This document shows, piece by piece, positions 1-64,000 of a DNA stretch of 64,000 nucleotides. The stretch covers positions 4,056,953 through 4,120,952 of the forward strand of contig NC_088324.1 in NCBI RefSeq assembly GCF_910592395.1, read 5' to 3'. The notes beneath the pieces were generated by a model that saw nothing but the letters and a program-made list of their open reading frames with translations, searched no databases and was not told the DNA's origin. Each line of letters starts with the position of its first letter. Position 1 is the first letter of the stretch. The DNA is from Lineus longissimus (lineage: Eukaryota; Nemertea; Pilidiophora; Heteronemertea; Lineidae). Made by a program: the position numbers and the translations under genes.

Positions 1-512
1 TTGATGCAATGTCTGCAGTGCACCCAATACATGCATTGACCTTGAGGTCTATGCACTGTGTGCATGCAACGATGCATTACAAGAGCACACCATGCCATAA
101 GCCTATTTTGTAACCCTGTCCCTGCCTGTTGTTCTTTTTAGCGTACCCGATAGGCATAGTAAAGGAACAGTTTCCGACAATTTCCACACCCGGCCCCCTC
201 CAACAGGAGGCGGGGTCAAGGGGGGGGGCACACGGCTGTAACTGATATCACAAATCCCCCCCCGGCCCCTCTGGCCGAGGCTATAGGCTTGGCCGGTATA
301 CGTGTGTCACCCCCGTGGCCCTAAAGGCAAGCAAGGTAGCCCTGGGGAGGGGGTTTTAGGCCTTGGTCGTGCATACCAATTACCATGCATTCATATTCAT
401 GTCCATTTTTGCAGGCTAGCCTCACACTTCCATGACATCTAGAAACGCTACCTACAAAACTCTACAGAAATGGTTGAGGTTTTTTAAACAATGATACATG
501 TCTCTATTTCAG

Positions 513-1249
513 GCACTAACACAGTAATGGCAGTCCCGCAGGCGATGGACAAAGGAAAGGTTGGGGAGTGCACTGAACTCCTTCGCAAGATTTTCCACTA
601 CCAGGGAGGACGAAACAGAGTGGCTAGAGATGGCCGAAACCCCTCTGGCTGGTTTAGGTATCCAGGTAAAACTGATTACTACTTATAGTACCAGTAACTC
701 CAATCAGTTCATGTGATGTAGGCCTACCTATTCGAAGTTGAAGCAATGAAATACCGGTATAAGAGTTTGCCATGTTGATGAGAATTGATGTCTATTCTGA
801 TCACAGTACAATACATAAATTTGTCTCATTTCAGTAAATCCTGATGATGTGCCGGGGTATTGTGAAGAAATTGATCAGCCAATGGATTTTACAACTATCC
901 AGGAGAAACTAAATGTAAATGAGATCTTTGTCACTACATGTATACGTTTGTTTATTCAGTTAACATGCAAATCACTCATGAATTTTCCCCCTCCAGATCC
1001 TGTGTCTTCTGTTGATGAACTAAGTAGATTCTTGTTTGGTGCCTGTCTTTTCATCCTTCCTGACGTTTTCAGGGCAACCAGTACAATAATCTCGATGAAT
1101 TCAATGCTGACATGCTACATGTTCTAGACAACTGCACTAAATTCAACAGGGATGAAGGCAGCCAGATCCGTATGGACAGCAACATTGTGTTCGACTTTTA
1201 TTGCAAAGAATTTGAAAAACTGAAGAACAAGAAGAAGAAAATGCAAGAG
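513..1249 (+). CDS. Bromodomain, three exons of a larger gene
   Basis: Three exons, 513-665, 835-914 and 1073-1249, join in frame (phase 1, then phase 0) with AG acceptors and GT donors at every edge. The product is a bromodomain, an acetyl-lysine reader that acts on chromatin. Exon 1 gives helix Z (CTELLRKIF). Exon 2 gives the ZA loop with PVNPDDVPGYCEEIDQPMDF, close to the family pattern P-V-x5-P-x-Y-x3-I-x-x-PMD. Exon 3 gives QYNNLDEFNADMLHVLDNC followed by TKFN, which carries the expected acetyl-lysine-binding Asn. A Lys-rich tail (KNKKKKMQE) closes exon 3. By eye it is nearest to BAZ/BPTF-type bromodomains, but no specific ortholog is claimed. The start of the gene lies left of the window or in 1-512. 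Its 3' continuation is uncertain because the next good acceptor (1601-1602) is in a different phase. Confidence 0.85.
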
Positions 1250-1602
1250 GTAATCAGCAATACTTACTGTAACATATATAATGTGGATAAGATACAATCA
1301 ACACTGACAAGGCACTGCCTTTTTCAGAGTTATTGATACGTATTGAGAGGTGTCAAACTGGAAACACGACACCATGATATATTACTGTGCTTGGCCAATG
1401 AATTCTTTCCAACAGTGGCTTTGATGTTTGTCTCAATTCTCTTGACATAACATAATGCAAACTGTGGTGCAGGTCTTTAACCTTGGTGGTAACCAACAAC
1501 CTACCGGTACTGAATCAGTGCATGTGAATATCTTTTAACTATGGTTTGCATTGAGTCAAGATTGCAATGTTTTGAGATAACCTTTACTTTATTTTGCCCC
1601 AG

Positions 1603-1765
1603 GGAAAACAGCAGTTGGAATGTAGGGCAGCACATGCGCGCCCAGAAAGAGGCCAGGCTTGACATGGCTCACTCCAGTGCAATGAAAGTGGTCCAAAAGC
1701 AAGTTGTGCAGCTGGAGAATACTATTTTAGAGAAAGAAGATCGTGTAAGAGAACTGAATGCAGAT
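1603..1765 (+). CDS. Coiled-coil exon between bromodomain and DDE exon
   Basis: The open frame has a CCCCAG acceptor at 1601-1602 and a GTAAGT donor at 1766. From about 1631 it encodes a Lys/Glu/Leu-rich helix including QKQVVQLENTILEKEDRVRE, which has coiled-coil spacing. The exon ends in phase 0. That matches the apparent acceptor at 2566-2567 in front of the large DDE exon, and the helix would continue smoothly there (RVRELNAD joined to IEWRERLQ). It could therefore be the N-terminal exon of the transposase-like gene. Joining it to the bromodomain exons fails at the strong acceptor (phase 2 needed, phase 0 supplied). Only a weaker AG at 1629-1630 restores the frame. Which gene owns this exon is undecided. 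Confidence 0.5.
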
Positions 1766-2567
1766 GTAAGTACATCCTCGGCACCCAGTGGTTTTCCATA
1801 TGCTCCAGCTCTCGCTATTACAAACCCCTGGGGAAATCCATGCCCTTCAGACGGATTGTAGCGGTAGAAAAAAAAGTGCCCAATCAGAGCGTCGGTTGTA
1901 TTTGAGTCTCGGAAATTCGTAAACCACGGACCCAGGAATTAATGCTCTCAGATGTACTATCAATTGTATAGTCTTTTGCGCCATAGGGCTCGGGTCCGAG
2001 GTAGGTTAGTTAAATTTCAATCAGCGCCATGAAACGCGTATTTTCATTAGCTGCTATTTTTAGAACATCCGGGTATTTATGAAAATTCTGAATTTTTCAG
2101 TGCTGTTCCTTCGTATTGCGCGCACCCCGCTGCAAATATTATTTTATTACTTAATTAAAACACAATTACACGTCTACACAATGTTAAACAGCATAGAATC
2201 GATGAAGTATAAAACGATTTAACGATAGGATTATCTTAAACTTTATTCATATACATTTTATTGTCATATAAAACACTACAAACATTACGCACAGTGTATC
2301 AGGTTATCAGAACTGCCACCCTTCGCTGTCGATTCTAATGGATTTTCTCAGGGTTTTGTATGGGACGTAGGAGTATCAAAAACCTGAAGCTCAGGATGAT
2401 GTAAGTAGAAATGATGTCAGGTGCTTCCTCCTGTCTCATGCCCTGTCAGTTGTTGAAAGAGCTTCACATTACACTGGCACTAGTAGTATTTAAATTTGCC
2501 CTCTTTCCTGCTTGGTGATCTTCAGTTGCTCATACATATGTTTACTTACATTAGTTATAAACTTCAG

Positions 2568-4769
2568 ATTGAATGGAGAGAAAGACTACAGTGCGATGTA
2601 AGAACTGCAACAACTGAAACTACAACACAAGTAGCGCTTGATCCAGCCAATCAACTGATGCAACTAGACCAGAAAGGAAACAGGAGAGGTCCTGAAGTGA
2701 AAGTGAAAGTTCCAACTCGAGTTATTCCAAATGACACTGATACTACCCTATTGGATCCGAAGACAGCTAGCAGTCATGTTAAAAAAACTGTTACGGCTTT
2801 AAAATCGGTGCATGGTGGTGATGTGCAAAATGTTAAAGATGGTATGTGGCACTCTCTGGTACAATTGACTAGTCCTGCTGAACTGAAGGTGTTTGTTAAG
2901 AATAGTAAGAAATGCAGAAAGGTAGTTAGCCAAGGTAAGGTGATGAAAAGGCAAGTGATTCACAATAGACGCACACACTCCAATATAGTAAGAAGTGTGA
3001 AAGTGTTGTACAAAGGTGGCTTGATCAGCAGCAGGAAGTACAGTGCTATTAGGCTGGCTGACAAAGGTGTTGCCAAACCTGAGTTACTCACTTATAAGGA
3101 AATGAAGGAAGAAATTGACAAGATTGAGGAAAGTTTTGCGTCCACATCTGTCGAAGGGACCAGTGGTTGTTATAGAAATGTTGAGGCTACTTTGCTGAAA
3201 CTAGCCGCTTTGTACGTACACATCGATGAAGTGCTGTCCAAAGATGGTGGAACCGGTCTGAGTTGGTTCAGTAAGCCTCGGGGAGAATTTTGTATTGCGA
3301 TAGGTGCAGACGGCGCCCCGTCGGGTAACTTCAAAACCCAAACATCCCACCCACTTTCTTTCTTAAATGTACTTGGAAAGGTCGGTAGTTGCGATCATAA
3401 CTTTCTGCTGTTTGGGGCAGATGTTACTGATGATGATCCAGTGTTCATATCCCAACTCGAAAGGATCATAGCTGAGTTAGAAGAAATTGAGAAGAAGGAG
3501 TTTACTATTGGGTCAGTGGCTGTCAGATTTAGACTTGAGCTAGTCCCAGCTGATTGCAAATGGGCTGCGATAGCATGTGGGGAGTTGTCAAATGCTGCCA
3601 CATACCCCTCCACATTTGGCAATGTGCATAAGGATGAGCTTGGTACCCTCAATGCATCCTTTGGTACAGACGAGAAGAGCACATGGAAACCATGGGGTTA
3701 TCTTCAGAGGTTAGAACATGCTAATAAAGTAATAAGTCTGAAGAAGAAAGTGACGAACAGGGCCAAGATACTAGACGCTATCAAAGGCATGCATTCTCGA
3801 CAAGAACATAGACCCATTCTGGGTAAGTATTGTGAGAAAGTGTTTGTGGAGCCACTGCATTTGAAAAATAATGCCTGTCGGCAGCTGAATAAGATTGTTC
3901 TCTTTGAGGTCTTGAAGAGAACCGATGACAAAGTGCTCAAAAAGCCCTTCAATGATGAGGAATTCATAGCTTGTCCCTTGGGTAAGTATCTGCACTGCCT
4001 GAGAGAAACAATGAAAGCAGGTAAGATGTATATTCGACTCACAAAATGGCTGAGAGAAGCCAGGGCGTCTGCTGGTGGACTCAAAGACTGCACAATTCGC
4101 TTCACTGGTGAGGACTCGATGAAATTTTGTGTAGGGTTCCCCAATCTCACAAAAGTCCTTGATGAGACCAGTAATACAACTCACTTGAAATTCCGCCAGC
4201 TACTCATTCACTATGCATGGACCTTGCTCAGGGAAGCAATTGCCCTTTGGTCAAAAATCAAGTTCAGTCAAGCAGAACTTGAGCAACTGAAAGACGTGTG
4301 TGAGCTATACCACGCCACCCATGCACTGTTCTTTACGAAGCCTTCGCTCACCACCTGGCATATTGGATATATTGTCCCATACCATGCCAAGTTGATATAC
4401 TGGAAATTTTGTGTTGGTTTAGGTATCAATACAATGCAGGGCAGAGAGGCAAAGCACAAGCAGGTTGCACTATATTCAAAGTTTTCAACTCCCCAAAATA
4501 GGTGGAAATGCGTGTTTAGGCACGAATATGTGCAGCTATACTGGGTTCGAGAAAATGATCTGCAGGGTCAGGCCAAAGAAATGACAAAAAAACGTGATAA
4601 TAGCAAGTATCATGTAAACCCAACTTCGGCAGAATCGTGTAGGTGTGGTTTGAAGAAGAATGAGGATGAATGTATTTACTGCAACCACCCTGTTGCCAAG
4701 ATGATTGCACGAAGTTGCCGCGAAAGGAAAATCAGTCATGAATTGAGAAAGATGTTTCAGAGCAAGTAG
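2568..4769 (+). CDS. DDE transposase-like protein with RAG1/Transib-type core order (copy 1)
   Basis: One long exon, open from 2496. The first 24 codons look like intron read-through because a pyrimidine-rich AG acceptor sits at 2566-2567. Residue numbers below count from the ORF ATG at 2496. Candidate acidic triad: D272 (AIGADGAPSG), D353 (LELVPADCKW, at the end of a beta strand) and E651 (MQGREAKHKQ). About 300 mostly helical residues separate D353 and E651. His622 and His630 precede the Glu, and a PLHLKNNA motif lies at 453-460. A conserved HNFLLFGADVTDDD block follows the first Asp by about 30 residues. This order matches the RNase H core of RAG1 and Transib transposases, including the D-x-LH-x-x-x-NA and H...H...E blocks. 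The CxxC zinc pair of RAG1 is not visible. The C-terminus has a cysteine cluster (CRCG...CIYC). Similarity was judged by eye; another insertion-domain DDE family (hAT, P, Kolobok) remains possible. A second copy lies at 62.3-64 kb. Confidence 0.65.
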   Translation: MEWRERLQCDVRTATTETTTQVALDPANQLMQLDQKGNRRGPEVKVKVPTRVIPNDTDTTLLDPKTASSHVKKTVTALKSVHGGDVQNVKDGMWHSLVQLTSPAELKVFVKNSKKCRKVVSQGKVMKRQVIHNRRTHSNIVRSVKVLYKGGLISSRKYSAIRLADKGVAKPELLTYKEMKEEIDKIEESFASTSVEGTSGCYRNVEATLLKLAALYVHIDEVLSKDGGTGLSWFSKPRGEFCIAIGADGAPSGNFKTQTSHPLSFLNVLGKVGSCDHNFLLFGADVTDDDPVFISQLERIIAELEEIEKKEFTIGSVAVRFRLELVPADCKWAAIACGELSNAATYPSTFGNVHKDELGTLNASFGTDEKSTWKPWGYLQRLEHANKVISLKKKVTNRAKILDAIKGMHSRQEHRPILGKYCEKVFVEPLHLKNNACRQLNKIVLFEVLKRTDDKVLKKPFNDEEFIACPLGKYLHCLRETMKAGKMYIRLTKWLREARASAGGLKDCTIRFTGEDSMKFCVGFPNLTKVLDETSNTTHLKFRQLLIHYAWTLLREAIALWSKIKFSQAELEQLKDVCELYHATHALFFTKPSLTTWHIGYIVPYHAKLIYWKFCVGLGINTMQGREAKHKQVALYSKFSTPQNRWKCVFRHEYVQLYWVRENDLQGQAKEMTKKRDNSKYHVNPTSAESCRCGLKKNEDECIYCNHPVAKMIARSCRERKISHELRKMFQSK

Positions 4770-4772
4770 TTA

Positions 4773-6604
4773 ATGTGTATTGCAATGTGTCGGTTCATTC
4801 AATAGCCATTAAATATGTTTAAATTTCAAGTGCTGATATTATATAGTATTGATGACAATGTCTCGTGAACAACAGGACACTCAATGTACCAGGTTTTAGA
4901 GTCTGCATTGCATTCCTGATCTGTTTTGAAATTGATGTTTCAGATCATGGTGAATTCAACAGGTATGCGTCTATAATCTATCTAGCATGCACTTTTATAA
5001 TATTGCTTCATTGGCCAGTGGTAGCATGAGCACTGGACAATGATGCCACGGAGGATGGTACTGAGCTACAAGCTTTCCCAAAAACGTTTGCAAGGTTCTT
5101 GTTATTCAAGTCAATAGCAATGCATTTGTGGGCCTGGCAGTGCAATAGTTGAACATGAAGTGAGGAGCATTAGGGAATGCGGTTGTGGCGGAAATCACAC
5201 CTTATGTTTCGCCTTTACCTTAGCGACTGGAAAATAACCTTCATGGGGGAGGGGGATGTAAGAGTTTTTGAGACACCCTGCATTACAGTACTTAATAATT
5301 TCCGTCTTCAGTGGCATGAGTGTTGGACTTCAATCTAACCTTGTATATGTTGCATGCTTTCTTGTCCAATTCTGCTGATGAGTAGAAAAGTTTTCTTCGC
5401 TTTGTTAAATGAAATAAGATGCAGCACTTCCAGTGACATTGTCTTGTCACTTCCAGCATGTCCAGTGACATTGTCCGTCCATTCTTCAAATGTCTATTTT
5501 GTAAATGAAATGATATGTAGTTATTACTCAGACATTTATCTTGATAGTTGACATTGATAGTTGACACCTGTCTGAGGGTCCGTCCATTCTCAATTGTTTA
5601 TTGTGTAAATGAATTAATATGTAGCTCTAACTCTGACAGTTGGCATCTGCCTGAGGGTGCATGCATGTCCATTATGTGATATCTGTGTCAGGTGCCTTGG
5701 CGAATCCTTCTTGAAAGTGATGATTGACCCTCATCTTGGTGTTAAGAAGACAGATTTGAATTGATGAAGGCTATCACTCCCACCACATCACTGGAAAAGG
5801 CAGGTGGTGTACGACTGTGTTCCTTGAATGCCTCCATATCTGCATAAATCTACTAGTATTACTTTGGGGTGAGTAACACCATGGTGAAGCATCTATCATT
5901 TTCAAAGGGGATCAATAAGGCGGCCTTTCGCACAGACAGTTTCAATGTCAGGGCATTATATTTTTCGGCTTGATCTCCAAGATTTGTTTTAATGCAGGTG
6001 CATGTAGGTTTCAGTTAGAGACAGTAACAGTTGTCTATGTTGACCTACATTTTACTGTGTTATTGGGTAGGAGCCCATCAATGAGATACCGGATAGTGCT
6101 GCGATCAAGATTCAGCCTAAGTGAAAAGTGAATGTAAAGCTAAATGTGTAAGAAATGTGAAATGTGAATACCCAAATATAACGTTTACATCAATTCAATT
6201 TTGTTTCCTCACATTATCATTATTCATAAGTAAGAAATACAGCCCCCCACCCCCAGATCAGGAATATTGCTTGCTAGTCAATGGCTGGAACATTTAATGA
6301 CACTTGTGATGTGCATGTCCTGATCATGGACAACCTGTCTGGTTATTGTGTCGCCTGTCCGAGCAATGGACAGCATGTAACAACCATGGACAACATTATG
6401 TCTCAACCATGCAGACACCATGTCACATACCTTGACTGTGACACATCCCCTGGCTTCCTCCATGGCAGGGGTGGAGTTAAAGTTTGTACTGCCTGATAAG
6501 CTAGAATTCACGTTACGTTTTGAATGAGAATATCTGTCCTACTACCGATATACTGGATATCAATGAATAAGGTAACAAGGTTTGTTTTCTTATTTCAGAT
6601 ATTT
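4773..6604. other. Intergenic stretch, no supported gene
   Basis: Only short unsupported open frames are present. Two imperfect direct repeats of a roughly 90-base segment occur at about 5440-5660 (shared phrases around 'gtccgtccattct' and 'gtaaatgaa'). No terminal inverted repeats, tRNA or convincing exon was found. Confidence 0.4.
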
Positions 6605-7024
6605 TTATTGTGGGATTCCATGTTTGTTGGTAACCACCCACGTGCAAGTGCAGAACAGTCTATCGAAGTTCTTTTTGTAGACAATGATGAACGGATGGTC
6701 CTCATCGATTTCCACCTCTGCCTTGCAGCCGTCCTTGAATTCTTTCCTGAGCAGAGACAGTCTCTCGGGGGCATCCTTCTCCTCACAGGCCCAAGCATTG
6801 AAAATGGACATGACCTTCTCCTGGCTGGTAATAGTGATGGTAACTGTGGCCCTGGTTTCTTTCTTGGTGGTCCTGTGGCTGTTGGAGAAAATGAGCCTGT
6901 CCAAGGCATCAAAAACTCTCGGGGTGTCTCTGGCAGTGTGCACCCTCCTCCTCCCACGTAAGGACACCTTTCTGAGTATTGCCTTGCGGAGGTACTTGAG
7001 CTCGTCTTTCACCAATGGATAAAC
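6605..7024 (-). CDS. Terminal exon of an unrecognised gene, paralog of the 16.1-18.2 kb gene
   Basis: This exon starts after a TTTCAG acceptor (7026-7025) with VYPLVKDEL and ends in TAA after NKHGIPQ. It aligns along its whole length with exons 2-4 of the + strand gene at 16084-18170: VYPLVKDEL with IYPAVIKEI, RDTPRVF with RDMPAEVF, NSHRTTKKETRATVTITITS with NSHKTTIKVTRATTTIAITS, and the ends VTNKHGIPQ with VKNKFGVAQ. Here the three exons are fused without introns, so introns were lost or gained between the paralogs. No family is recognised. The middle is predicted to be beta-rich (alternating Thr/Ile) and the first third helical and basic. A first exon equivalent to MSMENLREEI was not found upstream, where the gypsy remnant now lies, so the gene may be broken. 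Confidence 0.6.
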   Translation of the reverse strand, partial: VYPLVKDELKYLRKAILRKVSLRGRRRVHTARDTPRVFDALDRLIFSNSHRTTKKETRATVTITITSQEKVMSIFNAWACEEKDAPERLSLLRKEFKDGCKAEVEIDEDHPFIIVYKKNFDRLFCTCTWVVTNKHGIPQ

Positions 7025-7906
7025 CTGAAAGTAAATTTCAAATAGATCAATGATGTGCTACTCCTGAGAGACATGTGCAAAGGTTTAGGGACAATAATGT
7101 CCATGGGACTTCGATCCATCATCAACGCAAGAGTTTCGATTGTATATCAGCCTTCGCTAATATGACAGAGATAGGCCTATGATAGTGTGAAGTTTCGTCG
7201 GGGGTACTTCTCCTTGCTCGGCATTAACTCATCCTAACATACCTTCATGTCTATAAAACTCCTTTATTCCTTCGACACCGAATCCTCACATCTCATCTAA
7301 AACCATGCCGTCTTCACCCTCCCCACTCCTACGGTGTCTCATCATGGTCCCGTCCCGGCAGCCTCCGAGGAGACTGGTGGCGCCATCTGGCCTAAGGCCA
7401 ACACACCAAGAGCTACCAGATCACCACACCATCTCCACCAAAATTGGTCGAGCCTCAGGATCGAACACTACATAGCACGGTACACAGGCAGTTACAAAAC
7501 GAAATACACGGTTGTCATACAAAACAAAATACATGGTTATCAAATTTCGATACAAAAATAATAAATGATTAAATGCACTTCCGGCACGCCCTCAGCAGTC
7601 AGAATTAAGAACTGAGTATGAAAACTACCAAAATCAGCAGTCCTTTACAGTAAACTCCAGTCTCATAACATTTCACTGTACAAGTCTTTTACGTGTCCAT
7701 TAGCTATGTCTCTAGTGTGACACTTCAGAATAAACAAAACATGATAAATACACAAATATCAAAAATAAATCCGAGTAGAGAACGTCCTTCTAAACACGGT
7801 AATTGCACAAGGAAGAATATAAAACAACACTTGGGCAGGGGTCCATATGGGTCAGAGCGATCCCACCACCAATCCTTTGCAGAGCGCTAGGAAAGGGGTC
7901 CCCACT

Positions 7907-8776
7907 TTAATCCTGCCGGCGGATGTACTCGATCAAAAAGAGTCCAACCTCCCTCATCCCCTCCCAGCTGTAGTGTAAACCATCCTTGTCAAAGGCAGGC
8001 TGGGCCGTCAAAACAGGATGAGGGATGGACCTAAATCCCACCCTCCTCATCATCGCACAGAATTCTGCTAAATTCTCCCTTTGATCCGGCCTCAGCTTTG
8101 GGGACATGGGCGGCTCCAGATGGTACAGCCGAGCCGTGGGGTATTGATGTTTTAGCCATTTGAAAACTGCTACCATGTCTTCCTCCGGCTCCCCATAGAA
8201 TCGAGTATGGTTTAGGCCATGGTTTAACACCACATCACTTACCCTGGCCCGGGGTTGCACGACCTCCAGCATCCAACGTAGATCTTCAGCACGCTGACCA
8301 GAGTAAGCGATGGGAAACAAATTTGAGGTGGGTTTCAACGAGGTGAACATTGAATCCGCCAAGAGGAGTATTGGACATCTCCGCCTCCCCTCGAAGTCCC
8401 GCACCTTGGCTACAAGCTTACAAGTAAACCTCTCGACATCCGATCGTTGCTCCCGGGCCGTCCCCCGAAGTCGGAGGAAGGTCGAAAGCTCCTCGATGGT
8501 GGCCATTAATTCCTCCCCTCGGACACCCCAACTGGTTCTCATGTTGTTGTCAAACCGCTTAACCGCCTGAATGACGGACGTCATCAATGCTATGGTGGCG
8601 TCAAACATCGCCTCCTGGCAAGCGGTTACCACAGCGGTTCCCAGACGGAGATTAAACCTGGCGTGCACCTTCTCCCTGAGCCTCCTTACCATACTAGCAT
8701 ATACTTCATTGGTCAGTTCCTTCTTTGCTGCTTTCATAGGCTCCGGCATTCCATCAAGCTTCACAATATCCTCTGC
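7907..8776 (-). CDS. SGNH-hydrolase-like ORF downstream of gypsy pol
   Basis: The ORF follows an in-frame TAA (8785-8783) and an acceptor-like TTACAG ending at 8777. The first ATG is at 8749. Numbering from the GTG at 8764, SGNH blocks are visible: Ser138 in ILLLADSMF (block I), Gly156 in AYSGQRAEDL (block II), Asn185 in VVLNHGLNH (block III) and Asp261/His264 in FDKDGLHYSWEGM (block V). All four signature residues are present, so an ester-hydrolase fold is likely. Activity is unproven because the usual GDS is ADS. The N-terminal 120 residues are helical and unrecognised. No signal peptide or membrane segment is seen. It lies after the integrase C-terminal region on the same strand and just before the polypurine-like tract, so it belongs to the element as a third ORF. 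The acceptor suggests expression from a spliced transcript. Confidence 0.7.
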   Translation of the reverse strand, partial: AEDIVKLDGMPEPMKAAKKELTNEVYASMVRRLREKVHARFNLRLGTAVVTACQEAMFDATIALMTSVIQAVKRFDNNMRTSWGVRGEELMATIEELSTFLRLRGTAREQRSDVERFTCKLVAKVRDFEGRRRCPILLLADSMFTSLKPTSNLFPIAYSGQRAEDLRWMLEVVQPRARVSDVVLNHGLNHTRFYGEPEEDMVAVFKWLKHQYPTARLYHLEPPMSPKLRPDQRENLAEFCAMMRRVGFRSIPHPVLTAQPAFDKDGLHYSWEGMREVGLFLIEYIRRQD

Positions 8777-8896
8777 CTGTAATTATACAATCAAGAAACA
8801 AGGGTGAGTGCCTTACAACTACAGCTGCAGGAAAAGAGTCGGATTCCTACAGATCCTGCCCTGAAATTATCTTAAAGAAATGAGCAGAAAGTTTGA

Positions 8897-9445
8897 TTAT
8901 GTAGGTCGACTTCCACGGAGTTCCCGCCCTTTCTTCAACCACAGGGCCTTCCTTCTGACAATGCGATCCTGCTGGGCCAGATGGTTGACGCAACAACCAA
9001 TGGACAATCTGTATCGAGCTGGTTTTTTTAGATCGTCCCTAGGACGAAACTTGCGGCTGGGTGGTGGATCAGTTGTCACGCTTGGCGCAGAATCAGAGCT
9101 ACTCTCAAGGTTACGTAGAACAGTGACCACCTCTGGTGTGCAGAGCGCTGCACCGGAGGCATTCTCAGAGTCGGAATGGCTGTCATGGTTACCTAGAGCA
9201 GTGACCACCTCTGGTGTGCGGAGCGCTGCACCAGAGGCACCAGATACAGGGGAAGTTGGTACTGAGTCAAAAACTGGCTGCAGAAGAGTTTCTCTAGTTT
9301 GTCCTGCTTTTGGGCTAGTCCCAGTGTTGCTATCTTGTTCAGCCTGTGGGTCCTCAGCACGAGAGTGAAAAACCTTGAGGTTATTGAGGTGTACTACCTT
9401 AGGACGCCGGTTACGTCCATTCACTCGTCTTATCCTATAATTCAC
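8897..9445 (-). pseudogene. Gypsy pol C-terminal tail
   Basis: The frame starts with NYRIRRVNGRNRRPKVVHLN, the usual end of the Ty3 integrase C-terminal (GPY/F) module. A Ser/Pro/Glu-rich tail with a short internal duplication follows (SGAALRTPEVVTALGN and SGAALCTPEVVTVLRN). It is separated from the upstream GPF block by a frame change in a T-rich run near 9450. No chromodomain is visible. Confidence 0.6.
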
Positions 9446-10259
9446 CTCAGATTTTTTTCAGTACCTCAAAAGGTCCCTCCCAGCGTCTGTGGAACTTTGA
9501 CACTTCCTCTGGCTTCACATGATGGTTACGTAGCAACACCATATCACCCGCACCAAAAGATGTCATCTTAGTCTTCAAGTCGTAGTGTGTCCTTTGCCTT
9601 CTCTGGGCCAACTCCAAATTCTCTCGAGTTCACCTGTGGGCAGAGTCAATTCGGTCACGGAGTTTCGCGACATGAGCCGTTGTCTCGATGGAGGGTGTCT
9701 CTGGAGCACCAATTACCAGATCCAACGGAACTGTCATCTCCTCCCCAAATGTCATGCAGTATGGAGTCTCTTGAGTGGATGCTTGGATGCTGCTTCGGAA
9801 AGCCATAAGCGATGCTGGAAGGTGTTCATCCCAGTCCAATCCCTCTTGGTCAACCATGGTCATCAACATATCCTTAAGTGTGCCATTGAAGTTTTCCACC
9901 TGCCCGTTGCACTGGGGTTGGTATGCTGTGGTACGGCTCTTGTGGACATTCAGCAGCTGGCACATTTCAGCAAACACAGTGGACTCAAAGTTCCTCCCTT
10001 GATCACTGTGGAGGTTCTCTGGTGTGCCGAATCGACAAACATAGTCGTTCACCAGAACCTTAGCACAGGTGGTGGCCTTCTGATTTCTCAGAGCCCAGGC
10101 TTCTGGCCATTTTGAAAATGCATCCTGTGCCACCAAGATGTAGCGATGCCCTCTCCTGGAAGGTGGATTGATCGGCCCAACGATGTCTATATGCAACCGC
10201 TGGTTGCGGCGGCCTGCAGGGATGCTCTTAAGGGGTGCCTTGTTACGCTTACCTCCCTT
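9446..10259 (-). pseudogene. Gypsy integrase catalytic core and GPF module
   Basis: The core shows the first Asp in LHIDIVGP, the second in LHSDQGRNFE, and Glu in NGQVENFNGT, with retroviral-type spacing. An in-frame TGA follows DSAHR near 9629. Beyond it RENLELAQRRQRTHYDL and RWEGPFEVLKK give the GPF module. The 5' side ends abruptly at about 10262, where an inserted sequence begins. The missing zinc-binding half is at 12963-13507. Confidence 0.8.
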
Positions 10260-10261
10260 GC

Positions 10262-12962
10262 ATTTTTAGCTCAGCTGACAAAGTCAGCGGAGCTGGTCAA
10301 GTAGCTATTCGATTGGTGTCCGTCCTTCCACCCATCCTGCCATCCTTCCATCTAGCCATCTGTAGACAAAGTTGGGCATTTTGTAATCATACAACCGAGG
10401 CACTTCAAATCTAGTTTTGCTTATAAACACCGCAGAAAATGTTGCTTACGGAAAAAAATTTGGGCGATTCGACTCAAATTCAGCTCCCCAGGGGGCAAAA
10501 TGCGTAAATGAAAAAACAATTTTTTTGACGCTCTATTCCAGCAGATAAAAGCTTGAAATAAAGTTGAAAAGGTCTTCATGATACAGAAGTTTTGATATAA
10601 AATAGATTAGTGTCGATTTATATCTCCAGTTGGCGGTAGTGAGCAAAACTGTTGTTTGACCCCGGATGACCCCACTTTAAATTTCCCGCCGCGAACTGAC
10701 ATGAAAACCTCGAACCAGGGAATACCGGACTGCTGGTATTGCCAGTGCATCCACTGTATGAACGGCTCGTCTGGGATAAATTGACCACTGCGCGGTCGAG
10801 GTTACCTGGAGTACTATCATCAAGAAAATGGCGGTGACCTTTTTATTTCTACCGGAGCGATGATTTTGTAAGTGACAAATTTTCTTATTTAAGCCTTTAC
10901 GGAAATGTATTTTGGAACGAAACTTCACACGTTTATAGAAAAGATCAACGAGAATGTGTTCAAATGCCCTCATAACGAGGAGTTCAACGGAATTTGGTCA
11001 AGACAACCTTCGAATGGAGTCAACTTTCTTTGCGAAATTGAAGCGACGACCTCATTATTTATCGTAATTTATGCAGATCTGAGTCCAGCTGATGGGTGAT
11101 GTTCTGATTTGTGTTCAAACTATTGGAAACTTCAGAAATTAGTTCTATTAGTTCTACTATTCTGCAGGAGTATATTATACCCATTGATGTTGACAGCTAA
11201 AAGCACGAAAACTTTGTTTATTTATCAAACTGTATCGAGTGTTATCGAATCGAATGGATGTGTCGATCGTCGGGGCGGATTGATATGTGGTTGTGCGTCC
11301 AAGGCGATTAGGTCATTCACTCAGTTAGTTAGAGAAAGATCATGATCACGAAGATGCGTGTTGTGTTATCATAACCGGAAAATAAGTTGAAGTTATTAGT
11401 AGTACTACGATTCTTACATGAGTAAAAAGTACGTTTTAAGCAACACAATAATGTTACTCTCATAAAAAAACTGTCAATTCTCCTTACCACTCACAGAAGC
11501 CAAGCCATTGCTGTTAAGTTATGCAGGGGCTTAATCAATTACCTGCACTCCCTGTGGGGTGAATAACATTACCTTTTGAACAGCTGGCTGTAGGGGGATG
11601 ATTGGAACAGCCGGTATACCTGCTGACCTGCTGAACCCAGGTTAATGTTATTTTCAATCCACGATTGCTGGTCACCTGATTTTCGAGATTTCGCAGGAAA
11701 TGAAATTGTAAACAAACGCATGTGTGCAGTTCAAATGTAAACAAAAATGTATTTTTGGTACTTTTGGTTGCTGGACTTGGGTCCCGCAGTTAGGAGCTGG
11801 GGTCAAATTGGTGGTCTATTGTTTATGGGTGCTGTTTTAGTCAGAGGTAGTCCTTGATTATGAAGGGATTTTCAAATTAAGGTGACCATGGTCTTTTTAT
11901 TTGCTCACCACAGCTTTCAATACTTGATGTATCTGAAGAGGGGCGCGGAACCTGACATGGCCTTACCAAGGAGCTGCTCACGGTGCTGAACTTCTAGCTT
12001 GCCTGTCGACTAAGTGCCTTTTTGGCCGAGACATTGCTACATGTAGGAGGAGCACGCATTTTAAATTAATAGTAGTGATAGGACAGTTGGTTCGAGCCAT
12101 TTGGCAGCCGACATGTGAAGGCCTATCTGGGATCTCCTTCTTCTCCTTATAAAAAGGGGCATATTGCTGACTAAGGAACAAGGCATATTGACATTGCCTC
12201 ATCATCTCTATCAGACCAATTGATATACTTTTATATGCACGCATACATCACGCCATTTCAGGGTAATGTCTGTGGACAATTGGTTTGATTAATTTGTCTC
12301 TTCGATATTGCTCCTTTATTGCATTAGATTTTCATCGCAATTCAATCTATTCAAGATATAGCCAATTTGAACCTGTCTGCGCCAAGGATAGATTGGTTCC
12401 CGATCGACTCACTAGGGATACGCAGTAGAGCACAATGTCATGAAAAATGACCCTTTGTATTGTAAATTCCAATCACCTGCAGGACAGGTCAATTTCTCTC
12501 AATAAAATTAATTTTGTTGACTCCTGTAATCTCTACCTTATTAAAAAAAAAAGACAGTGGTGTTAGTCCCAAACTGGTAATTTCTATTTATTTTGACCTC
12601 TGTTAAATCAGGATACCTCTCAATTACAGACAGCATTTTGTATCCTTGTGCTGTACAACCCAGCCTGGACATACCACAGTTGTCCATGGAGAAGTCTCAT
12701 CCTCTCTGACTCTTCTTTTCTGTAAAGCTACCGATACAACATACTGAACTAGGGATATCTTCCTTTGCCTCCTGTAATATTTACATACCATGGCTGATTA
12801 GTTCAATCATATTTCATCCAGCTGGCAGCTCTGCATTGAAAATTTTAGTGGTATAACGTGTTCTCTTGACCTTCAAACAGTAGTATAAAGCCGATATTTA
12901 CTACTTTGCACCATCAGTCCTATGTTATTAGGTCATCCAGCTGAGCGCCAGGCCCTTGGGCC
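10262..12962. mobile_element. 2.7-kb insertion splitting the integrase
   Basis: Integrase homology stops at about 10262 (KGGKRNKAPL side) and resumes at about 12963 (CEICQQ side). Removing the insert brings the two halves of the zinc domain-core linker together. The left end reads TTTTTAGCTCAGCTGACAAA and the right end CATCCAGCTGAGCGCCAGG, sharing an inverted GCTCAGCTG core near the tips. The interior has no convincing coding exon; the small open frames at 10.7-12.2 kb lack motifs. It is best called a non-autonomous transposon of unknown superfamily. The exact target duplication could not be fixed. Confidence 0.6.
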
Positions 12963-13507
12963 TCTTGTTGGCAGATTTCACAAGTTCTGACAAAGTCGAC
13001 CACATTCCTTTTTAAGCCAGGGCGCCAGCAACGCTGTTTTGCCTTCCCAAGGGTCTTGGCCACTCCTAGATGGGCACCAGCAAAACCACTATGGATCTCC
13101 TCCAGCACTGGGTTAACAAAAGATGAGGGCAGTACTAGGCGAAGCCTGTCATTATCAGGAGCCCTGCAGTACAAAATGCCATCCTGGATCACCAGATTGG
13201 GGTGCTGGGCCCATACAGCCCTCTCCGTCCTACTGCATCCCATCATTACTTCTTCCAGTGGCTTGTCAGTTGTTTCCGACACGTGGAGGTACACTGACCT
13301 CAAATCAGGGTCATCCTTTTGCGCTTGCTGGATTTCTTCCCGGTTCCACATGAATTCGGGTGTCTTCAGTCCGGTGGCTTTCCTTGGCGGCTGGATTGCA
13401 CTCACCTGTAAAGGTTGGAGATTTGGCCTCCGTGGGACCACACGTAGGGCAGTCCCCATGTCGACGCATCCTTTTGGGTCGCCTTGACAGAGCGTCTGCG
13501 TTCCCAT
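12963..13507 (-). pseudogene. Gypsy integrase zinc-binding (H2C2) domain
   Basis: The order is HSGFAGAHLGVAKTLGKAKQ, then CWRPGLKRNVVDFVRTCEIC. This gives His...His and Cys-x2-Cys of the HHCC finger at the integrase N-terminus. The upstream residues (ILYCRAPDNDRLRLVLP) are the usual beta hairpin before it. The frame differs from that of the RNase H ORF, so a shift lies near 13430. After CEICQQ the sequence runs into the inserted element. Confidence 0.8.
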
Positions 13508-14060
13508 GCTTTGTACCAGAGCGGAGTTCTATTTCATAATCAAATTCGGCCAACCTCTCTAACCAGCGAGCAACCTGACCGGACGGCTCCTTGAAATTTA
13601 ACAGCCATTTGACAGCCATATTGTCAGTCCTCACTCGAAAGCGTTTCCCCAGCAAATAGTACCGTAAGTGCTCCGCAAATGTTACTAGTGCCAGCATTTC
13701 TCTACGCGTGGTGCAATAATTGGTTTCCCCACCTTGAAACACCTTGCTTCCGTAAGCAATCACCTTCTCTGATCCGTCTTGCTGTTTCTGTGACAAGGCT
13801 CCACCCATTGCCCGGTCACTGGCGTCTGTGTCTAAGACAAACTCCCCTGCCTCTGGACTGAAGTCTGGATAAGCTAATACTGGGGAAGAGATCAACTTTT
13901 CCTTTAACGTCTTGAAAGCAATTTCACATTTCTCGGACCACACGAATGGCACCTCCTTCCTTGTCAGGTTGTGAAGAGGCGCCACTATGTGGGCAAACTC
14001 TGGCACAAACTGTTGGTAATAAGTGGCAAGTCCCATGAACGAACGAAACCTCCGACACAT
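13311..14060 (-). pseudogene. Gypsy RNase H domain and tether
   Basis: This part begins in the RT thumb (RSFMGLATYYQQFVPEF) and continues to the RNase H motifs FVLDTDASDRAMGGALSQ, TTRREMLALV and RVRTDNMAVKWL, ending with HGNADALSRRP. It overlaps the RT ORF in another frame, which marks a frameshift near 14050. The remainder after about 13430 is out of frame. Confidence 0.8.
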
Positions 14061-15148
14061 TCAGCTACTTTGGCTATCTTGTCTTCATCGGTGCAGATTC
14101 CATCCTTCGTCACTTTGTGGCCGAGGAACTTAACAAGTGGTCGGAATAGCTTGCACTTGGATGGCTTCAGTTTGAGGTTAGCCGATTCCAAACGAGTGAA
14201 AACCTCTTCAAGACGGGACAGGTGCTGCTCGAATGTCTCAGAGTGGACAATTATGTCATCCAGGTATACTAGACAATACTCCAAGCCCCCAAGGTCGATG
14301 TTCATCAGCCTAGTAAAGGTGGCCGGGGCTCCAGTGAGACCAAATGGCATAACACGCCATTCATACTGTTTAACCCCCGAAACAAACGAGGTCTTGGCCC
14401 TGTCTTCTGGCGCCATGCCCACTTGCCAGTACCCGCTTGCACAATCGAGGCAAGAGAAGAACTGAGAGCCCGATAGCTTGTTTAGAGTTTCATCTATCCT
14501 TGGCAGTGGTTGTGCAGACTTTACTGAGGTGGCATTCAATCGGCGGTAGTCTATACAAAGGCGAAATGACCCATCATGTTTCCGAGCGAGAACAATTTGG
14601 GCACTCCAAGGACTCTGTGACTCTTGAATTAAGTTCCGGTCCAGGAGCTCCTTGATGGTCTTGTCTGCAAATTCTTGCTGATGAGGTGGCACTCGCCTCG
14701 GGCGCTGTTTGATGGGTTGTGCTCCTTCAGTGTCGATCGTGTGTTCGGCTATGTGTGTCTGTCCCAGATCAAAGTCACCCATTGAGAATACCTTTTGATG
14801 CCTTCTGACAAGATCTATCACTGCCTCTGTCTGTTGTCCTGAAAGGCCCAACTCAGTCACCTCTAACTTCTCTAGCAAGGCTCCTAACCTGGCCTCATCT
14901 TCCAGCGTACTTGGCTGTTCCGGTGTAGTCTCAACCTTGGTTTTACTAGCAGAACAAATATTCAGATTTTGCACCCCTTCCTTATCGACCGGTGGGGATC
15001 CATCCATCCCAGGGGACAGAATCCTCTCGGCTGACCCAACCTCTGCCACTGGATGGAACCAACCGATTGTCCTGCAGGCCCTGATAAAAATTGGCTTGTC
15101 AGTGAAATTCGCCACTCTCACCGGCATTTTCCCATAGTCGGATGACAC
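13985..15148 (-). pseudogene. Gypsy reverse transcriptase
   Basis: RT blocks appear in order: SPWSAQIVLARKHDGSFR, LCIDYRRLNA, FFSCLDCASGYWQV, MPFGLTGAPATFTRLM and the catalytic box CLVYLDDIIVHS, then FLGHKVTKDGI. All three catalytic Asp positions are kept. The N-terminal part (MPVRVANFTDKPIFIRACRT) is the protease-RT linker typical of Ty3/gypsy. The frame breaks after KVAECV near 14050. Confidence 0.85.
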
Positions 15149-15149
15149 C

Positions 15150-15335
15150 AGGGACCTCCCTGTTGTAAAGCCTTAAGTGCCCTTCTGAGCTTCTATCAGA
15201 CCTGGGGTGAGATGGCTTTCCTTCCTGCTCCTAGACAGTTTCCCGGCCAGGATCATCTCCGTTCCTGCAGGTATTCTTATATTCCTCCACAGCGCAGCCA
15301 TCTCGTCAAATCCATGGTATTCTCTGTAGTTTTTG
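15150..15335 (-). pseudogene. Truncated 5' end of the gypsy pol (after protease)
   Basis: ALWRNIRIPAGTEMILAGKL is the segment that normally lies between the gypsy protease and RT. It is out of frame with the RT ORF. Upstream of about 15335 the similarity ends, so protease, gag and the 5' LTR are absent. Confidence 0.55.
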
Positions 15336-16083
15336 AGTTCACCGCGACGCGACGTTGACAGCGCTGATGACGCACCGTGCCAAGCTAGTGACGTCACGAC
15401 CACTCTCCAAGTTGCCACTACGCGCTCCATTGCGCTTGCCCAGGTCCGCGTATTTTGGAGATCGTAATGACGCGACGCCATGGCAAACAATCAAAAAGTT
15501 TCAATGTTATCATGCATAGCCGTTGCCTGTACTTTTAGATACGAATGATACATTGTAGCTAATCGCGCCTGATCTCTGTACAAATGTGCAGTGCGTGTCC
15601 GGGTGCGTGTCTTGGGCAAGAGAGTTTGGACTTCGATTGAAATCGAATCCAATGCATGGGATAGTGTTGAGCATTGTTGTGTACCCAAGGTTGATCGCTG
15701 TTGATGTACTAAAACGTGTGTACCAGCTTGTCTCTGAGTAAAAAAATGACAATCTTGAGATTTGAAAAATAAGTTAAGGGCGGGTTCTCTTTGACGTATT
15801 TGTATCTGAAAGAGTCTATAATAAGCAGCGAGGCCAGGGGTGTTCGGGAACAACTCTTCCAGGGAAGGTGAATGATTTTGGCGCGTGGCAACATGTCTGG
15901 CCTCTTAGAGCGGGAAGCAAAATAGGTATACAACAAAAGTAAAAATATCCAGTACTCAACCTGGCCCTGAAGTACTCGAGTGAAGTAACCTCTCCATCCC
16001 CCCACCCCCTCGCACACACCCATTGACTGACCCTCATCATGAGAATTTGGCAGGTAATTATTTGAATGATTCTGTTTTGAACA
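15336..16083. other. Upstream region of the four-exon gene, no gene seen
   Basis: This is non-repetitive sequence between the truncated gypsy end and the ATG at 16084. Overlapping small open frames on the minus strand have no motif. Promoter elements for the + strand gene should lie here, but no TATA box or CpG cluster stands out. Confidence 0.35.
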
Positions 16084-18170
16084 ATGTCAATGGAGAACCT
16101 CAGGGAAGAAATCAATGGAGCTTTCTCCAATTTTCGGAGAAAGTTTCAGTCGAAAATCGTTGATGCGGAGGAGATGTCTAGGTTCGTGGCATTCAGCCAC
16201 GAACTGGACGGAGTCCTGGCCTGCCTAACGGCGAAGTACGCCCCGAGTGTTGGGCGAGCTGAGTCAAGGAGGCACCAGCTGGTACAGGTAAACATCGAAT
16301 TCTAGTTATTTTATCACTCAATATGGCCCAGAGGGCGAACAGAGCATTTATGAGAGCATAGTGAAATATTTAATTTGATTTTATACATAGTCGGCGGCAA
16401 AGACTTGACGTCGACTGCCATGCCAATAGTACCCGAAGGTTTCCGAATGGTCGTTCGTAAAAAAACCGGTGGACCGCACTTACGTCATTTCACATATTTG
16501 TTCATCGAGGGAAGCAATATAATCAATTAAGAATTGAAAAACAGCGGTCATAAATCTTTGTAGGCGTTGCTTTCGTTCAGAAGCACGGTTAAGAAGCCAT
16601 GAGCTTGAATGTAGAGCAGGCATACAGACCTAGGGGACCATAACATCATCAGCACCTTCACCGCCTGAACGTTGCCATGGGATAAGACGCTCTGCACGAA
16701 TCGAATCTATTTGATTGTGGCGGGAACTGGAGGGCGGGAATGGGCAAACACGCCAATGAATGATATTATTGTGAAGTAGGGGAGTTGTTTTGTTTAAATA
16801 GCATGGGGGTGATAGTTTTTTCGCGGGTTTGGATGCAGCTTATTACTAGTAATGTCTAATCAGTTAGGCTAATGGTTTATTCCTGGCCGAAGAAATTACA
16901 GCAGAGGGCGGCCCAGTCATATTGTTAACCCCCTTTCTGTGAAGATGAAGTGGTCACTAATGTGCCAAATATACCGCTTCAGCATGTCTTTGTTATTTCA
17001 GATTTATCCTGCTGTAATCAAAGAAATTGGCCTCATACATAAACAGCTGCTCCGGCTCATGAGGGCAAATATTCCAAGGAGGAATGTCCGGATTTCTCGG
17101 TAAATATTATAGAGCATGACTAAAGCTTCAAAGTGCTTTTATTTCTTATTTGAAATTTGCTTAAGTAGCCTACACTATAGGATAAGGACCTGATACAGAA
17201 AAGGCAAAAAGTCATTGGATTTGTAAGGCCTAGGCCTGTGTTTCTATAACGTGGCCAGGTTCTAATGTGGTCCCAGCAAAGAAAACTGGGGTAAGGACAC
17301 CGGGAAATAAGAGCAATGAACTGTAACACTAATCCTGTTCTTATGTTTTTGAGTGTTTCCCTTCTATTTGGGAACAGACAAAGATATATTTACAAGTTAT
17401 TTCTGTGTTTCCCCCTATTAAAAATTCGTGGTCTCTCTATAGCTGCCTATTGTATGGAAACACTGATATATGGGGAACAACCACATTGTTACACCGGGCC
17501 TTGGATCTTCGAGTAGGCCAAGCGGAAATCACAGCGCCCCCCCCCCCCCCAATTACTATAGGATAGGCCTGTATGTATACAATACAATGTATACTTTATT
17601 CGAAATTTTTATTCCAGTGATATGCCCGCAGAGGTTTTTGAGGAAGTGAGGGCCCTGGTCAGCACCAACAGCCATAAGACAACCATCAAGGTGACCAGGG
17701 CCACAACCACAATTGCCATCACCAGCTGGGAGAAGGTGCTGGTACTTTTCAATTTTTGGGCCATGGAGACAGCAACACCCCGCAACAGTCTGCTGAGGAA
17801 GGTGGATGGACAGGTAAAGCCTAGTATTGCATCCTGGGATCGCATCCTGAGTGCATCATATGCTTCTACAGCGTCAGGGATGCCCCCCCCCCCCTTAGTT
17901 GATACATTCGACTCTTGCATGGTCAATTAATTGATATGAATAAAATCGCAATTTGGACAAGTTGGGTTGTGTAGACAGGACTGTGAGACACAACAAGAGC
18001 ATTCTAATTCATGAGTCTGAATTATATATTTTTTTGCATTTCAGGGAAACAGCATGATGGTTGTTGTCAACGAGAGCCATCCTATGACTTTGACCATGAG
18101 GCACAATGCCAATAGGTTATTTGTGTTTGCCTCATTTGAGGTAAAGAATAAATTTGGGGTAGCCCAGTAA
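16084..18170 (+). CDS. Unrecognised four-exon gene, about 207 aa
   Basis: Exons 16084-16287, 17002-17099, 17618-17813 and 18045-18170 have GT-AG edges and compatible phases (0, 2, 0), giving 624 nt from ATG to TAA. Exon 1 (MSMENLREEINGAFSNFRRK) is helical. Exon 2 starts IYPAVIKEI and has a basic end (ANIPRRNVRIS). Exon 3 holds the Thr-rich NSHKTTIKVTRATTTIAITS strand region followed by WEKVLVLFNFW. Exon 4 ends VKNKFGVAQ. The last exon reads through a GTAAAG at 18141; the stop at 18168 is preferred because the paralog at 6605-7024 (-) ends at the same place. No known family is recognised and no signal peptide or membrane segment is seen. Conservation between the two paralogs at the protein level argues for a real gene. 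Confidence 0.6.
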
Positions 18171-18960
18171 AAAGCTCAAAAAATTGTTGTTCCTATTTCT
18201 TTCCTTTTGATTTAGTCTTCCATACATTGTACGAGACAAACTCAGAACTGCAATGACAATGTGAATAAAAACCTTTTCCAACGGTTCGAAATCATCCATG
18301 GTGGAGGGATTGGAGCATACACTCAGATGTCCTGATGATGTCTATGTCCATGGAACCTCTTGGATGGAATGTGCCACAAGAGCAGGCTGTTAAATATTTA
18401 AATTTTTTCAAACTTTCCTGCTACATCAAAATATGCTTGTCCCAGCAGATATTGATGAGTGGGGCTCCTCCTGTCCTGAAATGACAAGCTGCCTCCAAGT
18501 GGAGACATTCCCCTGTCAAAGATCCGATAAGAGACCATATCCATACGGACAGCTTCAGTAATGGATGTGACATGACTTTCTTCCCGCAAAGACAACTTTG
18601 TCTTGGTTGGTCACCTCCAAGATAGGACCAAATCAAAGTCATTGACAAAATCCAGGTACAATATTGTCACATGCAGAGAGCACAGCTTGTCTCGGGTCTC
18701 CTTCTATGTCCTGGATGAGACAAGACAGGTCACCTTCATAGGAAGAGCACTTGGCTTTGTGTTTTCCAGTCAAGATTTAAAACAACACGAAAATTTAACT
18801 TGAACAAGAATGTTTTATTGACAAAGGGATAAATAAATAAAACAACAATTTGGACGGAGATATGAAATTCAAAACACTTTTAACATGGCAATGAATTGGA
18901 TGCCAAGTTTGGATAAATGACATGAGTGCCCTCATCTGGGGTAAAACACAGACTCAATGG
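18171..18960. other. Intergenic, nothing supported
   Basis: Unique-looking sequence with only short motif-free open frames. A poly(A) signal-like AATAAA is present at 18147-18152, within the end of the four-exon gene. Confidence 0.3.
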
Positions 18961-18975
18961 TTTCATTCCATCAAC

Positions 18976-19015
18976 CCCCCCCCCCCACACACACACGCAC
19001 ACGCACACGCATACG
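18976..19015. repeat. C-run and (CA)n microsatellite
   Basis: About ten C followed by CA repeats that change to CACG. It sits at the left edge of a copy of the GGGGAC repeat family. Confidence 0.85.
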
Positions 19016-19587
19016 TGTATATGGTGTCGAACGGGGACGTGCGTCTCAAGCAGCCGAATGGGGACTTCTTTATTTAAAGGTCTATGCCAACGATGTTTGA
19101 AAGGCATTATCTCTGATCATTTACAAGTAGCCATAGCAACTTGGATTACCAGTACATGCAATTTCACCAAATCCGTATTTTGTTGTCAAACTGGGGCCAC
19201 ACCTCAACACACCTTTCATCAACCCCTTCGTTAGGAAATGGGGACTCACCAGCACATGTGAAAGTTAAGTCAAACGAGGACTGCCTACAAAATCCAGCAG
19301 GCATATAGATTTGCCAAAGAAAGTGCTCCTACTTTTGCCTAGCGATATGAGGCTTTGTGGTTTTCTAAAACACTAAAATAGTGCATATGGAGAAACAGGT
19401 GATTGGCTGGAATTTGGATTAGGCTACAGGAGCATTTTCTACCAACTCCATTATACCTTTGTCATGTTTTGGGCTTTATACCAATAGGACTAGATTTTGT
19501 CCCCATTTGGATAGGATAAACCAAGAGGGTCAATGAGACTTACCATATCGTCGAACGGGGACGACTCGTTTTGTGATGACGGGCCAC

Positions 19588-20111
19588 ATATTCGTATTCA
19601 ATTTTGTCTCTTATTGTCTTGGTCATAACCTGTCTTCATAAAGACAATATGTCACATCCAGATATACTGACATACATGTATATTCGTATTCAATATTGTC
19701 TCTTAATGTCTTGGTACAACATGTCTTCATAAAGATAAGATGTCACATCCAGATATACTGACATAATATTAGTATTCAATTATGTCTCTTAGTGTCTTGG
19801 TCACAACCTGTCTTCATAAAGATAAGATGTCACATCCACATATACTGACATTAGTATTCAATATTGTCTCTTATTGTCTTGGTCACAACCTGTCTTCATA
19901 AAGACAAGATGTCACATCCAGATATACTGACATGCATGTATATTCGTATTCAATTTTGTCTCTTAGTGTCTTGGTCACAACCTGTCTTCATAAAGATAAG
20001 ATGTCACATCCAGATATACTGACATATATTGACATAATATAAGTATTCAATATTGTCTCTTAGTGTCTTGGTCACAACCTGTCTTCATAAAAATAAGATG
20101 TCACATCCAGA
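19588..20111. repeat. Minisatellite, unit about 80-95 bases (array 1)
   Basis: About six units, each containing TTGTCTCTTATTGTCTTGGT, TGTCTTCATAAAGAYAAGAT and GTCACATCCAGATATACTGA. Unit length varies by presence or absence of a short ACATGTATATTC segment. Confidence 0.85.
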
Positions 20112-20113
20112 TA

Positions 20114-20341
20114 CGGTAAAATTCCCTCTGAGCTGTCGCTTGGTAGCAGTAATGGTGCCTCCTTTCTAAGACCACAAACAACACTTATGATAACCCCTTA
20201 CTATTGAAATGGTCCTGTTCTGTTCCAATGATGAAATAATCATGAAAATCTAGCTTCTAACTAATTCATTAGACTACATACCTGTGGTTTTCGTTAGAGG
20301 CGCAACTGCTACCATGCGACGGCTCAGAGGGGATTTTACAG
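20114..20341. mobile_element. MITE with TA target site (mariner/Tc1-like), copy 1
   Basis: Terminal inverted repeats of about 45 bases start CGGTAAAATTCCCTCTGAGC on the left and CTGTAAAATCCCCTCTGAGC on the right. TA flanks both ends (20112-20113 and 20342-20343). The element is 228 bases long with no coding capacity. Confidence 0.8.
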
Positions 20342-20838
20342 TATATTGAGATATAATCGCAGCCGAATGGGGACTTCTTAATTTAAAGGTCTATGCCAAC
20401 GATGTTTGAAAGGCATTATCTCTGATCATTTACAAGTAGCCATAGCAACTTGGATTACCAGTACATGCAATTTCACCAAATCCGTATTTTGTTGTCAAAC
20501 TTTGGACACACCTATTCATCAACCCCTTCGTTAGGAAATGGGGACTCACCAGCACATGTGAAAGTTAAGTCAAACGAGGACTGCCTACAAAATCCAGCAG
20601 GCATCTAGATTTGCCAAAGAAAGTGCTCCTACTTTTGCCTGGCGTTATGAGGCTTTGTGGTTTTCTAAAACACTAAAATAGTGCATATGGAGACAACTCC
20701 ATTATACCTTTGTCATGTTTTGGGCTTTATACCAATAGGCCTAGATTTTGTCCCCATTTGGATAGGATACACCAGGAGGGTCAATGAGACTTACCATATC
20801 GTAGAACGGGGACGACTCGTTTTGTGATGACGGGCCAC

Positions 20839-21351
20839 ATATTCGTATTCAATTTTGTCTCTTATTGTCTTGGTCACAACCATCTTCATAAAGACAAGTA
20901 TCACATCCAGATATACTGACATACATGTATATTCGTATTCAATATTGTCTCTTAGTGTCTTGGTCACAACCTGTCTTCATGAAGATAAGATGTCACATCC
21001 AGATATACTTACATTATAGTATTCAATATTGTCTCTTATTGTCTTGGTCACAACCTGTCTTCATAAAGATAAGATGTCACATCCACATATACTTACATTA
21101 TAGTATTCAATATTGTCTCTTATTGTCTTGGTCACAACCTGTCTTCATAAAGACAAGACGTCACATCCAGATATACTGACATACATGTATATTCGTATTC
21201 AATTTTGTCTCTTAGTGTCTTGGTCACAACCTGTCTTCATAAAGATAAGATGTCACATCCAGATATACTGACATATATTAGTATTCAATATTGTCTCTTA
21301 GTGTCTTGGTCAAAACTTGTCTTCATAAAAATAAGATGTCACATCCAGATA
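20839..21351. repeat. Minisatellite, unit about 80-95 bases (array 2)
   Basis: Same unit as the array at 19588-20111, inside the second copy of the larger tandem segment, with independent small changes between units. Confidence 0.85.
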
Positions 21352-21579
21352 CGGTAAAATTCCCTCTGAGCTGTCGCTTGGTAGCAGTAATGGTGCCTCC
21401 TTTCTAAGACCACAAACAACACTTATGATAACCCCTTACTATTGAAATGGTCCTGTTCTGTCCCAATGATGAAATAATCATGAAAATCTAGCTTCTAACT
21501 AATTCATTAGACTACATACCTGTGGTTTTCGTTAGAGGCGCAACTGCTACCATGCGACGGCTCAGAGGGGATTTTACAG
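21352..21579. mobile_element. MITE with TA target site (mariner/Tc1-like), copy 2
   Basis: Same 228-base element, at the same relative position inside the next large tandem unit and flanked by the same TA. It was copied by the tandem duplication rather than inserted independently. Confidence 0.8.
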
Positions 21580-22309
21580 TATATTGAGATATAATCGCAG
21601 CCGAATGGGGACTTCTTAATTTAAAGGTCTATGCCAACGATGTTTGAAAGGCATTATCTCTGATCATTTACAAGTAGCCATAGCAACTTGGATTACCAGT
21701 ACATGCAATTTCACCAAATCCGTATTTTGTTGTCAAACTGGGGACACACCTCAACAAACCTTTCATCAACCCCTTCGTTAGGAAATGGGGACTCACCAGC
21801 ACATGTGAAAGTTAAGTCAAACGAGGACTGCCTTCAAAAGGAAAGAAAAGAATGAAACCAACTCCTAGAGGGAACCCAAACATCATTTTGATTTAGGAAT
21901 TTAGGACAAAAGATTGCCGAAAAAGGTTAAGCACATTTACCCAACCATTGCCGCAATAAAGAAAAACAAATCATGTTATTCAGTTTTCCTAAGCTTTTAT
22001 TTATTCAATTAAAATTAACACCATGAACACTAAGATGAGCTGAAAAATGGATCAAGATGAATGAACAGAGATCACTGACAGGTGATTCTTGGAGAAGAAT
22101 GGACCACCAACATAAAAGTATGATTATTCATGTTAACCTGGATATGAATTGTTTCAAAGACATGACAGACTAATCAAAATACTACAACAGCAACAATAGA
22201 AACAGAGAATTGCAAGGTTGCTCAGCTAACATGTAATTGATACAGCATATACACAAATACATGGTATCCTCCTGTTGTAAGGTGAAGTTAGGACACACCC
22301 CCAATACCA

Positions 22310-22560
22310 TGGCATTCATGTATATGGTGTCGAACGGGGACGTCCCCATTTGGCAATCTGTGCTATCCGGCCAAATGGGGACCCTCACCTTGTATGTGTT
22401 GAACCCACACTGGACAAATGGGGACTGTATTAAGCCAAATGGTGACGTACTTTTACACGGTGATATGAGTTTAAAGGGTGCCGATATTGCCATTCGCCAA
22501 TTGGGGACGTCCCAAGATTGACAGGACCAGGTGGGCTGTGGTCCCCATTTGACACTGCAA
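22310..22560. repeat. GGGGAC dispersed repeat, near complete copy
   Basis: This copy starts TATGGTGTCGAACGGGGACG, passes CCAAATGGGGACCCTCACCT and CCAATTGGGGACGTCCC, and ends TGGTCCCCATTTGACAC. Short palindromes GGGGACGTCCCC and GGGGAC/GTCCCC recur. It serves as the reference for other copies in the window. No coding capacity or target duplication was identified. Confidence 0.75.
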
Positions 22561-23063
22561 ACAATGACAAAGAAAGGTGTTTGTTGAATGGCCTCAATCA
22601 TGTCAATGCCATCTTGCCATTTCATCGCCCAACCCTTGGCGTCATTGCATGCGGACCTTGGCTTGTGTGGGGGCCAATCAGATAACTTAACAGGTTGACT
22701 TCTCAGCATTTGGGGGCGTGTCTAACTTCACCATGTACAAACATGAGGATACAGTCATGACAGTATGAAGATATACTTGAATTGTGCGATTGGTTGCAAA
22801 CCGAACGATGCACATACACTTTGCGTTTCAAAATGAATTATTTCAAATTATCTATTTACCACTGATGTCAAATTGCTTCAAAATACTACAAAACAGCACT
22901 CCTAATTATCCATACCTAAAGTGACCACCCGCCAAATGGGACGTCCAAACGGGACTTGTACATGCTCTACAGTGAAACACAAAAATACCCCAAAGAGATA
23001 GGGCAGAAATTAAGTCCTTGCTTATGGGTGTTACAGCGGGCACAACCATACTACCCAATACAA

Positions 23064-23107
23064 ATGGGGACAAAATGTACTGTTTTTGTTTGTCCCCATT
23101 TGTAATG
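23064..23107. repeat. Perfect GGGGAC hairpin
   Basis: ACAAATGGGGACAAA and its exact complement TTTGTCCCCATTTGT flank a short loop. The same hairpin is present in the right duplicated copy at about 28345-28388. It belongs to the GGGGAC family, with further CCAAATGGGG blocks at 22930 and 23190. Confidence 0.8.
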
Positions 23108-25837
23108 ACATATGGGTGTCCCTGACTGCCACCTTATACATGTATGTGGTTTCAGAGTGAGTAAAGGATGCTAATCATGCCATTCACCAAATGGGGATGT
23201 CCCCATTCGACATGATGTCCATATTGAATAGATTTCAGGATGATACATAAAACAAAAAACAAAAAAATTTACATGTACTTTCAAATCCTACATTTAAGAA
23301 ACATGTGTATGATAAACCAAACTTCCAACTGTATTTGACATAAACTAAGTAAGCCCAATTCAAACCATATACATGTAAAACATAATGTAAATAATCACCA
23401 GTGATTTCATCACTTCTGTATTTTGTTTTCTAACTGAAGTCACACCTCAACTAAACTTTCATCACACAAGAGTACACATGAGAAACGGATCCTACTGGGA
23501 CCTTTTCGTTATCCAAACAAAATTCAAAAAATATGGGAATACTTATTAGTATTCAAACACATAATTACAGTAACATACTAACAATGTAACAAGCATACAA
23601 TTTACACCGCAGTGCAGGACATCACAACTGATGCAATATATGCATAAAAAAGAGGTATTAGTAACACAGAACTGTATTAGTAGGCCCTATACACAAAACC
23701 AGAGCACTCTATACGTCAAAAATAAGAAATAGCAATGCAAATGCCTAAAACACCCTATGGAAGACTACCAGAAAGAGGGACGGAACCCAAAGGCTCGATG
23801 CAATTGATTCCAAAAACAACCAAGCCACAGGGCAATGCAGATCATTGGTGGGAATTCTGGAAGAGATTCTGAAATTCAAAAGGTTCTAATGGGACTTGAA
23901 CTGGGGAAGTTCTGGTTACAATCTGACGGTCTTACTCTCTGAGCTATGAAGGCTTTTTTATGAAGGATGGCTGCCTAACGTTTCTCATCATATGTGAAAT
24001 CTGAACCAGATTTAGTGTAGTCAGGTTTCACAAAAGGACGACAACAGGGAAACGAACAACCAGTCCGTCTCACCCTGCCAAGTTCAGAGCGACTTAAGTA
24101 TGGTTTTGCCATTGCGGGTCACATATTACCTTGCCAAGAGACCTGAAGAGCAGGTTGATGTGAAGTTTTGCCACCAAAAGTAATTTGTCAGGGAAAACAA
24201 AGGAAGTTTGTTGGAACAGTTTACATGTGCATAAATGTACATGAAAATGTACACAAAGTCAAGAAAGTTGATTTTCTCCAAAATTTGCTTACAAATTTTT
24301 AAGCAATTTTCATAGTGAATACTAGATCAATTCCCAAGCATCAATTTTGTTGGATAATTTTTCTAAACTTTCTTTAAGTAAAAACTTGGTGTGCTTTGGC
24401 TGTGTGCTCCCTTGGGAAGATGAAAAAAGTTGGCCCCAGCTGTTGTGAAACAACATGGGGAGCCAATAATTATAAACGTCAGCACTCCAAAGTTTTGGTC
24501 GAGACTTTGGTCCACGATTTAAGCTTCCTAAGGCAAGGAAAAATTCCATTAACCACGCAGGTATATTTCATTATAAGCAAGGTACAGAACGTCCTATTCT
24601 GAGAATTTATTACAAGTAAACAAGTTGCAATTTTGTGCAAATAATGTTGTAAAATTGGGTCCAAGAAGCAAGCGGGTAGAATCACCGCCATGGTAACCGC
24701 CACAATGGGAAATAACGTCAGGGTGTAGCCAGGCGCTGATCGGCAGCCTGGATATGATGTCAGTAGAGAATTATGACGTCATGGAACTTGCAGTGTTAAT
24801 GAAACCCATGTGATTATGACTGCCTCAACACCATTAGGACTAACCTTCAACTACATGAATCATGACCATGGAAACTTTGATATCCCAGTGGGACCACGTG
24901 CTTCCTCTGATGCCTCGTTGTGTATGCTGTTCAAATGAAGCAATGGAATATCAGCAGAAATTTGGCATTGGAGTTCAATGTTCAGACATGGAAAGTTTTC
25001 AAAATAAATTCAAGCGTAGCTGATTCTAACAGGGGTTAAACTCATAGACAGCCTATCACAAGGAAAATGGTATTCTTGGTATTTTGTTGCAACAGTCCAT
25101 TGTCTGAATGACTTTCAGGCAGCTTTATATGCCTCCTTGATATAGCTGGCTACCATGACTGAAGGGCACATGGACAGAAATCTGTTTATAGGTGGAGCAG
25201 TGGAGCAGTGGTGGTCACAACTTACTTTCCGAAACTCAACATTCATTTCAACCTACATGCCGAACAACAAGTGCTTTACAAATGCAACGTCAATTAATAC
25301 TGTTACCCAGGAATTTTGCATAATTTTTTTTTGCGGATTCTCCAATTTTGAGCCCAGACAGATGGCCCATGAATGCTTTGTAGAATGAGTGGAAGAATAT
25401 TTGCAGCATACTTCAGTCTGCGGATCAGTGCCGACTGCAAATACCATCAAATTAATCACAAAATAAATTAAACACAAAATTTTCCTGGTTTACAGTACAT
25501 GAATATGCAGGTTGAGTTCAATTTGTGGACTGAAAGATAATAAGGTCTTGTCTAACAAAAATGAGGCTGTATGGGAAGAGTCGGCACAAGAGCATCTCAG
25601 CCGAAGAAAACAACATTTTCGTCCAGGGATTAAACATGATACATTAGGTCTTGAATTTTGCCAGACAAACCGTAGACATTCTACAAATGTATGAACTTAG
25701 ATTCAGTACAAGATATGGGATAACCTTCACAGTACAGCCATACAGGGTGTCCCAAAAAATGCACAAGCATACTTCCAATAAAAAGAGCTCTAACTCAATA
25801 GTACCATCAGCTAGAGAATCATTCTAAAAGAAAAATG

Positions 25838-26873
25838 AAATGGCCAGGGCCATTGTGCTCACCTCATGTGGAGGAAAGATGGATAAAGAGCATGGTATTG
25901 TGTCATGTAGTGTTAGGTTTGATGTAGGTCCAAGCAATTACAATTTCCCCAAAATGGCCAATTTACAGTACATTCGACCTCTGTGACCTTGAAAAGTAGG
26001 TCAAATCAAAGAAGACCCGGGTGACACATTGAATGGTTGTTAGAATTAGATGTACCTATGATATAAAATTGGTGCCAATCGGGCAAGTCATTACTAGGAA
26101 TAATGGCATTTTGAAGAATTTAGGATTTGGCCCCCTCCCTGGAGGCCAAACGGCAAATCAGATCGCACCAAACTTCAGTACCTGAGATCACCTGACCAAG
26201 GGGTACATGTGTACTTAATTTGTGATCAATAGTCATTGCAGTTAAGAAACGTGCCATAGTTACGGCCTGACGGCGAATTTACGCCATTTGACCTCTGTGA
26301 CCTTGACAAGAAGGTCAAATTAAAAACCTGTGTGACATATACTGTATGGTGGTTAGATGTACCCATGATATCAAATTGGTGGCAATCGGGCAAGAAGTTA
26401 AGGAATAATCACATTTTTAAGGTTTTTGGATTTTGCCCCCTGGTGGTCAAGTGGTGAATCATATTGGACCAAACTTAGGTCCCTGAGATCACCTGACTAA
26501 GGGGTAAATGTGTACCAAATTTGGTATCAATAGTCATTGCAGTTTAGAAACGTGCCATCGTTTCATCCTAACGGCCAATTTACACCATTTGACCTCTGTG
26601 ACCTTGAAAAGGAGGTCAAATCAAAAACCCGGAGGATATATGATGCACCTTCGCTAGAAGTACCTACCATATTTTTTTCAAAATTTCCCGACTACTATTA
26701 AGGGAGATATTGCATATTTTCACTTTTAACGTTTGGCCCCCTGGTGGCCAAACCATGAAACGAATCGGACCGAAACTTGGTCTCCAAGGTGTCATTACAT
26801 AAGGGTACATGTGTACCAAGTTTCAACTCAATAGCTCTAACAGTTACGAAACGTGCCCTGCTAACGGACGACG

Positions 26874-26929
<56 letters not shown>

Positions 26930-26985
26930 ACGACGGACGCCACGGTATGGGATAAGCTCACCTCTGCTAAGAGGTGAGCTAATGA
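25838..26985. mobile_element. GCTCACCT/AGGTGAGC dispersed element, 1.1 kb (copy A)
   Basis: It begins AAATGGCCAGGGCCATTGTG with GCTCACCT and ends with CTAAGAGGTGAGCTAA. Inside are three diverged monomers of about 300 bases, each with TTTGACCTCTGTGACCTTGA and a CCCCCTGGTGG...AAACCRTGAA phrase. A CGA microsatellite lies near the right end. Near-identical copies are at 31118-32259 and 49695-50815, and older relatives at 34080-34340 and 37705-38935. No transposase is present, so it is non-autonomous. Confidence 0.8.
26866..26938. repeat. (CGA)n microsatellite
   Basis: A GAC/CGA trinucleotide run of about 70 bases inside the 1.1-kb element. The same position carries shorter runs in the copies at about 32146-32211 and 50728-50770. 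Confidence 0.95.
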
Positions 26986-27820
26986 GACCTAGATAGCTCA
27001 ATTCAGTCCAGTAATTTTCGAGGAATCTTCAGTTTTGTGAAGTAAGGTTTGGGTGTTTTTGATTAAAATCTCTAATTTTTCTAACATCAGTCTGATGCAT
27101 GATGATAATGCTAAATGACCTCATACTGAGGCTGGACCATCTTCGCTTCATTTTAGGAGCAGCAAAGATTACTAGAGTCCCATTGAACAATCAGATGTTT
27201 TGTGACAATGGTTACATAACATTTAATCCCCTCATTCAAAGGATTATTTAGGAATAATACCATAGGATTACTTGTAACAAAAGGTCTCGACATTGGTTCA
27301 CAAAAATGGCTGTCATATGGGAACCACTTGACCAAATCAAGCTTTCTTGGTCTCATTTTTCTTTCAAAAAGATTCTCCATCCGATGGTACCATTGATGTA
27401 GGGCTCATTCTTTGGGAAGTATGCATGTGCATTTTTTCCGGGACACCCTGTATAGGTTCAATGAACCTTTGCTTACAAGGATAGGTCACCTTAGGTGGCG
27501 AGGCCCTTGAACAAACTGAATGACTCATAATTACACAAAACCTGCACAACTTCGTGCATTGTACTGTGTACACAATGGCCATTTTGTGGAGTAAACCATT
27601 GGTGTACCTGATTGGTATCTCCACCTGATCAGATGCATATCATTTTAGAACAATTCTCCATGTATTAGAGTGTACTGTAATCATAGAACTCATAGAAGCC
27701 ATTCTTCTGGGTGACAATATGGCAACAAGAAAAACCAAACTGAACCAGTTTGCCTGAAGTATCCTACAACAAATGTAAGGTCAGACAGTTTCTCTAACGC
27801 CAAATAAAATTCCATCTACG

Positions 27821-27929
27821 CTAAAACAATGCAGCCTTCTTTTTGGAAGTAATCTGGTACCGTACAAAATCCTTGATATTTCGCCAACTTCTTGTCCTTA
27901 AACATGGCTCCTTTTCCTGGGCAATCTCA
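27821..27929 (-). pseudogene. Duplicated 3' fragment of the Myb-like terminal exon
   Basis: It encodes the last 36 or so codons of the exon at 33095-33303, including EKEPCLRTRSWRNIKDFVRY and the stop. It is cut at the duplication junction, where unrelated sequence begins, and has no acceptor. Confidence 0.85.
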
Positions 27930-30900
27930 ATGCGGACCTTGGCTTGTGTGGGGGCCAATCAGATAACTTAACAGGTTGACTTCTCAGCATTTGGGGGCGT
28001 GTCTAACTTCACCATGTACAAACATGAGGATACAGTCATGACAGTATGAAGATATACTTGAATTGTGCGATTGGTTGCAAACCGAACGATGCACATACAC
28101 TTTGCGTTTCAAAATGAATTATTTCAAATTATCTATTTACCACTGATGTCAAATTGCTTCAAAATACTACAAAACAGCACTCCTAATTATCCATACCTAA
28201 AGTGACCACCCGCCAAATGGGACGTCCAAACGGGACTTGTACATGCTCTACAGTGAAACACAAAAATACCCCAAAGAGATAGGGCAGAAATTAAGTCCTT
28301 GCTTATGGGTGTTACAGCGGGCACAACCATACTACCCAATACAAATGGGGACAAAATGTACTGTTTTTGTTTGTCCCCATTTGTAATGACATATGGGTGT
28401 CCCTGACTGCCACCTTATACATGTATGTGGTTTCAGAGTGAGTAAAGGATGCTAATCATGCCATTCACCAAATGGGGATGTCCCCATTCGACATGATGTC
28501 CATATTGAATAGATTTCAGGATGATACATAAAACAAAAAACAAAAAAATTTACATGTACTTTCAAATCCTACATTTAAGAAACATGTGTATGATAAACCA
28601 AACTTCCAACTGTATTTGACATAAACTAAGTAAGCCCAATTCAAACCATATACATGTAAAACATAATGTAAATAATCACCAGTGATTTCATCACTTCTGT
28701 ATTTTGTTTTCTAACTGAAGTCACACCTCAACTAAACTTTCATCACACAAGAGTACACATGAGAAACGGATCCTACTGGGACCTTTTCGTTATCCAAACA
28801 AAATTCAAAAAATATGGGAATACTTATTAGTATTCAAACACATAATTACAGTAACATACTAACAATGTAACAAGCATACAATTTACACCGCAGTGCAGGA
28901 CATCACAACTGATGCAATATATGCATAAAAAAGAGGTATTAGTAACACAGAACTGTATTAGTAGGCCCTATACACAAAACCAGAGCACTCTATACGTCAA
29001 AAATAAGAAATAGCAATGCAAATGCCTAAAACACCCTATGGAAGACTACCAGAAAGAGGGACGGAACCCAAAGGCTCGATGCAATTGATTCCAAAAACAA
29101 CCAAGCCACAGGGCAATGCAGATCATTGGTGGGAATTCTGGAAGAGATTCTGAAATTCAAAAGGTTCTAATGGGACTTGAACTGGGGAAGTTCTGGTTAC
29201 AATCTGACGGTCTTACTCTCTGAGCTATGAAGGCGTTTTTATGAAGGATGGCTGCCTAACGTTTCTCATCATATGTGAAATCTGAGCCAGATTTAGTGTA
29301 GTCAGGTTTCACAAAAGGACGACAACAGGGAAACGAACAACCAGTCCGTCTCACCCTGCCAAGTTCAGAGCGACTTAAGTATGGTTTTGCCATTGCGGGT
29401 CACATATTACCTTGCCAAGAGACCTGAAGAGCAGGTTGATGTGAAGTTTTGCCACCAAAAGTAATTTGTCAGGGAAAACAAAGGAAGTTTGTTGGAACAG
29501 TTTACATGTGCATAAATGTACATGAAAATGTACACAAAGTCAAGAAAGTTGATTTTCTCCAAAATTTGCTTACAAATTTTTAAGCAATTTTCATAGTGAA
29601 TACTAGATCAATTCCCAAGCATCAATTTTGTTGGATAATTTTTCTAAACTTTCTTTAAGTAAAAACTTGGTGTGCTTTGGCTGTGTGCTCCCTTGGGAAG
29701 ATGAAAAAAGTTGGCCCCAGCTGTTGTGAAACAACATGGGGAGCCAATAATTATAAACGTCAGCACTCCAAAGTTTTGGTCGAGACTTTGGTCCACGATT
29801 TAAGCTTCCTAAGGCAAGGAAAAATTCCATTAACCACGCAGGTATATTTCATTATAAGCAAGGTACAGAACGTCCTATTCTGAGAATTTATTACAAGTAA
29901 ACAAGTTGCAATTTTGTGCAAATAATGTTGTAAAATTGGGTCCAAGAAGCAAGCGGGTAGAATCACCGCCATGGTAACCGCCACAATGGGAAATAACGTC
30001 AGGGTGTAGCCAGGCGCTGATCGGCAGCCTGGATATGATGTCAGTAGAGAATTATGACGTCATGGAACTTGCAGTGTTAATGAAACCCATGTGATTATGA
30101 CTGCCTCAACACCATTAGGACTAACCTTCAACTACATGAATCATGACCATGGAAACTTTGATATCCCAGTGGGACCACGTGCTTCCTCTGATGCCTCGTT
30201 GTGTATGCTGTTCAAATGAAGCAATGGAATATCTGCAGAAATTTGGCATTGGAGTTCAATGTTCAGACATGGAAAGTTTTCAAAATAAATTCAAGCGTAG
30301 CTGATTCTAACAGGGGTTAAACTCATAGACAGCCTATCACAAGGAAAATGGTATTCTTGGTATTTTGTTGCAACAGTCCATTGTCTGAATGACTTTCAGG
30401 CAGCTTTATATGCCTCCTTGATATAGCTGGCTACCATGACTGAAGGGCACATGGACAGAAATCTGTTTATAGGTGGAGCAGTGGAGCAGTGGTGGTCACA
30501 ACTTACTTTCCGAAACTCAACATTCATTTCAACCTACATGCCGAACAACAAGTGCTTTACAAATGCAACGTCAATTAATACTGTTACCCAGGAATTTTGC
30601 ATAATTTTTTTTGCGGATTCTCCAATTTTGAGCCCAGACAGATGGCCCATGAATGCTTTGTAGAATGAGTGGAAGAATATTTGCAGCATACTTCAGTCTG
30701 CGGATCAGTGCCGACTGCAAATACCATCAAATTAATCACAAAATAAATTAAACACAAAATTTTCCTGGTTTACAGTACATGAATATGCAGGTTGAGTTCA
30801 ATTTGTGGACTGAAAGATAATAAGGTCTTGTCTAACAAAAATGAGGCTGTATGGGAAGAGTCGGCACAAGAGCATCTCAGCCGAAGAAAACAACATTTTC

Positions 30901-32153
30901 GTCCAGGGATTAAACATGATACATTAGGTCTTGAATTTTGCCAGACAAACCGTAGACATTCTACAAATGTATGAACTTAGATTCAGTACAAGATATGGGA
31001 TAACCTTCACAGTACAGCCATACAGGGTGTCCCAAAAAATGCACAAGCATACTTCCAATAAAAAGAGCTCTAACTCAATAGTACCATCAGCTAGAGAATC
31101 ATTCTAAAAGAAAAATGAAATGGCCAGGGCCATTGTGCTCACCTCATGTGGAGGAAAGATGGATAAAGAGCATGGTATTGTGTCATGTAGTGTTAGGTTT
31201 GATGTAGGTCCAAGCAATTACAATTTCCCCAAAATGGCCAATTTACAGTACATTCGACCTCTGTGACCTTGAAAAGTAGGTCAAATCAAAGAAGACCCGG
31301 GTGACACATTGAATGGTTGTTAGAATTAGATGTACCTATGATATAAAATTGGTGCCAATCGGGCAAGTCATTACTAGGAATAATGGCATTTTGAAGAATT
31401 TAGGATTTGGCCCCCTCCCTGGAGGCCAAACGGCAAATCAGATCGCACCAAACTTCAGTACCTGAGATCACCTGACCAAGGGGTACATGTGTACTTAATT
31501 TGTGATCAATAGTCATTGCAGTTAAGAAACGTGCCATAGTTACGGCCTGACGGCGAATTTACGCCATTTGACCTCTGTGACCTTGACAAGAAGGTCAAAT
31601 TAAAAACCTGTGTGACATATACTGTATGGTGGTTAGATGTACCCATGATATCAAATTGGTGGCAATCGGGCAAGAAGTTAAGGAATAATCACATTTTTAA
31701 GGTTTTTGGATTTTGCCCCCTGGTGGTCAAGTGGTGAATCATATTGGACCAAACTTAGGTCCCTGAGATCACCTGACTAAGGGGTAAATGTGTACCAAAT
31801 TTGGTATCAATAGTCATTGCAGTTTAGAAACGTGCCATCGTTTCATCCTAACGGCCAATTTACACCATTTGACCTCTGTGACCTTGAAAAGGAGGTCAAA
31901 TCAAAAACCCGGAGGATATATGATGCACCTTCGCTAGAAGTACCTACCATATTTTTTTCAAAATTTCCCGACTACTATTAAGGGAGATATTGCATATTTT
32001 CACTTTTAACGTTTGGCCCCCTGGTGGCCAAACCATGAAACGAATCGGACCGAAACTTGGTCTCCAAGGTGTCATTACATAAGGGTACATGTGTACCAAG
32101 TTTCAACTCAATAGCTCTAACAGTTACGAAACGTGCCCTGCTAACGGACGACG

Positions 32154-32203
<50 letters not shown>

Positions 32204-33203
32204 ACGACGGACGCCACGGTATGGGATAAGCTCACCTCTGCTAAGAGGTGAGCTAATGAGACCTAGATAGCTCAATTCAGTCCAGTAATTTTCGAGGAAT
32301 CTTCAGTTTTGTGAAGTAAGGTTTGGGTGTTTTTGATTAAAATCTCTAATTTTTCTAACATCAGTCTGATGCATGATGATAATGCTAAATGACCTCATAC
32401 TGAGGCTGGACCATCTTCGCTTCATTTTAGGAGCAGCAAAGATTACTAGAGTCCCATTGAACAATCAGATGTTTTGTGACAATGGTTACATAACATTTAA
32501 TCCCCTCATTCAAAGGATTATTTAGGAATAATACCATAGGATTACTTGTAACAAAAGGTCTCGACATTGGTTCACAAAAATGGCTGTCATATGGGAACCA
32601 CTTGACCAAATCAAGCTTTCTTGGTCTCATTTTTCTTTCAAAAAGATTCTCCATCCGATGGTACCATTGATGTAGGGCTCATTCTTTGGGAAGTATGCAT
32701 GTGCATTTTTTCCGGGACACCCTGTATAGGTTCAATGAACCTTTGCTTACAAGGATAGGTCACCTTAGGTGGCGAGGCCCTTGAACAAACTGAATGACTC
32801 ATAATTACACAAAACCTGCACAACTTCGTGCATTGTACTGTGTACACAATGGCCATTTTGTGGAGTAAACCATTGGTGTACCTGATTGGTATCTCCACCT
32901 GATCAGATGCATATCATTTTAGAACAATTCTCCATGTATTAGAGTGTACTGTAATCATAGAACTCATAGAAGCCATTCTTCTGGGTGACAATATGGCAAC
33001 AAGAAAAACCAAACTGAACCAGTTTGCCTGAAGTATCCTACAACAAATGTAAGGTCAGACAGTTTCTCTAACGCCAAATAAAATTCCATCTACGCTAAAA
33101 CAATGCAGCCTTCTTTTTGGAAGTAATCTGGTACCGTACAAAATCCTTGATATTTCGCCAACTTCTTGTCCTTAAACATGGCTCCTTTTCCTGGGCAATC
33201 TCA
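27930..33203. repeat. 5.28-kb tandem duplication, right copy
   Basis: The second copy in direct orientation is 5274 bases long. Its right end runs without a break into the intact terminal exon of the minus-strand SET/recombinase gene, so the right copy is ancestral at that edge. The left copy is ancestral at its own left edge (22649). Confidence 0.95.
31118..32259. mobile_element. GCTCACCT/AGGTGAGC dispersed element (copy B)
   Basis: The duplicate of copy A inside the right half of the 5.28-kb tandem duplication. It is identical apart from a shorter CGA run (about 32146-32211). Confidence 0.85.
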
Positions 33204-33303
33204 ATTTGCCTTTTTCCTGGCATCTTGCCACGGATGACATCCAGTTTGAAGAACTGGCTGGCAGCTACCCTCTGCTGGTCTGTCCATGGATCATTCTTCT
33301 GAC
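33095..33303 (-). CDS. Last exon of SET/recombinase gene: Myb-like C-terminal domain
   Basis: The exon follows a TTTCCAG acceptor (33305-33304), reads QKNDPWTDQQRVAASQFF, then KMPGKRQIEI, then LRTRSWRNIKDFVRYQ, and stops at TAG (33095-33097). Three regularly placed helices with Trp residues (PWT, RSWRNIKDFV) suggest a Myb/SANT-like DNA-binding fold. I recall similar ends on other invertebrate and fish proteins that have zinc fingers and recombinase-like domains. It joins in phase 1 to the preceding 57-base exon. A basic tail (TSKKKAALF) closes the protein. The 3' half is duplicated at 27821-27929. Confidence 0.65.
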
Positions 33304-33764
33304 CTGGAAATGTATACATTTATAGAGAAAAGATGGTCACAAAATGTCATTTTTCCAGGACTTAATTTATGCTTCCTTTTCTCTTGATGCATATTCTTTG
33401 AAAATGTGGTATTGAATGAAATGGTCCAGGGACAATGGACTCACATCAGTGACCATGCGAACAAGGCAAAAATACTTTTGAGTATTTTGGTGGATAGTCT
33501 GAGTAAGAAGCATTTCATAATCATGAAAAATGGCAGCGTTTTTGATCTATCAATGAGGAAACAGCAGGCTCTAAAATTCTGAAGTTTGAACTCTGTGGCC
33601 ATGAACAGAATAGCCAAAAGAAAATCCAACAGGGAATGTTATAAAGCTTTATTAGAAGGATTGTGATCCTAGCTAAAGTAGATAAAAATTTTGCTTTCCA
33701 ATTGCACCCTTTGGCAAAACAGTGAAAAGTTTTCCTGCATAGCGCCACAATGTGACAAGATTTT

Positions 33765-33939
33765 CAGGGGCGGATCCACCTCCTCAAGAAAGAGGGGCGC
33801 AAAGCCAAAAACGGGGGGGGGGGGGGTCAGGTGGCCGTTTTTAGGTGAAAATCTCAAAAAGAATCTGCATGACAAATCAAAATTTTCTTCAAAATAGAGG
33901 GGGCGCATGCCGGGTCCACCCCCTCTGTATCCGCGCCTG
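33765..33939. mobile_element. hAT-like MITE
   Basis: It starts CAGGGGCGGATCCACC, and its right end reads GGTCCACCCCCTCTGTATCC then GCGCCTG, the complement of CAGGCGCGGATACAG. This is the CAGGGGCGGATC terminus seen widely in hAT MITEs. The flanks share ATTTT; a full 8-base duplication is not clear. It lies in the last part of the minus-strand gene's 3' introns. Confidence 0.65.
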
Positions 33940-34079
33940 ATTTTGAATACTTTTTTGTATGTCACTTTTCCTAGGGTAGGCCCATTCAACTAAAGGGAGT
34001 TTTCTTTGCATATAAATGATTGTGGGGTGAGATCAGCCACTTCCACAATTCATTCATCCCCCCCCCCCCCGCCCTAGCT

Positions 34080-34340
34080 AAGTTCAAATTTTTCGGACCA
34101 GTAATAAGGGAGAAAACGCATATTTTCATTTTTAACCTTTGGCCCCCTGGTGGCCAAACGGTGAATCACAGAAGGCCGCGATTTATTCTCTGAGTAGCGG
34201 TCACCCAGGGGTACATGTGTACCAAGTATGAGTTCAATAGCTTCAGCGGTTACAAAACGTGCCATGCATGTCTAACAAGGACGGACGACGACAGACGGAC
34301 GATGTGTGATGGTAACGGGTCACCACAGGTGAGCCAAAAA
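34080..34340. mobile_element. Truncated GCTCACCT/AGGTGAGC element
   Basis: One monomer of the dispersed family, from the TTCGGACCAGTAATAAGGGA phrase to the CAGGTGAGCC end. The CGA run is short and mutated. A related 5' fragment (AAATGGTCCAGGGAC) is at 33419-33433. Confidence 0.7.
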
Positions 34341-34361
34341 CCTTTAAAAAAATCAAATTAC

Positions 34362-34418
34362 CTGATGGTTGTAAGTGATTTCTTTTCTGTCGACATTTGC
34401 CACGCTTTTTGACCAACT
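34362..34418 (-). CDS. Small basic exon of the same gene
   Basis: A 57-base exon between a CTTTCAG acceptor and GTAATT donor, phase 1-1. It encodes LVKKRGKCRQKRNHLQPS, a nuclear-localisation-like basic stretch. Phases match the acidic exon before it and the Myb-like exon after it. Confidence 0.6.
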
Positions 34419-34747
34419 CTGAAAGATGAACAATTTGTATTAACGGAAATCCTGACAATATCAGGCCCTATGGAGCCCTCTTACTCTGGCACCCATAACA
34501 GGCATTAATACAGAGTGGGCGCAACCGGCATTACAGCTGTGGGGAGTGGCTTTATCAAATACTCCAAACACTCACAAGTGGGTTTTAAAAGATGAATGAG
34601 CCAAATCTCTACCATCTTGTATTATGGGTACATTCAACAGGGTGCTACCTCAATAATACCCAAAATAGTCAATTTTCGATTGGTAAACAGCCCCTTTAAC
34701 TTAACAAAATCCCTTTGAAAGGAAGGATTAAAATCAGTGCTGCTCAC

Positions 34748-34834
34748 CTCCTCCATTTGCAGCTTCTACTTCTCCTTCTCCTTCACTGTCACTGACATCT
34801 TCACCTTCACTTTGCTCTGCATCAAGTTCAACTT
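34748..34834 (-). CDS. Small acidic exon of the same gene
   Basis: An 87-base exon, phase 1-1, with TTTTCAG acceptor and GTGAGC donor. It encodes VELDAEQSEGEDVSDSEGEG and continues EVEAANGG. The acidic Ser pattern is a likely casein-kinase-2 type phosphorylation region. Confidence 0.65.
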
Positions 34835-34839
34835 CTGAA

Positions 34840-35745
34840 AAGATTTAAAATTGAAATCAGAATCTACTAACTAACCTCTAATATGGTTTATTGGATCACA
34901 CACATAATGGATAAAAGCTCCATCCAAACACTAATTATCATCCAGAAATTCATATCACCAATTGGATCTGGAAATGAAATATCTAATTAGGCTGACAATC
35001 TTGGATTGAGCGGGATATCAAAAGCAGCCTAGCAAGCACCAAGCCCAACACAGAAGAATTCAGGTGAAAAAATCCACCGCTCCTGTATTTATCAGCTTGA
35101 AACGAAAAATACAAATGGCTGACAGGTGGCCATCTTGGGAGGTCACCAAGGACGGCCTGCTGAAGAACCTTGCCCCAGTTGAGGCAAACCTATAAAAAAT
35201 CAATCAGTGATATTTAGTAGCATATATGGATGAGATTCTGTAACTTTGCCGAAGCACTATTGTTGTAATCACTGGATACAAGGTTACAAAGGTTACAGTG
35301 TACATAGTACTACCCATGTCCCACCTTATCATAACAGTTGTATTTCAGTGCTAAAACATTAGTTTGTTTAGGAATTTTAGGCAGACCTAGGCCTGATTCT
35401 GGCAAAAAGGTAGGTGAGGTTAGGTATTTGCTAGGTCTGAGTTGTGCTAGCTAGATCAATTGATGGGAGTCGTTCAATGTGTTAAATTCAATTTTTATTT
35501 CATAAGGATTCTAGGAGTTCATTATATAACATCATTCAGTTCTATTACCATTATAAATTCGAGAATGTCAAAGGCAAAGAAACGCAAGCGGTATTTTGAT
35601 GAGGATGGGCGTTTTGAAAAGGACAATGAGAAAGTGATATCAGCAATTAAGATGTGAAGGACAGTCTTTGTAATTTATATCAACTAACCAAAGAGGAGGC
35701 TGAACTCTATGTAATCTCTTGTAACCTTGGAACCATCCCCTTGTA
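34840..35745. other. Intron or intergenic stretch, one small open frame
   Basis: No supported exon on the minus strand. On the + strand a 30-codon frame at 35565-35657 (MSKAKKRKRYFDEDGRFEKD, ending KVISAIKM) lies just before the minisatellite. It could be a first exon or chance; no splice donor is visible before its TGA. Confidence 0.3.
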
Positions 35746-35747
35746 AC

Positions 35748-36212
35748 TCATGTACCCCTTGTAACCTTGTAAACGATATATTCCTTGTAACCAATGTATC
35801 TCTTGTAACCGATGTATCCCTTGTAACCAATGTATCTCTTGTAACCGATGTATCCCTTGTAACCAATGTATCTCTTGTAACCGATGTATCCCTTGTAACC
35901 AATGTATCTCTTGTAACCGATGTATCCCTTGTAACCAATGTATCTCTTGTAACCGATGTATCCCTTGTAACCAATGTATCTCTTGTAACCGATGTATCCC
36001 TTGTAACCAATGTATCTCTTGTAACCGATGTATCCCTTGTAACCAATGTATCTCTTGTAACCGATGTATCCCTTGTAACCAATGTGTCTCTTGTAACCGA
36101 TGTATCCCTTGTAACCAATGTATCTCTTGTAACCAATGTATCCCTTGTAACCAATGTATCTCTTGTAACCGATGTATCACTTGTAACCAATGTATCTCTT
36201 GTAACCGATGTG
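35748..36212. repeat. Minisatellite, 36-base unit of two 18-base halves
   Basis: About 26 tandem 18-base monomers CTTGTAACCRATGTATCY, alternating between an A form (CCAATGTATCT) and a G form (CCGATGTATCC) to make a higher-order 36-base unit. Because 18 is divisible by three, several frames stay open across it on both strands. Confidence 0.95.
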
Positions 36213-36720
36213 TTCACACATCTCAATTTGAATTCAAAGCGCATTACTCAATCCGCTTTCCAAAGGGAATTGAGTAGTTTACATTTTAAAGAGAGTTTGC
36301 ACATGCACTGACACGACTTTCTGTTTTCTCACAGGGCTATCGCATTTTCTAGTACATACAAATAATTTACACTGTTCATACTGTTTCTGCCATTTCACTG
36401 AATATCAAGTGCCGACGGAGAATAAGGAGAAGAATGGGAAGACTTAGGGCGAGTAAGTCTTTGCCTGCGTTGCATTTATTTCTTCTGCACGCCTGGTGCA
36501 CTGAGCACGGTAACGGCGCATTACCGTTCTCTCCAAGACGGCTGCCAAATTTGCGGCCGATCGAGGTGATTACATTTTGCCCGATTTCTCCATTTCCAGC
36601 GCGAGTTATGACTTGCCAGTTGGTGAGTACATTTTTCGCTATGCTGTGTACAAGCCGCCTTGCAAAATTCCTTGTACTTTCTGAGTAAACAGCGTTGAAA
36701 ACATCGAAGCGAGTGCACGG

Positions 36721-37413
36721 GGGTCGTACTAAAAGGCGTCCAGTAGCGTCCAGTTCCGACCAGTGGCGTCCAGTGCTTTATTATTGGTAACACGACAAGG
36801 CCTATCGCACCCATCGGTAACACGACAAGGCCTACCATGCCCATCGGTAACACGACAAGGTCAAGGCCTATCGCACCCATCGGTAACACGACAAGGCCTA
36901 CCGTACCCATCGGTAACACGACAAGGCCTACTGCACCCATCGGTAACACGACAAGGCCTATCGCACCCATCGGTAACATGATGAGGCCTACCACACCCAT
37001 CGGTAACATGACAAGGCCTACAACACCCATCGGTAACACGACAAGGGCTACCGCACCCATCGGTAACACGACAAGGCCTACCGCACCCATCGGTAACAAG
37101 ACAAGGCCTACCGCACCCATCGGTAACACGACAAGGCCTACCACACCCATCGGTAACATGACAAGGCCTTTTTTAGATCAACCAACCAAAACAAACATGG
37201 CGCCCAGTCATTTCACTGGTCTCAATAACAGATTGATTTTCAAATTATGATTACTCAGGAATGGCTGGTTAAAACTCTATGAAACTTTCAGATTACATAG
37301 ATAAGGGATGCATTGACACTTTAGAAGTGGTTTTGATACAAAAACCCCAATAATAAAGCACTGGACGCCAATGGTCGGAACTGGACGCTACTGGACGCCA
37401 TTTAGTATGACCG
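36721..37413. mobile_element. MITE with 8-base target duplication and internal minisatellite
   Basis: Terminal inverted repeats of about 65 bases start GGGTCGTACTAAAAGGCGTC on the left and CGGTCATACTAAATGGCGTC on the right, with GCGTCCAGTAGCGTCCAG inside both. GTGCACGG flanks the element on each side (36713-36720 and 37414-37421). The core is a 27-base minisatellite. The TSD length suits hAT-, P- or Merlin-type elements; the superfamily is not assigned. Confidence 0.85.
36783..37167. repeat. 27-base minisatellite inside the MITE
   Basis: About 14 units based on CCATCGGTAACACGACAAGG followed by CCTAYYR. One unit carries a 6-base insertion near 36860. The unit is a multiple of three, so open frames through it are not evidence of coding. 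Confidence 0.95.
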
Positions 37414-37704
37414 GTGCACGGTATCTTCTCTAACGGTAACGGCGTAGCTCACAAAAACACGGAGCACGGTAACGTCGTTGCAATTTTCGCTATATTCAGT
37501 CATGTGAGCGTTATCCCTTGGATTTCAAACTCCTTTCCCCCTGAATTCCAACTACAGTGAGTGAGGCTCAAGTCCTGGTCGCACATTGGTGATGTACAGG
37601 GTGAGTCAAAAAAAATGTCCCTCCGCATGAATGAGTTAAAAATATGCAACGTGGAAAATAATAAAACCGACTTTACCATTAATTAGCTATGGATGTTGGC
37701 TAGC

Positions 37705-38935
37705 AATGCTGAAATGAAATGGTCCAGGGACCATGTGCTCACCTGTTGTCAAAGGACATTAAGACATTTTAAAAGAGAGGAGAAACATATTTTCACTTTT
37801 GATGTTTGGCCCCCTATTGGCCAAACCGTGAATCGTATGACTCCAAGATTCAGTCTCTGAGTATGGGTCACCCAGGGGTACATTTGTACCAAGTTTGAGA
37901 CCTCTGGCTGAATTGGTTACAAAACATGACACCATTGACTAACGGCGGTGCCGTCGGCAAACTTTGACCTCTGTGACCTTGAAAAATAGTTCAAATCAAA
38001 AACCCGGAGGATATGTGATGTCCCATTAGTAGAAGTACCTACCATATTTTTTTCAAATTTTTCGAACCAGTAATAAGGGAGAAAACACATTTTTTTCATT
38101 TTTGACCTTTGGCCCCCTGGTGGCCAAACCGTGAAATATATAAGGCCGGGATTTGATCTCTGGGTAGTGGTCACCCAGGGGCACATGTGTACCAAGTTTG
38201 AGTTCAATAGCTTCAGCGGTTACAAAACGTGCCATCATTGACTAATGGCGGTGCCGTCGGCGAACTTTGACCTCTGTGACCTTGAAAATTAGGTCAAATC
38301 AAAAACCCGGATGATATGTGATGTCTTATTAGTAGAAGTACCTACTATATTTTTTTCAAATTTTTCGGACCAGTAATAAGGGAGAAAATGCAGTTTTTCA
38401 TTTTTAACCTTTGGCCCTCTGGTGGCCAAACCGTGAAACATATAAAGCCGGGATTTAGTCTCTGAGTAGCGGTCACCAAGGGGTACATGTGTATCAAGTT
38501 TGAGTTCAATAGCTTCAGCGGTTACAAAACGTGCCACCATAGACTAATGGCGGTGCCGTCGGCGAACTTTGACCTCTGTGACCTTGAAAATTAGGTCAAA
38601 TCAAAAACCCGGAGGATATGTGATGTCTTATTAGTAGAAGTACCTACCATATTTTTTTCAAATTTTCGGACCAGTAATAAGGGAGAAAATGCATTTTTTC
38701 ATTTTTGACCTTTGGCCCCCTGGTGGCCAAACCGTGAAACATATAAGGCTGGGATTTGGTCTCTGAGTAGCGGTTACCAAGGGGTACATGTGTACCAAGT
38801 TTGAGTTCAATAGCTTCAGCGGTTACAAAACGTGCCACCCATGTCTAACGACGACGACGGACGACGACGACGGACGACAGACGACGGACGCTGCGTCATT
38901 GTAAAGGCTCACCACAGGTGAGCCAAAAACCGTTC
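37705..38935. mobile_element. GCTCACCT/AGGTGAGC element with four monomers
   Basis: It starts AAATGAAATGGTCCAGGGAC and ends CACCACAGGTGAGCCAAAAA. The GGCCAAACCGTGAA phrase recurs at about 37819, 38122, 38425 and 38727, giving a period of about 302 bases. A CGA-type run lies near 38850-38890. This is an older, longer relative of the copies at 25.8, 31.1 and 49.7 kb. Confidence 0.8.
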
Positions 38936-39519
38936 CGCTGCACCTTCGCATATTGCCCAGAGACCCCATTGTTCACCGGTGTCCAAAATGGTTAAAGGTA
39001 AGATTTTTGATTGTGAATAATACCTATGATGTTATACATTAATCACCAGCAGTCAACATTTTGGATAAAGTGCTCCTCTGCATGTGTCCTTTTTTCTTTA
39101 TTCTTTCATTATTGGTATTTAGGGGGAGCATGGGCCTACTTTTAATAGAAACGCATGGTTTTCAACCCGGAATTTCATTTTCACAAGCTGTAGGAAAATG
39201 GAATAGCCTTGTTTGCGGACGATTTTGGACACTAGTGAACAATGGGGTCTGTAGACAATACGCGAGGTCGCAGCTGAATGACTTTTTGAGCATAGGTAGT
39301 CAACATCAATAGCTAAAGAAATGGCTTGGAATTCTTTTGCTCTGTCCTAATATCTTTGCAGACCAGTGTACATTATGTCCTCAGTTGGCTGGATGGTACA
39401 GGAGTGTCCATTTAATCCTGGCCAATGGTGACTCTTTTGGTGCACTATCTATATGGGGACACTCCATACAATTACGTACAAAACGGAACCACTGACACTG
39501 ACAGGGTTTTATTTTCCAA

Positions 39520-39621
39520 TTGAATTACCCCTCTATGCTGGTGGACCCCTTCTCTAGCATTTGTACAAGAGTGTCCCCAGTTGACACCCCTCTATGCTGG
39601 TGGCCCCCTTCTCTAACATTT
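39520..39621. repeat. Short tandem duplication
   Basis: CCCCTCTATGCTGGTGGMCC and CTTCTCTARCATTT occur twice, separated by GTACAAGAGTGTCCCCAGTT. The second copy is interrupted by the element starting at 39622, and its missing part resumes at 40086. Confidence 0.75.
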
Positions 39622-40085
39622 CGTCGCTGTACTATGAAAACCTCGTATCTGAAGTTTTTCAGTAGAGGCCTAAATGAAAACCTCGCATCTTCACAAAGTG
39701 TTAAAAAATCATTTATGAGGTTTTCGTTTTAAAGAATTTTGCATTTCTTCCTTAGGCCGGTAGAGTAATTGGAATTGCTAATACCCAGAATAAAACCTTG
39801 TCCCCAGGGGTCCTTCCATACCTTTCAAACACAGCCACGAATTGATGCACTTTCTCCAGAAAAGCCTCTGAATAAAAATTTCAGATACGAGGTTTTCACA
39901 ACTTTGAACAGATTTTGGAGGAAATCAGATACGATGTTTACATGAAGCTTATTTGGGGGCGTTCTAATAGCTAGACAACAATGAGGGACCTCTAAGCATT
40001 TGCAGAATGAAATTCTGTTCCTTTTGAAACCATGAAGCGAAAATGGGCAAAATGTCTGATACGTGGTTTTCATAGTACAGCGACG
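39622..40085. mobile_element. MITE with 4-base target duplication
   Basis: Inverted ends CGTCGCTGTACTATGAAAAC and its complement at 40065-40085, with ATTT on both sides (39618-39621, 40086-40089). The filled site is confirmed by the upstream tandem copy, which continues ATTTGTACAAGAGTGTCCCC without interruption. Four-base duplications occur in Chapaev-like elements, among others; the superfamily is not assigned. It lies about 55 bases beyond the donor of the recombinase exon. Confidence 0.75.
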
Positions 40086-40141
40086 ATTTGTACAAGAGTG
40101 TCCCCAGTTGACACAAAAGCTTAAAAGAGTATTAGACTTAC

Positions 40142-41890
40142 CCTCTTCCGGATTTACAACGATTTCTTCCAAACTTTTCCCCTGGTGAGTACTGAAGTTT
40201 CCGCTTTCCATTGCAATGAGAAGTTTTGACACTCGGGCTGTCTGTAGAGTTTCATCTGGAAGGCGATAAAATTCTCTGTGCACGCGAATGTCATGACCCA
40301 AGAAGTTCGCAAGAATATCCAGTTCATTTTCCTTAAGATTGAGAATCTGTGACAGTGTTGCGATTTGTTTTCGCAACTTCGTTGATTTCAGCAAGTCAGG
40401 GTATTTTGCCCCACAGGAAGTGCTAAAATCTCGTAGCGTGTCACTACCTCTAATATGCCCTTCTGAACTTCTGTTGGAACAAGCAAATATGAACTGATTT
40501 GATGGACTGACACCAGCAAGTGTACGGGTCTCAATCGATTTCTCTATGCACTTTGTCATATGTGCAGTGAGAAGAACTGGCACAGTCCTTCCGCGCTTGC
40601 CTACTATTTCAACTCTCCTCAGAATCTTCGATAGTTTTTGTTCCAGAGGTGACAATGACCCAGTAATGTCTTCTTGTCCTGTTTGATGTAGTTGCTTGAA
40701 GTCTTCTAGTTTCATCTTAGAAACTTCGCCTTGTCTTCTTCTGTTGAATAGAATCACCTGTGTGAGAGTTGCCTCAATGAGCTCACGCCACGAGTTCTTC
40801 ACATCTTCAAGAGCCTCGAGTTTCGCAAGTGCTTTTGTGGCAACATCTTTCAGATGCTTGGTCAACAGAGCACAGTCACTAGTTAGTGGAATTAGCTTGA
40901 CCTTATTGCGTTTCAATTCTCCAAGTTGGCGCAAGGCATGAGTGGATACATCATCTGTCCAGTTTTCCTCATACATTTCAATGAAGTTTTGACACCTCTC
41001 GGTTTCTGTTTTGTCACCAGCACTTAAAGCGTCTCTTTTCATCAACTTGGCACACTTTTTAAGAGAATGTCCGATCTTCAATGCAAGCGATGGTGTCCTC
41101 ATGGAATGGTCAGTTGGATTAAACCCCGATACATTCAAAGCAGAGATAACAATCAGGTCGAACTTCGTTGTACAAATGAAATTGGAAAGTGTAGCGGAGG
41201 GTTGATCACTTTCTATACGCAAATTAATCAACAGCCTCGCAACTTCCCGAAGAGTATTTCGCATTGCTGAAAACTGGTCCCTATCATGACCTTGTTTCTT
41301 GTATAGTTTGTTTGCTAATTTAAGGATCAACTGGTCACTTTTCACCACCCTTGACACTTCATCATGGGACAAAGAACAGAGAATTTCCTTCACACCCTCA
41401 GAAACTCCTGGTGCTGACGGCAGCAGCATTCTGGCTGATTCAACAACACGGGAATGTTTGCGAGGCTCTTTTTTGGTTGCCATATTACACCTTCGGACAT
41501 GCTTCCACAAGTCAGATTTGACATAGAATGCCAGGCAATATTCACATGGAACATAGTCAGTGTAAGGTGTTGAGATTTGCGGTCTATAAGCAACAACAAG
41601 TGTCCCTTTTCCATTGCGAATCACATCAGTGTTGTGAAGGTAATTCCCAAGATTCCTGAGATATGCGAACTGAGCATTCCGTTCTGATTGATCTTTTATC
41701 ATCTCACATCTTTGTACTTCCGACTCCTCCTTATGGACTGAGAGCATGTGACGAGTCAACTTGAGCTTGAAGCCTTTCAAACAAAATGGGCAGTAGTGCA
41801 ACTTGTCATACTTTCGGCTATCAGAGTTGTCGCACTCCATCACCAGGATCGAATCAGAGGTACTGTCCGGGGACTTCTTTTCACTGGCAG
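40142..41890 (-). CDS. Main exon of SET/recombinase gene: zinc fingers plus tyrosine-recombinase-like domain
   Basis: A 1749-base exon with TTACAG acceptor (41892-41891) and GTAAGT donor (40141), phase 1-1. Numbering from MMECDN: a C2H2 finger at 18-37 (CPFCLKGFKLKLTRHMLSVH); a second C2HC finger at 100-119 (CEYC...H115...C119); then a helical region. A recombinase-like C-terminal half follows, with Arg I in FNRRRQGEVSKMKLEDF (about 367-382), Arg II in TKLRKQIATLSQ (488-499), LANFLGHD with His517, and a candidate nucleophile Tyr526 in HREFYRLP. R-x-GE, (H/K)-x-x-R, LGH and Tyr in this order are the tyrosine recombinase signature, as in phage integrases and Crypton elements. The usual His of HxxR is Lys here. 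It could be an active YR, a domesticated one, or a DNA-binding remnant. Confidence 0.7.
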
Positions 41891-41892
41891 CT

Positions 41893-42908
41893 GTAAGTAA
41901 AAGCCTGGCATCAATCCCTGTTCAAAACGATGTTTTTAAAACAGTTCTGAGGACCATTTCTAAATCAATAAATCTTTAAGCCCTTTAAAGAAATGTCCCA
42001 CCAAAAGGTGAATAGGCTACCTGGATTCTGCACTTCTGCACCACAGGAAAAATATGGTCAATACCCCATGCAGAATTCTGAACCATTATGTTTCCACTAT
42101 TCCAGGATATTCTGCACTTAGATTACGTAGGGTGAAAATCTTAGTGATGAACTTCCTTTGTTTCACCATCCTTAAAGTCCAATAATGGTCCTATAAAGAC
42201 TTTGCTCACTCTGTTGAGAGCTAAAAGCCAATGAGACAGAAGTGAGAGGGTATCTTAGCGAAACGAAAATAATGGCCCTTGGACATGTCAATGCTGGATG
42301 TGACTCCAGAGACTGATGATGTTACATCAACAATGACGACACAAAACCTGAGGCGAATGGGCATGAGAGCATGATTTGGATGCGCTTGGAAATGGGCGCT
42401 TTTTACTTGATTGGATATGCTACTGACAGATTTGAACAAAACTGGATGTGATTGTTCTTTGATGATCTGGGATCATGTTGCAATGAACTATTATGTGGTA
42501 GAGAAGGAAAAACGTTTTCGTCATTATGTGATCCGCCCCTACTTATTTATATACCATTGGAACAGGGAGTAGGATACAATGTGGCTGCCTTATTGGTTAT
42601 CAGACCATGCCCATTTTTGAAAGGGACCATCCTATACTCATGACCACAAAACATGCACAAAAATGTGCCTTGATCAGGAAAATCACTGTAGTTATGTCTT
42701 CATACTTTCCCCTTTTGCAAAACTGATCAAATTTTTGGATACTATTACTAAGGTTCTAAACTTTCCAAAAATGTATTGTTTGTTCCTAGGATGTATAACA
42801 AAAAATGGCTATTTATCTTTAAAAATTCGCATAACATTGGATTTTTTCCTCCTGTATCACCTTAACCTGTGACTATGAAATTGCCAAAAATTACGGTTTT
42901 CAACTTAC
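41893..42908. other. Intron, nothing supported
   Basis: Intron between the recombinase exon and the acidic exon at 42909. No repeats with clear ends and no alternative exon were found. Confidence 0.35.
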
Positions 42909-43115
42909 ACTCTTTTGATGATTTTTTTTTGTTGATTTTACTTCTGGTTGCTAAGTTGGCATCCTCCTTCTCTGAAGTACTATCTGGTAGAGACTCATCA
43001 ATTGGCTTCAACTTGGACTTTTCTTTGCGTGCTTTTAATTGTTGCAGCATATTCAAGGGATCGATGATCTCACTTCTGAGTGATTCAGATTCTGAATCAG
43101 AAACCATCTCCTCAT
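42909..43115 (-). CDS. Acidic/charged exon of the same gene
   Basis: A 207-base exon, phase 1-1, with TTTTCAG acceptor and GTAAGT donor. It encodes EEMVSDSESESLRSEIIDPL, then KARKEKSKLKPIDESLPDST, and ends in a Lys/Ser-rich stretch. It joins in frame to the acidic exon at 43887 (YIP + D + EEM) and to the recombinase exon (KE + S + ASEKK). No fold is recognised; it looks disordered. Confidence 0.7.
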
Positions 43116-43886
43116 CTGAAAAGAAATCAGAACAGGAATTAGAGATCATGTACCAATTCGAAATGTTCATTTTGCCTGGGTGATACAATAAGAAAGTGAA
43201 ATAGTCCATGGACCATGTGCTCACCTAGTAGTAATCATGACAACATGGAACAAATGTTCATGATTGTCGAATAGAATAGCAGTGCAACCAGATGACCTTG
43301 GCCTAGTAAACTTAAGAAAGTGGTCGAAGAAATGATCCAGGGAGTGGCGCCGGCCCCACTGACCTACTTTGCCACTAAGTGTTTCACGACGGATGATGCT
43401 GCGTGATGGTAAAGGAAGCACTTAATTAAATACGCTGAAGGCGCCATGGCCTGAGGCTCGTCACACTGAATCTTTGGATGGGGGTAAAACATCATGATCT
43501 TGCAAATGGTAAGAATCAAAAAGCAATTCATGGGTAGGTCTCTGAAATCGTGGAAGAAAACTGCTGCCACATAGCAAAATGCTGCTATTTTGAAGAGATT
43601 CAGATCATAACGGTCACACACTGCGTGAGTTACTGCAGTGCCAGTGGCCAATCCGCACTCATGCACTGTTGAGTGCGGACAGATGTATCGTAATACACAT
43701 ACGATACATAGGAATCGTATCAGCAATAGCTCACGCACAGTGTGACCCTTATGTCTGCAGTTGCAGAATGTGAACCATGATCGCCAGGGCCAAAAACTCC
43801 TTTTTATCGCATTTACAATTTCCTGACCATTACTGTCAAATTACCCACATTGGGGAGTGGGGACCATAGTAAATAATTGTCTTTAC

Positions 43887-44171
43887 CTGGAATGTAGTCC
43901 TCATCAGATGAATGGTCCAGTGCTTCATCACCGGATATATCCATCCTTGAAACACATGAACTGCCTGGTGCAGTTTTCGAACTGCCAGCTCTTGGGGCTA
44001 CATGGCGAGTAGAAATGTCATCAGGCGGTGTGGTGTTTGACTGTTCTGATCCAGCGGCTGAGCTTGAGGAAGGCGACTCAGGAGATACAGGTATTTCTGC
44101 AACTGCTGGCTTATCATCAACAGACTCACTTGATGTAACCGGAGGACTGGCACCACAGGCAGCCACCTCTG
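43887..44171 (-). CDS. Acidic Ser-rich exon, copy 1 of a tandem set
   Basis: A 285-base exon, phase 1-1, with a good TTCTTCAG acceptor and GTAAAG donor. It encodes SSESVDDKPAVAEIPVSPES, then EQSNTTPPDDISTRHVAPRA, and ends DEALDHSSDEDYIP. The low-complexity acidic Ser/Pro sequence suggests a disordered, phosphorylated linker. This is the copy with both splice sites intact nearest the recombinase exon. Confidence 0.7.
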
Positions 44172-44442
44172 CTGAAGAAAAAAAAATACAGTTCGAGTTT
44201 AGCCAAGACAGCTCATATGCAATGGCTTACTAAACCATAGAAAATGTTGTCAACAGGGTTACTCCCTTGTAAGAATGTAAAATGATTGGGGACCCCCACG
44301 AAATGTAAACTAACCTGCCAATGGTATACCTTTAGGCCAATGTGTGCATCATGTACACAAAATTACTAAATGTCCTCTAATAGATACTAGAGATGACTTT
44401 GAGTGGTGCCTTCCTTCTTCACTCAAGTGCATACAATGTTAA

Positions 44443-44752
44443 CCCTTTCGAGACTAAACTCAACGATCGTTCGCGTAACTTCCCTGGTGGCCGGAACTCG
44501 ACGATCGTCGAGTTAGGCCTACCCGATTCAAATTTCCCGCCGGACTCCCCTGAACACCAGGATCGTTTAGAGTCAAAGCCAGCGCAATGACGTCATTCTA
44601 GGGGGAATACCCTTTCGATTCATATGCGATATCACTTATTTAGCTGCAGTTTTCGATGGTTCTGAGCAGTTTTTAGCAGGTAATTCTGAATTTGCTTGGA
44701 TAAATCAGGCCACCAGGGTGGGTTAGCGCCGGATAAATTAGTCTCGAAAGGG
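44443..44752. mobile_element. TTAA-flanked MITE 1
   Basis: Inverted ends CCCTTTCGAGACTAAACT (left) and CCCTTTCGAGACTAATTT (right, complement). TTAA at 44439-44442 and 44753-44756. The interior contains ACGATCGTTCG and ACGATCGTCGA palindromes. TTAA with CCC termini is the piggyBac pattern (Kolobok is also possible). Confidence 0.8.
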
Positions 44753-44756
44753 TTAA

Positions 44757-45469
44757 GAGCCAATTTTTGAGAAGTTCAGACAATATCAGACACATTGGAT
44801 TGTTGACCCCTCAGTTTTGGCTGAGGCTTCTTTTGTGAGAAGGGTATGGTACCCCAACTTCAAATCCCAAAGCGTTTCGCGATTGACCTCTCTAACCAAA
44901 ACTACTAACCAAAACTGACCCTCAAAGATTTGAGAAATGGGGTCCTGAAATAGCCATTTTTCTGTCCGCAGCCCTTTTTGGACCCCCGTTTCTAAAATCT
45001 TTGAGGGTGTCCCAGTGAAATAACACCATAAACCTCTCAGGGCCCTTCCATATGAACAATATCTCCAATATAATTACTGGGATACCCTCAAAGATTGGAA
45101 ATAATGGTAGGTCTTACTATGGCAGATTATAGCCCGGACCATTTTGAGCGCCCCCCATTGGAAATCTTTGAGGGTGTCCCAGTGAAATAACTCCACTATT
45201 CTATTCTACCCCCACTGTAGTCTCAATATCAGGAAACAATTCACTGGGACACCCTCAAAGATTTTGTTTAGAGGGGTGTAAACTTGCAATTTTGTCTTTT
45301 GGCCAAAGGGACCCAAAATAGGGGGTGCTGTAGTTTTGGTTAGGAGAGGTCAATCACGAAACGCTTTGGGATTTTAAGTTAGGGTACCATACCCTTCTCA
45401 CAAAAGAAGCCTCAGCCAAAACTGGGGGGTCAACAATCCTCACTGTCTGAACTTCTCAAAAATTGGCTC
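44757..45469. mobile_element. TTAA-flanked element 2 with 145-base inverted repeats
   Basis: It begins GAGCCAATTTTTGAGAAGTT and ends with the complement, with TTAA at 44753-44756 (shared with MITE 1) and 45470-45473. Long inverted repeats reach about 44757-44910 and 45328-45469. The core has four inverted or direct copies of ATCTTTGAGGGTGTCCCAGT. There is no coding capacity. Confidence 0.85.
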
Positions 45470-45749
45470 TTAACTAATCACTTTGTAGTCCATTTTCTGC
45501 AACCAAAATCATACTTTCTCAGGATTTGCGATAGTACGGCCACCGAATCCCCCGCCATCGTGGCTCTGTATATAGACACTTTGTTGCACAGACGCGCTAC
45601 TGAACAACTGACTCTGCACTATACTGCCGTAGAAGAGAATGGTGAGTTAGTGTTTGCTAGGTCACAACCCATTTCCTGACAATTATTGTCAAATTACCCA
45701 TGTTTGGGAGCGGGGACCATGCCCGGGGGACCTAAGTAATTGTCTTTAC

Positions 45750-46037
45750 CTGGAATGTGCTCCTCAGTAGATGAATGGTCCAGTGCTTCATCATCGGAAG
45801 TATCCATCACTGACTCACATGAACCGTCTGGTGCAGTTTGCGAACTGCCAGCTCTTGGGGCTACATGGCGAGTAGAAATGTCATCAGGCGGTGTGGTGTT
45901 TGACTGTTCTGATGGTCCAGCGGCTGAGCTTAAGGAATGCGACTCAGGAGATACAGGTATTTCTGCAACTGCCGGCTTGTCATCAACAGACTCACTTGAT
46001 GTTACCAATGGATTGGCTGCAAATGTGGCCGCATCTG
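45750..46037 (-). CDS. Acidic Ser-rich exon, copy 2
   Basis: A 288-base exon, phase 1-1, with both splice sites intact (TTCTTCAG acceptor, GTAAAG donor). It encodes SSESVDDKPAVAEIPVSPES, then EQSNTTPPDDISTRHVAPRA, ending EHIP. It differs from copy 1 by about a dozen residues. The flanking intron sequence is also duplicated (45475-45560 with 46180-46275). Confidence 0.65.
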
Positions 46038-46189
46038 CTGAAGAAAAGACAGCTCTTATAAGATTCCTTTAGGCCAATTTGTGCATTATGTGCACAAAAT
46101 TATAAAATGTCCTCAAATAGATACTAGAGATCCACTTTGAGTGGTGGCTTCCTTCTTCTCTCAAGTGCATACGATGTTATAAAATCACT

Positions 46190-46400
46190 ATGCAGTCCAT
46201 TTTATGCAACCAAAATCATACTTTTGTTGCGATTTGCGATAGTACGGCCACCAAATCCCCGCCATTGTGGCTCTGTATACAGAAACACACATTCATGTAT
46301 GTGGTGTTGAACGGGGACGGCCCTCCATTTGGAAATTTGTACTATCCGGCCAAATGGGGACCCTCACCTTGCATGTCGGACAAATGGGGACTTACTGTAT
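46190..46400. repeat. Duplicated intron segment with inserted GGGGAC repeat
   Basis: 46180-46275 matches 45475-45570 (both contain GATTTGCGATAGTACGGCCA). After GTGGCTCTGTATA the copies part. Here a fragment of the GGGGAC family follows (GGTGTTGAACGGGGACG, GGCCAAATGGGGACCC). Confidence 0.7.
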
Positions 46401-46923
46401 TGGACAAAAATCATGAAGATTGTCTATCATTGCAACAACACTCCACCTATATTGAGGGAATATTGACTAAGAATCACGTTTCTGCCTATTTTCCATAGCT
46501 TCTTTAGTGTAAAAGTCGCTTCCAGACACAGTTCTACTTAGGGATTGATGAAGCAAGCTGGTTTTAATGAGTTTCTTTACTGGTATTACAAATCATCTGA
46601 AAATACTCAAAACTCTGGTATGAGACACGGGCTCGCCAAAATCAAGCAGGGGTGGGGGCGTAGATCAAAAGTGAAACTTTGGGAGGGGGTTGGGGGTTCT
46701 TTACCCTCATGTCTACTCCTTCAGATTCCAGAAACCCAGATAGCAAAATGCGGCCATTTTTAAGTGATTCAGATCTATTTTGTAGCAGAATCGGAACCTA
46801 GATCGCCAGGGCCCAAATCCTTTCGTCTCTGTTAGGCCTCGTGCAATTTCCTGACCAATATTATCAAATTACCCATGTTTGGGAGCAGGGACCATACCCG
46901 CGGGCCATAGCAATTGTCCTTAT

Positions 46924-47211
46924 CTGGAATGTGATCCTCAGCAGATGAATGGTCCAGTGCTTCATCATCACAAGTATCCATCACTGACTCACATGAATCG
47001 TCTGGTGCAGTTTGCGAACTGCCAGCTCTTGGGGCTACATGGCGAGTAGAAATGTCATCAGGCGGTGTGGTGTTTGACTGTTCTGATGGTCCAGCGGCTG
47101 AGCTTAAGGAATGCGACTCAGGAGATACAGGTATTTCTGCAAATGCCGGCTTGTCATCAACAGACTCACTTGATGTTACCAATGGATTGGCTGCAAATGT
47201 GGCCGCATCTG
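46924..47211 (-). pseudogene. Acidic Ser-rich exon, copy 3, donor lost
   Basis: A 288-base copy that stays open and keeps its TTCTTCAG acceptor. The donor reads CCAG|ATAAGG where copies 1 and 2 have CCAG|GTAAAG, so the GT is gone. It probably cannot be spliced in as an internal exon. Confidence 0.65.
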
Positions 47212-47224
47212 CTGAAGAAAAAAG

Positions 47225-47324
47225 ACAGTAGAAAGGTCATCAGTCTGTATGGTGTCTGACAAGTCCGAATGGTCTGCTGTTGGTGAACCACCCGGTGCGT
47301 CAGGCCCATTCAAGCTTTGCGAAG
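47225..47324 (-). pseudogene. Acidic exon, copy 4, truncated
   Basis: This starts after a TTACAG acceptor (47326-47325) and encodes SPTADHSDLSDTIQTDDLST, which corresponds to SNTTPPDDISTR of the other copies. Base-level similarity covers about 70 bases. Its 3' half and donor are missing; it runs directly into the pyrimidine tract of copy 3. Confidence 0.5.
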
Positions 47325-47329
47325 CTGTA

Positions 47330-48065
47330 ACAAATGCAAAATAAATGACAATTTTTTCTCAGGGCCACATCTGATGCAATGGCTTACCAAAGCATTCCTT
47401 CCTCTTAATCTTCTTAAGTCTTCTTCACCAAATTAGGAATGCAACTTCATCACATCATCACACATGGCAATAATAAATGATATAATTCAGATGAAATTAA
47501 AGGGGGCATAGCATCCAACATTACCTAATTCTTACCGGTAAATAGGCTACTGTGTCTAAGAAATGGAAATGGTTAAATGCATTACTTTAATTTGGCCTGG
47601 GCCACTGTAACAGTCACCAAATCCCCCTGGAACCATAGCCGCACAATCAACTATACAGCTTACCCTGACATAAGGCAGGGTATTGTGTCCGGGACTTAGA
47701 TAGGACTACCATATCTATCACACCGCTCAGGGATAGAGCCTATGGATCCTTACGAGCCAACATTCTGGTCCACTACAGAATCTCCTGTAGAAATATTGAT
47801 GTATTTGAATTTGAATTTATTTTTTGCGACCACTCAAAATACATCGATACATTACATAATAAAATTTACATTGGGAGTGGTCGGGGGCACAACAAAAGAT
47901 CAGAAAGATTGCTGTCATGTTGTGCCCCAACCGATTCTTGACCGATTCTTGAGTAGCCTGTTTAAAGAATTAGTTGCGCATTTTTGCCATATCCCTGCAA
48001 TCGTGATTAATTCCAATCAAAATAGTTAGCAATATCATAAAACAAAGGTGAGAACAAAACATTAC
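47330..48065. other. Intron, nothing supported
   Basis: AT-rich intron between the acidic exon set and the exon at 48066. No mobile element ends were recognised. Confidence 0.3.
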
Positions 48066-48413
48066 CTGTCACAAATCTATCAAGATCTTGAAGCAATTCA
48101 TCCATCAGCATAAGAAAAACTTTTCCTTGCCAATCTACATCCACGAGTTCTTCACGAAAGATATTCATGACAGCTTGGAAAAAATAGTCATCAGAATTGT
48201 AGATGTCCGCCAAATCAGCATGTCGCTCGGAAGTGATCCACTGTTCATCTGTCTTTGGTCTAAGGAGAGTAGTGGCCGATCTATAGTTCTGGATTGCTGA
48301 CTCCCACATTGCTCGTAATTGACCCCTTTTTGATTTTTTCACGTATTCCAGGTAGTTGTCAATCTTGCAGTGGGTAGTATGGCGAGTCCTCTGATCCATA
48401 ATGCGAGAGTTTG
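48066..48413 (-). CDS. Helical exon of the SET/recombinase gene
   Basis: A 348-base exon, phase 1-1, with TTACAG acceptor (48415-48414) and GTAATG donor. It encodes NSRIMDQRTRHTTHCKIDNY, then WESAIQNYRSATTLLRP, and ends LLQDLDRFVT. It is rich in predicted helices and charged residues; no family is recognised. Phases join it to the exon at 48917 on one side and to the acidic exons on the other. Confidence 0.6.
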
Positions 48414-48916
48414 CTGTAAGTTAGGAAAGATTTTGAATTTGAATTCAATAGCACACACAAATGGCACAGCAATTGCCTGGCTAATACATTATACTCTCAT
48501 TATACTGCCAGCATGGCACCAGGCAGCTGATGCTGGTGCTCTCATCTTGCTTTTATGCATTCCATGTTTACCGAGGCCACTTTGTCCCACATATTTCTGT
48601 CCCATCGTATTATTGCTGATGTTCGCAACAGCGCATTTGTCAGTGTTTTTGTATAGTGTTGCAATGATCATTTTTCACAGTCCTTCACTAGTTGAAATCA
48701 ATAAGAATTTTAAAAATATTACTGCAGAGCTTGGGTCACCAATCTAGTGTCCCTTTCGGACACTTTCAGAACGGAATACGGTGTGCCATTTCATTGTAAA
48801 CGTTATGGGGAGAATACACCTTGAGCACATTTCCCTCGAAGTTTTTGAACTATGATATCCTTCTGGAAATGCAAAGCAGTCAGTGAAAAAAATATGCTCA
48901 TATGAAAAAAACATAC

Positions 48917-48991
48917 ATGCATTATCAGTGTCATCTTTTCTTGCTTCAACAACACGCGCCATGTACTTGTTTGGATGTGCAGGCTTCCATT
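48917..48991 (-). CDS. Short exon of the SET/recombinase gene
   Basis: A 75-base exon, phase 1-1, with TCTTTTCAG acceptor and GTATGT donor. It encodes WKPAHPNKYMARVVEARKDD then TDNA. The next exon upstream is not identified. The nearest known coding exon (SET exon 2) ends in phase 0, so at least one linking exon must lie between 48992 and 53765 if they belong together. Confidence 0.5.
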
Positions 48992-49694
48992 CTGAAAAGA
49001 AACCATCTGACTCAGTGCATTGTATTTTTCATCGGTGAGCCGGCCGCCAGGTTCATCTTTGAAATGAGTCAACATTGGTAGTTTGAGGTATTTTAGTCTA
49101 AGAATAGAAATTAAACCCTCGACTTTGGACCTTGGACCACAGGTGAGCCAAAGACCCAGACACACTTCGCTGGAAAACCATCGAAGAAACTTGTAGCAGA
49201 TTCACCTAAGTGCTGTATTACAGGGGATGACTTCTAATGGCATTATGCAGTCAAATGGCGACATTGTAAACTAACTCATAGGATATCATTTAACAAATGA
49301 TGAGGAAGGACATCCAAGAAATGAGGGAATCTCAAGAGCCGTCTATTGCCAGAGCTTATGACAATCAGCAAACGGTCCCTGTTTGGAATCTGTGTACTAC
49401 GGGGATTTGAGTTGGTCCCCATTGGCCTGGATGGTACACACTTTAAGTTTAAAGGAAAAAACAGTGAAAACAAATTTTCAACCTGCAAGACCAAAACCTG
49501 GAGTAGCAAACCTCTGAACTGTTTTCAAACTGGATTGTTCAACAAAAACAAGAAAATACCATAAAGATAATTTGTTCACTTGCAAAGTATACAAAAATTG
49601 CACAATGGTTCTAACCACCAAAGAGTTTACAGGATGCTGCATTTTGACCACTATTTCATTTTTTACTATGCTGATACTAGCCACTGGCATTTGT

Positions 49695-50815
49695 GTAAAT
49701 GAAATGGCCAGGGCCATTGTGCTCACCTCATGTGGAGGAAAGATGGATAAAGAGCATGGTCTTGTGTCATGTAGTGTAAGGTTTGATGTAGGTCCAAGCA
49801 ATTACAATTTCCCCAAAATGGCCAATTTACAGTACATTCGACCTCTGTGACCTTGAAAAGTAGGTCAAATCAAAGAAGACCCGGATGACACATTGAATGG
49901 ATGTTAGAATTAGATGTACCTATGATATAAAATTGGTGCCAATCGGGCAAGTCATTACTAGGAATAATGGCATTTTGAAGAATTTAGGATTTGGCCCCCT
50001 CCCTGGAGGCCAAATGGCAAATCAGATCGCACCAAACTTCGGTACCTGAGATCACCTGACCAAGGGGTACATGTGTACTTAATTTGTGATCAATAGTCAT
50101 TGCAGTTAAGAAACATGCCATAGTTACGGCCTGACGGCGAATTTACGCCATTTGACCTCTGTGACCTTGACAAGAAGGTCAAATTAAAAACCTGTGTGAC
50201 ATATACTGTATGGTGGTTAGATGTACCCATGATATCAAATTGGTGGCAATCGGGCAAGAAGTTAAGGAATAATCACATTTTTAAGGTTTTTGGATTTTGC
50301 CCCCTGGTGGTCAAGTGGTGAATCATATTGGACCAAACTTTGGTCCCTGAGATCACCTGACTAAGGGGTAAATGTGTACCAAATTTGGTATCAATAGTCA
50401 TTGCAGTTTAGAAACGTGCCATCGTTACATCCTAACAGCTAATTTACACCATTTGACCTCTGTGACCTTGAAAAGGAGGTCAAATCAAAAACCCGGAGGA
50501 TATGTGATGCACCTTTGCTAGAAGTACCTACCATATTTTTTTCAAAATTTCCCGACTACTATTAAGGGAGATATTGCATATTTTCACTTTTAACGTTTGG
50601 CCCCCTGGTGGCCAAACCATGAAACGAATCGGACCGAAACTTGGTCTCCCAGGTGTCATTACATAAGGGTACATGTGTACCAAGTTTCAACTCAATAGCT
50701 CTAACAGTTACGAAACGTGCCCTGCTAACGGACGACGGACGACGACGACGACGACGACGACGGACGACGGACGCCACGGTATGGGATAAGCTCACCTCTG
50801 CTAAGAGGTGAGCTA
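49695..50815. mobile_element. GCTCACCT/AGGTGAGC element (copy C)
   Basis: A near-identical relative of the copies at 25838 and 31118, with scattered single-base differences and a much shorter CGA run (50728-50770). The edges are AAATGAAATGGCCAGGGCC and GAGGTGAGCTAA. Flanking DNA differs from that of the other copies, so this is a separate insertion. Confidence 0.85.
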
Positions 50816-51394
50816 AAAAAGGTTAAATGCTATGAGACAGACTACAAAGTACAATGTATACAAAGTAGGCAAAAACACAGTGAGAGGTCCCTTTTTCTTT
50901 TCTGACTTGGCTCACACCCAGCAACATGAACAAGTTATATTTACGGTATTGTAAAACAAAAAGGTGGACACTTCTTAAAAACATACCGATAGCATTCTTT
51001 TCCTTAAAAAAACATGGAAAATACAGCATGATTGACAAATTGATTTAGAATTCAGAAGAACACAGTGCTCACACATGCTGAGTAAATCAACGGTGCTTCC
51101 GTAAAAGTTACGACCGTGAGAAATTTCTGAACGTCCATTTTTTTTACAAAAGTTAGGATCACGAAAAGGTGCTGCACACATAAAAGCAACTTGATTACCA
51201 AATCATTTTAAAGATACTTAGGATTAAAATCAGGCCATTTTCCCACTTGCTGCAGATAAGTTATTATGAGAAGCATGTATTGGAAGCAAAAAACAAAATT
51301 ATCTTCTTTAATTAGTGCACAAGAACAGTGGATTTGCACAAGGTGCATAAAAACAAGGAAAACATGCACAGAATCCTTAATACTTTAGACCCAT

Positions 51395-51560
51395 GTGTAG
51401 ACATACGTGTATATTGTGGCAATTGGGGACGTCCCCATTTGGAAGTCCGCACTATCCAGACAAATGTGGACCTTCACCTTGTGTGTGTTGAATTCATACC
51501 ATACAATCATGACAATTGGGGACTGAACGTATTAGGCCAAATGGTGACGTACTTTTATGA
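51395..51560. repeat. GGGGAC dispersed repeat, left part
   Basis: AATTGGGGACGTCCCCATTT through GGACTGAACGTATTAGGCCA and ATGGTGACGTACTTTTATGA. The right part of the same copy (GCCAATTGGGGACGTCCCCA to GTCCCCGTTTGACAC) is at 52215-52300. The two are separated by an insertion that starts near 51588. Confidence 0.65.
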
Positions 51561-51587
51561 AGTTCAATCAAAGTCATTATTAAAGGA

Positions 51588-52203
51588 TGCTAATGCCCGA
51601 TGTCCACAACGTATTTTCTATTAATAAATATCTATTAATAAATATCTAAGTTAGAAAATTAAACGCCCCGGTGTCCATGGTGTAGAAATCTACGTTCTTT
51701 TCGAACATGGCACCCGTCCAGTCGAGACTACGACGTGCGATGGCCATCACAGCTGTCGTATTGGCAGCTGACATAAAGAAAAAGAAGAAAAAACGACGAC
51801 GACCTGGGGCATTATGGACCAGGAAGTGGATTTTAAGACGATCGGAAAAGGGGTATTCCTCTATGAGGACCTCCACCTCTTCCTGTTTCAAAACCATGTT
51901 TGCATGTGAAGTACAGCAGTAAGCTAGGCCCTATATCTTCTAACCATTACCATTTCTACCTTCATACGCAATAATAGGACTGATACTATGTAATTGGCTA
52001 TGACAACGACCCATCGACAGTTCCATTCAATTATTCAATCTTTTGAATTGAGCTCTAGAGAGTTAATTGTTCAATAGAAATTTATAAACCTGCTGTCCAC
52101 GTCCCATAAGCAAAAATATTTCTACTAATAAATCTACACGGATTACCCCGCTGTCCACGATGTATTTTTTCTAAGTTAGAAAAATACGCCGTGGACAGCG
52201 GGC
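51588..52203. mobile_element. Composite insertion with GTCCAC inverted ends and Harbinger-like coding fragment
   Basis: The left edge is around GCCCGATGTCCACAACGTAT and the right edge is the hairpin at 52147-52202. On the + strand 51707-51922 reads AADIKKKKKKRRRPGALWTR then KWILRRSEKG, and in another frame GVFLYEDLHLFLF. This resembles the N-terminus of PIF/Harbinger transposases (basic run, W-x-R-x-W-L-x-R-R, then a helix). A one-base shift breaks it. Assignment is tentative. Confidence 0.4.
52147..52202. repeat. Near-perfect hairpin
   Basis: CCCGCTGTCCACG, a short A/T-rich arm and loop, then the complement ending CGTGGACAGCGGG; the 56 bases form one stem-loop. Related half-palindromes are at 51588-51605 and 51660-51680. 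Confidence 0.85.
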
Positions 52204-52329
52204 ATAAAACTGCCATTTGCCAATTGGGGACGTCCCCATTTGGCACGAAGTCCCCAGACTGACAGGGCCAGGTGGGTTTCTGTCCCCGTTTGACACAAAA
52301 CACAAAGACACACACAGGTTTGTTTCTAA

Positions 52330-53765
52330 TCATTGTCCTTGGAACCAGAAAATTCTATTAACTTCTTCATGGTTAATTGTTGCTTAAAAATCATTGGAAG
52401 ATTGGCATTTTGCTTTCAACCTGTTGGTGGCAAGATTCCTTCAGTGACTCTCCATTGTCCATGTTGTCCCCAGCCAACAAAAGTAAAGGTCATATTAGTT
52501 ATTGACACTGGGCTGTGGTTAACAACAGGATTGATAGGCCCTTTCAATAACAATGCTTTTCCAGGGTGACTGGGGTCATGGAGGATGAGTCAATCTTGTG
52601 GTCAGCATGGTTACCTAATGCCACTTATCCTTTTTTTTGTTGAGGGCAATGGCACTCTCTCAAGGGATCTTGCCTATAACAGATTGGAAGAAACATGCCT
52701 ATCTTTCAATGTTTTTTTTCATAATAAACCATGAAGAAATGAAAAGAAATTTCTAATTCTTAGGAAAATGATTAGAAAAGAACCTGTCTACACACGGGTC
52801 TAAAATATTTAGGAGTCTGTGCATGTTTTCCTTGTTTTTATACAGTTTGTGCAAATCCATTGTTCTTGTGCATTAATTATGGAAAATATTTTGTTTTTTT
52901 GCTTCCAATGCATGCTTCTCATTACAACTTATCTACACCAAGTGGGAAAATTTTAATCCTAAGTATCTTAGGTGTGCAGCACCCTTCCCAACCTCCATGC
53001 ATTCACGACATTTGACCAATACCAATGTACTCCACCATGACAAAAAGTATATAAAGCCCTGATTTCTGACAGATTTGAAAATAAACATAACCAAAAAAAA
53101 CCATTGAAGTGGCAAAATGGTAAGTGGGTGAGGTCAAGTTCTGAGGTATCCCAAGTGAGTCATGTCACGTGACAGGTGATTTGCGGCTTTGTCGCTTTGG
53201 AATGCTGGTGAGGGGGTTGAGGATTAAGACAGCACTGGAGTATCACATATACTGGGGAGGCACCTGATATGTTTCCGAAACCATTCTTAAGAAAGTGTTG
53301 TGCAGCCTGCCCCGATTCACTGTGTCAATGATCTGCATGCCTCGAATGCTTTCTGAGCTGGAGAAAATGTTTTTATTCCCCATCTTTTTAAATCTTCGGC
53401 ACAAAACATGCAAAGGAGACTGACTTCACTTGGGATACAGATTTTAGCGAACTGTTGGGTGTTAGTGTAACACTTTCACCATGGGTCAGTGACTCTCAGG
53501 AGCTCTTTACTTCTATTTATAGCCATTGTAGCCAAAACTTAAGTTATGCCAAGTTGGGTAAACCTTCAGGAAATTTGGCTAATTTTTTCCTATGGTACTA
53601 GAGTATCTATTACATTGCATTAGAACTTGTTTGTGTGATGGGGAAAATTAGCCTGAAAATCTTCAATTTGGCTAAAACTTTTCGAAGTATAGAGTGGCTC
53701 CTGAAAAAGCAAATGAAATCCCTGTAAATGGAAAACAAAATTGAAAGAGGAAAGGTGAAACATAC
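52330..53765. other. Long intron or spacer, nothing supported
   Basis: AT-rich sequence with no convincing exon. The linking exon expected between SET exon 2 and the exon at 48917 was looked for here and in 48992-52330 and not found. Confidence 0.3.
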
Positions 53766-53967
53766 CCAAGGAAGCTCCTTTAGCCCGTAATCATACAATA
53801 TTTCCTCCCCTGGTGGGATGTTTCTGATGGCACATAACATTAGGCGTGGAGTTCCACTTCCATCCACCTTCACTTTCATTCTTGCATTCTGCTCCTTTTT
53901 TCTTCCGTGGTTGACAAGGCGACCAAAACTTTCTTCATCTCTCTCAGGTTCTTTGGTGGCGTCCATG
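53766..53967 (-). CDS. SET domain exon 2 (KMT5A/SET8-like)
   Basis: A 202-base exon with TTTGCAG acceptor (53969-53968) and GTATGT donor. Joined to the exon at 54958 it gives GKEW + C + MDATKEPERDEESFGRLVNH, matching the CVDAT...GRLINHS region of KMT5A (histone H4 Lys20 monomethyltransferase). GTPRLMLCAIRNIPPGEEIL and YDYG follow, the SET core that ends with the catalytic-site Tyr. The NHS motif reads NHG. The C-terminal ELPW resembles the short post-SET helix of KMT5A, and no post-SET cysteines are seen. The product would methylate lysine with S-adenosylmethionine in the nucleus, if active. Confidence 0.85.
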
Positions 53968-54957
53968 CTGCAAAGTTATTTGATGTAGTAAGTAGACATA
54001 AAATCCTACTTTCTTAGTTAAGTTTGAAAATAACACACGGAAAGTGTGTAACTGGTAACTGGTATGAATGTCCCTGTTTGTTGATGCGTCCCCATTATGC
54101 TAGATTTCTATGCAGAGGTGTCCCCTTTTGACATCTTACAGTGACCTTGACGAGTCCTTGCTGGGAGTGCCTGGCCATGAAAATTTCATGGAAATCCGAC
54201 CAGTAATTCATGTAATAAGGAATGCCCGCTAGTGGCAAAACTGAAGAAGTTTTTTGGGACAATTTTTTCCTCTTGTTCCGCTAGGTTCGAGACATCACGT
54301 CATACCCTGTGTCAGGCATTATTGATGTCGATGTCATGCACGACGTCACACCATTCGCAGTCATGTGGTGCACTGTGTCACACTGCTGGACCATTGGATT
54401 TTCATGTTTAATCCCTAATTACTCAGTTGTTTCACCCGACACATGAGATATGTACCTCATTGGCGTCTCCCCTGTGTCCAAATTTGCAAGGGTGAACGGA
54501 TGATTGCCAGAATGACAGCCAGAAATAACCAAAAATGTAAATATTGTAGGCATTTGCCGCTTATGGACGCGTCCCCAACAATAGGTAATACAAAACCTTG
54601 GTATCGAGAGGTAACCAGAGGTGTCCAGTTTACGTTTGAGACCTCCCTAAGCTTGATAGGTTGAATATTTCAGAACTGATGGGCTTTTCCTGAAGATGAC
54701 ATTTGACATTTTATGTAAACGTTGACCCCAATCATTTGCTTGGATCTTTGAATCAAAATTGCTATAATCATGCTTTAAAATTATAATTCAGTAGGATTAA
54801 CAATGGTTGTCTACCAAAACTACTTCATTCTGGGTCTGACTCAAATGAGCTGTTTTGGGTCTGTTCCACCTGATGGCAGACCCTTAAATTCAACATCAAA
54901 CAGTAAATTCCCAAATATCAGTGGATGAGCTAATACTAGAAAATCTTCTTTACTTAC

Positions 54958-55111
54958 CACCATTCCTTTCCCGAATGTTGAAAAAAAAACCGAAAAACAC
55001 TTTCGACCTCCTTCTCCCTCTTCTCTCCTTCTTCACCGGAGATAAGTTCCCCCACATATTCGCAAATTTCTTCTCCAAGCAATATTGGGGTTCTTGTACG
55101 TACACCTCGTC
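54958..55111 (-). CDS. SET domain exon 1 (KMT5A/SET8-like)
   Basis: A 154-base exon with GACTTCAG acceptor (55113-55112) and GTAAGT donor, ending in phase 2 as exon 2 requires. It encodes RGVRTRTPILLGEEICEYVG, then ELISGEEGEKREKEVESVF and FFQHSGKEW. GRGV, EYxGELI and the F-x-F-x-x-x-x-x-x-(W/Y)C strand are the SET-N region of KMT5A-type enzymes. The first Gly comes from the preceding exon (phase 1). A candidate donor at 57065 (ITGG) has the right phase but is unproven. Confidence 0.8.
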
Positions 55112-55113
55112 CT

Positions 55114-57535
55114 GAAGTCATAAAAAGATATGCACAGAAAGTGAGACAAGCTTGATAAAGGTATACATGCAAACAAGGCTCGAAATAAGTGGATTCGCAT
55201 CGCAGTTTGCCACACAAATATTAGGTTGCTCCTCAAAAACATCACATGATTAGCATTTTTTGGTACACAATTTATTCATCAAAGCAATGAAATCAATAGA
55301 TTTGGTACGTGAAACTTCCACCTAGATAGAATTGCTCCTCAAATGAAAAAATCTATTTCGAGCCTTGTGAAAACAAAAATGAGCGTATGCAGCTGAGCAC
55401 TGAATCCACACCTTCAATGCCAATGGCCAAGGAAGATTGCTGGAACTGGAGTTTAACTATATGGTACCTGAAGAAGATTGACCATCAGGTGTTGCCTGGT
55501 GGTGAGGTTGGATGAACTGGCTAATTGGTCCTAAACGATGCCTAAAATGAAAAATCACTTTTTGACCCCTTTTAAAAAATATCTAAGAATACCAAAGAGA
55601 GTCCTCCTGTTCATTCAAAATACAAAATAGTGTGTCCTGAGGTCACCTCACAGAAATTTCACTTTGGCATGTTATTGGATTACTGAGCTATGGGGATGTT
55701 AACATGCTATAATGAATTTTGCTACATTGTTTAGGTGGAATTTAAAATTTAATCCAAGTACCTTGATTGACAATGTACAAAATTCACTTGAGGAAGACTT
55801 CTCCATGTCTCTATTGGACAATCTGGTAACCTTTGGGTGCCTAATTCATCCAAATAACCCAGTTTCTGACATGCAACCATGGCTCTTCTCAGCAAGGCAA
55901 CTGAGTAGCGAATAAAGAATATAGATGAATTACAGAAACATCAATGGTCGGCTTTGACAAAAATCATTGCGAGAAAGGACACTAAAAAGCTTCATGACCC
56001 ATCGGATGGAGGCTGCCATCTTGGCGTTTACCTCAACAACCAGCAAGCCGAAACCCGGCTAGAACGAGGTCGCTGATTGGCTGAAAATGTTGGTACCATA
56101 TATTTAAACTCCAGCAATATTCAACCTATCTTACACACTAATGTCATTTTCGCGTTGTGCCGTTGGCGCCGTGTGGTGTTGAACCCTCCAATCGCATGCA
56201 ATCGAAGCAGTGGTTTGGGGAGAAGAGTATGCGATCGAAGTGTTACTTTAGCAAGGTTTACAGCTTATTTCTCACTGGCAGGTTTGCAAAAACATGCCGC
56301 TTTGTGGACAGAATGAACCAAAAAATTCCAAAACGTGCGCTTTTTGTTTTTTTTGCACCATGTTACTAGTCTTTTTTGTGGGAAAAAAAAAGTTCAAGCA
56401 ATATTTGAGACCCTATAGAGAGCTGTTTACATTTGGTTTAGGGAAGTCCCTTTTAGGAACTATAATAAATAAAGAGTACCAAAATTTCTGGACCCGTTCC
56501 TATTTTTTGGGGCGTCCCTATTTTTCAGGTTTTTCCCCCACAGTTTGGATAATGTTTTCCCTGTTTTTACGCACATTTTGCAATCTATTGTTTTAGCCCA
56601 GTGATAAACAAAAATCTTTCACTTTCATGTGATAGAACTTCACAATACTTGTTCAGCCCTAGGAGGAAAGATTTTTAGGATGTTTTGTTTTTATGTCCTA
56701 AAATTGACTTGGTAAAAAAGTTTCTTAACCAAACATGACCTTTTCTTATATTGCAACATTAGTGTGTAAAATTTTTGGTACCACTGTCAACTCTGTACAG
56801 TGGGTGTTACATATAATTTAAAGCTTGAATTCAAAACTTGAATGAATTCTGTACCACGGAAGTGCTATTATCTAACTGATAGGAATAAAGTTACTGCGCG
56901 CACCGTTTAGGCGTTATAAAAAAAACTGTGGACGTCCCAGTCATGCCAGTTGGACAGTGTCATGACAGTGTGACATGGTGTGTGTTCATATTCGTGACCC
57001 AAATGCTTCCAGATACATGAACAATGAAGAAAGGGCATTTATGAACTAAAAAGATTTAGGCTCACCTCCAGTTATCAAAGAAGACTGCATAGGCCTGTGC
57101 ATCACATTATGTCGCATGAGGCATGTTATGTAAATTTGGTAAATAAACCAATGCATATGGAATTGCATCATCCCCTTGACAAAGGGAAAGAGCAGACAAT
57201 AAGTCTGCAAATGAATAGAAGATAATGATATCAAAGCCTGCAAAGACAAAGTCAGAACAATCCAATGAAAGATCAGAAAATGCCTCTAGAGCCAATGTGA
57301 AGGAATGATGATCAAAAAAGACAAAACAGGGCAGTAAGGCAGCTGGCATTGTCATGATTCATGTGACATTTTGTGCGACAGGCATTCATTGACTCAAACT
57401 GTAGACTCTGAAACAATAAAACAAAAAAGAAAATTCTTTGCTTTCCTAATCTGGCTGAAGTGGAAGAGCTTGATGGATTGGACCCACAAAAGATAGAAAT
57501 AGATGGATGGTGTCGCTTTTCCGCAACATATGTTT
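55114..57535. other. Upstream of the SET exons, no firm exon
   Basis: The gene must have more 5' exons. One candidate ends at about 57066 on the minus strand with a GTGAGC donor in phase 1 (PMQSSLITG then G), which would join in frame to the SET exon. It has no clear upstream limit. No repeats with target duplications were recognised here. Confidence 0.3.
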
Positions 57536-58059
57536 TCCTCAAATAGATGCATACCGTTTTTCCTAAATAGATTAGGTCGCGAAATAGACGGATGGTGTCG
57601 CTTTTCCGCAACAAATGTTAGTTCCTAAAATTGCCGATTGGTGGAGCGCGCGAATCATTTTAATGACGACGACAACGTCAAGTTGATTTTTCTCATTGCG
57701 GTAAGCGGCAACAATCAATCCAAAGTCCGACTGTTTTCATGCATGTCATGATGATGAGATGCATACCGTTTTCCTAAATAGATTAGGTCGCGAAATAGAC
57801 AGATGGTGTCGCTTTTCCGCAACGAATGTTAGTTCCTAAAATTGCCGATTGGTGGCGCGCGTGAATCATTTTAACGACGACGACAACGTCAAGTTGATTT
57901 TTCTCATTGCGGCAAGTGGCAACAATCAATCCAAAGTCCGACTGTTCTCATGCATGTCATGGTATTATCAGTGTTTTTTCTTAAATTCTCCCAATACATT
58001 CACTATAAATGCTGTGTTATAGCAATAGCTAATGTTGACGTCGTCGCAGATACACACAT

Positions 58060-59580
58060 TCATGTATATGGTGTCGAACGAGGACGTCCCCATTTGGCAT
58101 CCGGCCAAATTGGGACCCTCACTCGTATGTGTTGAACCCACACCGGACAAATGGGGACTTACTGTATTAAGCCATAGACCCTATATAGAATAAACATGCA
58201 ACGCGGTATGTTCCTTTGATCCTAGGCTGTCTCGGCCAAGGTCCACTGGTTTTACGACGCCATAGTAGTGAGTGGCAAAAAACAGGGTTTCCCAGTGTTG
58301 ACAATAAGGTTTGTTGTAAAATCTCATAGATATATTGCTTCGAAAAAACTTTGAAGTCAACTTATTAACAGTTTAGTGTGATAATAGAAAGAATGCTTTG
58401 GGTCGTTTCCCCGTGAATAAATATTTAGGTCATCACCGTAGACCAAACAGTTTGTAACACTCCAGTCCATTTTGTAATTGCTCACTCCAGTGTTAATGCT
58501 AGGTGCTAATTGATGAGCAATGCAGATTTGTCAAATTATTCACTGACAAACCAATTAAAGTTTACAAACAGATGTGTACAAATATGGGCCTAATACATAA
58601 TACACACATAAGGCACAAAGCCTGCTAACCAAAAGTGATACAACAGTATGGAAACACTCGATCTTGGACCAATCGAGGTCCGGCCATTATTCAAATAAAC
58701 CAAAATCGCACAGTTTTCTAATGATTATTTCTCGGTCACCATAGTCAAAAATGTATTCTTAATGTTAACTTGCAATGCCTTATCATAAGGAAAATAATTT
58801 GTGCAGAAAAATAAATAGATTTAGTAGGTGAAATTTGGCGACAGCGTTTGGGACTTATCCAGGACGATTTGGTGTTTTTTCTGCGTTTTCTTAGGGCACG
58901 AACGGAAAAGGTATCATTTTAGTCAAAACCGCGAAAGATTTAGCAAAGTCATACTGAACTTGCAATAGAAAATGATCAGACGAATACTTTAAGATACTTT
59001 GTTGGTCTGTAGACTTAAACACTTTCGCGTAGTTTGGCGACAGCGAGCGAGACAAACATGGCTAAAAAAAACACTTTTATTATGAGCGGAAACTCACGGT
59101 GCAAAACACCCCTCGGAAACATCAGCAAATGTAAAGAAGACTGAATTATTTACACTCAATAACTTTGGACTAGTAGATTCTGAACATAATATATTTTCTA
59201 GTTTTTATGATAAGCGCGATCCATATGAAGGTTTTCAGGGGGAAAAATTAGTATTTGTCAGGGCCTATGAATCGTCGATTGCTGTGCGCTATTCTGAATT
59301 CTGGCCGGCGATCAAAAAGTGCGCTTGGGTTGGTCACGTGACCGAGACAGCCTAGGATCAGGGTGCTCGGGCGGCATCTTTGATGTTGAAGCCAGTTGCA
59401 TGTCTATTCTATATAGGGTCTATGATTAAGCCAAATGGTGACGTACCTTTACACGGTGATATGAGTTTAAGGGTGCCGATATTGCCATTCGCCAATTGGG
59501 GACGTCCCCATTTGGCATGAAGTCCCCAGATTGACAGGACCAGGTGGGTGTTGTTCCCCATTTGACACCAAATACAAACG
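58060..59580. repeat. GGGGAC dispersed repeat, split in two
   Basis: The left part 58060-58172 (ATATGGTGTCGAACGAGGAC to TACTGTATTAAGC) and right part 59425-59580 (ATTAAGCCAAATGGTGACGT to CCCATTTGACACC) together equal the full copy at 22310-22560. The gap is exactly the 1252-base element with its 7-base duplication. Confidence 0.85.
58173..59424. mobile_element. 1.25-kb non-autonomous transposon, 7-base target duplication
   Basis: Inverted ends CATAGACCCTATATAGAATA (left) and TATTCTATATAGGGTCTATG (right), about 30 bases with one mismatch region. ATTAAGC flanks both sides (58166-58172 and 59425-59431). The interior is non-coding; GGCGACAGCG occurs twice. Confidence 0.85.
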
Positions 59581-60085
59581 AACCCAAACACACAACCGTC
59601 ACCTCGTGCGCCACCTATCAGCAACTACTCCTTGTGCCCAGCGCTTACGGCTGCTGGTTTTTCCCCTGTAGCACGCGCTACGAGAAGGTTATTACAACTT
59701 GTTTTAATTATACCAAACTTCATCATTTTTCAGATGGTTCAATTTGTAGGCCTATATTCTAGATTTTCTGATAGGCTACAGTAAAAAAATTCTTTCAGTA
59801 ATTCCTTTAAAATCAAAATGCTCACTACGACTGTACATAACGTCATGCGCGACGTGAGCGCTCGGCACAAGGAGTAACATTTGTTGCGGAAAAGCGAAAC
59901 CATCCGTCTATTTCGCGACCTAATCTTTAGGAAAATGTGGGATGCCTCTATTTGAGAAATGAGTGGTCATCTATTTGAGAAGAGACAACAAACGTACTGA
60001 GAACGACTGTCTAAACATCAATATGAGATGTAGGCCTAATCTATCTAGGCCTATCTGAAATTAGGTACATAGCATCTATTTAGAT

Positions 60086-60399
60086 GCGTTCACACTACCA
60101 TCTTAATTCGAATTGAATCCGAAGTAAAGCCTTAATTCGAATTAGCTGTTCACACTGCATTCGGTCTGGGGCGGTGCCAAACCGCCGTAGCGAATTCGGT
60201 TCCTGATTCGAATTCAATTCGAATTGACCTACGTCGAATCTGACGTGAAGGAGTTTATTGCGAATTAAGCGTCATGACGTCACCGTCAATTCGAATCAAA
60301 CTCGAGTATGAACACAGCATTTTAATTCGCATTAGCTAATTCGAATTACCGGGGGCCGGTCTCCGGAATTCGAATTGAAAGCGAATTAGATGTGAACGC
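60086..60399. mobile_element. MITE rich in AATTCGAATT palindromes
   Basis: Inverted ends GCGTTCACAC (left) and the complement of GCGTTCACATC (right). Inside, TTCGAATT/AATTCGAAT palindromes and GAATTCG recur about a dozen times, with one TGACGTCA. No clear target duplication. Confidence 0.6.
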
Positions 60400-60589
60400 A
60401 ACTTTTGACACAGGCGCATTTTTGCGGAAATAACCGCCCATTATGTAGGCCTTCATCTACCAGTAATCTTGATCTTGACTGAAACTTATCATTCCCTGCG
60501 CTATTTTGATGAAAGAAAACCGATATAGGCCTAATTTGTAACAAATGGACGTCATGTCCACCTCTAATGCATAGCCCTACATCCATGAC

Positions 60590-60988
60590 GGTTATTCTAC
60601 AGAAGTGCACCCACCCCAGATTTTAGCTATCTTTTGAAAATTACTTTGATATAAACCCATGGGTCATGTCTACAGATGGTGGAGGTTCCATCCAGGGTGT
60701 TGAAACAATTTGGGTCCCTTTCATTTCCGACTTTTGAGGGTGTTTACATTGTCCGGCATTAGATTCAATCTGCATCCGACAATTGATTGCATGTACATTA
60801 CAACTTTTTGCATGCATTCTGAATCTGTTTTCAGACATTTCTAACTGCTTCAAAAGTCACAATTCTTTTGTGAAATAAACTTTTCACCACCCTCTATCAC
60901 CTCATACACATTCGAAGTCATTGTTCAAGACATAATTGCAAGGATATTTGCAAAATATCGAGGGTGGGTGCACTTCTGTAGAATAACC
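60590..60988. mobile_element. 399-base MITE with 8-base target duplication
   Basis: Inverted ends GGTTATTCTACAGAAGTGCA followed by CCCACCC on both sides. TCCATGAC flanks at 60582-60589 and 60989-60996. Non-coding. The TSD length fits hAT or P superfamilies. Confidence 0.85.
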
Positions 60989-61364
60989 TCCATGACATCT
61001 GTACATACATTTCTGTACATTGGACATGGCGCGCGACCTGTTGCTATAAATGGCGTGAAGAACAAGGAGATATCCAATCATTTCTAGCTTATTACAGATC
61101 CGTGGTGGAACCGGTAGGCTATTTTTTAGGTACTATGTATACCAACCTACCTTTAGGCGGGATTTTATCCACGTATAAGTCCCTTTTAGGCCTATTCGCT
61201 CTCTTGAGTCTTCTGGTTAACATCATAACACATGCAAAATGGCGACGAATTTTTGTGACGTCATCCGTGCAACAAGAGACAAACGTGGACAGTGCGAACA
61301 TGGGGAGTGTAAGACGAATTTTCACTAGCGCCACGTGGGGGATTTTTGCATAACTAAAAGTGTG

Positions 61365-61545
61365 TACCATCCAGGCGAACGGGGACTAACTCGCAACGGA
61401 CTGGTATTTCTAGAGGGCAACCGTTACGTCCCCGAATAAGTGTTGGCGCACAGTTTCCATTCGGGGACGTCCCCGTTTGCAGGGAAGTCCCCATTTGGAA
61501 GGTGAGGGATTGAACCATTGTCCACGTTTGATACCATATACAAAC
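61365..61545. repeat. GGGGAC dispersed repeat, inverted copy
   Basis: Contains CATTCGGGGACGTCCCCGTT and AGTCCCCATTTGGAAGGTGA, ending in a CACACGCACACGCA run like the copy at 18976-19080 but on the other strand. Confidence 0.65.
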
Positions 61546-61936
61546 GCACACGCACACGCATGCACACCCACACTCTCCAGTCTAGATTTAATCCCCTACG
61601 TGACATCCAATACACTTTACCTTTTCATCATTTGATTCATCATTCATTGCTAAACAATTAAAGATGCAATGCAAGTATTTTCCTCAAACAATTATCAAGG
61701 ATTTCAAAACCCAGCACAACATCTACATCACCAGTTTTAACAAATGCTTATAGATATGACATGGAACAGCTAACAAGGTTTCTACAATAATAGACATCCT
61801 CATCAATCATACCTTCTAATCTTCAGTAAAGTGACAGAACAGAGTATATCTGATAAAATTTTACATTTTGATTATTTTCAGGGAAATTTGCACAAAAGTA
61901 ACTCCTACATCTCCAATAAGTGAGGGTTTTTTTCTC

Positions 61937-62113
61937 GGCAAGTTGCAAGTCGCAAGTTGAAAATGCAAGTTGCAAGTTGAAAATGCAAGTTGCAAGTTGA
62001 AAATGCAAGATTTGCAAGTTGAAAATGCAAGTTGCAAGTTGAAAAGGCAAGTTGAAAATTGGCATTTTACAATTTTCAACTTGCAACTTGCATTTTCAAC
62101 TTGCAACTTGCAT
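61937..62113. repeat. Self-complementary minisatellite (hairpin)
   Basis: Units of GCAAGTTGCAAGTTGAAAAT run forward to about 62058, then the complement TTTTCAACTTGCAACTTGCA runs to 62113. The two arms can pair into a stem of 40 bases or more. Confidence 0.85.
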
Positions 62114-62126
62114 ATTAGCAACACTC

Positions 62127-62165
62127 TCTAATCTGGTTGAGGGAGAATGATCTAAATTCTGAGGC
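62127..62165. repeat. Inverted 39-base copy of transposase coding sequence
   Basis: It is the exact complement of 62485-62523, which encodes part of WLRENDLNSEA in the gene to the right. It lies about 130 bases beyond that gene's stop codon, next to the hairpin minisatellite. Confidence 0.9.
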
Positions 62166-62294
62166 ATTACTATGTGAACCACTCATACAGCAAAACCAGA
62201 CACAAAAAGATATTATTCAAAACTTATTTTGGAGTAATTAGCCAAGCTTTTGTTTGAACTTCCAACTGACAAATTACAAACTAAGGCATTCTGT

Positions 62295-64000
62295 TCAAGA
62301 AGACCGAATATGCAGAAGATCGCCATCAACCTTCAACTCCTTGCAGCTTTTTTCAATCAGCCTGAGAACAGGGTGAGTGCAATAACCACACTCTCCTGCC
62401 TCATGCAGTCCACACTTACACATGGATGTGGCACTGGAATAGACGTGGTACTTTGAATTGTCTCTACAATTTCTCATTTGTTTTGCCTCAGAATTTAGAT
62501 CATTCTCCCTCAACCAGATTAGATCGACATACTCATGACGGAAAATCATTGGCCATTTATTCTGTGGAGTACTGAACTTCCCATACATGGCTACTCGCTG
62601 GTGCTTTGCCTCTCGCCCCTGTGTAGTATTTAGGCCTAAACCAACTCCAAATTTATGATAAATCACTTTGGTATGGTAGGGGATAATGTAGCCAATATGC
62701 CATGTTGTTAGAGTGACTTTGGTTAGAAGAAGAGCATGCAAAGCATGATATAGCTCGCAAACATGTTTCAGTCTCTCAAGCTCAAACTGGCTAAACTTCA
62801 CTTTCGATGACAATGATACCAACTCCTTTAAGAGACAACAACCATAGTGGAGTCGAATTTGGACAAACTTGTCATAATCAGTTCCATTGTCATCATCAAG
62901 GGCCTTGAGCAGGTAAGGGAAATCCTGCAGGAATTTGAATGAATCTTCTCCAGTGAATCGTACTGAACAGTTGCTAACAGCTTTAGCTGTAACATTCGAG
63001 CCAGATTCCTTGAACCACCTGCAGAGTCTAGTGTGTAACTTGCCTGCTTTCAGTTTGTGTTGCAAAGCATCTAGGTACTGCCCAATAGGCGATGCAACAA
63101 ATATTGGATCATCCAGGTCTTTTTTTAAAACACTATCATCTGTTTTGACAATGCATGCATACAGTACTTGAACATTGAGCTGTTGACATGCATTGTTTTT
63201 CACATGGAGGGGGTCAATCAGGCACTTTTCGGAATACTTACCAAGTGGTGGCTGAAACTCTTGCCGACACTTCATGTCGGCAATCGCTTTTAGGACTTTA
63301 GCTCTCGTTGTACATTTACTTTCTTTTTTCACTTTCTCAACCTTTTTGGCGTACTCCAATCTCTCTAAATACCCCCACGGATGCCACGTATCTTCAGGAC
63401 CACTACCAATGCTTGCACCTACTTTACTAAGTTCATCCTTGTGAACATTTCCGAATGACGATGGAAAAGTGGCAGCATTTGACAATTCTCAACAAGCGGT
63501 GGCCACCCACTTGCAGTCAGCAGGGACCATTTCTAGCCTAAACCTAACAGGTACATTTCTAATCTGGTACTCCTTTTCTTCAATTTCACTAAACTCTTTG
63601 ACAAGTTTGGTCAAATGTGCCATGAATATAGGGTCATCCTCTTTCCAATCACCACCTACAAGAATGAAATTGTGGTCACAACTGCTGACCTTACTCACGG
63701 TGTTCAAAAATGATAGCAGCAATGATGTGTGAGTATTGATCTTGCCACTTGGAGCACCATCAGCTCCAATGGCAACACAGAAGTTGCCTCTATTTTCTCC
63801 GAACCAATTCAGACCCTCTCCGTGCTCTGATATCAGTTTTTCATCGATCTGGAGATATAAGTCACCGAGCTTTAGTAAAGTGTTCTCAAGCTCTCTGGAA
63901 CACCCCTTGCCACCGGCACCATCAACTGAGCTAACATTGAGGCTTTCTTGGATTTTCTCAATTTCTTTCACTACCTCTTTGTAAGTAAGGGGCTCAGGTC
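62295..64000 (-). pseudogene. DDE transposase-like gene, RAG1/Transib-type order (copy 2, interrupted)
   Basis: It aligns colinearly with residues of about 195 to 757 of the copy at 2568-4769 and stays open through the right edge, so its start lies outside. One TGA at 63488-63490 replaces the Gly of ACGELSNA (AC*ELSNA), six residues after the candidate second Asp (VPADCKW). Apart from that the frame is continuous. Conserved blocks include AIGADGAPSG, FGNVHKDELS, PLHVKNNACQQL, FTGEDSFKF, TTWHIGYIIPYHTK, TTQGREAKHQRV and the cysteine cluster CKCG...CGYC. The C-terminal tail differs (LLHIRSS). With readthrough or a sequencing error it would be intact; taken at face value it is a young pseudogene. 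Confidence 0.7.

Follow-up and report, generated by a model that had tools for sequence, protein, structure and literature searches.

Can a histone-methylating SET domain and a tyrosine-recombinase-like domain belong to one animal gene? The question is raised by a minus-strand locus of Lineus longissimus (NC_088324.1), in which SET-domain exons are followed by recombinase-like exons. An initial annotation of the window, i.e. the whole stretch of 64,000 nucleotides analysed here, had joined the two halves into a single modular gene. The reading favoured in this study, at a probability of about 0.5, is that of one multi-exon host gene comparable to SETMAR, whose recombinase fold would serve as a module for binding DNA or chromatin.

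Exon organisation and the SET domain

The SET half consists of two exons, E1 (54958-55111), carrying the first part of the domain, and E2 (53766-53967), carrying its core, which are bordered by AG and GT and can be spliced in phase to give 118 residues. Together they match the Pfam SET profile (PF00856) with an E-value of 2.2e-18 over profile positions 2-105 of 105, which corresponds to the full domain; taken alone, E1 and E2 reach 4.8e-4 and 2.6e-9, respectively. Among the best 60 of 111 matches to PDB sequences, the top 14 are all KMT5A/SETD8 (E 6.3e-15 to 8.6e-13), followed by another SET protein (1.9e-10), ASH1L (7e-7) and SETMAR (1.8e-5). Since the leading matches are all KMT5A/SETD8, the first half is assigned to the KMT5A type, and the KMT5A-like SET domain of the initial annotation is thereby borne out. 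The YDYG motif is aligned with that of KMT5A (SETD8, PR-Set7), whereas the aligned YYFQY stretch of the latter reads FFFQH in the present domain. KMT5A deposits H4K20me1 and, to our knowledge, is devoid of a recombinase-like region. Scanning of viral contigs with the SET domain returned no relative. KMT5A paralogues have been reported in an annelid, according to the accessible part of PMC12153100.

Two tentative exons were considered upstream of E1, namely E-2 (55762-55900, with an ATG at codon start 55880 in the context GCCATGG) and E-1 (55468-55541). Both are open, with AG/GT borders, and their phases fit each other and that of E1. Codon statistics are unsupportive, with 0.40 and 0.83 of intron windows scoring as high. 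These statistics were trained on E7, the long recombinase-like exon, and compared with open intron windows, which overlap and measure at most 120 nt, so that the resulting fractions are not independent probabilities. On the same scale, E1, E2, E3, E4, E5b, E5c, E6 and E8 are supported: between 0 and 0.7% of open intron windows attain their scores.

The second half begins with the short exon E3 (48917-48991) and continues with E4 (48066-48413), which has no Pfam match up to E 10, the acidic linker exons E5b (45750-46037) and E5c (43887-44171), the charged linker exon E6 (42909-43115), E7 (40142-41890, 582 aa), the acidic exon E8 (34748-34834), the short basic exon E9 (34362-34418) and the terminal exon E10 (33095-33303), which closes with a stop codon. 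AG/GT borders are present where the minus-strand exons had been placed, and all eight internal exons (E3, E4, E5b, E5c, E6, E7, E8 and E9) are indeed of phase 1-1, open, and of a length that is a multiple of three. Splice sites and reading frame are thus intact inside each half, and the halves share strand and order. Codon support is weak for E10, whose score is equalled by 5.7% of open intron windows, and absent for the 57-nt E9, equalled by 39% and open in all three frames. No backing was obtained for the Myb-like end once proposed for the protein, as E10 has neither a Pfam row up to E 10 nor a PDB match.

The acidic linker described earlier does exist as an exon, but it is not single: three tandem copies are present, of which the first, E5a (46925-47211), is decayed and has lost its GT donor. 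A further stretch of 34 nt similar to the acidic exon lies at 47260-47227. Comparison of E5b with E5c over 94 codons revealed 19 residue differences, with a dN of 0.112 and a dS of 0.140; this near-neutral divergence means that no constraint is seen on the linker.

The locus spans about 22 kb and is interrupted by many introns, and around E3-E10 no direct repeats of about 1 kb occur other than copies of a dispersed repeat. Its organisation is therefore unlike that of a mobile element.

The junction between the two halves

The critical point of the single-gene reading is the passage from E2 to E3. E2 ends in phase 0, while the strong acceptor of E3 needs phase 1, and the plain splice between them is out of frame and meets a stop 49 residues on; a splice skipping E3 also runs into a stop. 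With splice matrices derived from ten acceptors and ten donors belonging to the same locus, the E3 acceptor scores 11.9, a value matched by 0 of 242 intron AGs. An alternative AG at 48983, located 8 nt downstream of the main acceptor, gives phase 0 and restores the frame through E10, for 1165 residues counted from E2. Its score is 0.7, a background level attained by 39% of intron AGs, against 10.8-17.5 for ten other acceptors of the locus. Furthermore, the 4.8-kb interval between E2 and E3 holds 266 open candidate exons of phase 0-1, none of them convincing; the best combines an acceptor of 11.6 with a donor of 3.0 (known donors 6.2-10.1) and a negative codon score.

The link between 53766 and 48991, on which the union of SET and recombinase in one protein depends and which the initial annotation itself had called unproven, consequently fares worse than that description: the splice sites that score highest on its two sides do not share a frame, so that the plainest splice shifts the frame, and a weak AG keeps it. 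At the same time, the phase needed by the main acceptor of E3 implies a further coding exon upstream. In favour of a single gene are the common strand, the order of the halves and the phase required by E3; against it stands the frame break, and the claim is not established.

An alternative, possible if somewhat doubtful, is that the strand carries two neighbouring genes, one with the KMT5A-like SET domain and the other recombinase-like, the latter starting from a first exon within the 4.8-kb interval. The SET gene would then finish at an unseen end of its own or in the 49-residue out-of-frame tail. Such an arrangement would account for the frame break, and the interval offers 60 ATG-started stretches ending at a phase-1 donor, the longest of 62 codons, as well as three poly(A)-like hexamers (53377, 52957 and 51312). 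However, at the mean of 0.875 per kb across the window about four hexamers would be expected, so that three represent no excess, and no first exon stands out in the interval.

The frame break can also be read, together with the lost donor of E5a, as a true lesion of a formerly fused gene that is now decaying. The near-neutral divergence of the linker copies would agree with this, as would the dead exon copy itself, but E1-E2 and E3-E10 are without in-frame stops and E7 is long and open, and decay is considered quite improbable. The single gene is favoured because the two halves are adjacent and co-oriented and because the acceptor of E3 implies an upstream coding exon; both halves would then be contained in a common transcript.

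The recombinase-like exon

All the motifs on which a recombinase had been proposed (R-x-GE, KLRKQ, LGH and FYRL) are found within the single 582-aa exon E7. Two zinc fingers had also been claimed; the spacing of Cys and His residues, read from the sequence as C-x2-C-x10-H-x4-H and C-x2-C-x11-H-x3-C, agrees with two zinc-finger-like motifs, but the Pfam matches all remain below the cut-offs (E 0.015 to 4.8). A match of E7 to the MOM1-like profile PF25029 (E 0.0013-0.012) was rejected, as it lies under the profile's own cut-off and covers just 70 residues.

Five of the six catalytic residues of tyrosine recombinases have candidate counterparts in E7, in the expected order and with a spacing similar to that of XerC and XerD: R385 (codon start 40736) in R-x-x-E, K431 (40598) in GKRGRTVP, R506 (40373) in T-x-x-R with LR-x3-AT, H532 (40295) in LGH, and Y541 (40268), nine residues past the His. 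The usual first catalytic His is replaced by Thr (T503, 40382). A strict pattern (R..E, 60-190 residues, LR...AT, 10-22 residues, LGH, 8 residues, Y) occurred in 0 of 2000 shuffles of E7, in 2 of 15 known recombinases (XerC and XerD) and in 2 of 198 E. coli open reading frames of at least 150 aa, which are the same XerC and XerD, a rarity which overstates the evidence because the pattern was composed after E7 had been seen. An intermediate pattern was found in 4/15 recombinases, 0/2000 shuffles and 2/198 E. coli reading frames, and a loose one in 12/15, 45/2000 and 8/198, at least some of these eight being recombinases. When E7 was aligned by unguided MAFFT with 12 of the 15 recombinases, its R, K, R and Y fell in catalytic columns; in the control, at least five of the six residues were also so placed for 6 of 300 shuffles, and likewise for 4 of 167 segments from E. 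coli, among which there may be real recombinases.

Searches of profile and sequence libraries gave a different picture. No recombinase row was returned for E7 up to E 10 from Pfam, PHROGs and NCBIfam, DUF3504 being likewise absent from the Pfam rows up to this value, and no recombinase was found among PDB sequences. The profile match expected of a recombinase, whose absence the initial annotation had named as refuting its reading, was thus lacking by single-sequence HMMER, a method weaker than the HHpred comparison suggested there. Phage and plasmid records yielded no match. Moreover, scans of viral and prokaryotic contigs returned no relative, either with the exon or with a degenerate LGH-Y pattern (two forms in the viral contigs, one form in the prokaryotic contigs). 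With an HMM built from 13 recombinases, the E7 domain scored below 2 of 300 shuffles; its block score was equalled or exceeded in 111 of 400 shuffles, and the best box I in this scoring was not the RQGE site. Single-sequence AlphaFold2 models of the domain (mean pLDDT 40.3 and 35.0) are uninformative about the fold.

The assignment therefore rests on motifs, given that the profile libraries and the PDB searches find none: the recombinase-like domain of the initial annotation is supported by how its catalytic residues are ordered and spaced, while any library match is missing. These empty profile searches, together with HMM and block scores within the range of shuffles, the Thr at the first catalytic His and the late composition of the strict pattern, are what would be expected if the motifs had arisen by chance in a domain of another fold. 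Against this, LR-x3-AT, LGH-x8-Y and R-x2-E occur in order, with the GKRGRTVP stretch between, and 0 of 2000 shuffles reproduce the strict pattern, and a chance origin is given a low probability. Numerous proteins encoded in teleost genomes presumably contain a recombinase-like region closely resembling that of E7, in some cases together with a KMT5A-like SET domain, and we take these proteins to share the stretches RRxGEV, GKRGRxVP, TKLRK and LGHDxRxHRxFYRLP with E7. If this is correct, the locus belongs to a family already represented in databases. The motifs, considered jointly in their order and spacing, and these presumed relatives make it highly probable that the E7 domain is a diverged relative of tyrosine recombinases.

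Proposed function and comparison with known systems

In the single host gene favoured here, a KMT5A-type SET domain would be spliced to a domesticated tyrosine-recombinase-like domain accompanied by two zinc-finger-like motifs. The recombinase-like part may descend from the gene of a mobile element. Binding to DNA would fall to the zinc-finger-like motifs and the putative recombinase fold, and methylation of a nearby histone to the SET domain, the mark being H4K20me1 by analogy with KMT5A; strand exchange would be optional or lost. Since R, K, R, H and Y are kept, strand cleavage could still take place, and the Thr makes it less certain. It is conceivable, if unlikely, that one protein combines the writer of a histone mark with a still-competent tyrosine recombinase, guided by chromatin or marking it. 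This joint reading, to which the same low chance applies, would make the protein either a domesticated one or the enzyme encoded by a hitherto undescribed mobile-element family, into which a KMT5A-type SET domain had been captured.

In XerC and XerD, R, K, R, H and Y follow one another in the same order and at a similar spacing as in E7, and the wording of the LR...AT and LGH....Y stretches is alike. They differ in sequence, with 19% and 15% identity to E7 over the aligned catalytic part, and E7 has Thr for the first His and a longer stretch from box I to the Lys.

The nearest precedent for domesticated tyrosine recombinases in animals is provided by the Crypton-derived DUF3504 genes (ZMYM2-4, QRICH1, KCTD1, KIAA1958 and WOC), in which, according to the accessible text of PMC3212892, tyrosine-recombinase sequence is found in host genes together with other domains. 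Most catalytic residues are missing from DUF3504 in that account (PMC3212892), whereas five of six are kept in E7, and the same portion of PMC3212892 mentions no SET partner of these genes. The terms Crypton, SET domain and tyrosine recombinase all occur in PMC9406493 and PMC10380595. Among the titles listed by literature search, none describes a fusion of a KMT5A-type SET domain with a tyrosine recombinase.

For the fusion of a SET domain with a transposition enzyme, the nearest precedent is SETMAR, described in the accessible part of PMC12062965 as a SET methyltransferase joined to such an enzyme. Its partner is a mariner transposase and not a tyrosine recombinase, and its SET domain is distant from the present one (E 1.8e-5). 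SETMAR demonstrates that the union of a SET methyltransferase with an enzyme of transposition is feasible; should the fusion in L. longissimus be true, it would constitute a second such case, independent of the first and involving a tyrosine recombinase in which most catalytic residues are retained, and would make this a repeated route towards DNA-guided writers of chromatin.

Tandem exon copies and minisatellites within the locus

A single acidic exon of phase 1-1 has been multiplied in tandem on the minus strand (46925-47211, 45750-46037 and 43887-44171), and the splice donor is missing in one of these copies, while an additional stretch of 34 nt at 47227-47260 is similar to the same exon. 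The intron 3' of E7, the exon holding the recombinase-like domain, harbours two minisatellites with units of 36 bp (35766-36211) and 30 bp (36786-37169).

Repeats and duplication around the recombinase-like part

A dispersed repeat of ~1.1 kb, which begins with a hairpin-like stretch and is built internally from ~300-bp units, occurs at 49697-50816, 31113-32256 and 25833-26982, with weaker relatives at 37786-38839. Copies in the same orientation and 98.5% identical flank exons E3-E10, one lying immediately 5' of E3 and another 3' of E10.

A 5.28-kb segment is duplicated head-to-tail (22649-27931 and 27930-33205) with 99.8% identity between copies. Of E10, the final exon, the downstream copy includes no more than the terminal 111 nt. 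This duplication is either a very recent event or an assembly artefact.

Retrotransposon remains and a possible mobile-element protein

Two long ORFs at opposite ends of the window and on opposite strands, 2487-4769 (+) and 62295-63488 (-), share 57% identity across 392 residues. A Pfam search with both returned no match up to E 1, and the pair possibly represents an undescribed mobile-element protein. Retrotransposon remains at 9633-15172 (-) match reverse transcriptase (E 5.3e-32) and the integrase core (E 7.7e-17), and we infer them to be Gypsy-like.
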